Assembly (NCBI RefSeq): GCF_002751875.1
Contig: NZ_NMZM01000005.1
Location: 186,001 to 250,000, forward strand
Direction of reading: 5' to 3'
Length of the DNA: 64,000 nucleotides
Source: Oceaniglobus indicus
GTDB lineage: Bacteria; Pseudomonadota; Alphaproteobacteria; Rhodobacterales; Rhodobacteraceae
Below, piece after piece: positions 1 through 64,000 of the stretch. The notes beneath the pieces were generated by a model. That model made no database searches and was not told the origin of the DNA. It was given only the letters and a program-made list of their open reading frames with translations. Position 1 is the first letter of the stretch. Every line of letters begins with the position of its first letter. The translations under genes were made by a program, and so were the position numbers.

Positions 1-209
1 CCGATATCGCCATGGCGTTCCTGGAACCGTCATCGTCGTCCACCCATTGTCCGCTGAAGGGCGATGCCACCTATTATTCGGTTCAGACCAAGTCCGAACT
101 GATCCGCGACGCCGCCTGGAGCTATGAGACGCCGAAACCCGAAGCGGAGGCGATTGCCGGTCACCTGGCATTCCACGCCGCGGGCAAGGTGACCATCGAA
201 GAGGTCTGA
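1..209 (+). CDS. DUF427 domain protein, C-terminal part (5' truncated by window edge)
   Basis: This reading frame is open from the first bases of the window to a TGA at 207-209, so the N-terminus lies outside. The visible 68 or so residues carry the typical end of DUF427 proteins: a T-H-C-P-x-K-G-D-A segment followed by YYS, then AAWSYE and a G-H-x-A-F segment close to the end. The molecular function of the family is not established. An ATG at 12 is internal to the domain and is unlikely to be the start. Fifty-four bases separate it from cobM on the same strand. Confidence 0.8.
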   Translation, partial: DIAMAFLEPSSSSTHCPLKGDATYYSVQTKSELIRDAAWSYETPKPEAEAIAGHLAFHAAGKVTIEEV

Positions 210-263
210 GGCGCCCGCCCGGCCCGCGCGCCGCATTACCAGATTACAGGGATTTACAGTTCC

Positions 264-1052
264 ATGACCGTCTTTTTCATCGGCGCCGGACCCGGCGATC
301 CGGAACTGCTGACCCTGAAGGCCCAGCGCGTGATCGCCGCATGTCCCGTGTGCCTTTATGCCGGATCGCTTGTCCCGCCCGAGGTGGTGGCGGGCGCGCC
401 CGTGGGTGCCATCGTGCGCGACACCGCGTCCATGACACTGGACGACACCCACGCCGCCATTTTCGAAGCCCATGCCGCGGGGCATGACGTGGCCCGTGTC
501 CATTCCGGCGATCCGTCGCTTTATGGTGCGATCGCCGAACAGATCCGCCGACTGCGCGCCGATGATATCCCCTATGAGATCATCCCGGGCGTGCCGGCCT
601 ATGCCGCTGCGGCCGCCGCGTTGGGGCAGGAGCTGACCGTGCCGGAAATCGCACAGTCCATCGTGCTGACGCGGGTGTCGATGAAATCCACGTCGATGCC
701 CCCGAACGAAACGCTTGAGAATTTCGCCCGCACGGGGGCGACGCTGGCGATCCACCTGGGGATTCGTGCGCTGCGCGAGATCGAACGGGTGCTGACCCCG
801 CATTACGGGGCCGATTGCCCGGTGATCGTGGCCTATCGTGTCGGCTGGCCCGACCAGATGTTCCTGCGCGCCACGTTGGCCGACGTCCATGCGAAGGTGC
901 GGGCCGAAAAGATCACCCGCACCGCGTTGATCCTGGTCGGACCGGTCCTGGGCGAGGTGCAGGATTTCCGCGAATCGGCGCTCTATGATCCGGCGATACC
1001 CCATGTCCTGCGTCCGAAGGCGCGGCGCGCGGCCAGCGCCCCTTCACAATAG
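264..1052 (+). CDS. cobM: precorrin-4 C11-methyltransferase
   Basis: This SAM-dependent tetrapyrrole methylase adds the C-11 methyl group during cobalamin (B12) corrin ring synthesis. The 262 residues match the usual CobM length. The N-terminus has the methylase signature G-A-G-P-G-D at residues 7-12, followed by LLTLKA, and further motifs include HSGDPSLYGA and IPGVPAYAAAAA (about residues 80-120). In aerobic-pathway alphaproteobacteria cobM sits with other cob genes, which probably lie to the left of the window; only a DUF427 gene is visible upstream. The ATG follows a weak purine-rich site. CobM and the anaerobic CbiF are close homologues, so the pathway assignment is an inference from the lineage. 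Confidence 0.93.
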   Translation: MTVFFIGAGPGDPELLTLKAQRVIAACPVCLYAGSLVPPEVVAGAPVGAIVRDTASMTLDDTHAAIFEAHAAGHDVARVHSGDPSLYGAIAEQIRRLRADDIPYEIIPGVPAYAAAAAALGQELTVPEIAQSIVLTRVSMKSTSMPPNETLENFARTGATLAIHLGIRALREIERVLTPHYGADCPVIVAYRVGWPDQMFLRATLADVHAKVRAEKITRTALILVGPVLGEVQDFRESALYDPAIPHVLRPKARRAASAPSQ

Positions 1053-1138
1053 TTTCATGTTTCCATGGTCTGTCAGGATATGCGGCCATTCATCGCTTGA
1101 CCGGTGCCGCCGCCATCGCGTGTGATGATCCCGGGGGG

Positions 1139-1459
1139 ATGACGATGTTGGAAGAACTGTCGGACGAGATTCACCAGGCACTGTCAAAAGCGCGCCATGG
1201 CCAGTGGCGGGTGCAGATGGGCAAGGCCAGCTTCCCGATCCTGCGCCTGACCGGGCGCGGCTTTGTGCTGGCGGCCGAAGACGCCCCCGGCCTGCGCGGT
1301 TTCGTCGATCTCTATGACGGGCAGCGCCATATGTTCAACTGCCTCGTGGTGGCCTGCGGCATCCAGCATGGTGAGGCCGTGTTCGAATACAAGCGCAAGT
1401 CACCCTTGATGACGGCACCGCCGGCCGACTTTGAACAGGACGCGCCGACGGCGCCCTGA
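1139..1459 (+). CDS. small conserved-looking hypothetical protein
   Basis: I do not recognise a family for this protein of about 106 residues. It reads as a soluble alpha/beta protein: a helical N-terminus (EELSDEIHQAL), then alternating strands including FPILRLTGRGFVLA and GFVDLYDG, and a charged, proline-rich tail. A TTG at 1097 would lengthen it, but the GGGGGG run at 1133-1138 lies too close to ATG 1139 and suits ATG 1145 better, so the start may be 1145. Codon choice matches neighbouring genes. It stands alone between cobM and the convergent helicase gene. Confidence 0.6.
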   Translation: MTMLEELSDEIHQALSKARHGQWRVQMGKASFPILRLTGRGFVLAAEDAPGLRGFVDLYDGQRHMFNCLVVACGIQHGEAVFEYKRKSPLMTAPPADFEQDAPTAP

Positions 1460-1645
1460 CGACAGGGGCCAGGCACAGCCGTGCGTTTCACAAGTGGGCC
1501 GGGCGGAAGGGCGGCGCGCTGGAGGCAGGAAAGGCACCGCGGCGTCTCGGTCTGCGGGGGCCGTGCGAGCCGTCTTTCATCGGCGCGAACCAGAACCGAC
1601 AGGTCGAGCTGGCGACGCGAACCGGGCGCGATCGAGCGCGCCGTC

Positions 1646-1679
1646 ACGAAAACGGGCGCCCCATTGCGGGGCGCCCGTT
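1646..1679 (-). terminator. intrinsic terminator of the DEAD-box helicase gene
   Basis: A perfect 12-bp inverted repeat (1651-1662 with 1668-1679) encloses a 5-base loop. Read on the minus strand it is followed by TTTTC, so it fits a Rho-independent terminator 24 bases past the helicase stop codon. The U-run is short. Confidence 0.75.
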
Positions 1680-1702
1680 GAATTGTTCACATGGCGGCCA
1701 GA

Positions 1703-2974
1703 TCAGGCCACGCGGCGACGGCGGCGCTTGGGTGCCGCGCTGGCCGGCTTGCCCTGGGCGGGTTTTCCGCCGCCGAAGTTCTGACGCGGACCACCGCCGC
1801 CGCCGCCACGCCGCCGGCTGCCTGCGGGTTTGGTGGCACCTGTCACTTCCCACGGACGTCCCGAGGCGACCGTGATCGACTGCTTCGCAACCTTCTCGAT
1901 ATCCTTGAGATATGGCATCTCGTCCGGTGCGCAAAAGGCGATCGCAGCGCCCGAGGCACCGGCACGGGCGGTGCGTCCGATCCGGTGAATATAGTTTTCG
2001 GCGACATTGGGCAGGTCATAGTTGTAGACGAACATGACCTCGGGGATGTCGATCCCCCGCGCGGCGACGTCGGTCGCGACCAGCACCTTGACCGTGCCGG
2101 CCTTGAAGGCGGCGATGGCGCGGTCGCGCTGTCCCTGGCTCTTGTTACCGTGAATCGACGCGGTCGAAAATCCCGCACGATCCAGGTTCTTCATCAGCTT
2201 TTCCGACCCATGCTTGGTGCGCCCGAAGACAAGGGCACGTTCGTCCGGGTGCTTTTTCAGCAGCTCCATCAGAAGCCCCTGCTTTTCGGACTGGGCGATG
2301 AAATGCACCGATTGCGTGATGTTGTCGGCGGTCTGGCCGGGGCGCGAAACCTCGACACGGACCGGATCGACCAGGTAGGCCGACGCGATCTCGTTCATCT
2401 GCTTGGGCATGGTCGCCGAAAACAGCATGGTCTGGCGGTCCTTCGCCAGCAGCGGCGCGATCTTGCGCAGCGCATGGATGAAGCCGAGGTCCAGCATCTG
2501 GTCGGCCTCGTCCAGCACCAGGAATTTCGCATCCGACAGGGACACGGCGCGCCGATCCAACAGGTCCATCAGGCGGCCGGGCGTGGCGACCAACAGGTCG
2601 ACACCGCGCTCAAGCCGGTTGATCTGGCGGTTGATCGAAACCCCGCCCACGACGATCGCCACCGACAGGTGCGACCCGCCGGTATAGGCGCGCAGGTTTT
2701 CGGCGATCTGGTTGGCCAGCTCGCGGGTCGGCGCCAGAATCAGGCCGTTCACCGATTTCGGCTTCGGCTTCACGCCGATCTTGGTCAGCGCGTGGATCAA
2801 CGGCAGACCGAACGCGGCGGTCTTGCCGGTGCCGGTCTGGGCCAACCCCATGACGTCGCGCCCGTTCATGGCGTGGGGAATGGCCTGTTTCTGGATCGGG
2901 GTCGGTTCGGTGATGCCCTGCGCAGCAAGCGAGGCGGTGAGTTTGGGCGAAAGGCCCAGCATGTCGAAATCCAT
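1703..2974 (-). CDS. rhlE: DEAD-box ATP-dependent RNA helicase, RhlE-like
   Basis: The 423-residue protein has every superfamily 2 helicase motif in order: Q motif with TPIQ (about 25-28), Walker A AQTGTGKT (45-52), PTRELA (82-87), TPGR (131-134), DEAD (155-158), SAT (186-188), and in the second RecA domain ARGID and HRIGRTARAG (about 335-345). The C-terminus from about residue 385 is a low-complexity Arg/Gly tail ending in a basic cluster, as in cold-shock and ribosome-assembly helicases that bind RNA non-specifically. An AAAGGAT ribosome-binding site precedes the ATG. The gene appears monocistronic, with a terminator downstream. RhlE is the closest named group I recognise; the exact RNA target cannot be read from sequence. 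Confidence 0.92.
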   Translation of the reverse strand: MDFDMLGLSPKLTASLAAQGITEPTPIQKQAIPHAMNGRDVMGLAQTGTGKTAAFGLPLIHALTKIGVKPKPKSVNGLILAPTRELANQIAENLRAYTGGSHLSVAIVVGGVSINRQINRLERGVDLLVATPGRLMDLLDRRAVSLSDAKFLVLDEADQMLDLGFIHALRKIAPLLAKDRQTMLFSATMPKQMNEIASAYLVDPVRVEVSRPGQTADNITQSVHFIAQSEKQGLLMELLKKHPDERALVFGRTKHGSEKLMKNLDRAGFSTASIHGNKSQGQRDRAIAAFKAGTVKVLVATDVAARGIDIPEVMFVYNYDLPNVAENYIHRIGRTARAGASGAAIAFCAPDEMPYLKDIEKVAKQSITVASGRPWEVTGATKPAGSRRRGGGGGGPRQNFGGGKPAQGKPASAAPKRRRRRVA

Positions 2975-3260
2975 GGGATATCCTTTGGAAGCGGTCGCAA
3001 CAACGACCGCGAATAAGCGGGCACCACGGCACGAGGGCGGGGTGCGTTACGTCAGGGTTGCGCCGCGATCTGACCGGCGGGCCGTATTGCCCACGAAGCC
3101 GTCATGACGCTGCCCCCCTGCGTGATGTGGGAAACGGGATAGGATCGTCGCCGGAGTGGCCCATGTTCGGGGCCGTCTGCTCACGCGGCAGGGGCGGACG
3201 TTCGGGGCACGTATCGTCGCCCCGGTGCGGAAAGTCAAGCCGTGTGCGCACCGGCACGTT

Positions 3261-4061
3261 TCATTTCAGCGACTTGGGCGGTGCGATCATCAGGCGGAAC
3301 TCGCGCAGCAGGGTTTCGGTGTCCATCGGCCCGTCACGCGATATGGCGCGCAGGCCGAAATATACCCGGGCCATTTCCTGATAATAAGTGGTGAAGGCGT
3401 AATTCGTGGCCGCACCCGCGGCAGCGCCCAGCACCGGAATCGTCTGTGCCGCCAGCTTCTGACCCAGAACCGTGGCCAGTCGTGGCGCGATCCGCCCGAT
3501 CAGGCTGTGCACCGTCGCGCCCGTCAAGGTGATGCGCGTCGTCAGGAACGCCACGTCGGTTCCGTCGTCACGCGACAACGGGCCGGCGGCCGAGAACACC
3601 TGCAAACACTGAAGCCGAACCTTCGGATCATCGGGATCGAACCCTTCGGCGGCGGCAATTCCCTGGATTGCCCGCAGCAGCATGGTGGTGGTCACCGGCA
3701 ATTCGGCCAGCGCCGTGGGCAATCCACCGGCGCCCCCCGCCGCGCCCATGACGCTGGTCACGGCGGTATTCATCCAGTCGGGCCGGTCCTTGACGGATTT
3801 GCGCGACCGATGGGCGGCATCGAAGGCCAGTTCCAGCGCCGAACGGGTCGCGCCGTCCAGATGGGTGCGCACCGATACCGGCAACCGCTCAAGCAGGTTT
3901 TCGGCTTGGCCGCCGACGATCGCCAGCGCCCGCATGCCCAGGCCGTCGGCGGCACGAAACCGCTTTGCCAGCACCTCGAGCGCGCGGCGCGTTTCATCGT
4001 CAAGCACGGTCATGTCCGGGCCGGCCTGGCGGGGGTGATCCAAGGGGTCATCGATTGTCAT
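3261..4061 (-). CDS. EcsC family protein
   Basis: The 266 residues resemble EcsC-domain proteins, named after a product of the Bacillus ecs locus. The central region (about 95-215) is rich in Gly/Ala and small hydrophobic residues and includes VTSVMGAAGGAGG and LPVTTTMLLRAIQGIA, the conserved core of the family. The segment near residue 220 (TIPVLGAAAGAATNYAF) could be a membrane-associated helix. The biochemical role of alphaproteobacterial EcsC proteins is unknown. The gene is not overlapped by neighbours. The start may be a few codons downstream (Met 17), since no strong ribosome-binding site distinguishes the two. Confidence 0.8.
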   Translation of the reverse strand: MTIDDPLDHPRQAGPDMTVLDDETRRALEVLAKRFRAADGLGMRALAIVGGQAENLLERLPVSVRTHLDGATRSALELAFDAAHRSRKSVKDRPDWMNTAVTSVMGAAGGAGGLPTALAELPVTTTMLLRAIQGIAAAEGFDPDDPKVRLQCLQVFSAAGPLSRDDGTDVAFLTTRITLTGATVHSLIGRIAPRLATVLGQKLAAQTIPVLGAAAGAATNYAFTTYYQEMARVYFGLRAISRDGPMDTETLLREFRLMIAPPKSLK

Positions 4062-4103
4062 GGTCGTAAGATGGGCGCAGTCCGCGGGCAGAACAAGACC
4101 CGT

Positions 4104-4601
4104 TCAGGCGTTCGAATCATGCCAACGCTCGACCGGGCCGGCAATCCCGGTCCACCCTCCCGGCACCAGGTTCAGCCCGAGAACGCGCGCCGGGTTCGTC
4201 GGCGGCGGCATCACCACATGGTCCAGCCTGCGAAACCCGAACCGCCCGTAATAGGGCTCATCCCCCACCAGAAGAACACGCTTCCACCCCAACCCGGGCG
4301 CCAGCGCAAGGCTTTCCAGCATCACCAGCGCGCCCAACCCCTCGCCCTGCCGGGTCGGGTGCACCGCGATCGGCCCCAGTAACAGCACCGGCGCGTCGGC
4401 CACCCGCACCGGCCAATACCGGATCGCGGCCGCCAGCGTTCCATCGCCGTCCCGCGCCGCAAGGCACAGATCGCGCACCGGCGCGACGCCGTCACGCAAC
4501 CGATAGGACGACAGCGCCTCGCGCCCCGGCGCGAAACACAGGTCGTAAAGCGCCTCGACCTCCCAACTGTCGTCGGGGATCTCTTCCCGAAGCCGGATCA
4601 T
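4104..4601 (-). CDS. GNAT family N-acetyltransferase
   Basis: The 165-residue protein starting MIRLREEIPDDSWEVEALYD fits the GNAT fold. The acetyl-CoA binding motif A is visible as LGPIAVHPTRQGEGLGALVMLES (about residues 75-97, with the Q/R-x-x-G-x-G/A pattern), followed by a VLLVGDEPYYGRFGF segment typical of YhbS-type enzymes. An in-frame Met 18 codons upstream is possible, but the protein then starts with non-homologous residues. The substrate is unknown. The gene lies head to head with the flavin reductase gene. Confidence 0.85.
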   Translation of the reverse strand: MIRLREEIPDDSWEVEALYDLCFAPGREALSSYRLRDGVAPVRDLCLAARDGDGTLAAAIRYWPVRVADAPVLLLGPIAVHPTRQGEGLGALVMLESLALAPGLGWKRVLLVGDEPYYGRFGFRRLDHVVMPPPTNPARVLGLNLVPGGWTGIAGPVERWHDSNA

Positions 4602-4698
4602 CCGTGAACTTCCCCTGCACTGCGCGCACGAAACCGCTGGCCGGGCGTCTATCACGACGCTAGGTGACGATCAAACAGCCCCGCACAAAGGACAGCGC

Positions 4699-5304
4699 AT
4701 GTTCTATCGTCCCGAAAACGGCCATGGCCTGCCCCACAATCCGTTCAACGCCATCGTCACCCCCCGGCCCATCGGCTGGATCTCGACCCGGGGCAGAGAC
4801 GGCCACGACAACCTGGCCCCCTATTCGTTCTTCAACGCCGTCGCCTATGTCCCGCCCCAAGTCATGTTCGCCTCGACCAGCGCAAAAAGCGACCGCGGCG
4901 ACACCAAGGACAGCGTGGCCCACATCCGCGAAACCGGCGTCTTCTGCGTGAACATCGTGGAATATGCCATGCGTGATGCGATGAACGCGACGTCGGCGGC
5001 CCATGATCGGGATGTCGACGAATTCATCCATGCCGGCATCGAGAAATCGGACTGCGACACCATTGCCTGCGCCCGCGTGGCCCGCGCGCCCGCCAACCTT
5101 GAATGTCGCCTCACGCAGATCGTCCAGCTTCCCGGCGCCGCAAATTTCGCGGTGTTCGGTGAGGTGACGGGCATCCACCTGCGCGACGATTGCCTGATCG
5201 ACGGACAGTTCGACGTGACGACATTTCAGCCGCTCACCCGGCTGGGGTATCGCGATTACGCAAGGGTCGAGACGGTGTTCAGCCTGGCCCGGCCGGACGA
5301 TTGA
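4699..5304 (+). CDS. flavin reductase family protein (FMN-binding split barrel)
   Basis: The 201-residue protein has the N-terminal pattern of flavin reductase-like domains (DIM6/NTAB type): NAIVTPRPIGWIST (about 17-30) and NLAPYSFFNAVAYVPPQVMFAS (about 38-59), which bind FMN in characterised members. Such proteins use NAD(P)H to reduce FMN or act as FMN-dependent oxidoreductases; the partner enzyme is not evident here. An AAAGGACAG ribosome-binding site precedes the ATG. It stands alone between a divergent acetyltransferase gene and mtnP, and no monooxygenase component is adjacent. Confidence 0.86.
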   Translation: MFYRPENGHGLPHNPFNAIVTPRPIGWISTRGRDGHDNLAPYSFFNAVAYVPPQVMFASTSAKSDRGDTKDSVAHIRETGVFCVNIVEYAMRDAMNATSAAHDRDVDEFIHAGIEKSDCDTIACARVARAPANLECRLTQIVQLPGAANFAVFGEVTGIHLRDDCLIDGQFDVTTFQPLTRLGYRDYARVETVFSLARPDD

Positions 5305-5427
5305 CCCGCCGATCCGCGGTCGCGGCCCTATCGGGCGGCTGAACGACCCCTTTATCCGTCGCTGCGGGGTTTTCTTGGCTTGGCCCACCCCCTAGAACGA
5401 CGCTCAGACGAATGCAGGAGGCGGGAC

Positions 5428-6300
5428 ATGGAACCCTTTATCGGCGTCATCGGCGGCTCGGGACTTTACGAGATCGACGGGCTGAAGGACGCCACGTGGC
5501 AGACGGTGGAAACGCCATGGGGCGCGCCGTCGGACGCCATTCTGACCGGAACGCTGAACGGCACACGGATGGCGTTTCTGCCACGCCACGGCCGGGGCCA
5601 CATCCACACGCCATCCACCGTGCCCTATCGCGCCAACATCGACGCGTTGAAGCGTCTGGGTGTCACCGATGTCGTCTCGGTCTCGGCCTGCGGGTCATTC
5701 CGCGAAGACATGGCGCCGGGCGATTTCGTGATCGTGGATCAGTTCATCGACCGCACCTTCGCCCGCGAGAAATCGTTCTTCGGCCAGGGGTGCGTTGCCC
5801 ATGTGTCGGTCGCGCACCCCACCTGCCCGCGCCTGGGCGAGGCCGCGCTGACGGCGGCCCGGGCCGAGGGAATCACCGTCCATGACGGTGGCACCTATCT
5901 GGCCATGGAAGGGCCGCAGTTCTCGTCCCTGGCCGAAAGCCGGATGTACCGCGAGGTCTGGGGCTGCGACGTGATCGGCATGACCAACATGCCCGAGGCG
6001 AAACTGGCCCGCGAGGCCGAACTTTGCTATGCCTCTGTGGCCATGATCACCGACTACGACAGTTGGCACCCCGCGCACGGCGAAGTCGACGTCACCGACA
6101 TCATCAGGACCCTGACCGGCAATGCCACCAAGGCCCGCAACATGATCGCCCGCCTGCCCGCCCTGCTGAGCGGGGGCCGCGCGCCCTGCGACCACGGCTG
6201 TGACCGGGCGCTTGAATACGCGATCCTTACGGGCCCGGATCACCGCGATCCCGACCTTGTCGCCAGACTCGACGCCGTGGCCGGCCGGGTTCTGACCTGA
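5428..6300 (+). CDS. mtnP: S-methyl-5'-thioadenosine phosphorylase
   Basis: This enzyme phosphorolyses methylthioadenosine, a by-product of polyamine and homoserine-lactone synthesis, to adenine and 5-methylthioribose-1-phosphate. The 290-residue sequence has the MTAP/PNP family N-terminus [15 protein letters not shown], the phosphate-site segment PRHGRGH, the core VSVSACGSF, and the purine/ribose region [14 protein letters not shown] then [14 protein letters not shown]. The start at 5428 follows AGGAGG at 5416-5421; an upstream ATG at 5380 lacks a site and is rejected. The gene immediately downstream is apt, which would recycle the adenine released. Confidence 0.94.
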
Positions 6301-6352
6301 TCTGCCGCACCCGCCCTTGGGGCACGCCGCCCCGACTATCCAGGAAAACACC

Positions 6353-6886
6353 ATGTCGAAAGCCGTTCGCGACTATATCCGCACCATTGTCGATTTCCCC
6401 CACGAGGGAATCCTGTTTCGCGACGTCACAACGCTGTTCGCCGATCCGCGCGGCTTCCGGATGTGTGTCGACCAGATGCTGCATCCCTATGCGGGGCTCG
6501 ACATCGACAAGGTCGTGGGGCTTGAGGCCCGCGGCTTCATCCTCGGCGGTGCCATCGCGCATCAGCTTGGCACCGGCTTCGTTCCCGTCCGCAAGAAGGG
6601 CAAGCTGCCCGGCACGACCATCAGCCAGGACTACAAGCTGGAATACGGCGAGGCGATCGTCGAAATTCATGACGATGCCCTGCGACAGGGCGAAAAGGTC
6701 CTGTTGGTCGACGATCTTCTGGCGACGGGCGGCACCGCGGCCGCCGGTATTTCACTGATCCAGCGGTTGGGCGCCGAAATCGTCGGCTGCGCCTTCATTG
6801 TCGACCTGCCGGAACTTGGCGGGCGCAAGTTGCTGGAAGACCTGAACATGGACGTGCACGCGCTCTGCGCTTTCGAGGGGGCCTGA
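6353..6886 (+). CDS. apt: adenine phosphoribosyltransferase
   Basis: This enzyme converts adenine plus PRPP to AMP. The 177-residue length is standard. The early segment [16 protein letters not shown] (about 14-29) is the purine-PRTase signature of Apt, and the PRPP-binding loop [17 protein letters not shown] lies near residues 117-133. The gene starts 52 bases after the mtnP stop with no terminator between them, so the two are probably co-transcribed and form a methylthioadenosine-to-AMP salvage pair. A hairpin (6889-6916) and a copy of the dispersed 3' element (6946-6966) follow its stop codon. Confidence 0.96.
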
Positions 6887-6945
6887 GCCGGCAGGTCGTT
6901 GACCCGACCGCTGCCGTTCCGCAATGGCGCGGGCCATCGGATCTT

Positions 6946-6966
6946 GAGTATTTAAGGCAAGAAAAA
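6946..6966 (+). repeat. dispersed 3' element, copy 1 (downstream of apt)
   Basis: This is one of four copies of GAGTATT-N4-GCAAGAAAAA in the window. It begins 60 bases after the apt stop codon, reads in the direction of apt transcription, and follows a GC-rich hairpin (CGGCAG 6889-6894 with CTGCCG 6911-6916, inner GTCG/CGAC). On the opposite strand, GAGTATTT recurs at 7016-7009, downstream of the convergent FAD-oxidase gene, but without the A-rich half. Confidence 0.7.
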
Positions 6967-7036
6967 ACCGGGTTGGCCACGGCGGGTCGCCCGGCTTCTC
7001 ATTGATCCAAATACTCGCGCCGCAGGCATCCGGTGC

Positions 7037-8431
7037 CTACAGCACGGCGCCCGGGTTCATGATGCCAAGCGGGTCCAACGCGGTCTTGATCGCCCGCATC
7101 GCCGCGAGTTTCGCGGGATCGCCATAGCGGTCCAACGCGCCGACCTTCAGTCGGCCAATTCCATGTTCCGCACTGAAGGATCCACCGTGCGCGGCGACCA
7201 GGTCATCGATCACCCGGCGCAACCCGTCTTCCTTGTGTTTGTGATCGGCGACGCGTTCGCCCTCTGGCGCGAAGATGTTGTAGTGCAGGTTGCCGTCGCC
7301 AAGATGACCAAAGCAGTTGATGCGGAAATCGCCGTGCGCGGCGACGTGGCCCGGGGCTTCTTCGATGAAACCGGCCACGGCGCCGAGCGGCAGCGAGATG
7401 TCGTTGGACAGGATGGCGCCCGTCCGCCTGTTGGCCTCGGGGATCGTTTCGCGGATCGCCCAGAACTCCGCGCGCTGGGACAGCGAACTGGCGATGACCC
7501 CATCGCTGGCCAGCCCGGCGTCCATCCCCGCTTCGAAGATCGACGACAGGATGTCGGTCGGATCCTGATCCGCACCCAGGCCGACATCGATCAGCACCAT
7601 CCACGCGGGGATGTCCGCGAACGGCTGTCGCGGCGGCAAACCGGTATCGCGCAGGAAACGCAAACCGACGCCCGAGATCAGCTCGAACGCCGAGACGGCG
7701 CCGGGCGCGCAGCTGTGGGCGATGGACAACAGCGACAAGGCGGCGGCGGGGCTTTGCACCACGATCAACGCGGCCCCTTGGCGTGCAGGGCGTGGGAACA
7801 ACCGCAGGCTGGCCGCCGTGATGATCCCAAGGGTGCCTTCGGCGCCGATCAGCAGGTGACGCAGATCGTATCCGGTATTGTCCTTTCGCAACCGGCGCGC
7901 CCCGTGCCAGATGGTGCCGTCGGGCATCACCGCTTCCAAGCCCAGGCACAATTCGCGGGCGTTGCCATAGCGCAGCACGTTCACCCCGCCCGCGTTCGTC
8001 GCGAGGTTGCCGCCGATGCGGCATGATCCCTCGGACGCCAGGGACAGCGGAAAAAGCCGATCGGCCTCTTGCGCGGCATCCTGCACATCGGCAAGGATCG
8101 CCCCCGCTTCCGCGATCATCACGTTTTCTTCCGGATAGACCGCGCGGATGGCGTTCATCCGCTCCAGGCTCAGCAGGATCGGCAGGGGGCCGTCCGGCTG
8201 GATCTGCCCACCCACAAGGCCGGTGCCCCCGCTCCACGGCACGATGCCGATCCGATGGCGGGCGGCGAACCGCACCGTTCGCGCAACGGTTTCCGCGTCA
8301 CGCGGTGCGACGAGGCAGGCGGCCTGCCCTTGCCAGCGTCCGCGCGGCTCGCGCAGGTATTCCTCGGTCAGCGGGCGCAGGGGGTCGGCGCCGATGCTTT
8401 CGGTCAGGTCGGTGATCAGGGCGTCGGTCAT
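7037..8431 (-). CDS. FAD-linked oxidase, D-lactate/glycolate dehydrogenase (GlcD/D2HGDH) type
   Basis: The 464-residue protein has an N-terminal PCMH-type FAD-binding domain, with the pyrophosphate-binding segment VPWSGGTGLVGGQ (about 65-77) and a conserved SEGSCRIGGNLATNAGG region. The C-terminal domain is of the FAD-oxidase type, with FGHLGDGNLHYN and the near-terminal AEHGIGRLK characteristic of D-2-hydroxyacid dehydrogenases. Substrates in this family include D-lactate, glycolate and D-2-hydroxyglutarate, and the sequence alone does not decide among them. ATG 8443 is an alternative start. It lies 168 bases downstream of a RimJ-like gene on the same strand, so coupling to the oxidase operon is uncertain. 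Confidence 0.88.
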   Translation of the reverse strand: MTDALITDLTESIGADPLRPLTEEYLREPRGRWQGQAACLVAPRDAETVARTVRFAARHRIGIVPWSGGTGLVGGQIQPDGPLPILLSLERMNAIRAVYPEENVMIAEAGAILADVQDAAQEADRLFPLSLASEGSCRIGGNLATNAGGVNVLRYGNARELCLGLEAVMPDGTIWHGARRLRKDNTGYDLRHLLIGAEGTLGIITAASLRLFPRPARQGAALIVVQSPAAALSLLSIAHSCAPGAVSAFELISGVGLRFLRDTGLPPRQPFADIPAWMVLIDVGLGADQDPTDILSSIFEAGMDAGLASDGVIASSLSQRAEFWAIRETIPEANRRTGAILSNDISLPLGAVAGFIEEAPGHVAAHGDFRINCFGHLGDGNLHYNIFAPEGERVADHKHKEDGLRRVIDDLVAAHGGSFSAEHGIGRLKVGALDRYGDPAKLAAMRAIKTALDPLGIMNPGAVL

Positions 8432-8599
8432 GGGATTCAGCATGAGGGCATGAAACCCCAAGCGCGCGGCGCCCGCAAGGTCGCCGATGTGGCCCCGGCG
8501 ACGATGCCGCCCAGAGCCTGGCCCGGCCGCTGTATCCGTGCGTGACAGTGGGCTCGCCCCCCGCCGAGCGATACGCGGCAAGCCGCAAGTTGACGATGC

Positions 8600-9184
8600 T
8601 TAGCCGACGGTCGTCTTGCCGCGCCGATCACCGCGCAGGTTGGCATAAAGCACGTGGTTGCGCCAGCGCCCGGCGATCTGGAGATAGCTCTGCGCGACGC
8701 CTTCGTATTTATAGCCGCAATTTTCCAGCAATCCGCGTGACGCGGTGTTTTCGGGCAGGCAGGCGCTCTCGATCCGCGACAGGTCCAGCGTCGTGAAGGC
8801 ATGATGGATCAGCGCGGTCACCGCCTCGCGCATGTATCCCTGGCGCCCGAAGGGTTCGCCGATCCAGTATCCGACGGTGCCTGCCTGGGCCGGGCCGCGC
8901 CGGATATTGTCCAGCGTCACCGCCCCCAGCAGCATCTGATCGCTGCGCCGGATCAGGAACAGCGGAAGGGCGGTGGCGTTGTCGATGGTGCGCTGCGCCC
9001 AGTATACCCGGTTGGTAAAGCTCTTGCGCGACAGGTGGTCGGGCGACCATGTCGGCTCCCACGGGGTGAGGAAATCGGCGCTGTCCTCGCGCAGGGAGGT
9101 CCAGGCGCGGAAATCGCCATGGTGGGGCGCGCGCAGGGTCAGGCGCTCGGTTTCGATCCTGACCCGACGCCGTTTCAATAGCAT
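8600..9184 (-). CDS. RimJ/RimL-like GNAT N-acetyltransferase
   Basis: The 194-residue protein begins with the strand RIETERLTLRAP typical of the RimJ/RimL branch. It also has VGYWIGEPFGRQGYMREAVTALIHHAF (acetyl-CoA motif, about 108-134) and the ENTASRGLLENCGYKYEG segment of the family. RimJ and RimL acetylate ribosomal protein N-termini, but close paralogues modify other substrates, so the symbol is withheld. Its ATG shares one base with the stop codon of the M16 protease gene (TGATG), indicating translational coupling at the end of the cta-thrC operon. Confidence 0.87.
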   Translation of the reverse strand: MLLKRRRVRIETERLTLRAPHHGDFRAWTSLREDSADFLTPWEPTWSPDHLSRKSFTNRVYWAQRTIDNATALPLFLIRRSDQMLLGAVTLDNIRRGPAQAGTVGYWIGEPFGRQGYMREAVTALIHHAFTTLDLSRIESACLPENTASRGLLENCGYKYEGVAQSYLQIAGRWRNHVLYANLRGDRRGKTTVG

Positions 9185-10446
9185 CAGGCCGACAGCCTTG
9201 CGGTGAGGGCCTCCAGATCCGGGGCATTGTCGGCAGGGCCGTAGAGGGCCATGGCCGCCGGACCGCCGCCGATCACCTTGCCGGCAAAGTCACGCACGTC
9301 GCCGGTGGTGACCGAATCGATCCGGGCGATGGTTTCGTCCAGATCCGGGATCCGGTCCCAGATTGCCAGCAGGCGGGCCAGACGCTCGGCCCGCGACGAC
9401 GGGCTTTCCAGCCCCATCAGCAATCCGGCCTTCATCTGGGCGCGGGCGCGCGCGACCTCTTCGGGGGCGATGTCGCTGGCGGCGCGCTTCATCTCGTCCA
9501 TCGTCAGTTCTGCCAGATCAGCGATCTGCGCCGCGCTGGTGCCTGCGTAAAGCGTCAGCATCCCGGTGTCGGCATAGGATCCGGCTTGGGCAAAGATGGT
9601 ATAGCACAGGCCGCGCTTTTCGCGCATTTCCTGGAACAGCCGCGATGACATGCCGCCCCCCAGCGCGCTGGCATAGATCTGGGCGGTGTACATCGCCGGA
9701 TCGCGGTATCCGGGCGCTTCCATCCCGAGGGTGAAATGCACCTGTTCCAGCGGCCGCATTTCCCGGCGCTGGCCACCGATGAAGCGGGCGGGCGATGCCA
9801 CCTCGAACGGGCGGGCAGGCAGATCGGCGAAAATCTTCTCGGCCGCCATGCAAATCGTGTCGTGATCGACCGCGCCCGCGGCCGCGACGATCATCTGGCC
9901 CGGCGCATAGCGTTCGCGCACGAAGGTCGCCAGATCGTCCTTGGAAAACGCCGACACCCGTTCGGACGGCCCGAGGATCGAGCGGCCCATGGGCTGATCG
10001 GGATAGGCGACCTCTTGCAGCCAGTCGAAGACGATATCGTCCGGTGTGTCCAGAACCTGGCCGATCTCCGACAGGATCACGCCACGCTCGACCTCGATCT
10101 CGGACGGATCGAAGATCGGGTTCAGCACGATGTCGGAAATCACGTCGAGCGCCAGCGGCACGTCGGCTTCGAGAACGCGCGCGTAATAGGCCGTGGTCTC
10201 GCGCGAGGTATAGGCGTTGATATAGCCGCCCACGTCCTCGATCGCCTCGGCGATCTGCAACGACGTGCGCCGCTTGGTGCCCTTGAACGCCATGTGTTCG
10301 AGAAAATGGGCGATGCCGTTCTGTTCGGGGCGTTCGTGCCGCCCCCCGGCGTTCACCCAGATCCCCACGGATGCGGATTTCAGCCCCGGCATGTTTTCGG
10401 TGACGATGCGAAGGCCGTTGGCCAATGTATGTGTCTGGACGGTCAA
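9184..10446 (-). CDS. M16 family zinc protease (processing-peptidase-like)
   Basis: The 420-residue, single-unit insulinase/pitrilysin-family protein carries the inverted zinc motif HFLEH at residues 47-51 and the downstream glutamate in the ERGVILSEI segment (about 118-126) that completes the metal site. It resembles the bacterial ancestor of mitochondrial processing peptidase beta. No signal peptide is evident, so it is probably cytoplasmic; its substrate is unknown. It overlaps the thrC stop by four bases (ATGA) and its own stop overlaps the following acetyltransferase start. The thrC-M16 pairing occurs in other Rhodobacteraceae to my knowledge. Confidence 0.92.
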   Translation of the reverse strand: MTVQTHTLANGLRIVTENMPGLKSASVGIWVNAGGRHERPEQNGIAHFLEHMAFKGTKRRTSLQIAEAIEDVGGYINAYTSRETTAYYARVLEADVPLALDVISDIVLNPIFDPSEIEVERGVILSEIGQVLDTPDDIVFDWLQEVAYPDQPMGRSILGPSERVSAFSKDDLATFVRERYAPGQMIVAAAGAVDHDTICMAAEKIFADLPARPFEVASPARFIGGQRREMRPLEQVHFTLGMEAPGYRDPAMYTAQIYASALGGGMSSRLFQEMREKRGLCYTIFAQAGSYADTGMLTLYAGTSAAQIADLAELTMDEMKRAASDIAPEEVARARAQMKAGLLMGLESPSSRAERLARLLAIWDRIPDLDETIARIDSVTTGDVRDFAGKVIGGGPAAMALYGPADNAPDLEALTARLSA

Positions 10447-11828
10447 GACGCGATGTTCTTTCGGATGAAGGATTGAATGTCGGACAGATCGTTGGCGATC
10501 CGGTTGACGCGTTCGGGCCGGTCATACAGATCGGCCATGCGGTTCGGAAGGGCCGGACGGTCGCCCATGGCGGCCTCGACCGCATCGGGAAACTTGGCCG
10601 GATGGGCCGTGGCCAGTGCGATCATCGGCACGGCCGGATCCAGATGTTCGCGCGCCACCTTCACGCCGACGGCCGAATGCGGACACAGTATTTCGCCGGT
10701 GCGCGCATGGGTGTCGCGGATCGTCGCGGTGGTTTCTTCCTCGGACGCGCGGCCCGAATCGAAATGCTCGCGCAGGGTTTCCAACGCGCCCTGCGACACC
10801 GTGAACCCGCCGTTATCGGACAGTTCCGCCATCAACTGGCGCACCGCGCCGCCGTCGCGCCCGTAGGCATCGAACAACGCGCGCTCGAAATTCGACGACA
10901 CCTGGATGTCCATCGACGGGCTGATCGTGGGCTCGACCCCGTCCTTGCGATGCGCGCCGTCGGCCAGCGTGCGGTGCAGGATGTCGTTGCGGTTGGTCGC
11001 CACCACCAGCCGGTCGATGGGCAGTCCCATGCATTTGGCGATGTAGCCTGCGAAGATGTCACCGAAATTGCCGGTGGGCACGGTAAAGCTGACCTCGCGA
11101 TGGGGCGCGCCCACCGCGACGGCCGAGGTGAAGAAATACACCACCTGCGCCAGCACCCGCGCCCAGTTGATCGAATTGACCGCCGTCAGACCGACCGAAT
11201 CGCGGAAATCGAAATCGTTGAACATTGCCTTCACGGCCGCCTGACAGTCGTCGAAATCGCCGTCGATGGCGATGGCATGGACGTTGGCTTCGGCCGGGGT
11301 GGTCATCTGGCGGCGCTGCACCTCGGATACGCGACCGTGAGGATAGAGGATGAACACGTCGACGTTGTCCAATCCGCGAAACGCCTCGATCGCCGCGCTG
11401 CCGGTGTCGCCGGATGTCGCGCCGACGATGGTGATGCGGTCGCCGCGCCGGCCCATCGCCTCGGTGAACATCTGGCCGATCAGTTGCATGGCGAAATCCT
11501 TGAACGCCAGCGTGGGGCCGTGGAACAATTCCAGCAGGAACAGTCCCGAATCGAGCTGTTTCAGCGGTGCACGGGCGTCGTGGCCGAACCCGGCATAGGC
11601 GTTCGCGATCAGACCGCGCAGCACATCCTCGGGCAGGTCGGTGAATTGCGCAACGATGCGATAGGCCACCTCTTCATAGGGCAGACCGGCCAGGGCTGCG
11701 ATCTCGTCGTGCGTCATTTGCGGCACCGATTCCGGCACATACAGCCCGCCGTCCCGGGCCAGACCGGCCAGCATCGTGTCCTCGAACCCCAGAACCGGGG
11801 CCTTGCCGCGTGTCGAGATGTAATTCAT
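10443..11828 (-). CDS. thrC: threonine synthase
   Basis: This PLP enzyme converts O-phosphohomoserine to threonine, the last step of threonine synthesis. The 461-residue length and the N-terminal MNYISTRG are typical of the long (class I) ThrC type. The PLP lysine is in HGPTLAFKDF (Lys 110), and the ATSGDTG phosphate-binding loop and NSINWARVLAQ segment follow. The gene lies within the cytochrome oxidase cluster, overlapping the SURF1 gene upstream and the M16 gene downstream by four bases each, so it is presumably transcribed from the ctaC promoter region. No leader peptide or attenuator is seen directly upstream. Confidence 0.95.
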   Translation of the reverse strand: MNYISTRGKAPVLGFEDTMLAGLARDGGLYVPESVPQMTHDEIAALAGLPYEEVAYRIVAQFTDLPEDVLRGLIANAYAGFGHDARAPLKQLDSGLFLLELFHGPTLAFKDFAMQLIGQMFTEAMGRRGDRITIVGATSGDTGSAAIEAFRGLDNVDVFILYPHGRVSEVQRRQMTTPAEANVHAIAIDGDFDDCQAAVKAMFNDFDFRDSVGLTAVNSINWARVLAQVVYFFTSAVAVGAPHREVSFTVPTGNFGDIFAGYIAKCMGLPIDRLVVATNRNDILHRTLADGAHRKDGVEPTISPSMDIQVSSNFERALFDAYGRDGGAVRQLMAELSDNGGFTVSQGALETLREHFDSGRASEEETTATIRDTHARTGEILCPHSAVGVKVAREHLDPAVPMIALATAHPAKFPDAVEAAMGDRPALPNRMADLYDRPERVNRIANDLSDIQSFIRKNIAS

Positions 11829-12523
11829 CGGTGTTCCTCGGAAGTTCGGGCGTGGGGTCCGACCCGCCTCATACGCGACAGCAGGAACGCTGTCATCCCC
11901 GCCCAGATCAGAGCCAGGGAAAACCAGGTCATCGCGTATTGCAGATGATCGTTCGGAATGCCTTCGGTCCCCACCGGCAGCGGTGTGATGCCGGGCACGT
12001 CCGGCGTGATGGCGCGGGCGACGATCATGAAAGGCTCGGCCCTCAGCGCAGCCGACATTGCCGCGACGTCGCGGGCGAACCAGATGTTGGCATCCCGGTC
12101 GGGATCGGGGGTGAAGCCATCGGTTTCTTCCGGCCAGTGCAGGTTGCCGATGATGGCAACCTCTTGGGGTGGTCGAGGGGCATCCTTTGCCGGGGTGGCG
12201 ATGACGCCGAGATCGACCAGAACCCGCCGCCCTTCGACCGTGTCGACGGCGGAGATCACACGGTAAACGGCGCCCATCTCCTTGACCGACGCCAAGACAT
12301 GAAGTTCGTCGCCGGTCGTCTGGCCCGCGATCTGCACCGGAAGATACCGATCATCGCCCGCCTGCGGTGCCGCGGGCAGCGGCACGGGGTCGGCGGCGAT
12401 GCGCGATTCGATCTGCGACAGCACCTCCTGTTTCCAGGTCAGCCGCTGCACCTGCCAGACGCCCAAGGCGATCAGCACGGCACATCCCACGATCCCGAAT
12501 ATCAAGGGAATGACGAAACGCAT
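11825..12523 (-). CDS. SURF1 family cytochrome oxidase assembly protein
   Basis: The 232-residue protein has the SURF1 architecture: one transmembrane helix at each end (about residues 2-24 and 196-216) and a periplasmic domain between. The first helix leads into LGVWQVQRLTWKQ, the conserved LGxWQxxRxxWK motif of the family. SURF1 proteins assist heme a insertion into subunit I of aa3 oxidases. It is the last assembly gene of the ctaC-ctaB-ctaG-ctaE series and overlaps thrC by four bases. Confidence 0.9.
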   Translation of the reverse strand: MRFVIPLIFGIVGCAVLIALGVWQVQRLTWKQEVLSQIESRIAADPVPLPAAPQAGDDRYLPVQIAGQTTGDELHVLASVKEMGAVYRVISAVDTVEGRRVLVDLGVIATPAKDAPRPPQEVAIIGNLHWPEETDGFTPDPDRDANIWFARDVAAMSAALRAEPFMIVARAITPDVPGITPLPVGTEGIPNDHLQYAMTWFSLALIWAGMTAFLLSRMRRVGPHARTSEEHR

Positions 12524-12606
12524 GATCGGATCCTCAAACGCAGGGAACGCCGGAATTTACCCCGGCGCTCCCCCCAACGATATGAACGGCGGTCGGCGAC
12601 CCCTGC

Positions 12607-13407
12607 TCAGCTGCCCCAGACATAGATTGCGGCGAACAGGAACAGCCAGACGACATCGACGAAGTGCCAATACCAGGCGGCCGCTTCGAAGCCGACGTGT
12701 TGTTGCGGGGTGAAATGCCCGGCCCTTGCGCGCATGTAGCACACGAACAGGAAGATCGTGCCGATGATGACGTGGAACCCGTGGAAGCCCGTCGCCATGT
12801 AGAAGTTCGCGGCATAGATGTTGCCGGCAAAGCCGAAGGCGGCGTGGCTGTATTCGTAAGCCTGGAAGATGGTGAACAGAACACCCAGAATGACCGCCAG
12901 CAGGAGACCGTTCTTCAGGTCCTTGCGGTTGTTTTCATGCACCAGCGCATGGTGCGCCCAGGTCACGGCACATCCGGAACACAGCAGGATCAGCGTGTTG
13001 ATCAGCGGCAGATGCCAAGGATCGAACACTTCGAGACCGACGGGCGGATATTCCTGGAACGCGGCGGGCTGTTCCGGGCCACCGGGATACATGGCGTGCT
13101 TGAAGAAGCTCCAGAACCAGGCGGCGAAGAACATCACCTCGGACGTGATGAACAGGATGAAACCGTAACGCAGACCGATCATCACCACTGGCGTATGGTC
13201 GCCCTGGTTGCTTTCGGTCACGACCTCGGACCACCACGCATACATCACGTAAAGCACCAGCGCGAGGCCGATGAAGAACATGTAGGGCGTGATGCCCTTC
13301 ATCCACAACACGGCGCCGAACAGCATGATGAATCCGCCGACGGACCCAAGAAGCGGCCAGATGGAGGGCTGGAGAATGTGATAATCGTGGTTCTTTTCGT
13401 GCGCCAT
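12607..13407 (-). CDS. ctaE: cytochrome c oxidase subunit III
   Basis: This integral membrane subunit of the aa3 cytochrome c oxidase has 266 residues and about seven hydrophobic helices. Recognisable segments are [16 protein letters not shown] near the N-terminus, [16 protein letters not shown] (about 89-104), and [16 protein letters not shown] followed by the histidine-rich end of helix VI. The C-terminus [16 protein letters not shown] is strongly conserved in the family. Subunit I (ctaD) is not in the window, as is common in Rhodobacteraceae where it lies elsewhere. It lies 50 bases downstream of ctaG. Confidence 0.97.
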
Positions 13408-13457
13408 TTCAGTGTCTCTCGCGTCTGGCCCGTGGGTCGGGCTTATGATTTGGATGC

Positions 13458-14015
13458 TCAGGGCTGAACGCTCAGGGCGGCCTGCTGTTCGGGCAGTGGG
13501 ATCTCGTAGAAGGTGTAGGACAACGTGATGTGTTTGACAAACTTCGCGTCGCGGTCATCGACGATCTCGGGATCGACGTAATAGGTCACGGGCATCATCA
13601 CCCGTTCACCAGGCTGCAAGACCTGTTCGGTGAAACAGAAACAGTCGATCTTGGTAAAGAACCCGCCTGCCTCGTAGGGATAGACATTATAGGATGCCTG
13701 CCCGGCGATCGGCCGGTCGGTCGGGTTATACGCTTCATAGAACGCAAGGCCGGTTTCGCCGATCCGCAGTTCCGTCGTGCGTTCGACGGGCTTGAATTCC
13801 CAGGCCATGCCGCGTTCGGTCGAGGCATCGAACCGGATGCCGATCGTGCGATCCAGAACCACGTCCGAGCCGGCGCCGACGGCTGTGACACCACCGAACC
13901 CCGTGACCTTGCAAAACAGGTTATAGGCCGGAATCGCCGCCCAGGCGAGCGATCCCATCACCACCACCACGCCCAGCATCTTCATGGCCGTGCGTCCGTT
14001 TGCATCCAGTGTCAT
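13458..14015 (-). CDS. ctaG: cytochrome c oxidase assembly protein CtaG/Cox11
   Basis: This protein delivers copper to the CuB centre of subunit I. The 185-residue protein has one N-terminal membrane anchor (about residues 11-31) followed by [16 protein letters not shown], the Cox11 signature. The copper-binding [10 protein letters not shown] motif lies near residues 112-121, with the two cysteines present, and the PVTYYVDPE segment follows. Its start codon overlaps the stop of the preceding small gene by four bases (ATGA), as expected for translational coupling in the oxidase operon. Confidence 0.95.
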
Positions 14016-14206
14016 TTTTCAAGCTCCTCACCGGGGAGCAGTTCGGGGCGCACGACATGGTCGAACCCCTGAACCGCACCGATCTGACGGACCTTGACCA
14101 CCGTCAGGCCGAACACAATGAGAATGAGCGCGGCCAGCGTCAGGCCGACCCCCAGATTGCGCGAAAAGCGCCGCTTGTGGATTTCATGTTCCGCGTTCAG
14201 CGCCAT
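14012..14206 (-). CDS. small single-helix protein of the cta operon (CoxF-like)
   Basis: The 64-residue protein has a basic N-terminus (KRRFSRN), one transmembrane helix at about 16-35, and a short hydrophilic tail ending in acidic residues. Its position between ctaB and ctaG is that of a short ORF known from alphaproteobacterial oxidase operons and sometimes called CoxF; no function is firmly established to my knowledge. The start at 14206 follows the ctaB stop by one base, and the stop overlaps ctaG. An ATG 33 bases upstream, inside ctaB, is less likely. Confidence 0.82.
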   Translation of the reverse strand: MALNAEHEIHKRRFSRNLGVGLTLAALILIVFGLTVVKVRQIGAVQGFDHVVRPELLPGEELEK

Positions 14207-14207
14207 C

Positions 14208-15140
14208 TCAGTAAACTCCCAACCCACGCAGGCCCGCATCCCCCATCAACGCCAGGAAATGGACAAACAGGTAGAGCAGCGAAAACTTGAAAAAGCTCTT
14301 TTCGGTTGCATAGCTGTCGGCCTCGGCCATGGTTTCGTCGCGCTGATAGATATCGATGGCCCCCTTGACGAACCAGGCGTTCGCCAGGACCGCGACCGTC
14401 AGATAGATCGGCCCGCCGATCTGGGTGAACCCCAGCCACAGCGCAACGGGCGCCAGCAACAGCGTGTAGACGATGATATGCGCCCGCGTCACGCGGCGGC
14501 CATGGGTCACGGTCAGCATCGGCACACCGGCAGTGTCGTAATCCTTCTTCAGGAACAGCGCCAATGCCCAGAAGTGGGGCGGCGTCCACATGAAGATCAG
14601 CCCGAACATCAGCACCGCTTCCAGCGATACCGACCCGGTGGCGGCGACCCAGCCGATCAGGGGCGGAAACGCGCCCGCCGCGCCACCGATGACGATGTTC
14701 TGCGGAGTCGAGCGTTTCAGCCAGATGGAATAGACCACGGCGTAAAAGAAGATGGTAAAGGCCAGAAGCGCGGCGGCCAGGACATTGGTCGCCAGCCCCA
14801 GCATCACGACCGCGAAGCCCGACAGGCCCAGGCCTATGGCCAGCGCCTCGTCACGGTCGATGCGGCCGGCCGGAATGGGGCGTTTTGCCGTGCGGCGCAT
14901 CACGGCGTCGATATCCGAATCCCACCACATGTTCAGCGCGCCGGACGCGCCGCCACCGACCGCGATGAACAGGATGGCGCAGAATCCCACCATCGGATGC
15001 ACACCGACGGGGGCCACGACCAGACCTGCAAGCGCAGTGAACACGACCAGCGACATCACCCGCGGTTTCAGCAATGCAAAGTAATCGCTGAAGCTGGCTT
15101 CATCGGAATAGTCGATGGAAGATGCGGTGGCGTCGCTCAT
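14208..15140 (-). CDS. ctaB: protoheme IX farnesyltransferase (heme O synthase)
   Basis: This UbiA-family prenyltransferase attaches a farnesyl group to heme b, giving heme o, the precursor of heme a for the oxidase. The 310-residue sequence has multiple transmembrane helices, the early FALLKPRVMSLVVFTA segment, and the aspartate-rich prenyl-diphosphate motif NMWWDSDID followed by RTAKRPIPAG (about 92-112). It lies 68 bases downstream of ctaC and is directly followed by the small CoxF-like gene. Confidence 0.96.
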   Translation of the reverse strand: MSDATASSIDYSDEASFSDYFALLKPRVMSLVVFTALAGLVVAPVGVHPMVGFCAILFIAVGGGASGALNMWWDSDIDAVMRRTAKRPIPAGRIDRDEALAIGLGLSGFAVVMLGLATNVLAAALLAFTIFFYAVVYSIWLKRSTPQNIVIGGAAGAFPPLIGWVAATGSVSLEAVLMFGLIFMWTPPHFWALALFLKKDYDTAGVPMLTVTHGRRVTRAHIIVYTLLLAPVALWLGFTQIGGPIYLTVAVLANAWFVKGAIDIYQRDETMAEADSYATEKSFFKFSLLYLFVHFLALMGDAGLRGLGVY

Positions 15141-15208
15141 GGTTTCGTCCGATCAGTTCTGCTTGAAAACGGGGCAAGGTCGGCCGGCGACCCTGCCCTG
15201 TCGTGACA

Positions 15209-16132
15209 TCAGTTCGCCGATGCGACCTTGATGTCGGTGCTCACGGGCGCACCCGAGGCATATTCGTTCTTCGCACGGTCCAGCCACGCGGCATAGGCCT
15301 CTTCGCTGACGACCTTGACGGTGATCGGCATGTAGGCGTGGTTGATGCCGCAGAGTTCGGAACACTGGCCGAAATAGATGCCCTCCTTTTCGGCGGCGAA
15401 CCACAGTTCGGCCAGGCGACCCGGCACACCGTCCTGCTTCACGCCGAAGGCCGGGATCGTCCAGGAATGGATCACGTCGCCGCCGGTCACCTGCATCACG
15501 ATGGTCTTGCCGACAGGCACGACCACCGAAGTGTCCGTGGCCAGCAGGAATTCATCCTCGGAATATCCCGCCTCCTGCAACTGCGCCAGAACCTCGGGGC
15601 TCATCCGGTTGTCGCCGCCGGTGGCCGGCGCGCCGATCATGTAGCTGTCGAAACCGAAACCCTCGTCGACATATTCGTATCCCCAGTACCACTGGTATCC
15701 GGTCACCTTGATGGTGACGTCGGCTTCGGGAATTTCCTGCTGCTTGAACAGCACGGGAAGCGAGAAGGCACCGATGAACACCAGAATCACGATCGGGATC
15801 ATCGTCCAGGCGATTTCGATCGGCGTGTTGTGGGTGAACTTGGCCGGTGTCGGGTTCGAGCGGCGATTGTGGCGTATTGCCACGACCGCCAGCAGCAGGA
15901 CGACGAACAGGGTGATGGCCGAGATGATGATCAGGACCATTCCGTCCAGCCAGTGCAGGTCGCGGGCCAGTTCGGTGGCCGCCGTCTGAAGGTTCAGCCC
16001 CCCCGGCTTGGGCGTTCCGACGATTTCAAGATCACCGAAAGCCTCGATGTTCTCCTGTGCCAGGGCGGCGGTGCCACCGGCAAGGGCGTAAGAACCGGCC
16101 AAAAGGCCCGCAAGTCTGGTCTGTAAGCGCAT
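15209..16132 (-). CDS. ctaC: cytochrome c oxidase subunit II
   Basis: This subunit carries the CuA centre that receives electrons from cytochrome c. The 307-residue precursor has a signal peptide ending near ALAQ (residue 25), two transmembrane helices (about 65-90 and 105-128), and a periplasmic cupredoxin domain. The CuA ligands lie in [17 protein letters not shown], with both cysteines, the histidine and the methionine present, and the aromatic patch [10 protein letters not shown] is upstream. The start at 16132 gives a proper signal peptide, while the in-frame ATG at 16183 adds charged residues and is rejected. This is the first gene of the oxidase operon, divergent from tldD. Confidence 0.96.
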
Positions 16133-16312
16133 GTATCGTTCCCGTTCGGCTGTGGGCGGTCCGGCCACCCGCTGACGGATCACCGACTTGCACCGGCATC
16201 CGTTGTGTTCTGGCGTTCTGAAACCATATCAGACACGATTGGACAAGCCAAACCATTGCGGCAATCAGCCGCCAGACACCGTATCGTGCGCCATCAGCCC
16301 GAAGGAACCCCC
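16133..16312. promoter_or_regulatory. divergent intergenic region between ctaC and tldD
   Basis: These 180 bases must hold the promoter for the ctaC operon (leftward) and for tldD (rightward). The stretch 16210-16260 is AT-rich relative to the surroundings. I could not find a -35/-10 pair with canonical spacing that I would defend. Confidence 0.5.
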
Positions 16313-17734
16313 ATGCCCGACACCTCATTTCGCCCGTTCGAGACCCTGATCGACCGTGACTCTGCCCTGGGGATGTTGCGCGAGGCGGTCACCGGCGCCG
16401 ACGATGGCGAGCTGTTTCTGGAACGCCGCCGCTCGGAAGTGATGTCGTTCGACGACGGGCGCGTGCGACAGGCCAGCTATGACGCCGCGGAAGGCTTTGG
16501 CCTGCGTGCCGTCTGTGGCGAAACAACGGGATATGGCCATTCGACAGAGATTTCCGAGGCGGCGCTGAAGCGCGCCTGCGAAACGGCGCGCCTGGCCGTC
16601 GGTGACGGTGGCGGCACGCTGGCCGATGCGCCACGGGCCACCAACCTGCGCCTCTATACCGACGCCGACCCGATGGCGGACGCGGTTTTCGCCGTCAAGC
16701 TGGACACCCTGCGCGAAATCGACGCCTTCGCCCGGGCGCTGGATCCCCGCGTGGTCCAGGTGACAGCAACGCTGGCCGCGTCGATCCAGGAGGTCGAAAT
16801 CCTGCGCCCCGAGGGTCATTCGGTGCGCGACGTGCGCCCCATGGCCCGGCTCAACGTGTCGGTGATCGTCGAGGAGGGCGGACGCCGCGAATCGGGCGGC
16901 ATGGGCGGCGGCGGGCGGTTCGGATTGACCGGCCTGATCGCCCGCGACCACTGGGAAGGCGTCACCCGCGAAGCGCTGCGCATCGCGCTGGTCAACCTGT
17001 CGGCCGAAGCCGCGCCCGCCGGGGTGATGGATGTGGCCCTGGGCGCCGGATGGCCCGGTATCCTGCTGCATGAAGCGGTGGGTCACGGGCTGGAAGGGGA
17101 TTTCAACCGCAAGAAGACGTCGGCCTTCGCCGGCCTGATGGGCCAGCGCGTGGCCGCGCCTGGGGTCAACGTGCTGGATGATGGCACGATCCCCGACCGG
17201 CGGGGATCGATCACCGTGGATGACGAAGGCACCCCCGGCGCGAAGAACATGCTGATCGAGGACGGGATCCTGGTTGGATACATGCAGGACCGCCAGAACG
17301 CCCGTCTGATGGGGGTGGCGCCCACCGGCAACGGCCGGCGCGAAAGTTACGGCCACACCCCGATGCCGCGGATGACCAACACTTACATGACCGGCGGATC
17401 GGTCAGCCCCGGTGACATCGTGGCCGACGTGAAGGACGGCATCTATGCCGTCGGCTTCGGCGGCGGCCAGGTCGACATCACCAACGGCAAGTTCGTGTTT
17501 TCCTGCACCGAGGCCTATCGCGTCCGCAATGGCAAGATCGGCGCCGCGATCAAGGGCGCGACCCTGATCGGCGACGGCGCGACGGCGTTGCAGAAGATCC
17601 GCGCCATCGGCAACGATTTCGCGATGGACCCCGGAATCGGAAACTGCGGCAAGGCGGGCCAGTGGGTGCCGGTCGGTGTCGGACAGCCGACGGTGCTGAT
17701 CGGCGGGCTGACCGTGGGCGGCAGCGCCGCGTGA
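16313..17734 (+). CDS. tldD: metalloprotease TldD
   Basis: TldD acts with TldE/PmbA as a heterodimeric zinc protease that degrades unfolded peptides and processes some modified peptides in other bacteria. The 473-residue sequence contains the metal-binding HEAVGHGLEGDFNRKKTS region (HExxxH, about 259-276), plus the conserved GTPGAKNMLIEDG and MTNTYMTGG segments and a glycine-rich C-terminus. The start at 16313 agrees with family length; an upstream ATG at 16205 has no homology. A hairpin (17768-17783) and the dispersed 3' element follow the stop codon. The partner gene tldE is not in the window. Confidence 0.95.
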   Translation: MPDTSFRPFETLIDRDSALGMLREAVTGADDGELFLERRRSEVMSFDDGRVRQASYDAAEGFGLRAVCGETTGYGHSTEISEAALKRACETARLAVGDGGGTLADAPRATNLRLYTDADPMADAVFAVKLDTLREIDAFARALDPRVVQVTATLAASIQEVEILRPEGHSVRDVRPMARLNVSVIVEEGGRRESGGMGGGGRFGLTGLIARDHWEGVTREALRIALVNLSAEAAPAGVMDVALGAGWPGILLHEAVGHGLEGDFNRKKTSAFAGLMGQRVAAPGVNVLDDGTIPDRRGSITVDDEGTPGAKNMLIEDGILVGYMQDRQNARLMGVAPTGNGRRESYGHTPMPRMTNTYMTGGSVSPGDIVADVKDGIYAVGFGGGQVDITNGKFVFSCTEAYRVRNGKIGAAIKGATLIGDGATALQKIRAIGNDFAMDPGIGNCGKAGQWVPVGVGQPTVLIGGLTVGGSAA

Positions 17735-18116
17735 GCCGCGGCCGCTGCGCCGGTTGAAATGAAGGAAGTGGGGCCAGCCCCACACCCCGGAGTATTGAGG
17801 GCAAGAAAAAGCCCGGACGCGGATTTTGCCGGATTTGCGGCCGGGTCGTTGGCGTCCGAAGCCTTGGTGCGCGGCGAGGCTTGCGCGGACAACCCGATCG
17901 AGGCGGATGGAGATTGCACCCGGGATCAGGACACGGATGCGTCGGGTGTTCGGCAGGCGAGCCGCCACGCACGGTTGGCGGGGGGCGATCCGCCCCTCGG
18001 GCCATGCGAGATGATGCCCGCACGGCCCTCGCGATGCCGTCCTGGGCGCGCCTGGGCGAAAATGCTGATTTCGCGCAGGGCCGGATCCGTCCTATGCCAC
18101 CTGCCGATGCCCGCAA
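17735..18116. other. 382-base intergenic region between convergent tldD and J-domain gene
   Basis: Short frames cross this region but none has family resemblance or a ribosome-binding site. It holds a small hairpin GTGGGGC/GCCCCAC (17768-17783) followed at once by copy 2 of the dispersed 3' element. I see nothing identifiable in the remaining 300 bases. Confidence 0.6.
17790..17810 (+). repeat. dispersed 3' element, copy 2 (downstream of tldD)
   Basis: This copy of GAGTATT-N4-GCAAGAAAAA starts 56 bases after the tldD stop, in the sense direction of tldD, six bases beyond a GC-rich hairpin. The four spacer bases are GAGG. Confidence 0.7.
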
Positions 18117-18746
18117 TCAGCCGGTGAAGTTGCGGCTGTCCTTGATCTGATCCCAGGCCCAGACGACCTCCTGCAGCTGTTCCTCGTGGCCGCGGTCGCC
18201 GCCGTTCATGTCGGGATGCAGGACCTTGATCAACGATTTGTACGCCTTGCGGATCTCGGGTTTGGTCCAGTGATCCTTGGCGTCCAGGATGTCGATCGCC
18301 CGCCGCTCGGTCGGCGGCAGCCGGCGGGTGCCGGTGATCGACTTGCCGGGATTTCGCGTCGCGTTCACACCCAGCACCTGGTGCGGGTCGTCAACGCCCA
18401 GGCGCGACCACGCGCGCTGTTCCTCGGACTTCTTGAACGGTTTCGTCTCGCGGCCCCAGACGCGATCCTTGTCGATCTGCGCCTCGAATTCCTCTTCCGT
18501 GGTTCCATTGAAGAAATTCCACTTCAGGTTGTACTCGCGCACATGGTCGCGGCAAAACCAGAGGTATTCGTCCAGGTGATCGGGGGACTTTGGCGCGCGA
18601 TACTGGCCGGCCTCTTCACAACCGGGGTGTTCGCAGACGCGCTTGGACGTCTCGAAAGCGCCGGACATGCCGCGCCGTCCCCGAGGGTTCTTTTTCTTTG
18701 CGGCGCTGACACGGATGTCAAAACCGAAGGGATCGTTCTTAGCCAT
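18117..18746 (-). CDS. J-domain protein with C-terminal DnaJ domain
   Basis: The 209-residue protein has its J domain at the C-terminus (about 145-205) rather than the N-terminus: helix II leads to KSLIKVLHPDMNGGD with the essential HPD at 177-179, so it should stimulate a DnaK-type ATPase. The N-terminal half contains CEHPGC (Cys 38, Cys 43) and FCRDH (Cys 65, His 68), a spacing that could form a zinc site. The middle is charged and aromatic (NFFNGTTEEEF). Client and partner are unknown. It is transcribed divergently from bolA, 73 bases apart. Confidence 0.88.
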   Translation of the reverse strand: MAKNDPFGFDIRVSAAKKKNPRGRRGMSGAFETSKRVCEHPGCEEAGQYRAPKSPDHLDEYLWFCRDHVREYNLKWNFFNGTTEEEFEAQIDKDRVWGRETKPFKKSEEQRAWSRLGVDDPHQVLGVNATRNPGKSITGTRRLPPTERRAIDILDAKDHWTKPEIRKAYKSLIKVLHPDMNGGDRGHEEQLQEVVWAWDQIKDSRNFTG

Positions 18747-18819
18747 TGAAACGCCTTTCCGACTCGGGCCTCGGAGTTTAGAGATGTAGGTTGTGGAGTG
18801 AAGAGGAGATTGGATAAAA

Positions 18820-19077
18820 ATGCCCGTTGCGGAAGAAATACACGCCCGCCTTCAGGCCGCGTTTGCGCCAACCGTCCTGAACGTGGTGGACGACAGTGAA
18901 TCCCATCGGGGACATGCCGGTTTCCAGGAAGGCGGCGAAAGCCATTTCATCGTCGCCATCGCCGCGCCTGCCTTTGCCACCATGTCACGCCTGCAACGCC
19001 ACCGCGCCATACATGCCGCCATCGGCCCGGATATCATGGAACGGATCCATGCCCTGGCCATCGACGTCAAGACCTGA
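18820..19077 (+). CDS. bolA: BolA family protein
   Basis: The 85-residue protein is a full-length BolA/IbaG-type protein: ARLQAAFAP then VVDDSESHRGHAGF (about 25-38) and the SRLQRHRAIHAAIG segment with the conserved histidine that helps ligate a [2Fe-2S] cluster when BolA pairs with a monothiol glutaredoxin. Such proteins act in iron-sulfur trafficking and iron sensing. GAGGAG at about 18804-18809 precedes the ATG. No glutaredoxin gene is adjacent in this window. Confidence 0.92.
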   Translation: MPVAEEIHARLQAAFAPTVLNVVDDSESHRGHAGFQEGGESHFIVAIAAPAFATMSRLQRHRAIHAAIGPDIMERIHALAIDVKT

Positions 19078-19080
19078 GCG

Positions 19081-19569
19081 TCAGTCGCGCCGCTCGGCGC
19101 CGGGGACTGGAAAGCGCGCGACACGATCGTCGCCCGCAGCGGGGCCAAGACGCGGTGCGCGCCCCTCCTCGCGGTGGGCGCCGAACTGAGGGGTCGGAAC
19201 CGGGCGATCGGGCTCGGCTTCAGGCTCGGGCCGGGTGACGGGGTCGGCCGTCCGACGGTCGGCGTCCGATTGCAGGCCGATGGCCAGCTGTTCGGGCGTT
19301 TCCACGTTGTCAGGCTGGGGATAATCGTATGGATCGGCTTCGATCTCGCGACGAAACACCATCACGTTCTGGAATGATGTCTTTGTTCCGGTCAGACCGG
19401 CCCGCTCTTCGCAAGGCAGGGTGTCTGACCGCAGATACTCCCACCCCTCGGCACCATAGCTGTTCATTACTTCCGTCAGCGCATGGGCAAATCGCGCATC
19501 GGCTGTCTTGGCGCCCTTGACCTTGGGCGCCTTCCTCGGGGCCGGCACGACCACATATTCGTAATTCAT
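19081..19569 (-). CDS. DUF4177 domain protein
   Basis: The N-terminal 75 residues carry the DUF4177 pattern: MNYEYVVVPAPRKAP, then ALTEVMNSYGAEGWEYLRSDTLP and FQNVMVFRRE. The remaining half is proline- and acid-rich and low in complexity, probably disordered. The function of the domain is unknown; short versions occur in many bacteria. A GGGGAGAC ribosome-binding site precedes the ATG. Its end nearly touches the convergent bolA stop, three bases apart, so no dedicated terminator is visible. Confidence 0.8.
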   Translation of the reverse strand: MNYEYVVVPAPRKAPKVKGAKTADARFAHALTEVMNSYGAEGWEYLRSDTLPCEERAGLTGTKTSFQNVMVFRREIEADPYDYPQPDNVETPEQLAIGLQSDADRRTADPVTRPEPEAEPDRPVPTPQFGAHREEGRAPRLGPAAGDDRVARFPVPGAERRD

Positions 19570-19761
19570 CGCTGTCTCCCCGATTTGTGCCGCGTGACAC
19601 TAGCAAAGCGCCACACCATTGTCCAAGCGATACGACGGCGGATCGGCAACAACATGCGCGCGCGGCGCGGACGCGACGCCCGGTTTTTCCCGAACGAATC
19701 AAGCCGGCGCAGAACCCGCGACATGGCCGCGGGCACGGGTGGTTCAGCAGCGCATCTTTGG

Positions 19762-19887
19762 TTATTCGGCAGGGTGCCGGTTCTTGTGCGCGCGGTCCAG
19801 CTTGTGTTCCTCGCGGCGCAAAAGCAGGATTCCGATGCCGGCAAAGCCAAGCGCAACCAGCGGGACGGCGATGTCAAAAGCGGTCAT
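19762..19887 (-). CDS. 41-residue single-helix membrane protein
   Basis: The gene encodes a very small protein: a hydrophobic helix (about residues 4-24, FDIAVPLVALGFAGIGILLL) followed by a positively charged tail (RREEHKLDRAHKNRH). Its ATG shares one base with the stop codon of the upstream small gene (TAATG), a strong sign that it is translated by coupling. I do not recognise a family. The positive-inside rule would place the tail in the cytoplasm. Confidence 0.65.
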   Translation of the reverse strand: MTAFDIAVPLVALGFAGIGILLLRREEHKLDRAHKNRHPAE

Positions 19888-20114
19888 TAGTCCGTTCCTT
19901 TCCTCAGCCTGCCTAGAATATAGTGCGCCAGGCCGTGCAATGCAAATCCCACACCGCACCACAGCGCCGCCCGCAGATCCAGGGTGTTCACATCCTCGAC
20001 AACCCGTCGCAGAACCGCGAAACCGATCAGGCCCAGCCCGAGGGCATTCAGGAACCCCGCGAACAGCTTGATCCGTTCATTCAGGATGGTGACGTCGTCC
20101 CGCACGGGTTTCAT
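19887..20114 (-). CDS. 75-residue membrane protein with two helices
   Basis: The protein has a charged N-terminus (DDVTILNERIKL) and two hydrophobic stretches (about 18-36 and 48-66), the second being ALWCGVGFALHGLAHYILG. It is coupled by a one-base overlap to the 41-residue membrane protein downstream, so the two could form a complex. No family is recognised. It lies 64 bases downstream of the gatB stop and may be read through from gatB, as no convincing terminator separates them. Confidence 0.68.
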   Translation of the reverse strand: MKPVRDDVTILNERIKLFAGFLNALGLGLIGFAVLRRVVEDVNTLDLRAALWCGVGFALHGLAHYILGRLRKGTD

Positions 20115-20178
20115 CGGCCGCCCGCCGATACCGGGCGGGGATGAACATCGCGTGAACGCGCGGCAAGACGACGGCGCT

Positions 20179-21690
20179 TCACCCCCCCAGCTTGCGCGCG
20201 ACGATCTCGTTCACGGCGGCCGGGTTCGCCTTGCCGCCGGTGGCCTTCATCACCTGCCCGACGAACCAGCCGGCCAGCTTGGGGTTCACCTTGGCCTTTT
20301 CGACCTGCGCCGGGTTTTCGGCGATGATCCGGTCGACTTCGGCCTCGATGGCGCCGGTGTCGGTGACCTGTTTCATGCCGCGCGACTCGACGATTTCGGC
20401 GGGATCGCCGCCTTCGGTATAGACGATCTCGAACAGGTCCTTGGCGATCTTGCCCGAAATGTCGCCCTTGGCGATCAGCGCGACGATCCCGCCCAGTTGC
20501 GCGGGCGACACCGGCGATTCCGCGATTCCCTTCTCGTCCTTCTTCAGGCGGCCGAACAATTCGTTGATGACCCAGTTGGCGGCCAGCTTGCCGTCGCCGC
20601 CGCGGGCGACCTCTTCGAAATAAACCGCGTTCTCGACATCGGCCGTCAGAACGCCGGCATCGTATTCCGTCATGCCATACTCGGTGACGAACCGCGCCTT
20701 CTTGGCGTCGGGCAATTCGGGCAGGGTCGCGGCGATGTCGTCGACGAACGCCTGTTCGATTTCCAGCGGCAGAAGATCGGGACAGGGGAAGTAGCGATAG
20801 TCGTGGGCTTCTTCCTTGCTGCGCATCGACCGGGTTTCGCCCTTGTCGGGATCATACAGGCGCGTTTCCTGCACCACGGCGCCGCCGTCCTCGATGATCG
20901 CGATCTGGCGGCGGGCCTCGACCTCGATCGCCTGCTGGATGAACCGCATCGAGTTCATGTTCTTGATCTCGCAGCGCGTGCCGAGGTGCGAGAAATCCTG
21001 GGTTTCCTGATACTTCTCGTATTGACCCGGACGGCAGACCGATACGTTGACATCGGCGCGCAGATTGCCGTTCTGCATGTTGCCGTCGCAGGTGCCAAGA
21101 TAGCGCAGGATCTGGCGCAACTTGCCGACGTAGGCCGCCGCCTCTTCGGGGCCGCGGATGTCGGGACGCGACACGATCTCCATCAGGGCCACGCCGGTGC
21201 GGTTCAGATCGACGAACGACATGTTCGGATCCATGTCGTGAATCGACTTGCCCGCGTCCTGTTCCAGGTGGATCCGTTCGATCCGCACCAGCCGCGCAAC
21301 GCCGGGACCCATGTCCACCAGCACTTCGCCTTCGCCGACGATGGGATGGTAAAGCTGCGAGATCTGATAGCCCTGCGGCAGGTCGGGATAGAAATAATTC
21401 TTGCGATCGAACGCCGAGACAAGGTTGATCTGCGCCTTCAGGCCCAGCCCCGTCTTGACCGCCAGCGCGACGCAACCCTCGTTGATGACCGGCAACATCC
21501 CCGGCATGCCCGCATCCACGAAGGCGACGTTCGAATTCGGTTCGGCGCCGAACTGGGTCGATGCGCCCGAAAACAGCTTGGCCTTGCTGGCCACCTGCGC
21601 ATGCACCTCAAGCCCGATGACCAGTTCCCAGTCGTGCTTTGCCCCCTGGATGACCTTGGGCGCGGGCGTGGTGTAGGTAAGATCGAGCAT
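20179..21690 (-). CDS. gatB: Asp-tRNA(Asn)/Glu-tRNA(Gln) amidotransferase subunit B
   Basis: GatB is the kinase/transamidase subunit of the GatCAB complex that makes Gln-tRNA(Gln) and Asn-tRNA(Asn) from mischarged precursors. The 503-residue sequence has [13 protein letters not shown] at the start, then [28 protein letters not shown] and the [16 protein letters not shown] segment, and the C-terminal YqeY-like tail ends [18 protein letters not shown]. The start at 21690 matches homologues; the open frame continues to 21918 but without homology. gatA and gatC are not adjacent, as is usual in this lineage. Confidence 0.97.
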
Positions 21691-21854
21691 CGTGAAACGT
21701 CCCTTCGGCTGACGCCTGCGTTCTATTTCACGCGTCGCATCGGGGCAAGAGCGGGTGGATTCCCGCCGATGCGGAATCCGTCCGGTTGTCAGCACAACGA
21801 CTCGGCGTATAACGCCCGGGCCGGGACAAGGGTCCGGTGCTGCCAACACGAGAT

Positions 21855-22439
21855 ATGATGAAACGTTCCATTGCCGCCGCACTTGCGCTGTCATTTTCGC
21901 TGAGCGCTTGCGCCACACTCACCCCCGTCAGCGAAGAACCTTCCGATGTCCTGCCCGTCATGCGCTGGGATCATCGCCCCGAAGCCCCGATCTGGACCGA
22001 AGCGACCCTGAACGCGCTGCAAAGCAGCGACGCGGGTCTGCCGTCGTTCGTGCCCTCCGACATCGCCGCCTATTGCCCCGATTATGCCGGGGCCACCGAA
22101 GAAGAACGGGCGGCGTTCTGGGCGGGCCTTCTCAGCGCGCTGGCGAAACACGAAAGCACCTGGAATCCGGCTGCCGTGGGCGGTGGCGGATTGTGGTATG
22201 GCCTGGTCCAGATCGATCCGCGCACGGCCAAGGGATACGGCTGCGCCGCGCGCACCGGATCGGCCTTGAAGGACGGCGCGGCAAACCTGTCCTGCGCGGT
22301 GCGAATCGCCACGGCACAGGTCACCAAGCGGGGCACGGTCAGCCGTGGCATGCTGGATTGGGGTCCGTTCCATTCCGCCGGCAAGCGGGCCGAAATGCAG
22401 GCGTGGACCCGCGCCCAGCCCTACTGCAAAGTCTCCTGA
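21855..22439 (+). CDS. lysozyme-like transglycosylase lipoprotein
   Basis: This secreted lipoprotein of 194 residues has a signal peptide ending in the lipobox LSAC (Cys 19). The catalytic-domain pattern of SLT/lysozyme-like enzymes follows: [10 protein letters not shown] with a candidate catalytic Glu at residue 100, then [19 protein letters not shown], and a C-terminal [12 protein letters not shown] segment. It probably cleaves peptidoglycan in the periplasm. The protein is short and lacks a peptidoglycan-binding domain. The start is at 21855 or the adjacent 21858. It is divergent from gatB. Confidence 0.8.
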
Positions 22440-22749
22440 GACCTCGAAAACCTGTGCGAGGCAATTTTCGCCACCTCTTTTGCAGGGTGGCGAGGATATG
22501 GGGCCGCGCCGGATGCCTTGGGGGGCGCCGCCCTTCAGTTTGGCGTTCGATCATCGCACAACGGACAGACCTGTAAGGGGCGCGGCCTTCGCGCCCCCTG
22601 CCCCGGCCCGGCCTTGGCGGGCGGTCCGATCCTGACGCCCTCAGGCGGCGGCATGCCGGAATTGCCGTGGCTCACGTCACAGGGTCGCATGGTGCCGCGA
22701 CGATGTGGCATACGATGCAGGCAGCGGCCGAAAAGGACAGGACCCCGAC
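22440..22749. other. 310-base intergenic region with two hairpins
   Basis: The region between the lipoprotein and hydrolase genes contains an 8-bp hairpin (22468-22475 with 22486-22493) 28 bases after the stop, and a stronger GGGGCGCG/CGCGCCCC hairpin (22577-22584 with 22590-22597). Neither is followed by a U-run. No gene with a ribosome-binding site and plausible protein is visible. Confidence 0.5.
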
Positions 22750-24399
22750 ATGAAAAACACGACACGCGCGGCCATGGTCGCATCCCTGGCCTTGGCCGGG
22801 GCCGCGACGGCACAGGACGCGGCACCGTTGGATGCCGCGGCCTCGAACCCGGCGACCATGGGATGGATGCAGGGGTTTCCGCCCGCCGCGGACAAGACGA
22901 TCCGCTTCACCGATCCCGATTACTTCACCTTCCCCAAGCTGCGCTGGACCGTCTGCCACTTCCGCGAGTTGATGCCGACCGTTGCCGTGCGCAATGGCAG
23001 CGACCGCGCCAGCATCCTGGCCAGCGACCATGACGCGGGCCTCGATGCGGTCGAATTCACGCCGATCGGTGGCGGCGATCCGATGACGTGGGAGGCCGCG
23101 TTCGATGCGAATTATACCGACGGCATCCTGGTGATGCACCGGGGCCGGATCGTTTACGAACGTTACGACGGCTGTCTTGATGCAGACACGCTGCACGGGG
23201 CGATGTCCGTCACCAAGAGCCTGACCGGGCTGTTGGCCGAGGTTCTGGTGGCCGAGGGTCGGTTGGACGAAACCGCCCCCGTGGCCGCCATCATCCCCGA
23301 ACTGGCAGACAGCGCCTTTGGCGATGCCACCGTGGCCGAGGTGCTGGAGATGACCACGGCGCTGGCGTACTCGGAAGATTATTCCGACCCCGATGCCGAA
23401 GTCTGGACCTATGCCGAAGCGGGCAGCCCCTTGCCCAAGCCCGAAGGCCATGACGGTCCGCGCAGCTATTTCGAATACCTGCAAACCGTGCAGAAGAACG
23501 ATGCCCAGCACGGCGATGCCTTCGGCTACAAGACTATCAACGCGGATGCCGCCGGCTGGCTTGTTGCACGCACCGCCGGTGCTTCGGTCGCCGATTACCT
23601 GTCAGACCGCATATGGTCGCGCATCGGCGCCGAGCGCGAGGCGTTCCTTACCGTCGATTCGATCGGCACGCCCTTTGCCGGGGGCGGGTTCAACGCGACC
23701 TTGCGTGACATGGCGCGGCTGGGTCAGCTGATCTTGCAGGACGGCGAATGGAACGGCGAACAGGTCATCCCGGCCGCCGCCATCGCCCGGATCCGCCAAG
23801 GCGGCAGCAAGGAAGCCTTCGCCAAGGCGGGCTATGACCTGCTGGCGGGCTGGAGCTATCGCGGCATGTGGTGGGTCAGCCATGACGATCACGGTGCCTT
23901 CGCCGCGCGCGGCGTCCACGGCCAGACCGTCTGGATCGACCCGACCGCCGAGATGGTCATCGTGCGGTTCGCCTCCACCCCCGTGGCCGCGAACGCCGCC
24001 AGCGATCCCACGTCGCTGCCTGCCTATCGTGCCGTGGCCGATTACCTGATGATGCAGGACAGCGATCCGCAACTGGTGGGCCGCGAATGGATCATCGAAT
24101 ACATCGAAGGCAGGGGCGTGATCGACAACAGCCCCGCCAGCCTGTTGTTCATGCCCGGCGGGCGTCTGGCCGGCAACGCGTCCTGCAATCGCCTGCTGGC
24201 GTCGTTCAGCCAGGATGGCGCCGGTCTGAGCATCGGCGACGCCGGCACGACCGCGATGATGTGCCCGCCCGCGTTGATGGAGCAGGAAGCGCGTCTGCTT
24301 GACACCCTGTCGCGGGTTTCGGGCTTTGCCATCGATGACACCGGCGCGCTTGTCCTGGACACCGAAACCGGGACGACGATCATCGCGCGCAGAAGATAA
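22750..24399 (+). CDS. beta-lactamase-fold serine hydrolase fused to a META domain
   Basis: The 549-residue periplasmic protein has a signal peptide cleaved near ATAQ (residue 21). The serine hydrolase domain (about 80-430) resembles class C beta-lactamase / 6-aminohexanoate-dimer hydrolase proteins, with the nucleophile motif SVTK at 153-156 and a GYKTINADAAGWL segment providing the second motif. Residues about 435-549 form a META/HslJ-like domain: NSPASLLFMPGGRLAGNASCNR, TTAMMCPPALMEQE. META domains normally occur alone in lipoproteins, so this is an unusual fusion. The start at 22750 follows AAAGGACAGG. Substrate unknown; antibiotic hydrolysis should not be assumed. Confidence 0.85.
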   Translation: MKNTTRAAMVASLALAGAATAQDAAPLDAAASNPATMGWMQGFPPAADKTIRFTDPDYFTFPKLRWTVCHFRELMPTVAVRNGSDRASILASDHDAGLDAVEFTPIGGGDPMTWEAAFDANYTDGILVMHRGRIVYERYDGCLDADTLHGAMSVTKSLTGLLAEVLVAEGRLDETAPVAAIIPELADSAFGDATVAEVLEMTTALAYSEDYSDPDAEVWTYAEAGSPLPKPEGHDGPRSYFEYLQTVQKNDAQHGDAFGYKTINADAAGWLVARTAGASVADYLSDRIWSRIGAEREAFLTVDSIGTPFAGGGFNATLRDMARLGQLILQDGEWNGEQVIPAAAIARIRQGGSKEAFAKAGYDLLAGWSYRGMWWVSHDDHGAFAARGVHGQTVWIDPTAEMVIVRFASTPVAANAASDPTSLPAYRAVADYLMMQDSDPQLVGREWIIEYIEGRGVIDNSPASLLFMPGGRLAGNASCNRLLASFSQDGAGLSIGDAGTTAMMCPPALMEQEARLLDTLSRVSGFAIDDTGALVLDTETGTTIIARRR

Positions 24400-24432
24400 C
24401 GGCCGCCGGCCCGGCAATGCGGCGTGGGTGGG

Positions 24433-25863
24433 CTAGAGGACGGGCCCCACCGTCGCGACGACGTTGTTCCAGATCGTCCGATACACCGGCCAGGCCGCGA
24501 CATCGTCAAGATCGACGGGAACCGAGCGTTCGATATACGCGGCCTGACGCGCGCCGATGGCCCGGGTCAGCGCCGTGTCATGGATCAGGATGTTGTTCTC
24601 GTAATTCAGATCGAAGCTGCGAAGATCAAGGTTCGACGATCCGATCAGGCTCATCTCATCGTCGATCGTCAAGGTCTTGGCATGCAGCAGACCCTCGTTG
24701 AACTCGTGGATGATGCAGCCCGCGTCGAGCAATCGGCGGTAATATCCGTGGCTGGCGGCGGCGACGATCCAGCTGTCATTCTTGCGCGGGAAGATCAGCG
24801 TCACCCTGACCCCGCGATAGGCGGTCGCACACAGCGTGTCCATCACGGTTGCATCCGGCACGAAATACGGGGTCGAGATCGTCACCCGCTCGCGCGCCGA
24901 GGCCAGGGCCGTGGCGAAAAGCTGTGGCATGGCGCCCTTGCGCTCGGTCGGGCCGTCCCCCATGACCTGCGCCGGGAACCCGCCGTCGATCGGTGGCACC
25001 GGAAGGGCAAGCGGATCGAGGTTGTCGCCCGTCGCACGCACCCAGTCGCTGACGAAAAGCAGCTGGTTCTGCGCCACGACGGGCCCCTGGAACCGCACCA
25101 TGATATCGACCCAGGGCGCATATCGTGCCTTGACCCGAAACTCGGGGTCGGCCGAGTTGCGGCTGCCGCAATAGGTGATCCTGCCGTCGATCACCGTGAT
25201 CTTGCGGTGGTTGCGCAGGTCGATGCGGCTGAACAACATGGTGCGCACCGGCCGGTTGAGCGGCAGGGCCACGGCCATCTGGACACCGGCACGCTTCATC
25301 TGCCGCCACAGGTCTGACCGGATCAAGGAGCGCGATCCCATGCCGTCAGCCATTGCCCGGCATGTCACACCCCGTTCGGCCGCCCGCATCAGCGCCCGGG
25401 CCAGAGCGGTCCCCGTCTCGTCCTCGAGCCAGATATAGTAAAGCACGTGAACCTGGTCCTTGGCCGCGTCGATGTCTTCGATCATCCGCCGGCTTGTCTC
25501 GGCTGCATCCGCCATCAGCTCGGCCGTGTTGCCGGGCACGGGATAGAACCCGTTGATCGAGGCGCAAAAATGCGCCGTGGGGCGATGCGCCGGAGAGATC
25601 AGCGTATCGACATCCCGCGCATTGCCCATCAACGGGGCCGCATCGGCCCGGATGCGATCGAAAATGACCGTCCGTGCCGCCCGGCCCGTCTTGCCGATGT
25701 TGCTTTCCCCGAACAGGAAATACACCACCGTTCCGCCGACCGGCAACGCCATCAGCACCACGAACCACGCCAGCCGCGCCGGCGGCGACATGTCGGTACG
25801 CAGCAGGATGCGGAAGGTGAAGGCGGTGACAACGGCCACGTGGAAGATAAGAACGAGGTCCAT
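24433..25863 (-). CDS. cls: cardiolipin synthase, ClsA type
   Basis: The 476-residue membrane enzyme has two N-terminal helices (about 2-20 and 30-50) as in ClsA, then two PLD catalytic motifs: NHRKITVIDG (near residue 220) and LHAKTLTIDD (near residue 395), each followed by GSRN or GSSN. It would condense phosphatidylglycerol molecules into cardiolipin. The gene is the last of the leftward ZIP-HlyD-DUF2955-PLD-cls series and lies 185 bases below the preceding ClsC-like gene. Its 3' end is 33 bases from the convergent META-hydrolase gene. Confidence 0.92.
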   Translation of the reverse strand: MDLVLIFHVAVVTAFTFRILLRTDMSPPARLAWFVVLMALPVGGTVVYFLFGESNIGKTGRAARTVIFDRIRADAAPLMGNARDVDTLISPAHRPTAHFCASINGFYPVPGNTAELMADAAETSRRMIEDIDAAKDQVHVLYYIWLEDETGTALARALMRAAERGVTCRAMADGMGSRSLIRSDLWRQMKRAGVQMAVALPLNRPVRTMLFSRIDLRNHRKITVIDGRITYCGSRNSADPEFRVKARYAPWVDIMVRFQGPVVAQNQLLFVSDWVRATGDNLDPLALPVPPIDGGFPAQVMGDGPTERKGAMPQLFATALASARERVTISTPYFVPDATVMDTLCATAYRGVRVTLIFPRKNDSWIVAAASHGYYRRLLDAGCIIHEFNEGLLHAKTLTIDDEMSLIGSSNLDLRSFDLNYENNILIHDTALTRAIGARQAAYIERSVPVDLDDVAAWPVYRTIWNNVVATVGPVL

Positions 25864-26048
25864 CGGGTGCTTTCGGGATTGGCGGCGTCCGTCAGGACAG
25901 GTGAAACGGCTGGGCGGAACGCCATCGCCGACGCGCGCCGCGCCGACAAGAAGGAGGGGCGGATCTGCCCCTTGAACACGAACCGGTCGAAAAATGCAAT
26001 TTCATGGGTCGCGTGGCGGGTGGACACCGCCAGAACACCAATGCTCCG

Positions 26049-27584
26049 TCACAGCAGCCATTCAACGGGCAGCCAACCGATGACGGTCAGCGCCACGGTC
26101 TTGAGCAGGGTGGCGCCCGGTTCTGCGGCCTGCACGGCGTCGCGGCTTCGCCACGACAGATCGCCCTCGGTCAATGCCACCTCCCATGCCACACCTTCGA
26201 ACTTGCGGTCGAACGCTGCATGCATGCGGGTCGCCATGTCGGCGCTATCGATCAACAGGCCCATTTCGGTGTTCAGGGTGGTCGAGCGCGGATCGAAGTT
26301 GAACGAGCCGATGAAGATCCGTTCGCCATCCACCGCGAACGTCTTGGCGTGCAGGCTTGCCCCCGATGATCCGAAGGGGCCGATCTTGTCGCGCGGGGTC
26401 GAAACCGATGCCTGCCGCTTCAGCTCGAACAGCTCGACTCCGGCGGCCAGCAGGTCGCGCCGGCGCTTGGCATACCCGGCGTGGACCGGCAGCACATCGG
26501 TCGCGACCAGCGAATTGGTCAGCATCCGCACCTGCACACCGCGGTCTTCAAGCGTCTCGAACGCCCTGACCCCGGCCACGCCCGGCACGAAATAAGGCGT
26601 TATCCCGTCGAACCGCGTTTCGATCCGACCCACCGCATGGGCCAGTCGCGACGCCAGCAGATCCTCGCGCGCGACCGCGCCCTGCCCCTTGACGGGATCA
26701 TCGCTGACCAGCACGACATCGGTCCATTCCAGACCAAGCCGGCCGGTGCCGAGATCGCGGATCAGGTCCGACTCGGCGACGATCCGGCGATAGTCGGCGA
26801 GTTGCGGATCATCCGCCAATCGTTCGACCCGCGCCGTGATCGGATTGTCGTCCGGTGCGCGCCCCACGATCGGCCCCGCAGGATGCACGGCCCGGGCAGC
26901 CCAGTAGCGATCGAAATCATCGGCAACCTCGCCGACAATGTCGCCCACCGCCAGCACGTCGAGATCGACATAGAGCGCGGTCGGCCCGGTATCGAAATAC
27001 TCGTCCCCGATGTTGCGTCCGCCAAGGATCGTCGCGGCCCCGTCCACGGTCAGCGACTTGTTGTGCATCCGCCGGTTCAGGCGAAAGAAGTCAAAGCCAT
27101 AGGACAGCACCTTGAACCGGCGCAAATTGAACGGGTTGTAGATCCGCACCTCGGCGTTCTCGTGGGCGTTGAGTGCGGCCAGTTCGGGGTCCAGCCCCGC
27201 GGTGCCGTTGTCATCGACAAGCAGACGCACCCGCACGCCGCGTTCGGCCGCGCGCATCAGCGCATCCAGCAGAAGCGTTCCGGTCAGATCACCGTGCCAG
27301 ATATAATATTGCGCATCGATCGAGGATGTCGCCGCGTTGACCAGCAGCATGCGCGCGGCAAAGGCGGCCGCCCCTTCACCCAGCGGCGCAACCCCCGTCT
27401 TGCCGGGATGATCGGCCCACCGCTGTTGCACCAACGCGGCCAGGGGCGATGTCCCGACCGGGGGAAGGGCCGTGCTATCGGTGCGGTCGGTGACCTCGGG
27501 CAAGGCAAAGACGATCCGCGCGACCACGATGGCAACGGCCACAATCGCGACCAGCGCGACCAGCGTCTTGACGACGGTTTTCAC
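26049..27584 (-). CDS. phospholipase D family protein, ClsC-like
   Basis: The 511-residue protein has an N-terminal anchor helix (about 5-28) and two HKD motifs: MHNKSLTVDG followed by ILGGRNIGDEYFD (about 170-195), and LHAKTFAVDG followed by IGSFNFDPRS near residue 410. The first resembles E. coli ClsC/YmdC rather than ClsA, so it may make cardiolipin from phosphatidylethanolamine and phosphatidylglycerol; this is inferred from similarity. The start overlaps the DUF2955 stop by four bases. A second, different PLD-type synthase gene follows directly. Confidence 0.86.
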   Translation of the reverse strand: MKTVVKTLVALVAIVAVAIVVARIVFALPEVTDRTDSTALPPVGTSPLAALVQQRWADHPGKTGVAPLGEGAAAFAARMLLVNAATSSIDAQYYIWHGDLTGTLLLDALMRAAERGVRVRLLVDDNGTAGLDPELAALNAHENAEVRIYNPFNLRRFKVLSYGFDFFRLNRRMHNKSLTVDGAATILGGRNIGDEYFDTGPTALYVDLDVLAVGDIVGEVADDFDRYWAARAVHPAGPIVGRAPDDNPITARVERLADDPQLADYRRIVAESDLIRDLGTGRLGLEWTDVVLVSDDPVKGQGAVAREDLLASRLAHAVGRIETRFDGITPYFVPGVAGVRAFETLEDRGVQVRMLTNSLVATDVLPVHAGYAKRRRDLLAAGVELFELKRQASVSTPRDKIGPFGSSGASLHAKTFAVDGERIFIGSFNFDPRSTTLNTEMGLLIDSADMATRMHAAFDRKFEGVAWEVALTEGDLSWRSRDAVQAAEPGATLLKTVALTVIGWLPVEWLL

Positions 27585-28627
27585 AACGCACCCCTTTCAG
27601 GTGTTGCCGGATGCGGTGCATCGCTGCCGTGCCAGCCGGTCATCAGATCCAGCAGCGCGACAAGATAGGCCGCCGTGAACGCGCCTGCCATGGTCAGCAC
27701 GATTCGGGTGAAGGTGGCATAGGCCGGATCCTGGGTCGACAGCGCCCCCGCGACCAGCGACAGCATGACCGAGAACGCGTATTGATAGACCATGCTGGGC
27801 TGGGGACCGGTCAACATCCGGCTGCCCAGAAAGAGGCCCGACAGGAAGATCAGGCCCAGCAGGATCGTCAGATGCTGTGACAGCACGAACAGCCCGAGAA
27901 CGACGATCGCCATGCCGCCGCCGTAAACCGTGGCGCGCACCCGCTGGCCGGCCTCGGACCAGACGGCGCTGCGCGTCGGGAACACGATGACCATCGCGGC
28001 GACCATGGCCATCATCATGTCGGACGGTTGCATGACCGCGTAGAGCCAGAACGACAATCCCAGCAGCACGGTCGCGCGGATGATCGCGCCGGTTTCGATG
28101 TTTCCGGGGCTCGGCACGGGGTCGTCCACGTGAACCTCGCGCGTGCGCGCGGGCAGCACCAGATAGACGACGGGTCCGACAATGGCGGCAACAAGCGCGG
28201 CCTGGATGAAGCCGTCGCGCATCGTTTCCACCGTGGCGCTGCCATTCATGCCCATCACCGACATCAGCACGGCCACGATGATGATCAACATCCCCGCCTG
28301 CGCCCCGGATTGAAGGATCATCCGGAACGCGAGGAAATAGGTCAGCCACATCGCACCGACATAGACCAGCGGCATGGGGCGCAATGCCTCGACCAGCCAC
28401 GTCATCGCATAGACGAGCACGATCATGACGACGGGCGCGGCAAGCATCCTGACGGGATTGAACGCCTTGCGCTGTGCCGCGATCAGGCCCACGGGAAGCG
28501 CCGCGATGATCGGGGGCAGGGCCGGATCGATGATCGGGATCGCCGCATAGGCCAAGGCCCCCGTCAGCCCAAGGCGCACCGCGTAAAGCGGATCATCGGC
28601 GACGGTCGGGCGCGGTGTGACATACAT
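27581..28627 (-). CDS. DUF2955 (FUSC-like) inner-membrane protein
   Basis: The 348-residue, strongly hydrophobic protein has about eight to ten transmembrane segments arranged in two similar halves, with conserved-looking IIAALPVGLIAAQRKAF near the N-terminus and AAMVIVFPTRSAVWS in the second half. It matches DUF2955, a family related to aromatic-acid exporter (AaeB/FUSC) membrane proteins that pairs with HlyD-type adaptors. The HlyD gene lies only 10 bases upstream. The start at 28627 is preferred because the long upstream extension is inside the HlyD gene. Substrate unknown. Confidence 0.82.
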   Translation of the reverse strand: MYVTPRPTVADDPLYAVRLGLTGALAYAAIPIIDPALPPIIAALPVGLIAAQRKAFNPVRMLAAPVVMIVLVYAMTWLVEALRPMPLVYVGAMWLTYFLAFRMILQSGAQAGMLIIIVAVLMSVMGMNGSATVETMRDGFIQAALVAAIVGPVVYLVLPARTREVHVDDPVPSPGNIETGAIIRATVLLGLSFWLYAVMQPSDMMMAMVAAMVIVFPTRSAVWSEAGQRVRATVYGGGMAIVVLGLFVLSQHLTILLGLIFLSGLFLGSRMLTGPQPSMVYQYAFSVMLSLVAGALSTQDPAYATFTRIVLTMAGAFTAAYLVALLDLMTGWHGSDAPHPATPERGAL

Positions 28628-28637
28628 CCGGCCGCCC

Positions 28638-29735
28638 TCAGTGCAGATAACTGGTGACGGAACGGATCCGCTGTAGCGTCGCGGCGATCCAGGCCAGCGG
28701 ATGGCCCTCGCCCCCGGCAAACACGACCGCGTGGACCTTGCCGCCGACGCGCGCGGGGCGCGGCCAGGCGTCCATGCCGCCCTCGACCTCTATGCGCACG
28801 GGAATGCGGCGCGCCGGCTCGAACCAGCGATTGGTCGGCTGGTTCACGACCAGACCGCCCTGGACGTTGCGGCCCGGATTGATGCCCCACGCGATGCTCT
28901 GCACGCGGCCCTTGAAGATCTTGCCAGGCACGGCGTCAAACAACAGGTTGGCGGGATCGCCGGCCTTGACCGCCTGCAGCTGGTTTTCCCGCAGATCGAC
29001 CGTGACCCATGCCGTATCCGCATCGATGAACGTCAGCGCGGGGTTGCCGGCGCCCACGAATTGCCCGCTGGACAGGCTCACGTTGGTGACCACCCCGTAA
29101 TGTGGTGCGCGCACCATGGTCGAGGCCAGGTCGTATTGCGCCCGCTCAAGCCCCGCCTGCGCCGCCAGGATTGCCGGATTCTCGGCATTTTGCGGCCCAA
29201 GCTGTCTGCGCGCGCTTTCCAACTGGGCCTTGGCCGTTGCCAGCCGCGCCTCGGCATCCGCCAACTGGCCTCGCGCCGCGTCACCCTGGGCCGCGGACGC
29301 CACGCCGCGTTCTTCGAGACGCAGGATGCGGTCGGTTTCGTTGCGGGTCGTGTCAAGGGCGGTGCGCGCCTGCGTGACCGCCGCCTGGGCCGCAACCAGC
29401 GAGGCGGCCGAGGCATCGATCCCCTGCACCGTCGACGTCAGGTTGGCCTCGGCCTGCGCCACCGCCAGATCGAAGGGGCGCGTATCGATCGAGAACAGCG
29501 GATCGCCCGCCTGCACGACGGCGTCATCCTTGACCATGACCTGCGTCACCTCGCCCGACACGCGCGGCGCGATCTGGACCACATGGGCCGACACGATCCC
29601 GCGCGAAGACGAAGGCGCGATCCGATCGCTGAGGGCGTAAAGCACCGTCAGCACCAGCAGGACAGCGACGACGACCAGCGCGATGGCCCTGGCCGGATTG
29701 CGCGGCGTATCGTCGGAAGGGGTCTGGTCGGTCAT
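28638..29735 (-). CDS. HlyD/EmrA-type periplasmic adaptor (membrane fusion protein)
   Basis: The 365-residue protein has one N-terminal membrane helix (about 17-36), a first half-lipoyl segment (HVVQIAPRVSGEVTQVMVKDDAVVQAGDPLF), a long Ala/Gln-rich coiled coil (about 85-190), a second lipoyl half (MVRAPHYGVVTNVSLSSGQFVGAGNP) and a beta-barrel. Such adaptors link an inner-membrane pump to an outer-membrane channel. The adjacent DUF2955 protein is the likely inner-membrane partner. No outer-membrane channel gene is in the window, so a TolC-like protein would have to be shared. Confidence 0.91.
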   Translation of the reverse strand: MTDQTPSDDTPRNPARAIALVVVAVLLVLTVLYALSDRIAPSSSRGIVSAHVVQIAPRVSGEVTQVMVKDDAVVQAGDPLFSIDTRPFDLAVAQAEANLTSTVQGIDASAASLVAAQAAVTQARTALDTTRNETDRILRLEERGVASAAQGDAARGQLADAEARLATAKAQLESARRQLGPQNAENPAILAAQAGLERAQYDLASTMVRAPHYGVVTNVSLSSGQFVGAGNPALTFIDADTAWVTVDLRENQLQAVKAGDPANLLFDAVPGKIFKGRVQSIAWGINPGRNVQGGLVVNQPTNRWFEPARRIPVRIEVEGGMDAWPRPARVGGKVHAVVFAGGEGHPLAWIAATLQRIRSVTSYLH

Positions 29736-29765
29736 GGCGCATCCTTTGCTGGGGTCTTGGGTGTC

Positions 29766-30509
29766 TCAAGGGGTCAGAAGATGCCCCATACCGAAAGCGA
29801 ACAGAAAGCCGAGCGCGGCAATCGGGCCCGACATGGCCTGCATCTCGTCGAAAGCCTCGGGGATCATCGTATCGATCAGCATCACGAAAATGGCTCCGGC
29901 GGCACAGGCGATCGCGGCCGCGATATAGATGCGCGGCAACCCGCCAATGACGACATAGCCAAGCAAGGCGGAAAGGGAACAGGCCAACGCGATGGCAGAC
30001 CACAGGCCGAACACGTAGGCGGCGGATTTGCCCGCGGTCTTCATGCTGATCGCGCTCGACAATCCCTCGGGGATATTCGACAGCACGATGGCGAGGACGG
30101 TCACCACGGCAACCCCTTCCCCATCCAGCAGCGAGATCCCGATGGCCGCGGATTCCGGAATGCCGTCCAGCAACGAGCCGACGGCGATGGCAAGGGACGC
30201 GCCGACCGCCCGGGTCGACACCTTGCGCTCGCGCGCGCCGGCCCGTGCCAATGCCGCATTGGCCACGGCATAAATGCCGCCACCCAGCGCAAAGCCGACA
30301 AGGGCGGCAAGGACACCCCCGGTGGCTGTCGCCTCCTCCATCAGGTTGAACGACAGCGCCGAAATCAGCACCCCGATGCCAAAGGCCATGACCGAGGCGC
30401 TGATTGTCCTGGACAGCGGCGCGAAATATCCGACCGCCGCCCCGACCAGCAGGGCGCCCCCGGCCACCAGCCCCCACAGGGCGGCCTGGAGCGGCAACGC
30501 CATCGCCAT
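29766..30509 (-). CDS. ZIP family metal transporter
   Basis: The 247-residue protein has about eight hydrophobic helices. The metal-path motifs are LLDGIPESAAIGISLL (about 113-128) and VLSNIPEGLSSAI (about 142-154), which carry the paired N/D-x-P-E-x signatures of ZIP proteins of the ZupT/YKE4 type. It probably imports zinc or another divalent metal. The ATG at 30509 is preferred over the adjacent TTG at 30512. It lies 30 bases upstream of the HlyD gene, so it may lead this operon, though a functional link with the exporter is not obvious. Confidence 0.86.
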   Translation of the reverse strand: MAMALPLQAALWGLVAGGALLVGAAVGYFAPLSRTISASVMAFGIGVLISALSFNLMEEATATGGVLAALVGFALGGGIYAVANAALARAGARERKVSTRAVGASLAIAVGSLLDGIPESAAIGISLLDGEGVAVVTVLAIVLSNIPEGLSSAISMKTAGKSAAYVFGLWSAIALACSLSALLGYVVIGGLPRIYIAAAIACAAGAIFVMLIDTMIPEAFDEMQAMSGPIAALGFLFAFGMGHLLTP

Positions 30510-30674
30510 CAATCCACGCTCGGCCGGGCGGCCGGCAGGGATCGGCCGTTCCTTCGCGATGCCGTCTGAAGAACATTCATCCTTCGTGCATAGGCCAGTG
30601 CGAGGCCATGTGGCAACACAGTCGCAAGACCACGCGCCACCGCCGATCCTGGATCGGGGAGCGGGGCGCCAACG

Positions 30675-30703
30675 AAAACAGCCACCGGAAATCCGGTGGC
30701 TGT
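30675..30703 (-). terminator. intrinsic terminator of rpmI-rplT
   Basis: An inverted repeat (30678-30689 with 30692-30703, top of the stem GGAAATCC) is followed on the minus strand by TTTTCG. It lies 57 bases beyond the rplT stop and separates the ribosomal protein genes from the ZIP operon. Confidence 0.8.
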
Positions 30704-30760
30704 GTCGCAGAATGCAGATGACCGGCTGTTCAACCAGCCATTCGGTTCAACACCGTCAAA

Positions 30761-31126
30761 TCAGGCAGGCAGTGCGCCCTTGGCCTGGTTCACGATGGTC
30801 GCGAACGCGTCGGGTTCGTTCACGGCGAGATCGGCCAGAACCTTGCGGTCAACCTCGATCCCGGCCAGCGAAAGACCGTTGATGAAGCGCGAATAGGTCA
30901 GTGCTTCGTCATGGGCGCGGACGGCGGCGTTGATCCGCTGGATCCACAGCGCGCGGAAGTTGCGCTTGCGGTTCTTGCGGTCGCGCGTGGCGTACTGGTT
31001 GGCCTTGTCGACGGCCTGGGTTGCGGTGCGGAAGTTCGTCGAGCGCGCGCCGTAATAGCCTTTCGCAGCCTTCAGAACCTTCTTGTGACGGGCGTGGGCG
31101 ACGGTTCCACCTTTGACTCGGGACAT
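30761..31126 (-). CDS. rplT: 50S ribosomal protein L20
   Basis: L20 binds 23S rRNA and is needed early in large-subunit assembly. The 121-residue sequence is unmistakable: a basic N-terminus with [54 protein letters not shown] and [15 protein letters not shown]. It follows rpmI by 12 bases. The usual first gene infC is absent here; in this lineage rpmI-rplT commonly stands apart. Confidence 0.98.
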
Positions 31127-31138
31127 TTCTGGGCCTCC

Positions 31139-31339
31139 TTAGCGGGCGTAGGGCATGTAGGACTTGATCAGCTTCTGATCGGGCTCGGACAGAACCCGGG
31201 TTCCGCGCGCGTCGCGGATGAACTTCTTGCTTCGCTTGATCATGCCGTGCCGCTTGCCGGCCATTCCGCCAACGACCAATCCGGTCGCCGTCACCTTGAA
31301 GCGCTTCTTCGCGCTGGATTTCGTCTTCATCTTGGGCAT
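31139..31339 (-). CDS. rpmI: 50S ribosomal protein L35
   Basis: The 66-residue protein is L35: [20 protein letters not shown] at the start, [20 protein letters not shown] in the middle, and a C-terminal IKSYMPYAR. The start at 31339 is the standard MPKMKT; a longer open frame to 31453 is not homologous and runs into the promoter. A GGAGACGG site precedes the ATG. Confidence 0.98.
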
Positions 31340-31417
31340 TTCCGTCTCCTCGTCTTTGATACGGTTAAGGCGCGACTCGGCATGCCACTTCGGCCGGACG
31401 CACCATCGGAAAGTCGC

Positions 31418-31446
31418 TCTATAAGAGCGGGCGTTCAGACTGGCAA
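31418..31446 (-). promoter_or_regulatory. sigma-70-like promoter of rpmI-rplT
   Basis: On the minus strand TTGCCA (31446-31441) and TATAGA (31423-31418) are separated by exactly 17 bases. Transcription would start near 31411, giving a leader of about 70 bases before rpmI. The match is direct; activity is inferred. Confidence 0.7.
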
Positions 31447-31466
31447 GGGGCAATAAGGTGTATCGG

Positions 31467-31691
31467 TCAGTTCACGATGCGGCCGATGACCCGCACGAAC
31501 GCCCCCGGAATATCGTCAAGCGCATAGCCCCCCGGATGCGACGTCGTCGCCCAATAGATCAGGCCGGCGGCCAGAACGATCAACACCGCGGCCGACCTTG
31601 GCGCACGGCCTTCGGAAAAGGACGACAGAAGTGCGGGAAACGCCAGCGCCGCGAAAATCACTCCGAGAACGAGCGCAATATCCGGCTGCAT
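31467..31691 (-). CDS. small two-helix membrane protein
   Basis: The 74-residue protein has two hydrophobic stretches (about 4-22 and 34-50, the second [17 protein letters not shown]) with a basic stretch between them (EGRAPRS) and a C-terminal amphipathic segment. No family is recognised. It lies 31 bases below the pyruvate kinase stop on the same strand, so it is probably co-transcribed with pyk. Confidence 0.7.
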
Positions 31692-31722
31692 GGCGTCTCC
31701 CTTTTCCGGCCCCTGGATCAGC

Positions 31723-33168
<1,446 letters not shown>

Positions 33169-33194
33169 GCGAAGTATCCTGTCTTGGTCTGGCG

Positions 33195-33204
33195 CTTGTA
33201 CAAG
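33195..33204. promoter_or_regulatory. perfect palindrome upstream of pyk, possible operator
   Basis: CTTGTACAAG is a perfect 10-bp palindrome in the pyk leader. A weak promoter (TTGCTC, 17-base spacer, CATAAC on the minus strand) lies just upstream of it, so a bound regulator could block pyk transcription. It could also be chance. Confidence 0.3.
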
Positions 33205-33400
33205 TCAGCGGCGTTATGCCGGTATTCCCATATCGGAGCAATACCGCGTTAAAACCGGACCGGAATCGACGACGTTTGCGGTAACATCCGGGTGCCGGCG
33301 CGTCCGAATGCCCAATTACCGGGCAAACGGTGTCCGGGTCACGACGTCGCCCTTGACCCGCGTGGGGCCGACGCCCAAATCCTGATCCAGGAGGATCCCA

Positions 33401-33691
33401 ATGGACAACATGACACAGACCGAACTGGAAGCCGCCGCATTCCGCCGCCTGCGTGACCACCTGGCGACGCGGACCGACGTCCAGAACATCGACCTGATGA
33501 ACCTCGGTGGCTTCTGCCGCAACTGCCTCAGCCGCTGGTACCAGGAGGCCGCCAACGACCGCGGCATCGAGATGTCCAAGGACGAGGCGCGCGAGATCTT
33601 TTACGGCATGCCCTACGACGACTGGAAATCACGTCACCAGACGGAAGCCACGAAAGAACAGAAGGCAGCGTTCGACATCTCGCACGGCTGA
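33401..33691 (+). CDS. DUF1244 family protein
   Basis: The 96-residue protein matches DUF1244, a small helical family frequent in alpha- and gammaproteobacteria: FRRLRDHLATRTDVQNIDLMNLGGFCRNCLSRWY (about 13-46) with its FCRNCL double cysteine, and YGMPYDDWKSRHQ (about 68-80). Function is unknown. A CAGGAGG site lies just before the ATG. The gene's 3' flank carries a hairpin and copy 3 of the dispersed 3' element. Confidence 0.92.
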   Translation: MDNMTQTELEAAAFRRLRDHLATRTDVQNIDLMNLGGFCRNCLSRWYQEAANDRGIEMSKDEAREIFYGMPYDDWKSRHQTEATKEQKAAFDISHG

Positions 33692-33723
33692 TCGTTCGCC
33701 GCTGCGCGGCGCGCCTTCGGCGA

Positions 33724-33744
33724 GAGTATTTTCAGCAAGAAAAA
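33724..33744 (+). repeat. dispersed 3' element, copy 3 (downstream of the DUF1244 gene)
   Basis: GAGTATT-N4-GCAAGAAAAA begins 33 bases after the DUF1244 stop, in the sense direction. It follows a hairpin TCGCCG (33696-33701) / CGGCGA (33718-33723) that touches it. It faces copy 4, and the two can pair over 20 of 23 positions. Confidence 0.75.
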
Positions 33745-33790
33745 GCGGTGAACCCGTTGGCGCCTTCTGTCGGATCAACGAACGCCCAGC

Positions 33791-33811
33791 TTTTTCTTGC
33801 CTTAAATACTC
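33791..33811 (-). repeat. dispersed 3' element, copy 4 (downstream of the transaminase gene)
   Basis: The same element on the minus strand begins 37 bases beyond the stop codon of the D-amino-acid transaminase gene, again in the sense direction. Its spacer TAAG is identical to copy 1. With copy 3 it makes an inverted repeat of 23-base arms (33724-33746 and 33789-33811). Confidence 0.75.
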
Positions 33812-33847
33812 AATCCCACAGCGCGTCTCACGCCACCGCCTCGATGT

Positions 33848-34702
33848 TCAGATGGCGGTCTTCCGGCTTTCTTCGATATAGATTTCGCGCAGCCGCTTTG
33901 CGACGGGACCGGGTGTGGCGTTGCCGATTGCGGCACCGTCGATTTCCACCACGGGCATGACGAAGGACGAGGCCGAGGTGACGAAGGCTTCGTCCGCGGC
34001 GCGGGCTTCCTCGACGGTGAAGGGGCGCTCCTCGACCTGCATCTGGGCTTCGCGGGCAAACCGCAACACGGCCTTGCGGGTGATGCCGTGCAGGATCTCC
34101 TCGCCGAGGTGGCGGGTGATGATCTTGCCGTCCTTCACGATATAGGCGTTGTTCGACGTGCCTTCGGTCACGTGGCCGTCCTCGGTCATCCAGGCGTCAT
34201 CGGCGCCGGCGGCCTTGGCCATCATCTTGCCCATGGACGGATACAGAAGCTGCACCGTCTTGATGTCGCGGCGCCCCCAGCGGCGATCCTCGATGGTGAT
34301 GACCTTCATGCCGGTTTTCGCCATCGGGTTGTCGGCCAGTCCCGGCTTGGCCTGGGTGAACAACACGATGGTCGGCGTTGCATCGACCGGATAGGCAAAG
34401 TCGCGATCGGCGGCACCGCGCGTGATCTGCAGATAAACCAGACCATCGTCGATGGCGTTGCGGCGCAGAAGTTCACGGTGCACCTCGAGCAGATCCTCCT
34501 TCGTGATCGGGTTGCTCATCTCCAGCTCGCCCAGCGACCGGGCCAGGCGTGTCGCGTGGCCATCGAAGTCGAGCAGCTTGCCGCCCAGCACCGACGTCAC
34601 CTCATAGACGCCATCGGCAAACAGGAAGCCGCGGTCGAACACCGACACTTTCGCGTCTTCCTCGGGCAGATACTCTCCGTTGACATAGACCGTGCGCGAC
34701 AT
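33848..34702 (-). CDS. dat: D-amino-acid transaminase-like PLP enzyme
   Basis: The 284-residue fold-type IV PLP enzyme matches D-amino-acid aminotransferase in length: MSRTVYVNGEYLPEEDAKVSVFDRGF (first 26 residues, usual for Dat), YLQITRGAADRDFAYP (about 90-105), the PLP lysine in DIKTVQLL (Lys 148), and the TEGTSNNAYIV phosphate-cup segment. Branched-chain aminotransferases and aminodeoxychorismate lyases share this fold, so substrate is not certain. The start at 34702 follows AAGGAG; the open frame runs to 35380 but only as a shadow of the asparaginase gene. Confidence 0.88.
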   Translation of the reverse strand: MSRTVYVNGEYLPEEDAKVSVFDRGFLFADGVYEVTSVLGGKLLDFDGHATRLARSLGELEMSNPITKEDLLEVHRELLRRNAIDDGLVYLQITRGAADRDFAYPVDATPTIVLFTQAKPGLADNPMAKTGMKVITIEDRRWGRRDIKTVQLLYPSMGKMMAKAAGADDAWMTEDGHVTEGTSNNAYIVKDGKIITRHLGEEILHGITRKAVLRFAREAQMQVEERPFTVEEARAADEAFVTSASSFVMPVVEIDGAAIGNATPGPVAKRLREIYIEESRKTAI

Positions 34703-34767
34703 CTTCCGCTCCTTCGTTTTCATGTGTCCGGAGTGGTCCGGGTCGGTCGTTCTGTCAAGACGCCGCG

Positions 34768-35781
34768 TCACCTGACGGCGATGGGCGCGTCGGCGAAACC
34801 GGGGGCGGCGCGGATCATTCCCACCTCGCGCCCCGCGCGGTTGGTCAGGGGCGCACCGAGATAGCGGCGCGCGGCCGGGTCGTTGCGATCCAGCACGCCC
34901 AGCGCACAGAGCAGCGCGGTGATGGCGCATTCCGATGCCCGCGTCGCACCGTCCACGATCTTGACCGCGACGCCCAACCCCTGTTCGGGCAGCATCGCGA
35001 CAAAGACGGCTTCGGCGCCGGCCTTCACCGCAACACCGTCCATCGCGCGCATCAGGCGGGTACAGGCCCGCCCCTCGCCCGCCACCAGATCGGGATGCGC
35101 GACCATCGCGTGGCGCAAGGCCGCCATGGCCGAGGGGCGCACCCCCTGCCCGTCGCGGGCCGCGGCAAAGGCGGCCATGGCGCGGGCCAGCCCGGTGACG
35201 GTGGTCGCGAAATTGGGTGCCGAACAGCCGTCGATCCCGAAGGTGGGGGAATCCAGCCCGGTCACCTCTTCGTGAGCGGCGCGGGCGGCGATCTGAACCG
35301 GATGGGACGGATCGACATAGTCGGGCCCCGCCCTCAGGTGCCGCGCCAGGGTCAGGAACCCCGCGTGCTTGCCCGAACACTGGTTATGGACCTGGCACGG
35401 CGTTTCATCTGCGCGGATCATGGCCTCGCGCAGGTCGCGATCGCGCGAGGTTTCGGTGCCGCACAGCAGATCGCCGTCGCCGAGACCCAGCCGCTCCAGC
35501 CAGGCCGCGACCTCACGCACATGGACCGGCGCGCCCTCATGCGATGCACAGGCCAATGCCAGGTGGCGCGCGCCTAGACCCGCGGCCGCGGCGGCGCCGC
35601 TTTCGACCAGCGGCAGCGCCTGCATCATCTTGCACGACGAGCGCGGAAAGATCACCGCGTCTGGATCGCCCCAGGCTGCCACGACCGCGCCTTGGCGATC
35701 GCAGACCACCGCGTGCCCGGCATGGGTGGATTCCACAAGGTCGGCGCGCCAGACATCGACCATCGGGACGGGTGCAATCAT
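34768..35781 (-). CDS. L-asparaginase, Rhizobium-type (class 3, AnsA/asparaginase II family)
   Basis: The 337-residue protein belongs to the Rhizobium etli-type asparaginase family rather than the classical E. coli types. Family motifs include PRSSCKMMQALPLVESG (about 46-62), CASHEGAPVHV, QCSGKHAGFL and GIDGCSAPNFA. It would hydrolyse asparagine to aspartate and ammonia. It lies 65 bases upstream of the transaminase-like gene on the same strand; an operon of asparagine and D-amino-acid metabolism is plausible but not proven. The start is MIAPVPMVDVW at 35781; a start 39 bases earlier is less likely. Confidence 0.87.
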   Translation of the reverse strand: MIAPVPMVDVWRADLVESTHAGHAVVCDRQGAVVAAWGDPDAVIFPRSSCKMMQALPLVESGAAAAAGLGARHLALACASHEGAPVHVREVAAWLERLGLGDGDLLCGTETSRDRDLREAMIRADETPCQVHNQCSGKHAGFLTLARHLRAGPDYVDPSHPVQIAARAAHEEVTGLDSPTFGIDGCSAPNFATTVTGLARAMAAFAAARDGQGVRPSAMAALRHAMVAHPDLVAGEGRACTRLMRAMDGVAVKAGAEAVFVAMLPEQGLGVAVKIVDGATRASECAITALLCALGVLDRNDPAARRYLGAPLTNRAGREVGMIRAAPGFADAPIAVR

Positions 35782-35961
35782 CGGTAACGTTCCTTTCACG
35801 GTTCGGCGATTTTCCGCCACGGGGGGCTTTCGTTATCGTCCCGTTTGCAGTTAAAGTTGCACCGTAGCGAGGAAAAGGAAACCTGATCGTTGCAAGACCC
35901 GCACCAGACGGGACATGCGCAGGGTTTCACGGGGCAGTGGCAGCTGGAGACTGGGATAGAC

Positions 35962-36492
35962 ATGACACCTAACATCAAGGGTATCTTCGCCGCATGTGCT
36001 TTGGCACTGGCGGCCGGTGGCGCATCGGCACAGTCGGAATCCACCAACCGCGTCGCGGTTGAGACAGCATGGGCGGTTTTCGTCGAGAAGGATCCGACCG
36101 AATGCTGGGGCGTATCCAGCCCCAAGCAGACGGTTAACACCCGTGACGGCCGCGTCGTGGCCGTGCGGCGTGGTGACATCCTTCTGTTCGTCAGCTTCCG
36201 GCCCGGCAGCGGCACCACCGGCGAGGTATCGTTCACCGGCGGCTATCCCTTCGCCGACGGCTCGACCGTCAGCATGGATATCGGCGGCACCAAGTTCGAT
36301 CTGTTCACCGATGGCGACTGGGCCTGGCCCGCCTCGGACGAGGATGACGCGAAGATCGTCGCGGCGCTCAAGCGCGGATCCGAGGCCGTGCTGACCGCAC
36401 GTTCGTCGCGCGGCACCCAGACCCAGGACACGTTCTCGCTGTTCGGGTTCACGGCGGCGATGGACGAAGCGGCCAAACGCTGCAACGAATGA
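35962..36492 (+). CDS. invasion-associated locus B (IalB) family periplasmic protein
   Basis: The 176-residue protein has a signal peptide cleaved near ASAQ (residue 24). The mature domain matches the IalB family: WAVFVEKDPTECWGVSSPK with a cysteine, a strand-rich middle (FVSFRPGSG, GGYPFADGSTVSMDIGGTKF), and a C-terminal AKRCNE second cysteine that could form a disulfide. IalB was named in Bartonella, but the family is common in free-living Rhodobacteraceae and the function is unknown. The start at 35962 gives a clean signal peptide; upstream in-frame codons do not. Confidence 0.87.
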   Translation: MTPNIKGIFAACALALAAGGASAQSESTNRVAVETAWAVFVEKDPTECWGVSSPKQTVNTRDGRVVAVRRGDILLFVSFRPGSGTTGEVSFTGGYPFADGSTVSMDIGGTKFDLFTDGDWAWPASDEDDAKIVAALKRGSEAVLTARSSRGTQTQDTFSLFGFTAAMDEAAKRCNE

Positions 36493-36617
36493 TCGCTGAC
36501 GTGTGATGCGCGCGGGGGGCCGGCGGCCCGCCCGTTGCGGGATCGGACGCGACGGTCGTCTTTGTATTATGCGCGGCAATCCCATATAGGCGCAGTATCC
36601 AGATCCGGAGAACCGCC

Positions 36618-37799
36618 ATGACCGCCACCACACCGATCACGCAGGACGTGCTGACCCTGCCCCGCAAACTGCCCGACGGTCCGACCAACCTGGTCGGACT
36701 GACGCGCGAGGCCATGCGCACGGCCCTGATCGAGGCAGGCACGCCGGAACGCCAGGCCAAGATGCGCACGGGTCAGGTGTGGCAATGGATCTATCAGAAG
36801 GGCGTGCGCGATTTCGACGCAATGACCAATCTGGCGAAACCCTATCGCGCGCTTCTGGCCGAGAATTTCGCGATCGACCTGCCCGAGGTGGTGTCGCGCC
36901 ATGTTTCCACCGATGGCACGCGGAAATACCTGGTGCGTATCGCCGGCGGTCACGAGGTCGAAACCGTCTATATCCCCGAGGAGAGCCGCGGCACGCTGTG
37001 CATTTCGTCCCAGGTGGGCTGCACGCTGACCTGTTCGTTCTGCCACACCGGCACCCAGCGCCTGGTGCGCAACCTGACGGCGGGTGAAATCGTCGGCCAG
37101 ATCATGCTGGCGCGCGATGATCTGGGCGAATGGCCCGAACCGGGGCGCAACCCCAAGGACGAACAGCGGCTGCTGTCGAACGTCGTGCTGATGGGCATGG
37201 GCGAACCGCTCTACAACTTCGAATCGGTGCGGGATGGCATGAAGATCGCCATGGACCCCGAAGGGATTTCCCTGTCGCGCCGCCGGATCACGTTGTCGAC
37301 ATCGGGCGTGGTGCCGGAAATCGCCCGCACCGCAGAAGAGATCGGATGCCTTCTGGCGGTGTCGTTCCATGCCACCACCGACGAGGTGCGCGACAAGCTG
37401 GTGCCGATCAACAAGCGCTGGAACATCGCCGCGCTGCTGGAGGCGCTGCGCAGCTATCCCAAGGCGTCCAATTCCGAGCGTATCACGTTCGAATACGTCA
37501 TGCTGAAGGACGTCAACGACAGCGATGCCGACGCCCATCGCCTGATCGAGCTGATCCGCGGCATTCCGGCCAAGATCAACCTGATCCCGTTCAACGAATG
37601 GCCCGGTGCCCCCTATGAGCGGTCCAGCAACAACCGGATCCGTGCCTTTGCCGATATCATCTACAAGGCCGGATATGCCTCGCCGATCCGCACCCCGCGC
37701 GGCGAAGACATCATGGCCGCCTGCGGCCAGCTGAAGTCAGAATCGCAAAAGGAGCGCCGCGTGCGCAAACCCGTCGGCGCCGCGCCGGCCCCCGACTGA
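36618..37799 (+). CDS. rlmN: dual-specificity 23S rRNA/tRNA adenine-C2 methyltransferase RlmN
   Basis: This radical-SAM enzyme methylates C2 of A2503 in 23S rRNA and A37 in some tRNAs. The 393-residue length is usual. The iron-sulfur cluster motif CxxxCxxC is GCTLTCSFC (Cys 135, 139, 142), with ISSQVGC upstream and [11 protein letters not shown] downstream. A conserved C-terminal cysteine, the methyl carrier in characterised enzymes, is in EDIMAACGQ (about 371). A CCGGAGAA site precedes the ATG. The amidoligase operon follows 55 bases downstream on the same strand. Confidence 0.97.
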
Positions 37800-37854
37800 A
37801 CGGAACCGGCGGCGCCCCGCGACGTTGCGTGAGGGTTACACGAAGGAAACCGAT

Positions 37855-38808
37855 TTGTTCGACCCTTTGCCAAGACCCGATACCGTGGCGGGAACGCCCC
37901 GCAAGACCGGCGTCGAAATCGAATTTGGCGGGCTGAAGGAAGCGGCGGCCGCCCAGGTCGTGGCCCGCACACTGGGCGGCACGGCGCGCCAGACCGACCG
38001 TGTGGACTGGATCGTCGAAGGCACGCGCATCGGGACGGTCAAGGTCTATCTCGACATCTTCCTGCACCAGAAGAAGCAATCGCTGTTGCGCGACACCGTG
38101 CTGGACGCGGGGCACGACCTGATCCCGGTCGAGATCGTCACCGAACCGCTGGACCGCGACGGATTGCTGGCGCTCGAAAGCACGATTGCACCGCTGCGGG
38201 ATGCCGGTGCACTGGGCAGTGCGGCGGGCATCTTCTATGGGTTCGGGGTTCATCTGAACGTCGAGACGCCGGGCGAAGACGCCCACGACATCGTGCCGAT
38301 CCTGCTGGCCTGGGCGCTGATCGAACAATGGTCGCGCCTGATGGCGCCGATCAACCCCACCCGGCGGCTGCTGCCGTTCTCCGACCCCTATCCCGCACGC
38401 CTGACCGATGCGTTGGTCGAACTGGGGCCGGATGCCGCGTTGGACCGGGTGATCGCCACCTATCTGAAACATGCTGCTTCGCGAAATTACGGGTTGGACA
38501 TGCTGCCGCTGTTCGCCCACCTCTATCCCCAGGAAGTGAAGGCCCGGATGGGCGCGGATCAGGCGGTGCGCCCGACCTTCCATTTCCGTCTGCCCGACTG
38601 CCTGATCGACGAACCCGGCTGGTCGCTTGATCGGGCCTGGCAACGCTGGCTGGCGGTCGAACGGGTTGCCTGTAATCCCGAGATCCTGAGTGAACTGGTT
38701 CTGGCCTGGCGGGTGAACCGTGACACCTTTGCGCTGACCCGACCCGACTGGGCCGATGTGTCGGGTGCGATCCTGAAACGGCACGCAATGGCCGGGGGTG
38801 CAGCTTGA
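37855..38808 (+). CDS. putative amidoligase (Amidoligase_2 family)
   Basis: The 317-residue protein resembles glutamine-synthetase-fold amidoligases: KTGVEIEFGGL (about 17-27) has the conserved Glu-x-Glu of the metal site, followed by RVDWIVEGT, VEIVTEP, and FYGFGVHLNVE (near 125-135), which is typical of the family. These enzymes are thought to join an amine to a carboxylate using ATP. I prefer a TTG start at 37855, six bases after GAAGGAA; another TTG at 37825 lacks a site. Its stop codon overlaps the amidotransferase start by four bases (TTGA). The substrate is unknown. Confidence 0.82.
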   Translation: MFDPLPRPDTVAGTPRKTGVEIEFGGLKEAAAAQVVARTLGGTARQTDRVDWIVEGTRIGTVKVYLDIFLHQKKQSLLRDTVLDAGHDLIPVEIVTEPLDRDGLLALESTIAPLRDAGALGSAAGIFYGFGVHLNVETPGEDAHDIVPILLAWALIEQWSRLMAPINPTRRLLPFSDPYPARLTDALVELGPDAALDRVIATYLKHAASRNYGLDMLPLFAHLYPQEVKARMGADQAVRPTFHFRLPDCLIDEPGWSLDRAWQRWLAVERVACNPEILSELVLAWRVNRDTFALTRPDWADVSGAILKRHAMAGGAA

Positions 38809-39527
38809 GCAGACCGGTGATCGGCGTCACGACCTCGCTCAAATCGGGATGGCGGGTGTTTCCGCTGATGCGGCTGAACGTCTGGCTGGCCGGCGGCACG
38901 GCCGTGCGCTGGGTATCGACCCGCCCACAGGACATCGACCACGTCGACGGGGTGATCATCGGGGGCGGTGACGACATCTCGCCCGACCTCTATGGCGGCA
39001 AGCTGATCACCAGCGCCCGGTTGGACCCCGCCCGCGATGAGATGGAACAGCGCCTGGTGCGCGCCGCCTTCGAGCAGAACAAGCCGGTGCTGGGGATCTG
39101 TCGCGGCTCGCAGATGCTGAATGTGGCGTTGGGCGGCAACCTGGATCAGGATGCCTATGGCACCTATCTGAAAAGCCGCAAATACTGGACGATCCTGCCG
39201 CGCAAGACGGTGCATGTCACCCCCGGCACGCGACTGGCCGGGTTGGCGGGAACGAAGGTGATGAAGGTCAACGCCCTGCATTCCCAGGCGGTCGAGAACC
39301 TGGGCCAAGGTTTGCAGGTGTCGGCGCGCGATGACGGCGGCATGATACAGGCCATCGAACGGGTCGCCGACCCCATGGCGCTGGGCGTGCAGTGGCATCC
39401 CGAACACCTGTTCTATGCGCATCGCCAACGCGCCCTGTTTCAGGCGCTGGTGTGCGCGGCACAGGCCCGCCGCGAGGGCGAAAACCAGATTCAGGCAGTC
39501 CGCGAAACACAGGAGGTGATGGAATGA
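38805..39527 (+). CDS. class I glutamine amidotransferase (gamma-glutamyl hydrolase, C26 type)
   Basis: The 240-residue protein has the full class I triad: nucleophile Cys in LGICRGSQMLN (about 97-107) and His-Glu in GVQWHPEHLFY (about 193-203). DGVIIGGGDDISPDLYGG marks it as the gamma-glutamyl-GABA hydrolase (PuuD-like) branch. It starts with TTG inside the amidoligase stop and ends inside the ATG of the next gene. Paired with an amidoligase it may supply ammonia or hydrolyse/edit a gamma-glutamyl product; which of these cannot be decided from sequence. Confidence 0.86.
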   Translation: MSRPVIGVTTSLKSGWRVFPLMRLNVWLAGGTAVRWVSTRPQDIDHVDGVIIGGGDDISPDLYGGKLITSARLDPARDEMEQRLVRAAFEQNKPVLGICRGSQMLNVALGGNLDQDAYGTYLKSRKYWTILPRKTVHVTPGTRLAGLAGTKVMKVNALHSQAVENLGQGLQVSARDDGGMIQAIERVADPMALGVQWHPEHLFYAHRQRALFQALVCAAQARREGENQIQAVRETQEVME

Positions 39528-39742
39528 CGGATTACACCCACGGCACCAAGGTCGAATGGAACTGGGGCAATGGCACCGGGTCAGGCAAGGTGATGAAGAA
39601 ATACACCAGCAAGGTCACCCGCACGATCAAGGGCAACGAGGTCACCCGAGATGCGTCCGACGACGACCCCGCCTACCTGATCGAACAGGACGACGGCGAC
39701 GAGGTGCTGAAATCGGGCAGCGAGCTGACCAAGGCGAACTGA
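39524..39742 (+). CDS. DUF2945 / hypervirulence-associated TUDOR-like protein
   Basis: The 72-residue protein matches DUF2945 (HVA1-type TUDOR-like) proteins: GTKVEWNWGNGTGSGKV (about 6-22), then the IKGNEVTRDASDDDPAYLIEQ pattern and DEVLKSGSEL. The family is found in bacteria and fungi and its role is unknown. AGGAGGTGAT at 39511-39520 is a perfect match to the anti-Shine-Dalgarno, and the ATG overlaps the preceding stop by four bases, so it should be efficiently translated with the amidoligase genes. Confidence 0.85.
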   Translation: MTDYTHGTKVEWNWGNGTGSGKVMKKYTSKVTRTIKGNEVTRDASDDDPAYLIEQDDGDEVLKSGSELTKAN

Positions 39743-39749
39743 CCGCCGG

Positions 39750-40580
39750 TCAGATGCCGGGAATGTTCTGACGCTTGGTGCCCTTGCCGTCCCAGTTGTC
39801 GATCGCGGCCACCGCCTCGTCGGCGGTTTCGACAAAGCGGAACAGGTCCAGATCCTCGGCGGCGATGGTTCCGGCATCCACCAGTGCCTGCCAGTTGACG
39901 ATGCCTTCCCAGAACGCGCGCCCGAACAGCAGGACGGGCATCCGTTCCATCCGGCCCGTCTGGATCAGGGTCAGTGCCTCGAACAGTTCGTCCAGGGTGC
40001 CGAAACCGCCCGGAAACACGCAGATCGATTCGGCCCGCATCAGAAAGTGCATCTTGCGGATCGCGAAATAGTGGAAGTTGAAGCACAGCCCCGGCGTGAC
40101 ATAGGGGTTGGGCGCCTGTTCATGGGGCAGCACGATGTTCAGTCCGACCGAGCGGCCGCCGGCTTCTTCCGCGCCGCGGCTTCCGGCCTCCATCACGCCC
40201 GGACCGCCGCCGGTGACGATCACACCGCGATTGCCGCCGTTGCGCAATGACCGTTCGGTCATCAGGGCCGCGAAGATGCGCGCCTCTTCGTAAAAGACCG
40301 AAAGCGCGGCCAGCCCCGGCTTTGCCCCCTCGCTTGCCTCGGGCGCGGGCACCCGGGCGCCGCCGAACATCACGATCGTCGTCTCGATCCCCGCTTCGGC
40401 CAGCAACAGGTCGGCCTTCATCAACTCAAGCTGCAACCGCACGCTGCGCGTCTCGCGACGGGTCAGGAAATCGCCGTCGGTGAAGGCCAACGCATACGAG
40501 GGCGCGACGGTCTGCGGCGTGTGCGGGATGCCCTTCGCCGTGAGAGCGTCCAGTCGGGCGGTGCGGTGGTCTGCGGTCAT
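39750..40580 (-). CDS. LOG family / TIGR00730 Rossmann-fold protein
   Basis: The 276-residue protein has the LOG signatures VTGGGPGVMEA (about 140-150) and FPGGFGTLDELFE (about 205-217), the PGGxGTxxE motif of nucleotide 5'-monophosphate phosphoribohydrolases. Plant LOG proteins activate cytokinins; bacterial ones often act as nucleotide hydrolases such as PpnN. The N-terminal 65-residue extension is longer than in small LOG proteins. The start at 40580 is preferred; the open frame extends to 40832 through the dapD promoter region. It converges with the DUF2945 gene, seven bases apart. Confidence 0.87.
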   Translation of the reverse strand: MTADHRTARLDALTAKGIPHTPQTVAPSYALAFTDGDFLTRRETRSVRLQLELMKADLLLAEAGIETTIVMFGGARVPAPEASEGAKPGLAALSVFYEEARIFAALMTERSLRNGGNRGVIVTGGGPGVMEAGSRGAEEAGGRSVGLNIVLPHEQAPNPYVTPGLCFNFHYFAIRKMHFLMRAESICVFPGGFGTLDELFEALTLIQTGRMERMPVLLFGRAFWEGIVNWQALVDAGTIAAEDLDLFRFVETADEAVAAIDNWDGKGTKRQNIPGI

Positions 40581-40731
40581 CAAGGGCTCCTGTGGATCGG
40601 CAACGCGGTCTGCCGGACGCGTATAACGCCACCGACCGCCCGATGTAAGGCCACCCGCGGATTGCGTGACCGCGCGCGACTGCCTATAGCACGTGACAAC
40701 GCCGCAACATTGCCAGAAACAGGGGGCCATC

Positions 40732-41556
40732 ATGACCCGACAGCTTGAAACCGCCATCGAATCCGCCTGGGAAGATCGCGACACGATCACCCCGGCCACC
40801 ACGGGCGAAACGCGCGACGCCATCGAGGACACGCTGAACGCGCTGGATTCCGGCGAACTGCGCGTGGCCGAGCGTCAGGAAAACGGCGATTGGCACGTCA
40901 ACCAATGGGCCAAGAAGGCGGTGCTTCTGGGATTTCGCATCAAGGACATGGAACATCAGGCCGGCGGCCCGCAAGGCGGCGGCTGGTGGGACAAGGTCGA
41001 CAGCAAGTTCGCGGGCTGGAACGATGCACAATGGAAGGCCGCGGGCTTTCGCGCCGTGCCCAACTGCGTCGTGCGCAAATCGGCCTATGTGGCGCCTGGC
41101 GTCGTTCTGATGCCGTCCTTCGTCAACCTCGGTGCGCATATCAACAGCGGCACCATGGTCGACACTTGGGCGACGGTGGGATCCTGCGCCCAGATCGGCA
41201 AGAACGTGCACCTGTCGGGCGGTGTCGGCATCGGCGGCGTTCTGGAACCCATGCAGGCCGGCCCCACCATCATCGAGGACAACTGCTTTATCGGCGCGCG
41301 TTCCGAAGTGGTCGAAGGCTGCATCGTGCGCGAAGGATCGGTTCTGGGCATGGGCGTGTTCATCGGCAAATCCACCAAGATCGTGGATCGCGAGACCGGC
41401 AACGTCACCTATGGCGAGGTGCCGCCCTATTCCGTGGTCGTCGCCGGGTCGATGCCGTCGAAGAACGGCGTCCACCTCTATTGTGCGGTGATCGTGAAGC
41501 GGGTCGATGAACGCACCCGGTCGAAGACCGCAATCAACGACCTGCTGCGCGACTGA
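40732..41556 (+). CDS. dapD: tetrahydrodipicolinate N-succinyltransferase
   Basis: DapD uses succinyl-CoA to succinylate tetrahydrodipicolinate in the lysine/diaminopimelate pathway. The 274-residue enzyme has a helical N-terminal domain, a left-handed beta-helix built from hexapeptide repeats from about 100 ([35 protein letters not shown]), and the [17 protein letters not shown] segment. The start at 40732 fits family length. dapE, two steps later in the pathway, lies 0.8 kb downstream with two small genes between. Confidence 0.97.
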
Positions 41557-41697
41557 GCCGCGCGCGCCCTTCGACAAAACGGTGACCGGCCACGCCGGTC
41601 CCCGTTCCCCTTGTGCGCGGAAGTTTCGCTTTGCAGGGAACCAATCGCGCCGACGGCTCTTATCACCTTCAGGTTTACATCCAATCAGGAGACACAC

Positions 41698-41943
41698 ATG
41701 GGCATCGGATTTCTGGGCGCGATCATCGTCGGGGGACTGGCGGGATGGATCGCCAGCATGATCATGAAAGCCGATACCGGGATCATCCTGAACATCGGCC
41801 TCGGGATCGTCGGCGCGGTCATCCTGAACCTGATCCTCAGCGTGTTCGGCATCTATGCCGCGGATGCCTGGGTGCCGCAGTTGATTGTCGGGCTGATCGG
41901 CGCCTGCCTGCTGATTTTCGTCTGGCGCCGCGTCAGATCCTGA
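41698..41943 (+). CDS. GlsB/YeaQ/YmgE-type stress-response membrane protein
   Basis: The 81-residue protein has three hydrophobic helices rich in glycine: FLGAIIVGGLAGWIAS (about 5-20), ILNIGLGIVGAVILNLILS and LIVGLIGACLLIFVW. This is the pattern of the transglycosylase-associated (GlsB) family, in which the name reflects co-occurrence rather than enzyme activity. It lies between dapD and dapE. A short site (CAGGAG) precedes the ATG. Confidence 0.85.
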   Translation: MGIGFLGAIIVGGLAGWIASMIMKADTGIILNIGLGIVGAVILNLILSVFGIYAADAWVPQLIVGLIGACLLIFVWRRVRS

Positions 41944-41988
41944 ACATCGGACTTGCCAGCGGCTCCGGCTGCTGGCACTCCCCTGCCC

Positions 41989-42333
41989 ATGGCGAAATCC
42001 ACGAAACCCCGCTTTGTCTATACGTTGTTGGTCGACGTCGGTCGCAAGGCCGGCGATGGCCTGCCTGAAGGGTCAACCGGCGCCGCGCTGATGTGCTATG
42101 CCGCCGGCGTGGACGAAGCCGAGGCCGTGCGTGAAACCGTCGCGATCCTGAAGCAGGCCGATCTGGCCCCGCTGGATGTCACCGGTTACGGCACGCTTGA
42201 GGAACGCCTGGAAGACGGGCACGACATCGCCGACGAGGAGCGCGCCCTGATGGATCGCGCGGCGGCTGAAAACGCCGTGATCGTCGCCCAGATGACCCCT
42301 TTCTTCGAAAAATCCGAACCCACCGGGACTTGA
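41989..42333 (+). CDS. hypothetical protein between dapD and dapE
   Basis: I do not recognise the family. The 114-residue protein begins with [33 protein letters not shown], then a helix-rich region [37 protein letters not shown], and ends with an acidic to polar tail. The VYTLLVD...ALMCYA...AVRETVAIL order suggests a small alpha/beta (ferredoxin-like) fold. A TTG at 41953 is an alternative start. It is in a run of same-strand genes ending with dapE. Confidence 0.68.
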
Positions 42334-42382
42334 GCCAGCGCCGGGAGAGCGGTATCGCGGGACCAGCACAAGGAGCCCCGCA

Positions 42383-43525
42383 ATGCCCACCGATCCCGTC
42401 GCCCTGACCGCCGATCTGATCCGTTGCCCTTCGGTCACCCCCGAAGAAGGCGGCGCGATCGTCCTGCTTCAACAGCTTCTGGAACAGGCCGGGTTCGTCT
42501 GCACCCGTATCGAACGGGGCGGCATCAGCAACCTTCACGCCCGCTGGGGCGATGGCGGCAACCGCCGGGTGTTCGGATTCAACGGCCATACCGATGTGGT
42601 GCCGACCGGCCCCCTGTCGGACTGGACCCATGATCCGTTCGGCGCCGAGATCGTCGATGGGGTGATGTATGGTCGCGGCGCCTGCGACATGAAATCGGGG
42701 GTGGCCGCCTTTGCCGCCGCCGCCATCGATTTCGTTACCGACACCCCGCCCGACGGCGCGGTGGTGCTGACCATCACCGGCGACGAGGAAGGCGACGGCA
42801 TCGACGGCACCACCGCGATCCTCGACTGGATGGCGGACAACGGCGAGCGGATGGATGTCTGTCTGGTGGGTGAACCCACCTGCCCCGAAACGATGGGCGA
42901 GATGATCAAGATCGGGCGGCGCGGCTCGATGACCGCCTATGTCACCGCCACCGGCGTTCAGGGCCATTCCGCCTATCCCCATCGCGCGAAAAATCCGTTG
43001 CCCGCCATGGTGCGGCTGCTGGATCGGCTGGCCTCGCACGAGTTGGACACGGGCACCGATCATTTCGACGCCTCGACTCTCGCGATCACCACCGTCGACA
43101 CGGGCAACCCGGCGAACAACGTCATTCCCGGCGCGTGCCGGGCCACGATCAACATCCGCTTCAACGACACCCATTCGGGCGCGGACCTTACCGAATGGCT
43201 GCGCGCCGAGGCCGCGAAGGTGGCCGCCGAAACCGATGTCACGATTGACATGGACGTGCGAATCAGCGGCGAAAGCTTCTTGACACCGCCGGGCGACCTG
43301 TCGGACCTGGTCGCGCGGGCGGTGCAGGCCGAAACCGGCATGCAACCCGTGTTGTCCACCACCGGCGGCACCTCGGACGCGCGATTCGTCAAGGATTACT
43401 GCCCGGTGGTGGAATTCGGCCTGGTCGGGCGCACCATGCACCAGGCTGACGAATGTGTCGAAATCGACCACATCCGCCAGCTCAAGGCCGTCTATCACCG
43501 CATCCTGACCGATTTCTTTGCATGA
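42383..43525 (+). CDS. dapE: succinyl-diaminopimelate desuccinylase
   Basis: DapE removes succinate from N-succinyl-LL-diaminopimelate, a zinc-dependent step of lysine and cell-wall precursor synthesis. The 380-residue M20-family protein shows the metal motifs [12 protein letters not shown] (about 68-79), [11 protein letters not shown] (about 98-108), and TGDEEGDG (about 132-139), and near the C-terminus GGTSDARF and [15 protein letters not shown] precedes the ATG. The stop codon overlaps the next start (ATGA). Confidence 0.96.
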
Positions 43526-43944
43526 ACGTCACGATCCGCGTGACAGATGATCTTGCCGCCTGCCACGCCCTGCGCCGGGCGGTGTTCATCGCCGAACAGG
43601 GCATTGCCGAGGCCGATGAGTGGGACGATCTGGACGGCGCCTGCATTCACCTGCTGGCCTGCGACGCGAACCGTCCGGTCGGCACCGCAAGGGTATTCCG
43701 GCGGGACGAGATCGCATACATCGGCCGGGTCTGTGTGCTGGCCACCCATCGCGGCACGGGTCTGGGCGCGCACCTGATCCGCGCCGCGCTGGAACAGGTG
43801 CGCGCGATGCCGGGCGTGACCACGGCCCGTCTGGGGGCCCAGATCCACGCCATCGGGTTCTATGAACGGCTGGGCTTTGTCGCGTTTGGCCCCCAATACG
43901 ACGACGCGGGGATTCCGCACCGCGACATCGACCACCACCTTTGA
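43522..43944 (+). CDS. ElaA-like GNAT acetyltransferase
   Basis: The 140-residue protein has the GNAT acetyl-CoA motif [22 protein letters not shown] (about 69-90) and an ElaA-like segment [22 protein letters not shown] near the N-terminus, followed by [16 protein letters not shown]. The substrate is unknown. It overlaps dapE by four bases and shares one base with the next ATG (TGATG), so it is probably translated as part of the dapE operon. Confidence 0.86.
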
Positions 43945-44534
43945 TGCGACGCCACCTGATCGTGATGGTGAAGGAACCTCGCCCCGGCCGGGTCAAGACC
44001 CGGCTTGGCCGCGACATCGGCTTGGTGCCCGCCGCGTGGTGGTTCCGTCATCAGGCGCTGTCGGTGCTGGCGCGGTTGCGCGATCCGCGCTGGACGCTTT
44101 CGGTGGCGGTGTCCCCCGACCGGGCGGGATTGGACAGCCGCATCTGGCCCGCCGATCTGGCGCGCATTCCCCAGGGACACGGCGATCTGGGCGCGCGGAT
44201 GCTGCGCCTGCTCCGCCACCCTGCCCCCGGCCCGGTCGCCGTGATCGGCGCCGACATCCCCGGCGTCACCCGCCCGCGCATTGCCGAAGCCTTCGATCTG
44301 TTGGGCCGGCACGACGCCGTGCTGGGCCCCGCCACCGATGGCGGTTACTGGCTGGTCGGGCTGCGGCGCACGCGCGCGGTTCCGCCCGGCCTGTTCCACG
44401 GCGTCCGCTGGTCCAGCGCGACCGCCATGGCCGATACCATCGCGTCGGCGCCGCATCTGGACTGGGCGCGGGCGGCGACACTGTCGGATGTGGACACCGC
44501 CGCCGATCTGACGCCGGCCACACAATCGCGCTGA
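43944..44534 (+). CDS. DUF2064 / TIGR04282 glycosyltransferase-like protein
   Basis: The 196-residue protein has a nucleotidyl/glycosyltransferase-like core: HLIVMVKEPRPGRVKTRLG (first 20 residues), VAVIGADIPGVTRPRIAEAF (about 98-117) and GPATDGGYWLVGL. The family includes small transferases linked to arsenosugar synthesis in some bacteria; nothing nearby supports that role here. ATG 43944 overlaps the previous stop by one base; a TTG one codon earlier is possible. The C-terminus is richer in Ala/Thr than expected for an active-site region. Confidence 0.8.
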   Translation: MRRHLIVMVKEPRPGRVKTRLGRDIGLVPAAWWFRHQALSVLARLRDPRWTLSVAVSPDRAGLDSRIWPADLARIPQGHGDLGARMLRLLRHPAPGPVAVIGADIPGVTRPRIAEAFDLLGRHDAVLGPATDGGYWLVGLRRTRAVPPGLFHGVRWSSATAMADTIASAPHLDWARAATLSDVDTAADLTPATQSR

Positions 44535-44565
44535 CACCTACCACGCGCCATGATAGCCAGCAGGC

Positions 44566-46836
44566 ATGACACGCATCCCCACAAAGCCCGAGATCCTGCA
44601 ATGGATCGCCGAAAACCCCACCCAGACCGCCAAGCGCGACATCGCCCGCGCTTTCGGGATCAAGGGCGCGGCGCGGATCGACCTCAAACGCCTGCTGAAA
44701 GAGCTTGAGTCCGAAGGTCACCTGCAAAAGCGGCGCAAGACCTATCGCGACCCCGACAGCCTGCCGCCGGTGTCGGTGCTGGGCATCACCGGGCCAGACA
44801 AAGACGGCGATCTCTATGCCAGACCGATGGAATGGCAGGGCGACGGGGCGGAACCGAAGATCCTGTTCCTCGCGCGCCAGGGCGATCCGGCGCTGGCCGA
44901 AGGCGACCGCATCCTTGCCCGTCTGACTCAGACCCCGGGCGAGGATCACGATTACGAGGCCCGCCTGATCCGCCGCATCCAGGCGAGCGCGCGCAAGATC
45001 CTGGGCGTGTTCCGCGCCGCATCCGAAGGCGGGCGGATCGTGCCGGTGGACAAGGGCGCCGACACCGAATGGCGTGTCGCCGCCGGTGCCACCCACGACG
45101 CCCAAGACGGCGAATTGGTCGAGGCGGAACTGGCCGGGCCGAAGAACCGCATGGGCCTGCCTGCCGCGCGCATCGTTGCACGGCTGGGGGACCCGTCGGG
45201 GCCCAAGGCGGTGTCGCTGATCGCAATCCACCAGCACGGCATCCCCGACGATTTCCCCGATGACGTGCTGAAACAGGCCGAGGCCGCGAAACCCGCCACG
45301 ATGAAGGGCCGCACCGACCTGCGCGATCTGCCGCTGGTCACGATCGATCCGGCCGATGCGCGCGATCACGACGACGCCTGCTATGCCCATGCCGACGACG
45401 ATCCCGCGAACCCGGACGGTCATGTCGTCTGGGTCGCCATCGCCGACGTCGCCTATTACGTCCGTCCGGGCAGCGCGCTGGACCGCGAGGCGAAGAACCG
45501 CGGCAATTCCACCTATTTCCCCGACCGCGTCGTGCCGATGCTGCCCGACATGCTGTCGGGCGATCTGTGTTCGCTGCACGAAGGGGTCGACCGTGCGGTG
45601 ATCGCCGTGCGGATGCAGATCGACGCCGACGGCAACAAGCTGTCGCATCGGTTCGAACGGGCGATGATGCGCTCGCATGCCTCGCTGACCTATGAAGAGG
45701 TGCAGACCGCCGCCGACGGTGCGCCTTCCGACCGGCTGGCTCCGGTCATGAATACCCTGATCGAACCGCTCTATGCCGCCTATCGCGCGCTGGCGACGGC
45801 CCGCGCCGCGCGCCAGCCCCTGGCGCTGGAGCTTCCGGAACGGCGGATCGAGTTGGACGAGGACGGCCGCGTCCGAAGCGTGGCGTTCAAGGAACGTCTT
45901 GAGGCGCACAAGCTGATCGAGGAGTTCATGGTGCTGGCCAACGTCGCCGCCGCCGAAGAGTTGGTCAAGCGCCGCACGCCGCTGCTGTTCCGGATCCACG
46001 AGGAACCGAGCCCCGAAAAACTGGACGCGCTGCGCGAGGTGGCCCAGGCGTCGGGCCTGACCCTGGCCAAGGGGCAGGTGTTGCAGACCCGGCACCTGAA
46101 CCAGCTTCTGGCCCAGGCCGAAGGCACCGATTTCGACGAGTTGATGAACATGTCGACCCTGCGGGCGATGACCCAGGCCTATTACTTCCCCGAGAACTTT
46201 GGCCATTTCGGGTTGGCGTTGCGAAACTATGCGCATTTCACATCGCCGATCCGGCGCTATTCCGACCTGATCGTGCATCGCGCCCTGATCAAGGCCCACG
46301 GATGGGGGCCGGACCCCCGCAAGGACGGGCTGAGCGCCGAGGAGATCGAGACGCTGGAGGACACGGCCAAGCTGATTTCCGACACCGAACGCCGGTCGAT
46401 GGCGGCCGAACGCGACACGACCGACCGCTACCTGGCGGCGTTCCTGTCGGAACGGATCGGCACCGAGTTGGCCGGCCGGATTTCCGGCATCCAGAAGTTC
46501 GGTGCCTTCGTCCGGCTGGACGAAACCGGGGCCGACGGGCTGATTCCGGTGCGCACCCTGGGGCGCGAATTCTTCCACTTCGACCCCGACGCCCAGACAT
46601 TGCAGGGATCGGACAGCGGCCTCACCCTGGGTCTGGGTCAAAAGGTCACGGTACGCCTGACCGAAGCGGTGCCCGTCACCGGCGGCCTGATCCTCGAACT
46701 GCTGGCGGTTGAAGGCGACGGCGTCGCACGCGGGCCCACGCCCCGTGGTCGCGCGGGCGGTGCCAAACGCAAACCGGGCAAGGCCCGCGCCAAGGCCGCC
46801 AAGGTCAAGCGCAAGGTGAAACGCACCCGGCGCTGA
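44566..46836 (+). CDS. rnr: ribonuclease R
   Basis: This 3'-to-5' exoribonuclease degrades structured RNA. The 756-residue protein has an N-terminal winged-helix/OB region, the RNB catalytic domain with VTIDPADARDHDDACYA (about 262-278, the aspartates of the metal site), NRGNSTYFPDRVVPMLPDMLS, and FTSPIRRYSDLIVHR (about 560-574), and a C-terminal S1 domain (ISGIQKFGAFVRLDETGADGLIPV) with a lysine/arginine-rich tail. Length and order are standard for RNase R. It stands 31 bases after the DUF2064 gene. Confidence 0.96.
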   Translation: MTRIPTKPEILQWIAENPTQTAKRDIARAFGIKGAARIDLKRLLKELESEGHLQKRRKTYRDPDSLPPVSVLGITGPDKDGDLYARPMEWQGDGAEPKILFLARQGDPALAEGDRILARLTQTPGEDHDYEARLIRRIQASARKILGVFRAASEGGRIVPVDKGADTEWRVAAGATHDAQDGELVEAELAGPKNRMGLPAARIVARLGDPSGPKAVSLIAIHQHGIPDDFPDDVLKQAEAAKPATMKGRTDLRDLPLVTIDPADARDHDDACYAHADDDPANPDGHVVWVAIADVAYYVRPGSALDREAKNRGNSTYFPDRVVPMLPDMLSGDLCSLHEGVDRAVIAVRMQIDADGNKLSHRFERAMMRSHASLTYEEVQTAADGAPSDRLAPVMNTLIEPLYAAYRALATARAARQPLALELPERRIELDEDGRVRSVAFKERLEAHKLIEEFMVLANVAAAEELVKRRTPLLFRIHEEPSPEKLDALREVAQASGLTLAKGQVLQTRHLNQLLAQAEGTDFDELMNMSTLRAMTQAYYFPENFGHFGLALRNYAHFTSPIRRYSDLIVHRALIKAHGWGPDPRKDGLSAEEIETLEDTAKLISDTERRSMAAERDTTDRYLAAFLSERIGTELAGRISGIQKFGAFVRLDETGADGLIPVRTLGREFFHFDPDAQTLQGSDSGLTLGLGQKVTVRLTEAVPVTGGLILELLAVEGDGVARGPTPRGRAGGAKRKPGKARAKAAKVKRKVKRTRR

Positions 46837-46931
46837 TCCCGCCGGTACGGCTTTGCCAGACGGACACCTTCGGTTAAGCTGTTTCCGATAATGACCCAAT
46901 TTGGGTCTTTCAGGCAGATTGCAGGTATCTC

Positions 46932-48173
46932 ATGCAACGATTCATGCTTTTTTCCGGCGCGATGGCGATGATGGCGGCCGTCACGCTTCACTCCGGCCCT
47001 CAAGCCATGGCACAGGCCGCCCCTGCCGTCGTGAACGCCGAGCTTGCGCGCAAGGCACGCGGTTTCACGGACTGGAGCCGCGATTTCCGGGGCCGCGCCC
47101 TGGCCCAGGGAATCACCGCTGCGGTGTTCGACCGGGCCTTTGACGGCATCGCCTATGACCCCGAAGTGATCCGGCGCGACCGCAACCAGTCGGAATTCAC
47201 CAAGACGATCTGGGCGTATCTGGACACTGCCGTCTCGGACCTGCGGGTCAGCAACGGCAAGGCGGCACTGGCCCGCCACGACGCCGTGCTCAGCCGGATC
47301 GAAGCCGACTATGGTGTCGACAAGGAGGTCGTCGTCGCGATCTGGGGGCTGGAAAGCGCCTATGGCACCTTCAAGGGCAGCAGCGACGTGGTGCAATCGC
47401 TGGCCACGCTGGCCTATGACGGGCGGCGCGGGCGGTTCTTCGAGGCACAGCTGATCGCCGCGCTGAAGATCCTCGAGGCGGGCGATACCGATCCGCGCGC
47501 CATGGACGGATCCTGGGCCGGGGCCATGGGGCACACACAGTTCATCCCGACATCCTATCTGACCCATGCCGTCGATTTCACCGGCGATGGCAAACGCGAC
47601 ATCTGGGGCGACGATCCGACCGACGCCCTGGCCTCGACCGCCGCCTACCTGAAACGCCATGGCTGGCAGAAGGGTCAGCCTTGGGGGGTCGAGGTCACGC
47701 TGCCTGACGGGTTCGATTACGCACGGGCCAACCGCGACACGCGGATGTTGCCCTCGGATTGGGCAAGGCAAGGGGTCGTCGGCGTCGACGGGGCGGCGGT
47801 GACGGATCACGGGCGCGCCTCGGTCCTGTTGCCCGCCGGGGCGCAGGGCGCGGCCTTCCTGGTCTTCGACAACTTCGCGGTGATCGAACGTTACAACACC
47901 GCCGATGCCTATGTGATCGGCGTGGGCCACCTGGCCGACCGGATCGCGGGCGGCGCCCCGATTCGCGCCGAATGGCCCCGCGGCGACCGCGCGCTGACCT
48001 TCGATGAGCGCCGCGAACTGCAGCGCCGCCTGACCGCCAAGGGGTTCGACACCAAGGGCATCGACGGCAAGATCGGACCGCTGACCATCCAGGCGGTGCG
48101 CCAATTCCAGCGGTCGGTCGACCAGGCACCCGACGGATATGCGTCGCTGGCGATACTCGAAAAGCTGCGCTGA
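46932..48173 (+). CDS. lytic murein transglycosylase, MltB-like, with peptidoglycan-binding domain
   Basis: The 413-residue secreted protein has a signal peptide (cleavage near AMAQ, residue 28), a catalytic domain with [16 protein letters not shown] (catalytic Glu 141), and the MltB-type [18 protein letters not shown] and [17 protein letters not shown] segments. From about residue 350 a peptidoglycan-binding domain follows ([31 protein letters not shown]). It cuts glycan strands in the periplasm to give 1,6-anhydro ends. A perfect hairpin follows the stop. Confidence 0.92.
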
Positions 48174-48179
48174 AGGTGG

Positions 48180-48210
48180 GACCGGTGGCGGACGGCGACC
48201 GCCACCGGTC
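48180..48210 (+). terminator. hairpin terminator after the lytic transglycosylase gene
   Basis: A perfect 12-bp stem (48180-48191 with 48199-48210) and 7-base loop lie seven bases after the stop codon. The nearest T-run is short (TTTT) and eight bases beyond, so termination strength is uncertain, but the hairpin separates this gene from petA. Confidence 0.6.
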
Positions 48211-48360
48211 GCGCGGGGTTTTGCGGAAGAACCCGTGCCCCGCGCGCCTTTGTCCGCTGGACCTGACGCCATTCGCCCGTTAGACAACTTTTTTATGAGG
48301 GTGCCTTCGGGGCGCTCCGATCGTTCATTCCCGGCAACGGGCAAGAAAATGGAGAATGTC

Positions 48361-48936
48361 GTGTCCCACGCAGACGAGACCCCAGGCACGCGCCGCGATT
48401 TTTTGTATTACGCGACCGCAGGTGCCGGCACCGTCCTCGCAGGTGCCACCATCTGGCCGCTTGTGAACCAGATGAATCCGTCGTCGGACGTTCAGGCGCT
48501 GTCGTCGATCCGCGTCGACGTCAGCTCGCTTGAACCGGGCACGCAGATGACCGTCAAGTATCTGGGCAAGCCGGTGTTCATCCGGCGCCGCACCGAAGAG
48601 GAAATCGCCGAGGCGAGGGCCGTCGACGTGTCCGACCTGCCCGACCAGATCGCGCGCAACCCGAACATCGACGCGACCGCCCCCGCCACCGATCCCAACC
48701 GTGCGCTGGTGCCCCCGGGGGACGAGGCGAACGAGGAATGGCTGGTCATGATCGGCGTCTGCACCCACCTCGGCTGTGTGCCGCTGGGCGACGCCGGCGA
48801 TTTCGGCGGCTGGTTCTGCCCCTGCCACGGGTCGCACTATGACACGGCCGGACGCATCCGCCGCGGCCCCGCCCCTGAGAACCTGCATATTCCTGTCGCC
48901 TCGTTCGCCGACGAGTCGACGATCGTCCTCGGATAA
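48361..48936 (+). CDS. petA: ubiquinol-cytochrome c reductase Rieske iron-sulfur subunit
   Basis: This is the [2Fe-2S] subunit of cytochrome bc1. I place the start at GTG 48361, because it gives [19 protein letters not shown], the form expected for Rhodobacter-type Rieske proteins (about 190 residues), six bases after GGAG. An ATG at 48349 would add four residues. The Tat signal [11 protein letters not shown] and one membrane anchor precede the cluster domain, where [10 protein letters not shown] and CPCHGSHYD hold the Cys and His ligands. It starts the petABC operon. Confidence 0.95.
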
Positions 48937-48947
48937 CGGAGGCCCCA

Positions 48948-50291
48948 ATGGCTGGAATCCCACACGACCATTACGAACCGACGACCGGCGGCGAAAAGTG
49001 GCTTCACAAGCGGCTGCCGATCGTCGGCCTGCTGTATGACACCCTGATGATCCCCACCCCCAAGAACCTGAACTGGATGTGGATCTGGGGGATCGTGCTG
49101 ACCTTCTGTCTGGTGCTTCAGATCGTGACCGGCATTGTCCTGGTCATGCATTACACGCCCGACACCTCGCTGGCCTTCGCCAGCGTCGAGCATATCATGC
49201 GCAACGTCAACGGCGGCTTCATGCTGCGTTACATGCACACGAACGGTGCGTCGCTGTTCTTCGTGGCGGTCTATCTGCACATCTTCCGCGGCCTCTATTA
49301 CGGCTCGTACAAGGAACCGCGCGAGGTGACCTGGATCATCGGCATCCTGATCTATCTGCTGATGATGGCCACCGCGTTCATGGGCTATGTCCTGCCGTGG
49401 GGCCAGATGTCGTTCTGGGGCGCCACCGTGATCACCGGCCTGTTCGGCGCGATCCCCTTCGTCGGCGAAACGCTTCAGACCTGGCTGCTGGGCGGACCGG
49501 CCGTCGGAAACTATACCCTGACGCGGTTCTTCTCGCTGCATTACCTGCTGCCGTTCGTCATCGCGGGTCTCGTGATCCTGCACATCTGGGCCTTCCACAC
49601 CACGGGCAACAACAACCCCACCGGTGTCGAAGTGCGCCGCACGTCCAAGGCCGATGCACAGAAGGATACGGTTCCCTTCTTCCCCTACTTCGTGATGAAG
49701 GACCTGTTCGCGCTGGTCGTGATCCTGGCGGTGTATTTCGCGATCGTCGGCTTCATGCCGAACTATCTGGGCCACCCCGACAACTATATCCCGGCCAACC
49801 CGCTGGCGACGCCCGCCCATATCGTGCCCGAATGGTATTTCCTGCCGTTCTATGCGATTTTGCGCGCCTTCACCGCGGACGTCTGGGTCGTGCAGTTCGC
49901 CAGCTTCATCACCGGTGGCATCATCGACGCCAAGTTCTTCGGTGTGCTGGCCATGTTCGGCGCGATCATCGTCATGGCCCTGGCGCCCTGGCTTGACACG
50001 TCGTCGGTACGCTCGGGTCGGTATCGCCCGATGTTCAAGTGGTGGTTCGCGCTGCTGTGCGTCGATTTCATGGTGCTGATGTGGGTGGGCGCGATGCCGA
50101 CCACCGAACCCTATGCCTCGATCTCTCTGATCGCCTCGGCCTATTGGTTCGGCTATTTCCTCGTCATCCTGCCCCTGCTGGGCGTGATCGAGAAACCGCT
50201 GCCGCGTCCCGCCACGATCGAGGACGATTTCGAAGAACACTATGCGCCGAAAACCGGGGGCACCAAGACCCTCGTGAATCCGGCCGAGTGA
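48948..50291 (+). CDS. petB: ubiquinol-cytochrome c reductase cytochrome b subunit
   Basis: The 447-residue, eight-helix subunit carries the two b hemes and both quinone sites. Visible motifs: [38 protein letters not shown] with a conserved histidine, [20 protein letters not shown] (Qo region) and the PEWYF motif at about residue 295, which lines the Qo site. The C-terminal part contains the longer alphaproteobacterial end. A GGAGG site precedes the ATG, 11 bases after petA. Confidence 0.98.
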
Positions 50292-50308
50292 GAAAGGACT
50301 GCACGACA

Positions 50309-51121
50309 ATGCTCAAGCATCTCACCCTCGCCGCAGCCTTTGCGCTGGCCCTGCCCTCCGGGGCCGCGCTGGCCGCCGAAGGAGGCCACGTCGACGATGT
50401 GGACTTCTCCTTCGAGGGGCCGTTCGGCACCTATGACCAGCAGCAGTTGCAGCGCGGCCTGCAGGTCTACACCGAGATCTGTTCGGCCTGTCACGGCCTG
50501 CAATACCTGACCTATCGCGATCTTGCCGCACCGGGCGGACCGGAACTTCCCGAGGATCAGGTTCGCGCCTATGCCAGCCAATACGAGGTCTTCGATCCCG
50601 AGCTGGCCGATGGCGAGGGCGATTTTCGCCCCGCCAAGGAAACCGACCACTTCGGCAAGAGCGGGCTGGCAACCGCGCCGGACCTGACCCTGATGGCCAA
50701 GGCACGCGCCGGTTTCCACGGCCCCTACGGGTTGGGCATCAACCAGTTCCTCAAGGGCATGGGCGGGCCGGAATATATCCACGCCCTGCTGACCGGTTAC
50801 ACCGGCGAGGAAAAGGAACAGGCGGGAACGCTGTTTTATGAAAACACCGCCTTCCCCGGCGGCTGGATCTCGATGCCGCCGGCCCTCTACGGCGAGGACG
50901 TGACCTACGTCAACGGCGAGGACAACAGCATCGACGCCCAGTCCAAGGACGTCGCCGCCTTCCTGATGTGGACGGCGGAGCCCAAGCTGATGGCCCGCAA
51001 GCAGGCCGGGTTCGTCGGTGTTCTGATGCTGATCCTGCTGGGAACGCTGCTGTATTTCACGAACAAGCGGATCTGGCTGCCGATCAAGGGCCGCGTCGAA
51101 GCGGACACGCCAGCGAAGTAG
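50309..51121 (+). CDS. petC: ubiquinol-cytochrome c reductase cytochrome c1
   Basis: The 270-residue precursor has a signal peptide (cleavage near ALAA, residue 23), the heme c motif CSACH at 58-62, MPPAL with the probable axial methionine (near 190), and a C-terminal membrane anchor ([17 protein letters not shown]) followed by positively charged residues. It passes electrons from the Rieske protein to cytochrome c. It starts 17 bases after the petB stop and ends at a clear terminator. Confidence 0.97.
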
Positions 51122-51150
51122 GCCTTCGATTTTGTGCCACGACAGATAAA

Positions 51151-51178
51151 GGGCGGATCGGAAACGATCCGCCCTTTT
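51151..51178 (+). terminator. intrinsic terminator of petABC
   Basis: A 10-bp perfect stem (51151-51160 with 51165-51174) closed by a GAAA tetraloop is followed by TTTTGC. It begins 29 bases after the petC stop. Confidence 0.9.
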
Positions 51179-51211
51179 GCGTCGCGCCCTGCCGTGATCC
51201 GCGCTGGCGTG

Positions 51212-51919
51212 TCAACCGGGGCGCGTCGGCCCCAGATAAGCGGCCAGCGCCGGCCCCGGCGCCGCCAACGCACCGGCGGCCTCTTCCGGCGGATGCACGA
51301 CGCTCTCGGCCACCAGCATCAGATCCCCCCCCAGCAGCAGCGCATCGCCGGGATCGTGACTGACCATAAGCAAGGTCGCCTCGGTCCGGTCGCACAGCGC
51401 CGTGACCAGCCCGATCATCTCGGCCCGCAGGGCCGGGCCAAGGGCCGAGAAGGGTTCGTCCAGAAGCACGATCGGCCGCGCCTGGACCAGCATCCGCGCC
51501 AGGGCGGCGCGGCTTTGCTGCCCCCCCGAAAGGGTCGCGGGCTTGCGCGCGCCCATGCCCGACAGCCCCACAGCCTCCAGCGCCTCGTGGATCTGCGCGG
51601 TCTCAGCGGCGCTGGCGCGGCCCGACGGCCGCACGCCCATGGCGGTGTTCTGGAACAGGGTCAGGTGCGGAAACAGGTTGTTGTCCTGAAAGATCGTGCT
51701 GACCGGCCGTTGGCCGGGGGGCAGGCCGTCGATGGCGTGGCCGTCCCAGACGATCGCCCCCGACGCCGGCGCGAAGAACCCGCCGATCGCCGCCAGCAGG
51801 GTGGATTTGCCGGCACCGGACGGTCCCATGACGGTAACGCGATCCCCTTTGGCAATCGTCAGGTCGGCGGTCAACCGGAACGCGCCCTGTCGCAGGTCCA
51901 GACGGTCAAACCTCAGCAT
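51212..51919 (-). CDS. thiQ: thiamine ABC transporter ATP-binding protein
   Basis: The 235-residue ATPase has Walker A GPSGAGKST (32-40), a Q-loop region, the ABC signature LSGGQQSRAALAR (about 128-140), Walker B VLLDEPFSALG and the switch histidine in VSHDPGDAL. Its short length fits ThiQ. It overlaps thiP by 14 bases. Together with thiB and thiP, and below a TPP riboswitch, the assignment to thiamine/TPP import is strong. Confidence 0.93.
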   Translation of the reverse strand: MLRFDRLDLRQGAFRLTADLTIAKGDRVTVMGPSGAGKSTLLAAIGGFFAPASGAIVWDGHAIDGLPPGQRPVSTIFQDNNLFPHLTLFQNTAMGVRPSGRASAAETAQIHEALEAVGLSGMGARKPATLSGGQQSRAALARMLVQARPIVLLDEPFSALGPALRAEMIGLVTALCDRTEATLLMVSHDPGDALLLGGDLMLVAESVVHPPEEAAGALAAPGPALAAYLGPTRPG

Positions 51920-53483
51920 CCACACGCCCCCCGCGATCCAGCAGCCAGAACACCCCGAGGCTGAGCGCCAGCAGCAACAGCGCCACGCCCGCCGCCGCAT
52001 CCATTTGATAACCTGCCATCAGCCGGTACAGCAGCAAGGGCAGTGTCGCCTCGCCCGGATCGGCAAACAGGGTGATCACCCCCAGATCGCCCAGCGACAG
52101 CGCCGCCGCTAGGGCCGCCGAGAACCCCAGCGACCGGCGCAGGCGCGGCAGCGTCAGAAGGCGCAGCCGGGCCGTGCCGGTCAGCCCCAGCGACGCCGCC
52201 AACCGCCCGAACCGAGCCTCGGTTTCTGTCGCGGCGGGCACCATGGCGCGCAACGCGAACGGCAATGCCATGACCCCGTTGACCAGCGCCGTGACGGGCA
52301 GCGCCAGCGCGACGGGATCGGCAAACGGAAAGATCAACAGGAACAGGCCGGTGCCGATCACCAGTGGCGAGGTTGCGACGGCAAGGTAAACCACGATTTC
52401 GACCCCGCGCGCGACCCGCGGACGCGCGCGCAGGTCGGCAATGGTCAGCGCCAGCGGCAGGGCCAGGGCCAGCGTCACGATCACCGACACGCCCGCCACC
52501 CACAGCGACCGCCAGGCCGCCGCCCAGACGGCCGCGTCCAATGCCGCGATCTGCGGCAGCCCCCGCAACGCGATGGCCAGCAGCGGCAGCAACAGGAACA
52601 GCGCCGCCAGCACGATCAGCCCGGTGTCCATCACCCGCAGGCCGGTGCGGGTCGCGTCCCAGCGTTCGACGGTGCGGTCCAGGCCGCCGCTGGCGTCGGA
52701 CGGCACGGCGACCCACAGCGCGACCATCGCCGCGACAGCGGACAGCGCCAGTTGCAGCAACGCCAGAACCGCCGCGCGGCCCAGATCGAAATCAAAGCGG
52801 AACGCCTGATAGATCGCCAGTTCGACGGTGGTCGCGCGCGGCCCCCCACCCAGCGCCAGCGCCACGGCAAAGGACGTGGTGCAGATCAGGAAGATCACCA
52901 TCACCGTGCCCGGCAGCACCGCGCGCAGCATGGGCCGTTCCAGCAGCCGCGCGATGTCGCGCGGTCCGGCCCCCAGCGATGCGGCCAGCCGGAACCGTTC
53001 CGCCGGAATCGCCAGCCACCCCTGAAGGATCAGGCGGGTCGCCAGTGGCAGGTTGAAGAACACATGGGCCAGCACGACCCCCTTCAACCCGTAGATGTTC
53101 AGCGGCGCGATCCCGAAAACGCCCAGCAGGTCGGACACCCAGCCGGCCCGCCCGAACACCATCACCAGACCCAGCACCGCAACGATCACCGGCAGGATGA
53201 ACGGCGCGCCCATCAGCGTGACCAGAACCCCGCGCCCTGCGAACCGCCGCCGCGCCAGCGCGCGCGCTACCGGCACCGCCAGCACGACGGAACACAGCGC
53301 CGACAGCGCCGCCTGAAGCACCGTGAAGCGCAAGGCGGCCCAATCCTGTGGCGCAAGGGAAAAACCGCCCTCGGCCCGCACCAGCACCGCCACGACGCTG
53401 CCGCCGATCAATACCAGCACAAGCGCGGCGGCGCTGAACCCCAGGGGGCGCAAGGCCGTTACCGGCCCAGCGCGCGCAACCAT
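51906..53483 (-). CDS. thiP: thiamine ABC transporter permease
   Basis: The 525-residue permease has about 12 transmembrane helices in two homologous permease halves, as expected for ThiP, with EAA-type loops such as LAASLGAGPRDIARLLERPMLR (about 168-189) and RLAASLGLTGTARLRLLTLPRLRRS in the second half. It overlaps the thiB stop by 25 bases and thiQ by 14. The GAGGA before ATG 53483 is very close to the start, so a slightly later start (for example a TTG) is possible. Confidence 0.93.
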   Translation of the reverse strand: MVARAGPVTALRPLGFSAAALVLVLIGGSVVAVLVRAEGGFSLAPQDWAALRFTVLQAALSALCSVVLAVPVARALARRRFAGRGVLVTLMGAPFILPVIVAVLGLVMVFGRAGWVSDLLGVFGIAPLNIYGLKGVVLAHVFFNLPLATRLILQGWLAIPAERFRLAASLGAGPRDIARLLERPMLRAVLPGTVMVIFLICTTSFAVALALGGGPRATTVELAIYQAFRFDFDLGRAAVLALLQLALSAVAAMVALWVAVPSDASGGLDRTVERWDATRTGLRVMDTGLIVLAALFLLLPLLAIALRGLPQIAALDAAVWAAAWRSLWVAGVSVIVTLALALPLALTIADLRARPRVARGVEIVVYLAVATSPLVIGTGLFLLIFPFADPVALALPVTALVNGVMALPFALRAMVPAATETEARFGRLAASLGLTGTARLRLLTLPRLRRSLGFSAALAAALSLGDLGVITLFADPGEATLPLLLYRLMAGYQMDAAAGVALLLLALSLGVFWLLDRGGRVDAEV

Positions 53484-54445
53484 TCCTCGAGCGCGGTGTC
53501 GCGGGCCTCGGTCGCCTCGCCGGCCGGAAACAACAGCGCGGTTTCGGGCGTGACCAGCGTGTCAAAGCCCTTGGGCAGACCACCCTCGGGCGTGACCGCG
53601 GGATACATCCAGTTCGTCGTCGGGATCACGGATTGGAACGCGTCGGTCACCATGAAATCCAGAAACGCGCGGGCCAGTTCGGGCTGGTCGGACGAAGCGA
53701 CCGCGCCCGCAACCTCGATTTGCAGGTAATGGCCTTCGGTGAACGGCGCGGTGGTCTTGCTGTCATCGTCTTCTGCGATCAGGTGATAGGCGGGTGACGT
53801 GGTATAGCTCAGCACCATGTCGGCCTCGCCTTCCAGGAACATGCCATAGGCCTCGGACCAGCCCTTGGTCACGGTGACGATATTGTCGGACAGGTCGGCC
53901 CAGATCGATTCGGCCCCGTCACCATAGGCAGCCTTGACCCACAGCAGCAGGCCCAGACCCGGCGTGGACGAGCGGGGATCCTGGATCACGATCTTCAGAT
54001 CGCTGTCGGCCAGCGCGCGGAAGCTGTCGGGGGCATCCGCCAGCGCCCGGTCGTGGACGAAGGCGAAATAACCCCAGTCGTAGGGCACGAATGTGTCATC
54101 CTCCCACTCGACGGGCAGGTCGAACGCGATCGCCGCACCGTCGTATTGCGCGAACAGGCCGGTTTCGGCGGCGGCGCCCGTCAGATTGGTGTCCAGCCCC
54201 AGAACCACATCGGCCTTGGTGCGCGCGCCTTCCAGCCGCAAACGGGCCAGCAGGGCCGCGCCGTCACCGGCGGCGGTGAACACCAGATCGCAGGCGCAGG
54301 TTTCCTCGAACGCCTTTTCGATCGCCGGGCCCGGCCCCCACTCGGTCACGAAACTGTCGTAGGTATAGACGTTCAGCACCGGTTTTTCCTGTGCCGAAAC
54401 GGCCGTGGCAGACAGGGCCATCAGGCCGGTTGCGAGGTATTTCAT
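53459..54445 (-). CDS. thiB: thiamine ABC transporter substrate-binding protein
   Basis: The 328-residue periplasmic protein has a signal peptide ending near VSAQ (residue 19) and the ThiB pattern VLNVYTYDSFVTEWGPGPAIEKAFE (about 23-47), VVLGLDTNL (about 81-89), FVPYDWGYFAFVHD and TKGWSEAYGMFLEG. It binds thiamine or its phosphates for import through ThiPQ. AAAGGA lies seven to ten bases before the ATG and directly follows a sequence that can pair with the end of the riboswitch. Confidence 0.94.
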   Translation of the reverse strand: MKYLATGLMALSATAVSAQEKPVLNVYTYDSFVTEWGPGPAIEKAFEETCACDLVFTAAGDGAALLARLRLEGARTKADVVLGLDTNLTGAAAETGLFAQYDGAAIAFDLPVEWEDDTFVPYDWGYFAFVHDRALADAPDSFRALADSDLKIVIQDPRSSTPGLGLLLWVKAAYGDGAESIWADLSDNIVTVTKGWSEAYGMFLEGEADMVLSYTTSPAYHLIAEDDDSKTTAPFTEGHYLQIEVAGAVASSDQPELARAFLDFMVTDAFQSVIPTTNWMYPAVTPEGGLPKGFDTLVTPETALLFPAGEATEARDTALEEWLRALGR

Positions 54446-54458
54446 GGCTTCGATCCTT

Positions 54459-54524
54459 TCAGAACGGCGGCGCGGGCCAGCCGGACAAGATGTGATCGGA
54501 GTGGGGGTGCAGGAAACGTTCTGA
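54459..54524 (-). promoter_or_regulatory. possible riboswitch expression platform at the thiB ribosome-binding site
   Basis: Directly after the aptamer the minus strand reads TCAGAACG (54524-54517), exactly complementary to CGTTCTGA (54466-54459), which abuts AAAGGA, the thiB ribosome-binding site. The 8-bp helix encloses about 50 bases. No U-run follows a hairpin here, so control of translation is more likely than termination. This is inference from complementarity. Confidence 0.5.
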
Positions 54525-54525
54525 C

Positions 54526-54606
54526 CTTCCCTCCGCCGGTGCTAACCGGTTCAGGTTCAACGGGTCTGCGTGCGCGCATCTCAGCCTTGTAAGGCACCCC
54601 GAGGTG
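54526..54606 (-). promoter_or_regulatory. TPP riboswitch controlling thiBPQ
   Basis: On the minus strand the leader contains the conserved thi-box blocks in order: CTCGGGGTGCC, GGCTGAGATG, ACCCGTTGAACCTGA, CCGGTTAGCACC, then GCGGAGGGA. These match the aptamer consensus, including CUGAGA and the ACCCGUUGAACCUGA core. It should lower expression of the importer when TPP is plentiful. It starts where the predicted promoter would start the transcript. Confidence 0.95.
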
Positions 54607-54612
54607 ACGCCG

Positions 54613-54641
54613 AGACTAGGCGACCGGCGGACCGGCCGCAA
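54613..54641 (-). promoter_or_regulatory. candidate sigma-70 promoter of thiBPQ
   Basis: On the minus strand TTGCGG (54641-54636) and TAGTCT (54618-54613) are 17 bases apart. Transcription would begin near 54606, exactly at the 5' edge of the TPP aptamer. The -10 is imperfect. Confidence 0.55.
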
Positions 54642-54682
54642 GGGGGCTTTCGGTGCGGCACATGGGCTGGTAAGCCGGGGCC

Positions 54683-54889
54683 ATGGATCAGGATCGCCAA
54701 AACCTTGAAGAACGCATCGCGCATCTGACGCGCGCGGTCGACGAGCTGTCGGATATCGTCGCGGCGCAACAGGACCGGATCGACCGGATCGAACGCCGTC
54801 TTGCCATGGTGATGGAACGCGAGGCCGAGCGCGAGGCGCAGGAAGGCGGCAGCGTCGCGCTGGCCGATCAACGCCCGCCCCATTGGTGA
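54683..54889 (+). CDS. slyX: SlyX family protein
   Basis: The 68-residue protein has the heptad pattern of SlyX coiled coils: RIAHLTRAVDELSDIVAAQQDRIDRIERRLAMV. The C-terminus QRPPHW matches the family end (PPHY/PPHW). The role is unknown; SlyX occurs in many proteobacteria. It converges with the lipoprotein gene, four bases apart, with no terminator. Confidence 0.88.
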   Translation: MDQDRQNLEERIAHLTRAVDELSDIVAAQQDRIDRIERRLAMVMEREAEREAQEGGSVALADQRPPHW

Positions 54890-54893
54890 GGGA

Positions 54894-55619
54894 TCAGGTG
54901 CCGCCCATGCCCTGCGCCACAAGCGCACCATCCGACAGCATCAGTTCAAACCACTGACCATCGGCCCCAAACCGCGGATAGATGGTCACGAACACCACCT
55001 CGCGGTTCAGCCTGTCACGCCGGTCCGCCGGACAGGGCACGTTGCGGCGCACGCCGCAGACCTTTGCCTTGACCGCTTCATAGGCGTCATCGGTCGCGCT
55101 GTAGGGGTTGGAATTGTCTTGGGCATAGCGGGTGGTTTCATGGACTTCCGACGATCCGAACAGCACCAGCGCACCGGTAAACTGGCGCGCGCAACGGTCC
55201 GAGAACCCGGTGATGAACTGGGTTCGGGCCGCGGTTGAATCCGGCGCCGTATCGATCAGGTTGAACCGGGCACGGCCTTCCCTGGGCGCCTCGTCGACCT
55301 CGACTCCAAGGTTGCGGGGCGAAACGCCGCAGACCGACGCGACCTGCCCGAACGGCAGCACGGTGCCGGGGTCGATTTCGGGCGCATCATCCGCACCGGA
55401 CGCCCCGCGTCGGCGGAACAGGCCGAACAGACCGCCGCGTTGCGGCGCGGCCTCTGCAGCCGCATTTTCCACCGCGTCCGCCGGAACCCCGTCCGGCGCG
55501 TCATCGGCGACCTGCGCTTCGGCCAGGCCCACCATGGGCGGATCGTCTTGCGCGCCTTGCGGCATGCACCCGGCCAGACCGATGGCCAGGGTTGCGAAAA
55601 TCAGGAATCTCATGGTCAT
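54894..55619 (-). CDS. hypothetical lipoprotein coupled to dnaE
   Basis: The 241-residue protein starts with MTMRFLIFATLAIGLAGC, a lipoprotein signal (lipobox LAGC). An acidic, Ala-rich linker with an RRRGAS stretch follows, then a folded region with CGVSPRNLGVEV and a CRQFTGALVLFGSSEVHETTRYA-like segment around residues 130-165. Four cysteines could form disulfides in the periplasm. I do not recognise the family. Its ATG overlaps the dnaE stop by four bases (ATGA), so it is probably translated after dnaE. Confidence 0.78.
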   Translation of the reverse strand: MTMRFLIFATLAIGLAGCMPQGAQDDPPMVGLAEAQVADDAPDGVPADAVENAAAEAAPQRGGLFGLFRRRGASGADDAPEIDPGTVLPFGQVASVCGVSPRNLGVEVDEAPREGRARFNLIDTAPDSTAARTQFITGFSDRCARQFTGALVLFGSSEVHETTRYAQDNSNPYSATDDAYEAVKAKVCGVRRNVPCPADRRDRLNREVVFVTIYPRFGADGQWFELMLSDGALVAQGMGGT

Positions 55620-58600
55620 AGATCCTCGACCGTGACGACGCCGCCCAGCGATTTGATCGCGCCCTTGATCTGTGGTGTCACCGGGAACCGGTCGCCAAGG
55701 CTGACCTCGACCTCGCCGGGCAGATCCTTGTGCATCAGGCACAGCGATACGGGCCCGCGCACCCGGATGGTGCGATCGCCCATGGCGTTGTTCAACACCG
55801 ACGCGACGGATGCAACGGCGTCCGCGTCATCGACGAACACGCGCAAACCGGCGCTGCCCGCGTCCGCCACCGCCGAATCGATGGGCGCGACGGACCGGCC
55901 CAGCAGTTTCAGCTGCTCGGTTTCCATCGTCGCCTCGACCGTGACCACGACGTTCATGCCCGGTTCAAGATGCTCGCGGCACTTTTCCAGCGTGTCGGAA
56001 AACAGCGTGACCTCGTACAGCCCCGTGGGGTCCGACATCTGCACGAAGGCAAAGCGGTTGCCCTTGGCCGACTTGCGCTCCTGCCGCGAGGCGACCGCCC
56101 CTGCCAGCTTGGCGATCTGCGGGCCGTTGACCGCTTTCGCCGTCAGCTGTTCCAGCGTCATCACGCCCTTGCGTTTCAGCGGCACCATGTAATCATCCAG
56201 CGGATGGCCCGACAGGTAGAAGCCAACGGCCTTGTGTTCCTCGGCCAGCTTTTCGCTGGGCAGCCAGTCACCCACCGGTGACAGGCGCGGTTCGGGCAGA
56301 TCATCCCCCGCCTCGCCGAACAGCGATACCTGGTTGCTGGATTTCTGATCGTGGATGGCGGCGGAATAACCGACCAGCGCATCCAGCGAATCGAACACGC
56401 GGCGGCGGTTCGGGTCCAGCTGATCGAACGCCCCGGCGCGGGCCAGCATTTCCATCGGCCGCTTGCCCACCCGTTTCAGATCGGCACGCCGCGCCATGTC
56501 GAACAGCGTGGCAAAGGGTTTGTCGCCCCGCGCGGCGGTGATGATCTTCATAGCCTCGACGCCCACGTTCTTCAGCGCGCCCAGACCATAGACCAGCGCG
56601 CCGTCCTTCACGGTGAAGGTCGCGGCCGAGCGGTTGACGCAGGGCGGCACGATCTCGATGTCCAGCCCCCGGCGCACCTCTTCGGCGTAAACCGCCAGCT
56701 TGTCGGTCAGGTGGATGTCGCAGTTCATCACCCCGGCCATGAATTCGACCGGGTGGTTCGCCTTCAGCCAGGCCGTCTGATACGACACCACGGCATAGGC
56801 GGCAGCGTGGGATTTGTTGAAGCCGTAGTTGGCGAACTTTTCCAGCAGGTCGAACACCTCGGTGGCCTTCTTGCGGTCCACCCCGTTCGCCTTGGCGCCG
56901 GATTCAAACTTGGGCCGTTCCTTGGCCATTTCCGCGGCGATCTTCTTGCCCATCGCACGGCGCAGCAGGTCGGCGCCGCCAAGGGAATAGCCCGCCATGA
57001 CCTGCGCGATCTCCATCACCTGTTCCTGATAAACGATGATGCCCTGGGTTTCCTCAAGGATGCCGTCGATCGACGGATGGATCGACGCGCGCTTCTTCAG
57101 GCCGTTCTTCACCTCGCAATAGGTGGGAATATTCTCCATTGGCCCCGGCCGATACAGCGCAACCAGGGCGACGATATCCTCGATGCAGGTCGGTTTCATG
57201 CGGCGCAGCGCGTCCATCATGCCGCTGGATTCCACCTGGAACACCGCCACCGTCTTGGCGCTGGCGTACAGATCATAGGACGCCTTGTCGTCCAGCGGGA
57301 TCAGCGCGATGTCGTTCTCGCCCCCTTCGGGCGGTTCATAGAGCGTGCGCCCGTCGGCCGAGACGTGCAGCGGACGACCCCGGATCGCGCCAGCGTCGTC
57401 GCGGTCCAGGATCAGGTCGATGGCGTTCTGCACAACGGTCAGGGTCTTCAGGCCGAGGAAGTCGAACTTGACCAGACCCGCCTGTTCGACCCATTTCATG
57501 TTGAACTGCGTCGCCGGCATGTCGGACCGCGGATCCTGATAGAGCGGCACCAGCTCGTCCAGCGGTCGGTCGCCGATCACCACACCGGCGGCGTGGGTCG
57601 ATGCGTTCCGCAGCAATCCCTCGACCTGCTGGCCATACTCCAGCAGCCGCGCGACCACCTCTTCCTCGCGCGCCATCTCGCGCAGGCGGGGTTCGTCGGC
57701 CAGCGCCTTTTCGATGCTGACGGGTTTGACCCCCTCGACCGGAATCATCTTCGAGAGGCGGTCGACCTGGCCGTAAGGCATCTGCAACACCCGCCCCACG
57801 TCGCGCACGGCGGCCTTGGACAAGAGCGCGCCGAAGGTGATGATCTGCCCGACCTTGTCGCGGCCATATTTGCCTTGGACGTAACGGATCACCTCTTCGC
57901 GGCGGTCCATGCAGAAGTCGATGTCGAAGTCGGGCATCGACACCCGTTCGGGATTCAGGAAGCGTTCGAACAACAGCGAGTAACGCAGCGGATCAAGATC
58001 GGTGATGGTCAGCGCATAGGCGACCAGCGATCCGGCGCCCGACCCCCGGCCCGGCCCCACGGGAATGTCCTGCTCCTTGGCCCATTTGATGAAATCGGCC
58101 ACGATCAGGAAATAACCGGGAAAGCCCATGCCCTCGATGATGCCCAGCTCGAACTCCAGCCGTTTTTCGTAGTCTTCGACCGGCGCGGCGTGGGGGATCA
58201 CCTTCAGCCGCTCGACCAGCCCAGCCTTGGCCTGACGGCGCAACTCCTCGATCTCGTCATCGGCGAACTTCGGCAGGATCGGATCGCGCCGTTCGGCCTT
58301 GACGGCGCAGCGCCGCGCGATTTCCACCGTGTTTTCCAGCGCCTCGGGCAGATCGGCGAACAGCGTCGCCATCTCGGCCTCGGACTTGAAGTAATGCTGC
58401 GGCGTCAGGCGGCGGCGCGGCCCGGCCTGATCGACATAGGCGCCGTCGGCGATGCAGATCAGCGCATCGTGCGCCTCGTACATCTCGGGTTTGGGGAAAT
58501 AGACATCGTTGGTGGCGACCAGAGGGAGGTCCAGATCATAGGCGATTTCGACGTGGCCCCGTTCGATGGCGCGGGCGCGGTCGTTGATCGCGCCGTCCTC

Positions 58601-59137
58601 GGGGTGGCGCTGAAGCTCGATATAGAACCGGTCTGGAAACGCCGCTGCCAAACGCCGCACCAGCGTTTCGGCCTTGGCGCGGTGCCCCGACGCCAGCAAC
58701 CGGCCCACCGGCCCGCCGGGCCCGCCCGACAGGCAGATGATGCCGTCGCTATGACCCTCGATCTGTTCAAGCGTGACTTCGGCGCGCGCGCCGCCCTTGT
58801 CCAGATACAGCGCCGAGTTCAGCTTCATCAGGTTGCCATACCCGACCTCGTTCTGGGCCAGAAACACCAGCGGCGCGGGATCGCGCGGCTTCTCGCCCAG
58901 TTCTGCGGGGTCATAGGCCACATCGACCTGGCAGCCGATGATCGGCTGGATGCCCGCCTCGACCGCCGCGACGGAAAATTCCAGCGCGGCGAACATGTTG
59001 TTGGTGTCGGTCACGGCAACGGCGGGCATTCCGGCGCGCGCGCACAGGTCCGGCAGCTTCTTCAGGCGCATGGCACCTTCCAACAGCGAATATTCGGTGT
59101 GCAGACGCAGATGGATGAATCGGGGGGATGCAGTCAT
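55616..59137 (-). CDS. dnaE: DNA polymerase III alpha subunit
   Basis: This is the replicative polymerase catalytic subunit, 1173 residues, the usual DnaE1 size. The PHP domain begins with FIHLRLHTEYSLLEG (about 6-20), and the polymerase active site is PDFDIDFCMDRR (near residue 400), with GPGRGSGAGSLVAYAL just upstream. Downstream come the helix-hairpin-helix region (GLGALKNVGVEA) and an OB domain. It is divergent from the nucleoside transporter and appears to be followed by the coupled lipoprotein gene. Confidence 0.98.
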   Translation of the reverse strand: MTASPRFIHLRLHTEYSLLEGAMRLKKLPDLCARAGMPAVAVTDTNNMFAALEFSVAAVEAGIQPIIGCQVDVAYDPAELGEKPRDPAPLVFLAQNEVGYGNLMKLNSALYLDKGGARAEVTLEQIEGHSDGIICLSGGPGGPVGRLLASGHRAKAETLVRRLAAAFPDRFYIELQRHPEDGAINDRARAIERGHVEIAYDLDLPLVATNDVYFPKPEMYEAHDALICIADGAYVDQAGPRRRLTPQHYFKSEAEMATLFADLPEALENTVEIARRCAVKAERRDPILPKFADDEIEELRRQAKAGLVERLKVIPHAAPVEDYEKRLEFELGIIEGMGFPGYFLIVADFIKWAKEQDIPVGPGRGSGAGSLVAYALTITDLDPLRYSLLFERFLNPERVSMPDFDIDFCMDRREEVIRYVQGKYGRDKVGQIITFGALLSKAAVRDVGRVLQMPYGQVDRLSKMIPVEGVKPVSIEKALADEPRLREMAREEEVVARLLEYGQQVEGLLRNASTHAAGVVIGDRPLDELVPLYQDPRSDMPATQFNMKWVEQAGLVKFDFLGLKTLTVVQNAIDLILDRDDAGAIRGRPLHVSADGRTLYEPPEGGENDIALIPLDDKASYDLYASAKTVAVFQVESSGMMDALRRMKPTCIEDIVALVALYRPGPMENIPTYCEVKNGLKKRASIHPSIDGILEETQGIIVYQEQVMEIAQVMAGYSLGGADLLRRAMGKKIAAEMAKERPKFESGAKANGVDRKKATEVFDLLEKFANYGFNKSHAAAYAVVSYQTAWLKANHPVEFMAGVMNCDIHLTDKLAVYAEEVRRGLDIEIVPPCVNRSAATFTVKDGALVYGLGALKNVGVEAMKIITAARGDKPFATLFDMARRADLKRVGKRPMEMLARAGAFDQLDPNRRRVFDSLDALVGYSAAIHDQKSSNQVSLFGEAGDDLPEPRLSPVGDWLPSEKLAEEHKAVGFYLSGHPLDDYMVPLKRKGVMTLEQLTAKAVNGPQIAKLAGAVASRQERKSAKGNRFAFVQMSDPTGLYEVTLFSDTLEKCREHLEPGMNVVVTVEATMETEQLKLLGRSVAPIDSAVADAGSAGLRVFVDDADAVASVASVLNNAMGDRTIRVRGPVSLCLMHKDLPGEVEVSLGDRFPVTPQIKGAIKSLGGVVTVEDL

Positions 59138-59333
59138 GCCCCAAGGCTAGCCCTCTGCACCGGTGACGGAAAGGACAGAAATCGCAACTGGCGCCACGGC
59201 ATCCTTGCGTCGTCTACGGATCACGCGCCGAATTGCGTGCTGCGAACGGAAAACATCCGTAAGCCATTGCCGTCAGGGTATGTCACACGCTAGTCCTTTC
59301 ACGAACCGGGATCGACACGACGAGGGAGACGGC

Positions 59334-60863
59334 GTGACAAAGGCGACACCGCTGCTGCTTATCGAGGGGCTGACCAAGGCCTATCCCGGCGTTGTCGCCA
59401 ACAAGGACGTGTCGTTTTCCATCGGCGCCGGAAAGGTCCATGCGCTGCTGGGCGAAAACGGTGCCGGAAAATCCACGCTGGTCAAGACGATCTATGGGCT
59501 GGTGCGCCCGGACGCGGGATCGATGCGCCTGCATGGCGAACCCTATGCACCCGCTGATCCGAACGCGGCGCGGGCCGCGGGCGTGGCCATGGTGTTTCAG
59601 CATTTTTCGCTGTTCGACGCGCTGGACGTGGCCGAGAACATCGCGCTGGGGATGCAGGATCCGCCCCCGCGCAGCACGTTGGCCGCGAAAATCCGCGAGG
59701 TGTCGCAGACCTATGGCCTACCGCTGGATCCGGGCCGCACCGTCGGCGATCTGAGCGCGGGAGAACGCCAGCGGGTCGAGATCATCCGCTGTCTGCTGCA
59801 GGCGCCCAAGCTGCTGATCATGGACGAACCGACGTCGGTGCTGACGCCGCAAGAGGTCGAGATCCTGTTCCGCACCCTGCGCAAGCTGGCGTCCGAGGGC
59901 ACGGCAATTCTCTATATCTCGCACAAGCTGGAGGAGATCCGCGGCCTGTGCGACAGCGCCACCGTTCTGCGACTGGGAGAGGTCGTGGACACCTGCACCC
60001 CGTCCGAGGTGTCCGCGCGCGACCTGGCCGAGATGATGGTGGGACAGACCCTGATCACGCCGACCCGGGTCGGCGGAACCGACGGTGCCGTCGTGCTCGA
60101 GGTGACGGGCCTGTCATTGCCTGCGAGCACGAACTTCGGCACCAGCCTGAAGGAGATCGGCTTCCAGGTGCGCGCGGGCGAGGTTCTGGGCATCGGCGGC
60201 GTGGCCGGCAACGGGCAGGACGAACTGTTGGCCGTGCTGTCGGGCGAAACCGTGACCGACGCCGACACGGTGCGCATGAACAGCCAACCGATCGGCGCCA
60301 TGGGCCCGGTCGAACGGCGCCGTCTGGGCGTTCTGGCCGCCCCCGAAGAACGCCTGGGCCACGCCGCGGCCCCCGACCTGAGCCTGACGGAAAACGCCAT
60401 GCTGACCGGCGCCCAGCGGCGCGGGCTGACGCGGAACGGTTTCCTGAACTGGACCAAGGCGCGCGCCTTTGCGACCGAGATCATCGAAGCCTTCGACGTG
60501 CGCACTCCCGGACCGGGCCATGTTGCGCGCTCGCTGTCCGGCGGCAACCTCCAGAAATTCGTGATCGGCCGCGAGATCCTTCAGGATCCCCAGGTCCTGG
60601 TGGTCAACCAGCCGACCTGGGGCGTCGACGCCAGTGCCGCCGCCGCGATCCGCCAGGCCTTGCTGGATCTGGCCACGAAGGGCGCGGCGATCATTGTCAT
60701 CAGCCAGGATCTGGATGAATTGATGGAAATATCCGACACCTTCGCCGCCCTGAACGAGGGGCGGCTGTCGTCGCCCCGGCCCGCCGCGGGCCTGAGCGTC
60801 GAGGATATCGGACTGATGCTGGGCGGCGCCCACGATCTTGAGGTGGGCCATGGCGCAGCGTGA
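59334..60863 (+). CDS. nucleoside ABC transporter ATP-binding protein (two ATPase domains)
   Basis: The 509-residue protein fuses two ABC ATPase domains, as in sugar- and nucleoside-type importers with BMP binding proteins. The first domain is canonical: GENGAGKST (about 40-48), the signature LSAGERQRVEI, and LLIMDEPTSVLT. The second has a degenerate Walker A (GVAGNGQDE) but an intact signature LSGGNLQKF. I place the start at GTG 59334, after GAGGGAG; the frame continues upstream without homology. Its purine-nucleoside role is inferred from the permeases and binding protein downstream. Confidence 0.9.
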   Translation: MTKATPLLLIEGLTKAYPGVVANKDVSFSIGAGKVHALLGENGAGKSTLVKTIYGLVRPDAGSMRLHGEPYAPADPNAARAAGVAMVFQHFSLFDALDVAENIALGMQDPPPRSTLAAKIREVSQTYGLPLDPGRTVGDLSAGERQRVEIIRCLLQAPKLLIMDEPTSVLTPQEVEILFRTLRKLASEGTAILYISHKLEEIRGLCDSATVLRLGEVVDTCTPSEVSARDLAEMMVGQTLITPTRVGGTDGAVVLEVTGLSLPASTNFGTSLKEIGFQVRAGEVLGIGGVAGNGQDELLAVLSGETVTDADTVRMNSQPIGAMGPVERRRLGVLAAPEERLGHAAAPDLSLTENAMLTGAQRRGLTRNGFLNWTKARAFATEIIEAFDVRTPGPGHVARSLSGGNLQKFVIGREILQDPQVLVVNQPTWGVDASAAAAIRQALLDLATKGAAIIVISQDLDELMEISDTFAALNEGRLSSPRPAAGLSVEDIGLMLGGAHDLEVGHGAA

Positions 60864-60896
60864 TGTCCCGACTTCCGCAATGATCGGCGCCCGTCC

Positions 60897-61976
60897 GTGA
60901 TCCGGCTGGAAAAACGGCCCGAACCGTCGCGCGCCTGGACCTGGGCAACGCCGCCGCTGGCGGTGGTGCTGACGATGATCGCGGGCGGGGTGCTGTTCGC
61001 GTTTCTCGGCAAGGATCCGGTGATCGCGATCAAGACCATCTTCTGGGATCCGATCCTGGGCGAATTTGCCTTCTACTATCGCGGTCAGTTGCTGGTGAAG
61101 GCCGCGCCGCTGGTGATGATCGCGGTGGGCCTGGCGCTGGGGTTCCGGGCCGGGGTGTGGAACATCGGCGCCGAAGGGCAATACATCATCGGCGCGCTGT
61201 GCGGCGGCGCCGTGGGGCTGGCGTTCTATCCGGCCGAGGGGTGGTATATCTTTCCGCTGATGGTGATTGCCGGCGCGCTGGGCGGCTGGGCGTGGGCGAT
61301 GATCCCCGGCCTTTTGCGCACGAAGTTCCACACCAACGAGATCCTGGTCTCGCTGCTTCTGGTCTATGTCGCCGAACAGCTTCTGGCGGCCAGTGCGTTG
61401 CGATGGCTGAAGAACCCCGAAGGCCAGGGTTTTCCGGGCTCGCGCAACCTGGCGCAGTATCCTGCCGGATCGAACCCCGAGCTGATCGCGGGAACGGGGA
61501 TGCATCTGGGCATCGTCGCCGCCTTCATCGCCGTGATCTTCGCCTATGTCCTGCTGAACCGCCACATGACCGGCTTTCACATCCGCCTGGCCGGCCAGGC
61601 CCCCCGCGCGGCGCGGTTTTCCGGCGTCAACCCGGCGCGCCTGGTGCTGTTCTGCTTTGGCGTGTCGGGCGCGCTGGCCGGTCTGGCGGGGTTGTTCGAG
61701 GTCGCCGGACCCGCGGGCCAGATCAGCATCGATTTCAACACCGGATACGGCTTTACCGCGATCATCGTCGCCTTTCTGGGCCGGCTGCACCCGGTGGGCA
61801 TCCTGCTGGCCGGGCTGCTGATGGCGCTGACCTATATCGGGGGCGAAGCGGCGCAATCGACCATGGGTCTGCCGGCGGCGGCGATCCAGGCGTTCCAGGG
61901 GATGCTTCTGTTCTTCCTGCTGGCCGTCGATGTCCTGACCAATTATCGCGTCCGGCTGTCGCGGGGGCAGGCATGA
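60897..61976 (+). CDS. nucleoside ABC transporter permease
   Basis: The 359-residue permease starts with GTG and has about nine transmembrane helices. Family features include FRAGVWNIGAEGQYIIGALCGG (about 81-102) and FKTKFHTNEI-like loop LLRTKFHTNEILVSLLLVYVA, and the AAIQAFQGMLLFFLLAVDVL segment near the C-terminus. It is the first of two permeases (YufP-like) of a BMP-type importer, 33 bases after the ATPase gene. Confidence 0.9.
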   Translation: MIRLEKRPEPSRAWTWATPPLAVVLTMIAGGVLFAFLGKDPVIAIKTIFWDPILGEFAFYYRGQLLVKAAPLVMIAVGLALGFRAGVWNIGAEGQYIIGALCGGAVGLAFYPAEGWYIFPLMVIAGALGGWAWAMIPGLLRTKFHTNEILVSLLLVYVAEQLLAASALRWLKNPEGQGFPGSRNLAQYPAGSNPELIAGTGMHLGIVAAFIAVIFAYVLLNRHMTGFHIRLAGQAPRAARFSGVNPARLVLFCFGVSGALAGLAGLFEVAGPAGQISIDFNTGYGFTAIIVAFLGRLHPVGILLAGLLMALTYIGGEAAQSTMGLPAAAIQAFQGMLLFFLLAVDVLTNYRVRLSRGQA

Positions 61977-62022
61977 GCACCGCCACGCCCTTTCCTCTGC
62001 CCCCTGGTTTCGGAGTTGCACC

Positions 62023-62955
62023 ATGGACCTGAGCGTCATCAACCCGGCCCTTTTGATCGCGTCGCTGATGGTGGCATCGACGCCGATCCTGCTGGCCGCG
62101 CTGGGCGAACTGATCTGCGAGAAGTCGGGCGTTCTGAACCTGGGCGTCGAGGGGATGATGATCACCGGCGCGATCTGCGGCTTCGCGGTTGCCGTCGAAA
62201 CCGGATCACCGCTGTTGGGGTTTCTCGGCGCGGCGCTGGGCGGCGCGGTGCTGGCGCTGCTGTTCGCGGTGCTGACGCAGGTCCTGCTGGCCAACCAGGT
62301 GGCCAGCGGCTTGGCGCTGACGCTGTTCGGGCTCGGCATATCGGCGCTGATCGGCCAGGGCTATCGCGGGGTCAAGCCGCCGCCGACCGGGCGAATCGAT
62401 CTGGGGCCGCTGTCGGATATTCCGGTGTTGGGGCGGGTGCTGTTTTCGCATGACTGGGTCGTGTATTTCGGCCTGGCCCTGGTGGTCGCGATCTGGGCGT
62501 TCCTGAAATTCAGCCGCGCCGGGCTGGTGCTGCGCGCTGTCGGCGAAAGCGCCGAGGCCGCCCATGCCCTGGGATACAAGGTCGTGCGGATCCGCATTGC
62601 CGCCATCCTGTTCGGCGGGGCCTGTTCCGGGCTGGGGGGCGCTTACCTGTCGCTGATCCGGGTGCCGCAATGGACCGACGGCATGACCGCCGGCGCCGGC
62701 TGGATCGCGCTGGCCATCGTCGTCTTCGGCAGCTGGCGGCCCGGTCGCGTGCTGGTCGGCGCCTACCTGTTCGGCGGACTGACGGTGTTGCAGTTGAACC
62801 TGCAGGCGGCACAGCTTCCCGTTCCGGTCGAGGTTTTGTCGATGTCGCCTTTCGTGCTAACGATCGTCGTGCTGGTCATCATCTCGGCGCGCCGTCGCGG
62901 CGCATCGGGCGCAGCGCCGGCCATGCTGGGGCGCATTTTCCACGCCTCGTCTTGA
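62023..62955 (+). CDS. nucleoside ABC transporter permease, second subunit
   Basis: The 310-residue permease (YufQ-like) has LGELICEKSGVLNLGVEGMMITGA (about 26-49), the conserved feature of this permease family, and later VVRIRIAAILFGGACSGLGGAYLSL. It partners with the preceding permease to form the channel. It lies 46 bases after that gene. Confidence 0.9.
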   Translation: MDLSVINPALLIASLMVASTPILLAALGELICEKSGVLNLGVEGMMITGAICGFAVAVETGSPLLGFLGAALGGAVLALLFAVLTQVLLANQVASGLALTLFGLGISALIGQGYRGVKPPPTGRIDLGPLSDIPVLGRVLFSHDWVVYFGLALVVAIWAFLKFSRAGLVLRAVGESAEAAHALGYKVVRIRIAAILFGGACSGLGGAYLSLIRVPQWTDGMTAGAGWIALAIVVFGSWRPGRVLVGAYLFGGLTVLQLNLQAAQLPVPVEVLSMSPFVLTIVVLVIISARRRGASGAAPAMLGRIFHASS

Positions 62956-63011
62956 GGTTTCGTTCATCTTTGCCCGCAATACTGATCCGGGCGTTCAACA
63001 GGGGAATATCC

Positions 63012-64000
63012 ATGCAACGCAGAACACTTCTTGGCACCGCCGCGGCGCTGACCATGCTGGCCACCGGCGCACTGGCGCAATCCGACGGACCGCTGAAGGT
63101 CGGGTTTGTCTATGTCGGTCCGGTCGGCGACGGCGGCTGGACCTATGAACACGACCAGGCCCGCCAGGCCGTCGAGGCCGAATTCGGCGACAAGGTCGAA
63201 ACCATGTATCAGGAAAGCGTGCCGGAAGGTGCCGACGCCGAACGTGTGCTGACACAGATGGCCCTGTCGGGCGCCAAGCTGATCTTCACCACATCCTTCG
63301 GATACATGGACCCGACCGTGAACGTCGCGGCCAAGTTCCCGGACGTGAAGTTCGAACATGCCACCGGATACAAGCGCGCCGACAACATCGGCACCTATTC
63401 CGCCCGCTTCTATGAAGGGCGCGCAATTCAGGGGCACATCGCCGGCAAGCTGACCAAGACGAACAAGGTGGGCTATATCGGGTCGTTCCCCATTCCCGAA
63501 GTGATCCGCGGCATCAATTCGGCCTATATCCACGCGAAGAAGGCCAACCCCGACGTCACCTTCAACGTGGTCTGGGCCTACACCTGGTTCGATCCCGCGA
63601 AGGAAGCGGACGCCGCGACCGCCTTGATCGAACAGGGCAACGACGTGATCCTGCAACACACCGATTCGACCGCGCCGCAGGCGGCGGCGGAAAAGGCCGG
63701 TAACGTCTATACCTTCGGTCAGGCATCGGACATGGCCGAATACAAACCGGCGCCGCGCGTCAGCTCGATCATCGACAACTGGGCGCCCTATTACATCGAA
63801 CGCGTGGCAGCGGTGATGGACGGCACATGGGAAAGCGATGACACATGGGGTGGCATCGACAGCGGCATGGTCGGCATCGGCGAAATCACCGATGCGGTTC
63901 CCGCTGACGTCAAGGCCGAAGCCCTGGCGCTGAAGGACCGAATTGCCAGCGGCGAATACCATCCCTTCACCGGCCCGCTGAAAAAGCAGGACGGATCCGA
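63012..64000 (+). CDS. BMP family nucleoside-binding protein (3' truncated by window edge)
   Basis: The frame stays open from ATG 63012 to the end of the window, about 329 residues; a few dozen C-terminal residues are missing. It has a signal peptide (cleavage near ALAQ, residue 23) and the BMP/Med pattern: LKVGFVYVGPVGDGGWTYEHDQ, then TSFGYMDPTVNVAAKFPDVKFEHATGY, VGYIGSFPIPEVIRGINSAY and VILQHTDSTAPQAAAEKAG. It should bind purine nucleosides or related ligands and feed the adjacent permeases. Confidence 0.92.
   Translation, partial: MQRRTLLGTAAALTMLATGALAQSDGPLKVGFVYVGPVGDGGWTYEHDQARQAVEAEFGDKVETMYQESVPEGADAERVLTQMALSGAKLIFTTSFGYMDPTVNVAAKFPDVKFEHATGYKRADNIGTYSARFYEGRAIQGHIAGKLTKTNKVGYIGSFPIPEVIRGINSAYIHAKKANPDVTFNVVWAYTWFDPAKEADAATALIEQGNDVILQHTDSTAPQAAAEKAGNVYTFGQASDMAEYKPAPRVSSIIDNWAPYYIERVAAVMDGTWESDDTWGGIDSGMVGIGEITDAVPADVKAEALALKDRIASGEYHPFTGPLKKQDGS

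What the first reader, a model, noticed from the sequence alone, without database searches (positions are those of the whole stretch)
6889..33811. Dispersed 3'-flank element GAGTATT-N4-GCAAGAAAAA
Four copies share all 17 fixed bases with a constant 4-base gap: 6946-6966 (+), 17790-17810 (+), 33724-33744 (+) and 33811-33791 (-). By chance a 17-base match is expected far less than once in 64 kb. Each lies 30-60 bases after a stop codon and reads in the sense direction of that gene (apt, tldD, DUF1244, transaminase). Three follow a GC hairpin. This looks like a lineage-specific 3' signal, possibly for transcription termination, RNA end formation or RNA stability. I recall similar strings in Rhodobacteraceae intergenic regions but cannot verify that here.
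Basis: partly seen in the sequence, partly recalled or inferred. Interest (0 to 1): 0.7.

Follow-up and report, generated by a model that had tools for sequence, protein, structure and literature searches.

The report
Species-specific DNA word at gene ends
A short DNA word repeated about eighty times, mostly at gene ends, in one bacterium belongs to a set of such words found in many related species, and its second half differs exactly and genome-wide between species, as if something in each cell reads and standardises it.

Summary
The four copies are real. The genome holds 81 exact copies, 6 with 1-2 mismatches and 0 of the reversed control. The string is one "dialect" of an element found in many Rhodobacteraceae: GAGTATTT is shared, the right half is fixed per genome where copies were listed. 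A same-genus species (G199) has 100 copies with GCAAGAAAGA and none with GCAAGAAAAA; the window's genome has 0 and 81. In 11 of 11 shared orthologous gaps the dialects differ by species. Copies favour gene 3' ends, but in tandem gaps they point sense 24 and antisense 18 times, so the strict sense rule fails. A stem plus U-tract in the gene's direction serves 13 of 75 tandem copies. Some copies lie inside genes, two as 13-14-residue insertions. RAYT transposase is absent from 15 of 15 genomes, type IVa pilin from 8 of 9 element-rich ones. Best reading: a dispersed DNA element homogenised by an unknown sequence-reading process, tolerated and partly co-opted at transcript ends. Seven searches found no published description.

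The parts
6946..6966 (+). Dialect-A element GAGTATTT-AAG-GCAAGAAAAA, 59 bases after the stop of apt
6995..7016 (-). Dialect-B element GAGTATTT-GGA-TCAATGAGAAG, in the 3' flank of the FAD-oxidase gene 7037-8443(-), facing the apt copy
   Evidence: pair folds with z -2.9
17790..17810 (+). Dialect-A element (eighth base G: GAGTATTG-AGG-GCAAGAAAAA), 55 bases after the stop of tldD, after a GTGGGG/CCCCAC stem
33712..33722 (+). Short GC stem CGCC-TTC-GGCG just before the DUF1244 element (left-flank type H)
   Evidence: sequence; type H in 33 of 81 copies; the minimum-energy fold of the stretch prefers a longer overlapping hairpin
33724..33744 (+). Dialect-A element GAGTATTT-TCA-GCAAGAAAAA, 32 bases after the stop of the DUF1244 gene; arm of a facing pair
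33791..33811 (-). Dialect-A element GAGTATTT-AAG-GCAAGAAAAA, 36 bases after the stop of the aminotransferase gene 33848-34723(-); other arm of the facing pair
   Evidence: 33724-33811 folds with z -5.7

Best explanation
The string is one species' dialect of a dispersed DNA element of roughly 40 bp found in many Rhodobacteraceae: [GC stem or (C)GGATTT or other] - GAGTATTT - NN - R - lineage-specific 10-12-nt A/G-rich half - RC.GGG. Shown: copies are near-perfect at 17-18 positions while NN is free; the genomes looked at closely have one to three fixed dialects; orthologous gaps carry each species' own dialect; orientation is mostly not tied to the gene; copies can lie in genes. Inferred: a trans-acting, sequence-reading process homogenises the copies (molecular drive by biased acquisition or copying, or a binding protein whose specificity shifts), because about 40 bits of identity is far more than is needed to mark some 100 sites, and one base is unlikely to change at about 100 loci independently without a common reader. 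Also inferred: the 3'-end bias is mostly tolerance (away from promoters and coding), with some copies, above all facing pairs and the GGATTT type, co-opted as transcript boundaries.
For: 81 exact, 6 with 1-2 mismatches, 0 control; KL information 41.7 bits over 21 positions of the 81 exact copies. GCAAGAAAAA:GCAAGAAAGA is 81:0 in own and 0:100 in G199. Own dialect in 1 of 198 family genomes, the own one; GAGTATTT alone 199 vs 9 control. Dialects in several genera; 40 of 198 family genomes have 10 or more CGGGAGTATTT (my count; control at most 5 in any). In 140 class genomes outside the family 96 matches against 128 controls, at most 5 in one genome (my sum). Orthologous gaps: 8 own/G199, 2 own/G198 and 1 G199/G198, 11 of 11 in different dialects. 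At the G199/G198 one the element is antisense in both with homologous flanks and a changed dialect. Tandem orientation 24:18; at L066 the orientation is opposite in own and G199. In-gene copies: cobN +13 residues against 3 of 3 homologues, hydrolase +13-14 against 5 of 5. Left flanks beyond the unit are no more alike between copies than shuffles.
Against: No reader, receptor or mobiliser was identified. G183, placed in the same genus, has no excess of GAGTATTT (28 vs 26 control), and 67 of 198 family genomes have no CGGGAGTATTT, so any function is dispensable. The (C)GGATTT subset is sense-biased 16:2, which a purely orientation-blind DNA process does not predict. Turnover is high: an element is also present in only 8 of 14, 2 of 8 and 1 of 7 comparable element-bearing gaps. 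The purH copy is length-neutral, unlike the two insertions. Right-flank identities of the best pairs exceed shuffles (cause not checked). Ordinary-looking terminators stand at the DUF1244 3' end in several relatives, which favours a terminator role there. Dialect B is not exact (TCAGTAAGAAG, TCAATGAGAAG, TCGGTAAGAAG).
Confidence: 0.5

Rival explanations
1. A bidirectional transcription terminator or RNA 3'-end signal: a GC stem on either side uses the AT-rich island as its U-tract (sense UAUUU, antisense UUUUUCUUG), and facing pairs form one long hairpin.
For: Convergent gaps enriched and divergent depleted (p about 2e-6 own, 1e-8 G199; the own test used 30/43/5 before the correction). 19 of 81 copies have a facing partner within 250 nt, mostly 2-43 nt apart. 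A right-flank stem abutting the antisense T-run occurs in 21 of 146 vs 5.7% in the swap control. Both G199 and G198 keep a GC stem of different sequence at A13|290 (read by eye). Ordinary-looking terminators stand at the same DUF1244 site in some relatives.
Against: A correctly placed stem serves 13 of 75 tandem copies, against 20 of 75 on the far side. The left stem is not significantly above the swap control (33 of 146, p 0.075). Ordinary terminators outside the element occur in 5 of 44 convergent gaps with an element and 14 of 64 without, a weak difference; counting stems that overlap the element it is 12 of 44. A terminator does not need 17 exact bases or dialects.
Confidence: 0.25
2. A tiny mobile repeat (REP/MITE/Rickettsia-palindromic-element type) that inserts about 40 bp, with successive subfamilies seen as dialects.
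For: In-frame insertions in cobN and a hydrolase; several families per genome; patchy distribution; gaps longer by 36, 128 and 264 nt at the three sites empty in G199.
Against: No Y1_Tnp (RAYT) in 15 of 15 genomes (other transposases not tested). NN varies freely while the other bases are exact, which recent copying from a master does not give. Orthologous gaps with homologous flanks carry different dialects, i.e. change in place. The unit is not one palindrome: 33 of 81 have the short GC stem type.
Confidence: 0.2
3. Binding sites of a sequence-specific nucleoid or boundary protein at transcription-unit ends whose specificity co-evolves with the sites.
For: Exactness with a free 2-base gap, near orientation neutrality, in-place dialect change.
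Against: Information far above need; two or three dialects coexist in one genome; insertions inside genes; no candidate protein.
Confidence: 0.2

Closest known systems
DNA uptake sequences (DUS of Neisseriaceae, USS of Pasteurellaceae)
   Same: Exact short word far above chance, lineage dialects, inverted pairs at gene ends; passages of PMC3630211 and PMC13020248 seen.
   Different: 81-199 copies rather than thousands; two or three dialects in one genome; few copies in genes; no type IVa pilin/pseudopilin in own and in 7 of the 8 other element-rich genomes tested; no uptake data.
REP sequences with RAYT transposases
   Same: Extragenic, often with a stem, inverted pairs, several families per genome (REP features recalled).
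   Different: No Y1_Tnp in 15 of 15 genomes; the constant core is not a palindrome.
Rickettsia palindromic elements
   Same: Short elements found as in-frame insertions in protein genes of alphaproteobacteria (recalled; only search listings seen).
   Different: About 40 bp here; RPEs are longer (recalled). I know of no dialect exactness or 3'-end bias in RPEs.
Bidirectional intrinsic terminators
   Same: Position after stop codons and between convergent genes; U-rich on both strands.
   Different: Correct stem plus U-tract in a minority; sequence exactness unexplained.

Membership tests
DNA uptake sequence (DUS/USS) | Short motif in strong excess over chance, exact copies dominating | tested here: met
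   81 exact, 6 near, 0 control; GAGTATTT 199 vs 9
DNA uptake sequence (DUS/USS) | Lineage-specific dialects around a shared core | tested here: met
DNA uptake sequence (DUS/USS) | Thousands of copies, intragenic copies common (as in passages) | tested here: not met
   81-199 copies in 3.67 Mb; 3 of 81 inside genes
DNA uptake sequence (DUS/USS) | Type IVa minor-pilin receptor (ComP type, N-methyl pilin) | tested here: not met
   PF07963 absent from own genome; found in 2 of 15 genomes, G199 and G013. Tad/Flp pili not tested
DNA uptake sequence (DUS/USS) | Motif raises DNA uptake or transformation | not testable with these tools
   needs an experiment
REP/RAYT | Y1 transposase (PF01797) in the genome | tested here: not met
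   0 of 15 genomes; 5 of 14 control genomes ring
REP/RAYT | Palindromic unit next to a short head motif | tested here: inconclusive
   GC stem type in 33 of 81, GGATTT type 27, other 21
Intrinsic terminator | GC stem directly followed by a U-tract in the gene's direction | tested here: not met
   13 of 75 tandem copies; that minority may qualify
Intrinsic terminator | Located at transcription-unit 3' ends | tested here: met
   convergent 31, tandem 42, divergent 5, in genes 3 of 81; gene ends stand in for unit ends
Rickettsia palindromic element type | In-frame insertion in protein genes | tested here: met
   cobN and hydrolase copies; purH copy is not an insertion; the E2-linker copy was not aligned
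Rfam RNA families | Match to a curated family at the element | tested here: not met
   only a TPP riboswitch in the window, elsewhere (gathering threshold)

The most novel reading that the evidence does not exclude
The dialects are a self-recognition watermark for gene exchange in Rhodobacteraceae, a DNA-uptake-type or transfer-agent-type system with an unknown receptor, in which DNA carrying the cell's own dialect is preferred, so that the word spreads and is standardised species by species and isolates species genetically.
Probability: 0.18. Interest if true: 0.92.

Novelty: new variant of a known kind. Interest (0 to 1): 0.7.

Why it matters
A one-base difference held at about a hundred dispersed places between two species of one genus suggests that something reads the whole word. 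The dialects may also serve as markers of species origin: single foreign-dialect copies in G200 and G201 could be recent gene transfer (inference, not followed).

Tried and rejected
Strict sense-oriented 3' signal: rejected by 24:18 in tandem gaps and an opposite orientation at one site. General intrinsic terminator: folding of flanks is near shuffle level, and a stem in the right place serves few copies. REP/RAYT: no transposase. ComP-type uptake: no N-methyl pilin in own. Phage-borne: 1 contig for the own dialect and 1 for a related pattern in the viral collection. Recent segmental copying: flanks beyond the unit are no more alike than shuffles on the left; on the right the best pairs exceed shuffles, which I take to be facing partners but did not check. 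tldD orthologues: 80 named loci were kept of more than 590 found; 66 of the 80 were examined and 1 has a GAGTATTT-like core within 230 bases. Codon typicality of flanking genes: no difference in own (p 0.68), higher in G199 (p 0.006). My notebook calls the left stem a UNCG tetraloop; on recount it is a 4-bp stem with a 3-base loop, so I dropped that. The notebook's 24:19 became 24:18 after one search put L004 and L008 inside genes and L063 between genes (L063 because its called start looks too early, an inference), and its 13 type-B copies are 12. The 12 GAGTATTT hits in predicted genes of G199 were dropped before the counts as chance words without a dialect half. In one search one fetched G198 stretch (L298) was not used.
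Full report
Observation. The pattern GAGTATT-N4-GCAAGAAAAA occurs at the four places given, with no mismatch; shuffles give 0.05 even when 3 mismatches are allowed. I place it in Rhodobacteraceae from the named tldD relatives, nearest Kandeliimicrobium roseum at 88% identity. In the whole genome there are 81 exact copies, 5 with one and 1 with two mismatches, and none of the pattern read backwards. The 8-mer GAGTATTT alone occurs 199 times against 9 for its reversal.

Anatomy. Aligning the 81 copies gives GAGTATTT (eighth base T in 79), two free bases, a purine (79 of 81), GCAAGAAAAA, then R, C (75 of 81) and a G-rich tail. The KL information over the 21 positions is 41.7 bits; the 17 fixed bases are exact by choice of the pattern, but only 6 further copies appear when 2 mismatches are allowed. 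Left flanks fall into a GC-stem type (33), a GGATTT-like type (27) and others (21). The free trinucleotide is not random: TCA 13 against 4.2 expected, CGG 9 against 4.1, GGA 9 against 3.7. A second dialect, B, GAGTATTT-NNR-TCARTRAGAAG and close variants, occurs 12 times in 435 kb beside 17 of type A; one B copy faces the apt copy in the window.

Dialects in the family. Of 198 family genomes, own included, only the own genome has the exact string, but 131 have CGGGAGTATTT at least once and 40 have it 10 times or more (my count from the table; no control exceeds 5), for example G088 70 against 0, G132 64 against 1, G153 53 against 0. Only part of the matches is listed. Where several are listed, the right half is repeated within a genome: AACAGAAGAAG in G142, ACAAGATGAAG in G124, MCAATAAGAAA in G063, GAACAATGAAG in G134, and two dialects each in G010 and G044. 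Nine listed genomes with one to three copies show no such half, as expected of chance words. In 140 class genomes outside the family I sum 96 matches against 128 controls, at most 5 in one genome. In the same genus G198, G200 and G201 carry CAAAGAAGAAG. G199 carries that and GCAAGAAAGA plus a third family GGATATTT-NNR-GACCAAAGATG (27 in 800 kb). G183 shows no excess (28 against 26). The cleanest fact: GCAAGAAAAA is 81 in own and 0 in G199, GCAAGAAAGA is 0 in own and 100 in G199; G200 holds one copy of the first and G201 one of the second.

Change in place. I called genes with a home-made codon model, not an independent annotation, and compared syntenic gaps; many own gaps were fetched because they hold an element. 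Own against G199 (median best-hit identity 72.5%): of 14 comparable gaps with an element in own, 8 have a GAGTATTT element in G199; three of the other six hold related but divergent words, seen by eye; of 66 gaps without an element in own, none has one in G199. Own against G198: 2 of 8, one of the two in a gap where G198 has a facing pair. G199 against G198: 1 of 7 (three marks on the other side that are not dialect elements are left out). In all 11 shared gaps the dialects differ and follow the species. The G199/G198 case keeps homologous flanks and orientation while the dialect changes, and both have a GC stem beside it. Presence is therefore partly conserved and the word is rewritten.

Position and orientation. 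Of 81 own copies 31 are between convergent genes, 24 in tandem gaps in sense, 18 in tandem gaps antisense, 5 between divergent genes and 3 in genes (with the corrections). In G199 the figures are 25, 17, 8 and 1; 12 further hits in called genes are chance words without a dialect half and were dropped. Against intergenic length the bias is strong (p 2e-6 and 1e-8; the own test used 30, 43, 5 before the correction). In tandem gaps the GGATTT type is 16 sense to 2 antisense in the two species together, all other types 31 to 27; this split was made after seeing the data. One element near a 6S RNA candidate lies on the 5' side of that RNA and has opposite orientation in own and G199.

Terminator tests. 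Flank folding is close to shuffles. With a strict stem definition, the stem on the right flank abutting the antisense T-run is enriched (21 of 146 against 5.7%, p 9e-5) and the left stem is not clearly so (33 of 146 against 16.8%, p 0.075). But the stem sits in the correct place for the upstream gene in only 13 of 75 tandem copies, and on the far side in 20 of 75. Ordinary terminators outside the element are found in 5 of 44 convergent gaps with an element and 14 of 64 without; 12 of 44 if stems overlapping the element count. For a role as 3' boundary speak the facing pairs (19 of 81 have a partner within 250 nt, near variants of the core included), the stable pair in the window (z -5.7), and ordinary-looking hairpin-plus-T terminators at the DUF1244 3' end in several of the 29 relatives read by eye (30 of 55 matches became loci, own included), for example G001, G006, G039, G043 and G057.

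Copies in genes. Four copies lie in coding sequence: purH (sense), a lipoyl/E2-type linker (named by eye), cobN and an alpha/beta hydrolase (the last of type B; the last three antisense). The cobN copy is a 13-residue insertion against 3 of 3 homologues and the hydrolase copy a 13-14-residue insertion against 5 of 5. The purH copy is length-neutral against the two solved homologues printed; the E2 copy was not aligned. So copies can arrive as about 40-bp insertions, and perhaps also by base changes.

What might read it. RAYT transposases (PF01797) are absent from 15 of 15 genomes. N-methyl pilins (PF07963) are absent from 13 of 15, including own; only G199 and G013 have them. Viral contigs hold the own dialect once and a related pattern once.

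Literature. Searches for the word or for such repeats in Rhodobacteraceae gave no description (listings only, open-licence library only). For uptake sequences I read passages of PMC3630211 and PMC13020248; the latter reports uptake words in terminators of Neisseriaceae and Pasteurellaceae, and 'Rhodobacter' does not occur in its text.

Judgement. The orientation rule is wrong, and the main property, dialects standardised genome by genome, points to a process that reads the whole word. I hold that umbrella reading at 0.5, a terminator as primary function at 0.25, and a conventional mobile repeat or boundary-protein site at 0.2 each; these overlap.

Noticed in passing
window 54511-54611 (-): TPP riboswitch (RF00059, 77.5 bits).
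   Followed up: no
L066:733-890 (-) with element at 978 (+): 6S RNA candidate below the gathering score (38.1 bits); the nearby element lies on its 5' side and is oppositely oriented in G199.
   Followed up: partly
G199 C13/C24 stretches (L181-L220): A third intergenic family GGATATTT-NNR-GACCAAAGATG, 27 copies in 800 kb and 0 in 435 kb of the own genome.
   Followed up: partly
G200:C179:7891-7911 and G201:C2:86070-86090: Single copies of a foreign dialect (own and G199 type) in genomes with another dialect; possible recent gene transfer.
   Followed up: no
G183: Placed in the same genus but without any excess of GAGTATTT (28 vs 26 control): the whole system can be absent.
   Followed up: no
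L004:1501-1521 (-): Exact dialect-A word inside purH in the region read as ..SIFSKKKNLRLL.. without an insertion; chance or base-by-base conversion is open.
   Followed up: partly
own genome, NN-R positions of 81 copies: The 'free' trinucleotide prefers TCA, CGG and GGA; TCA is also common in the G199 list.
   Followed up: no
G019 DUF1244 3' flank (L245): A back-to-back pair of GGATA(T/C)TT-type elements with mirrored GC stems, unlike the usual facing pairs.
   Followed up: no
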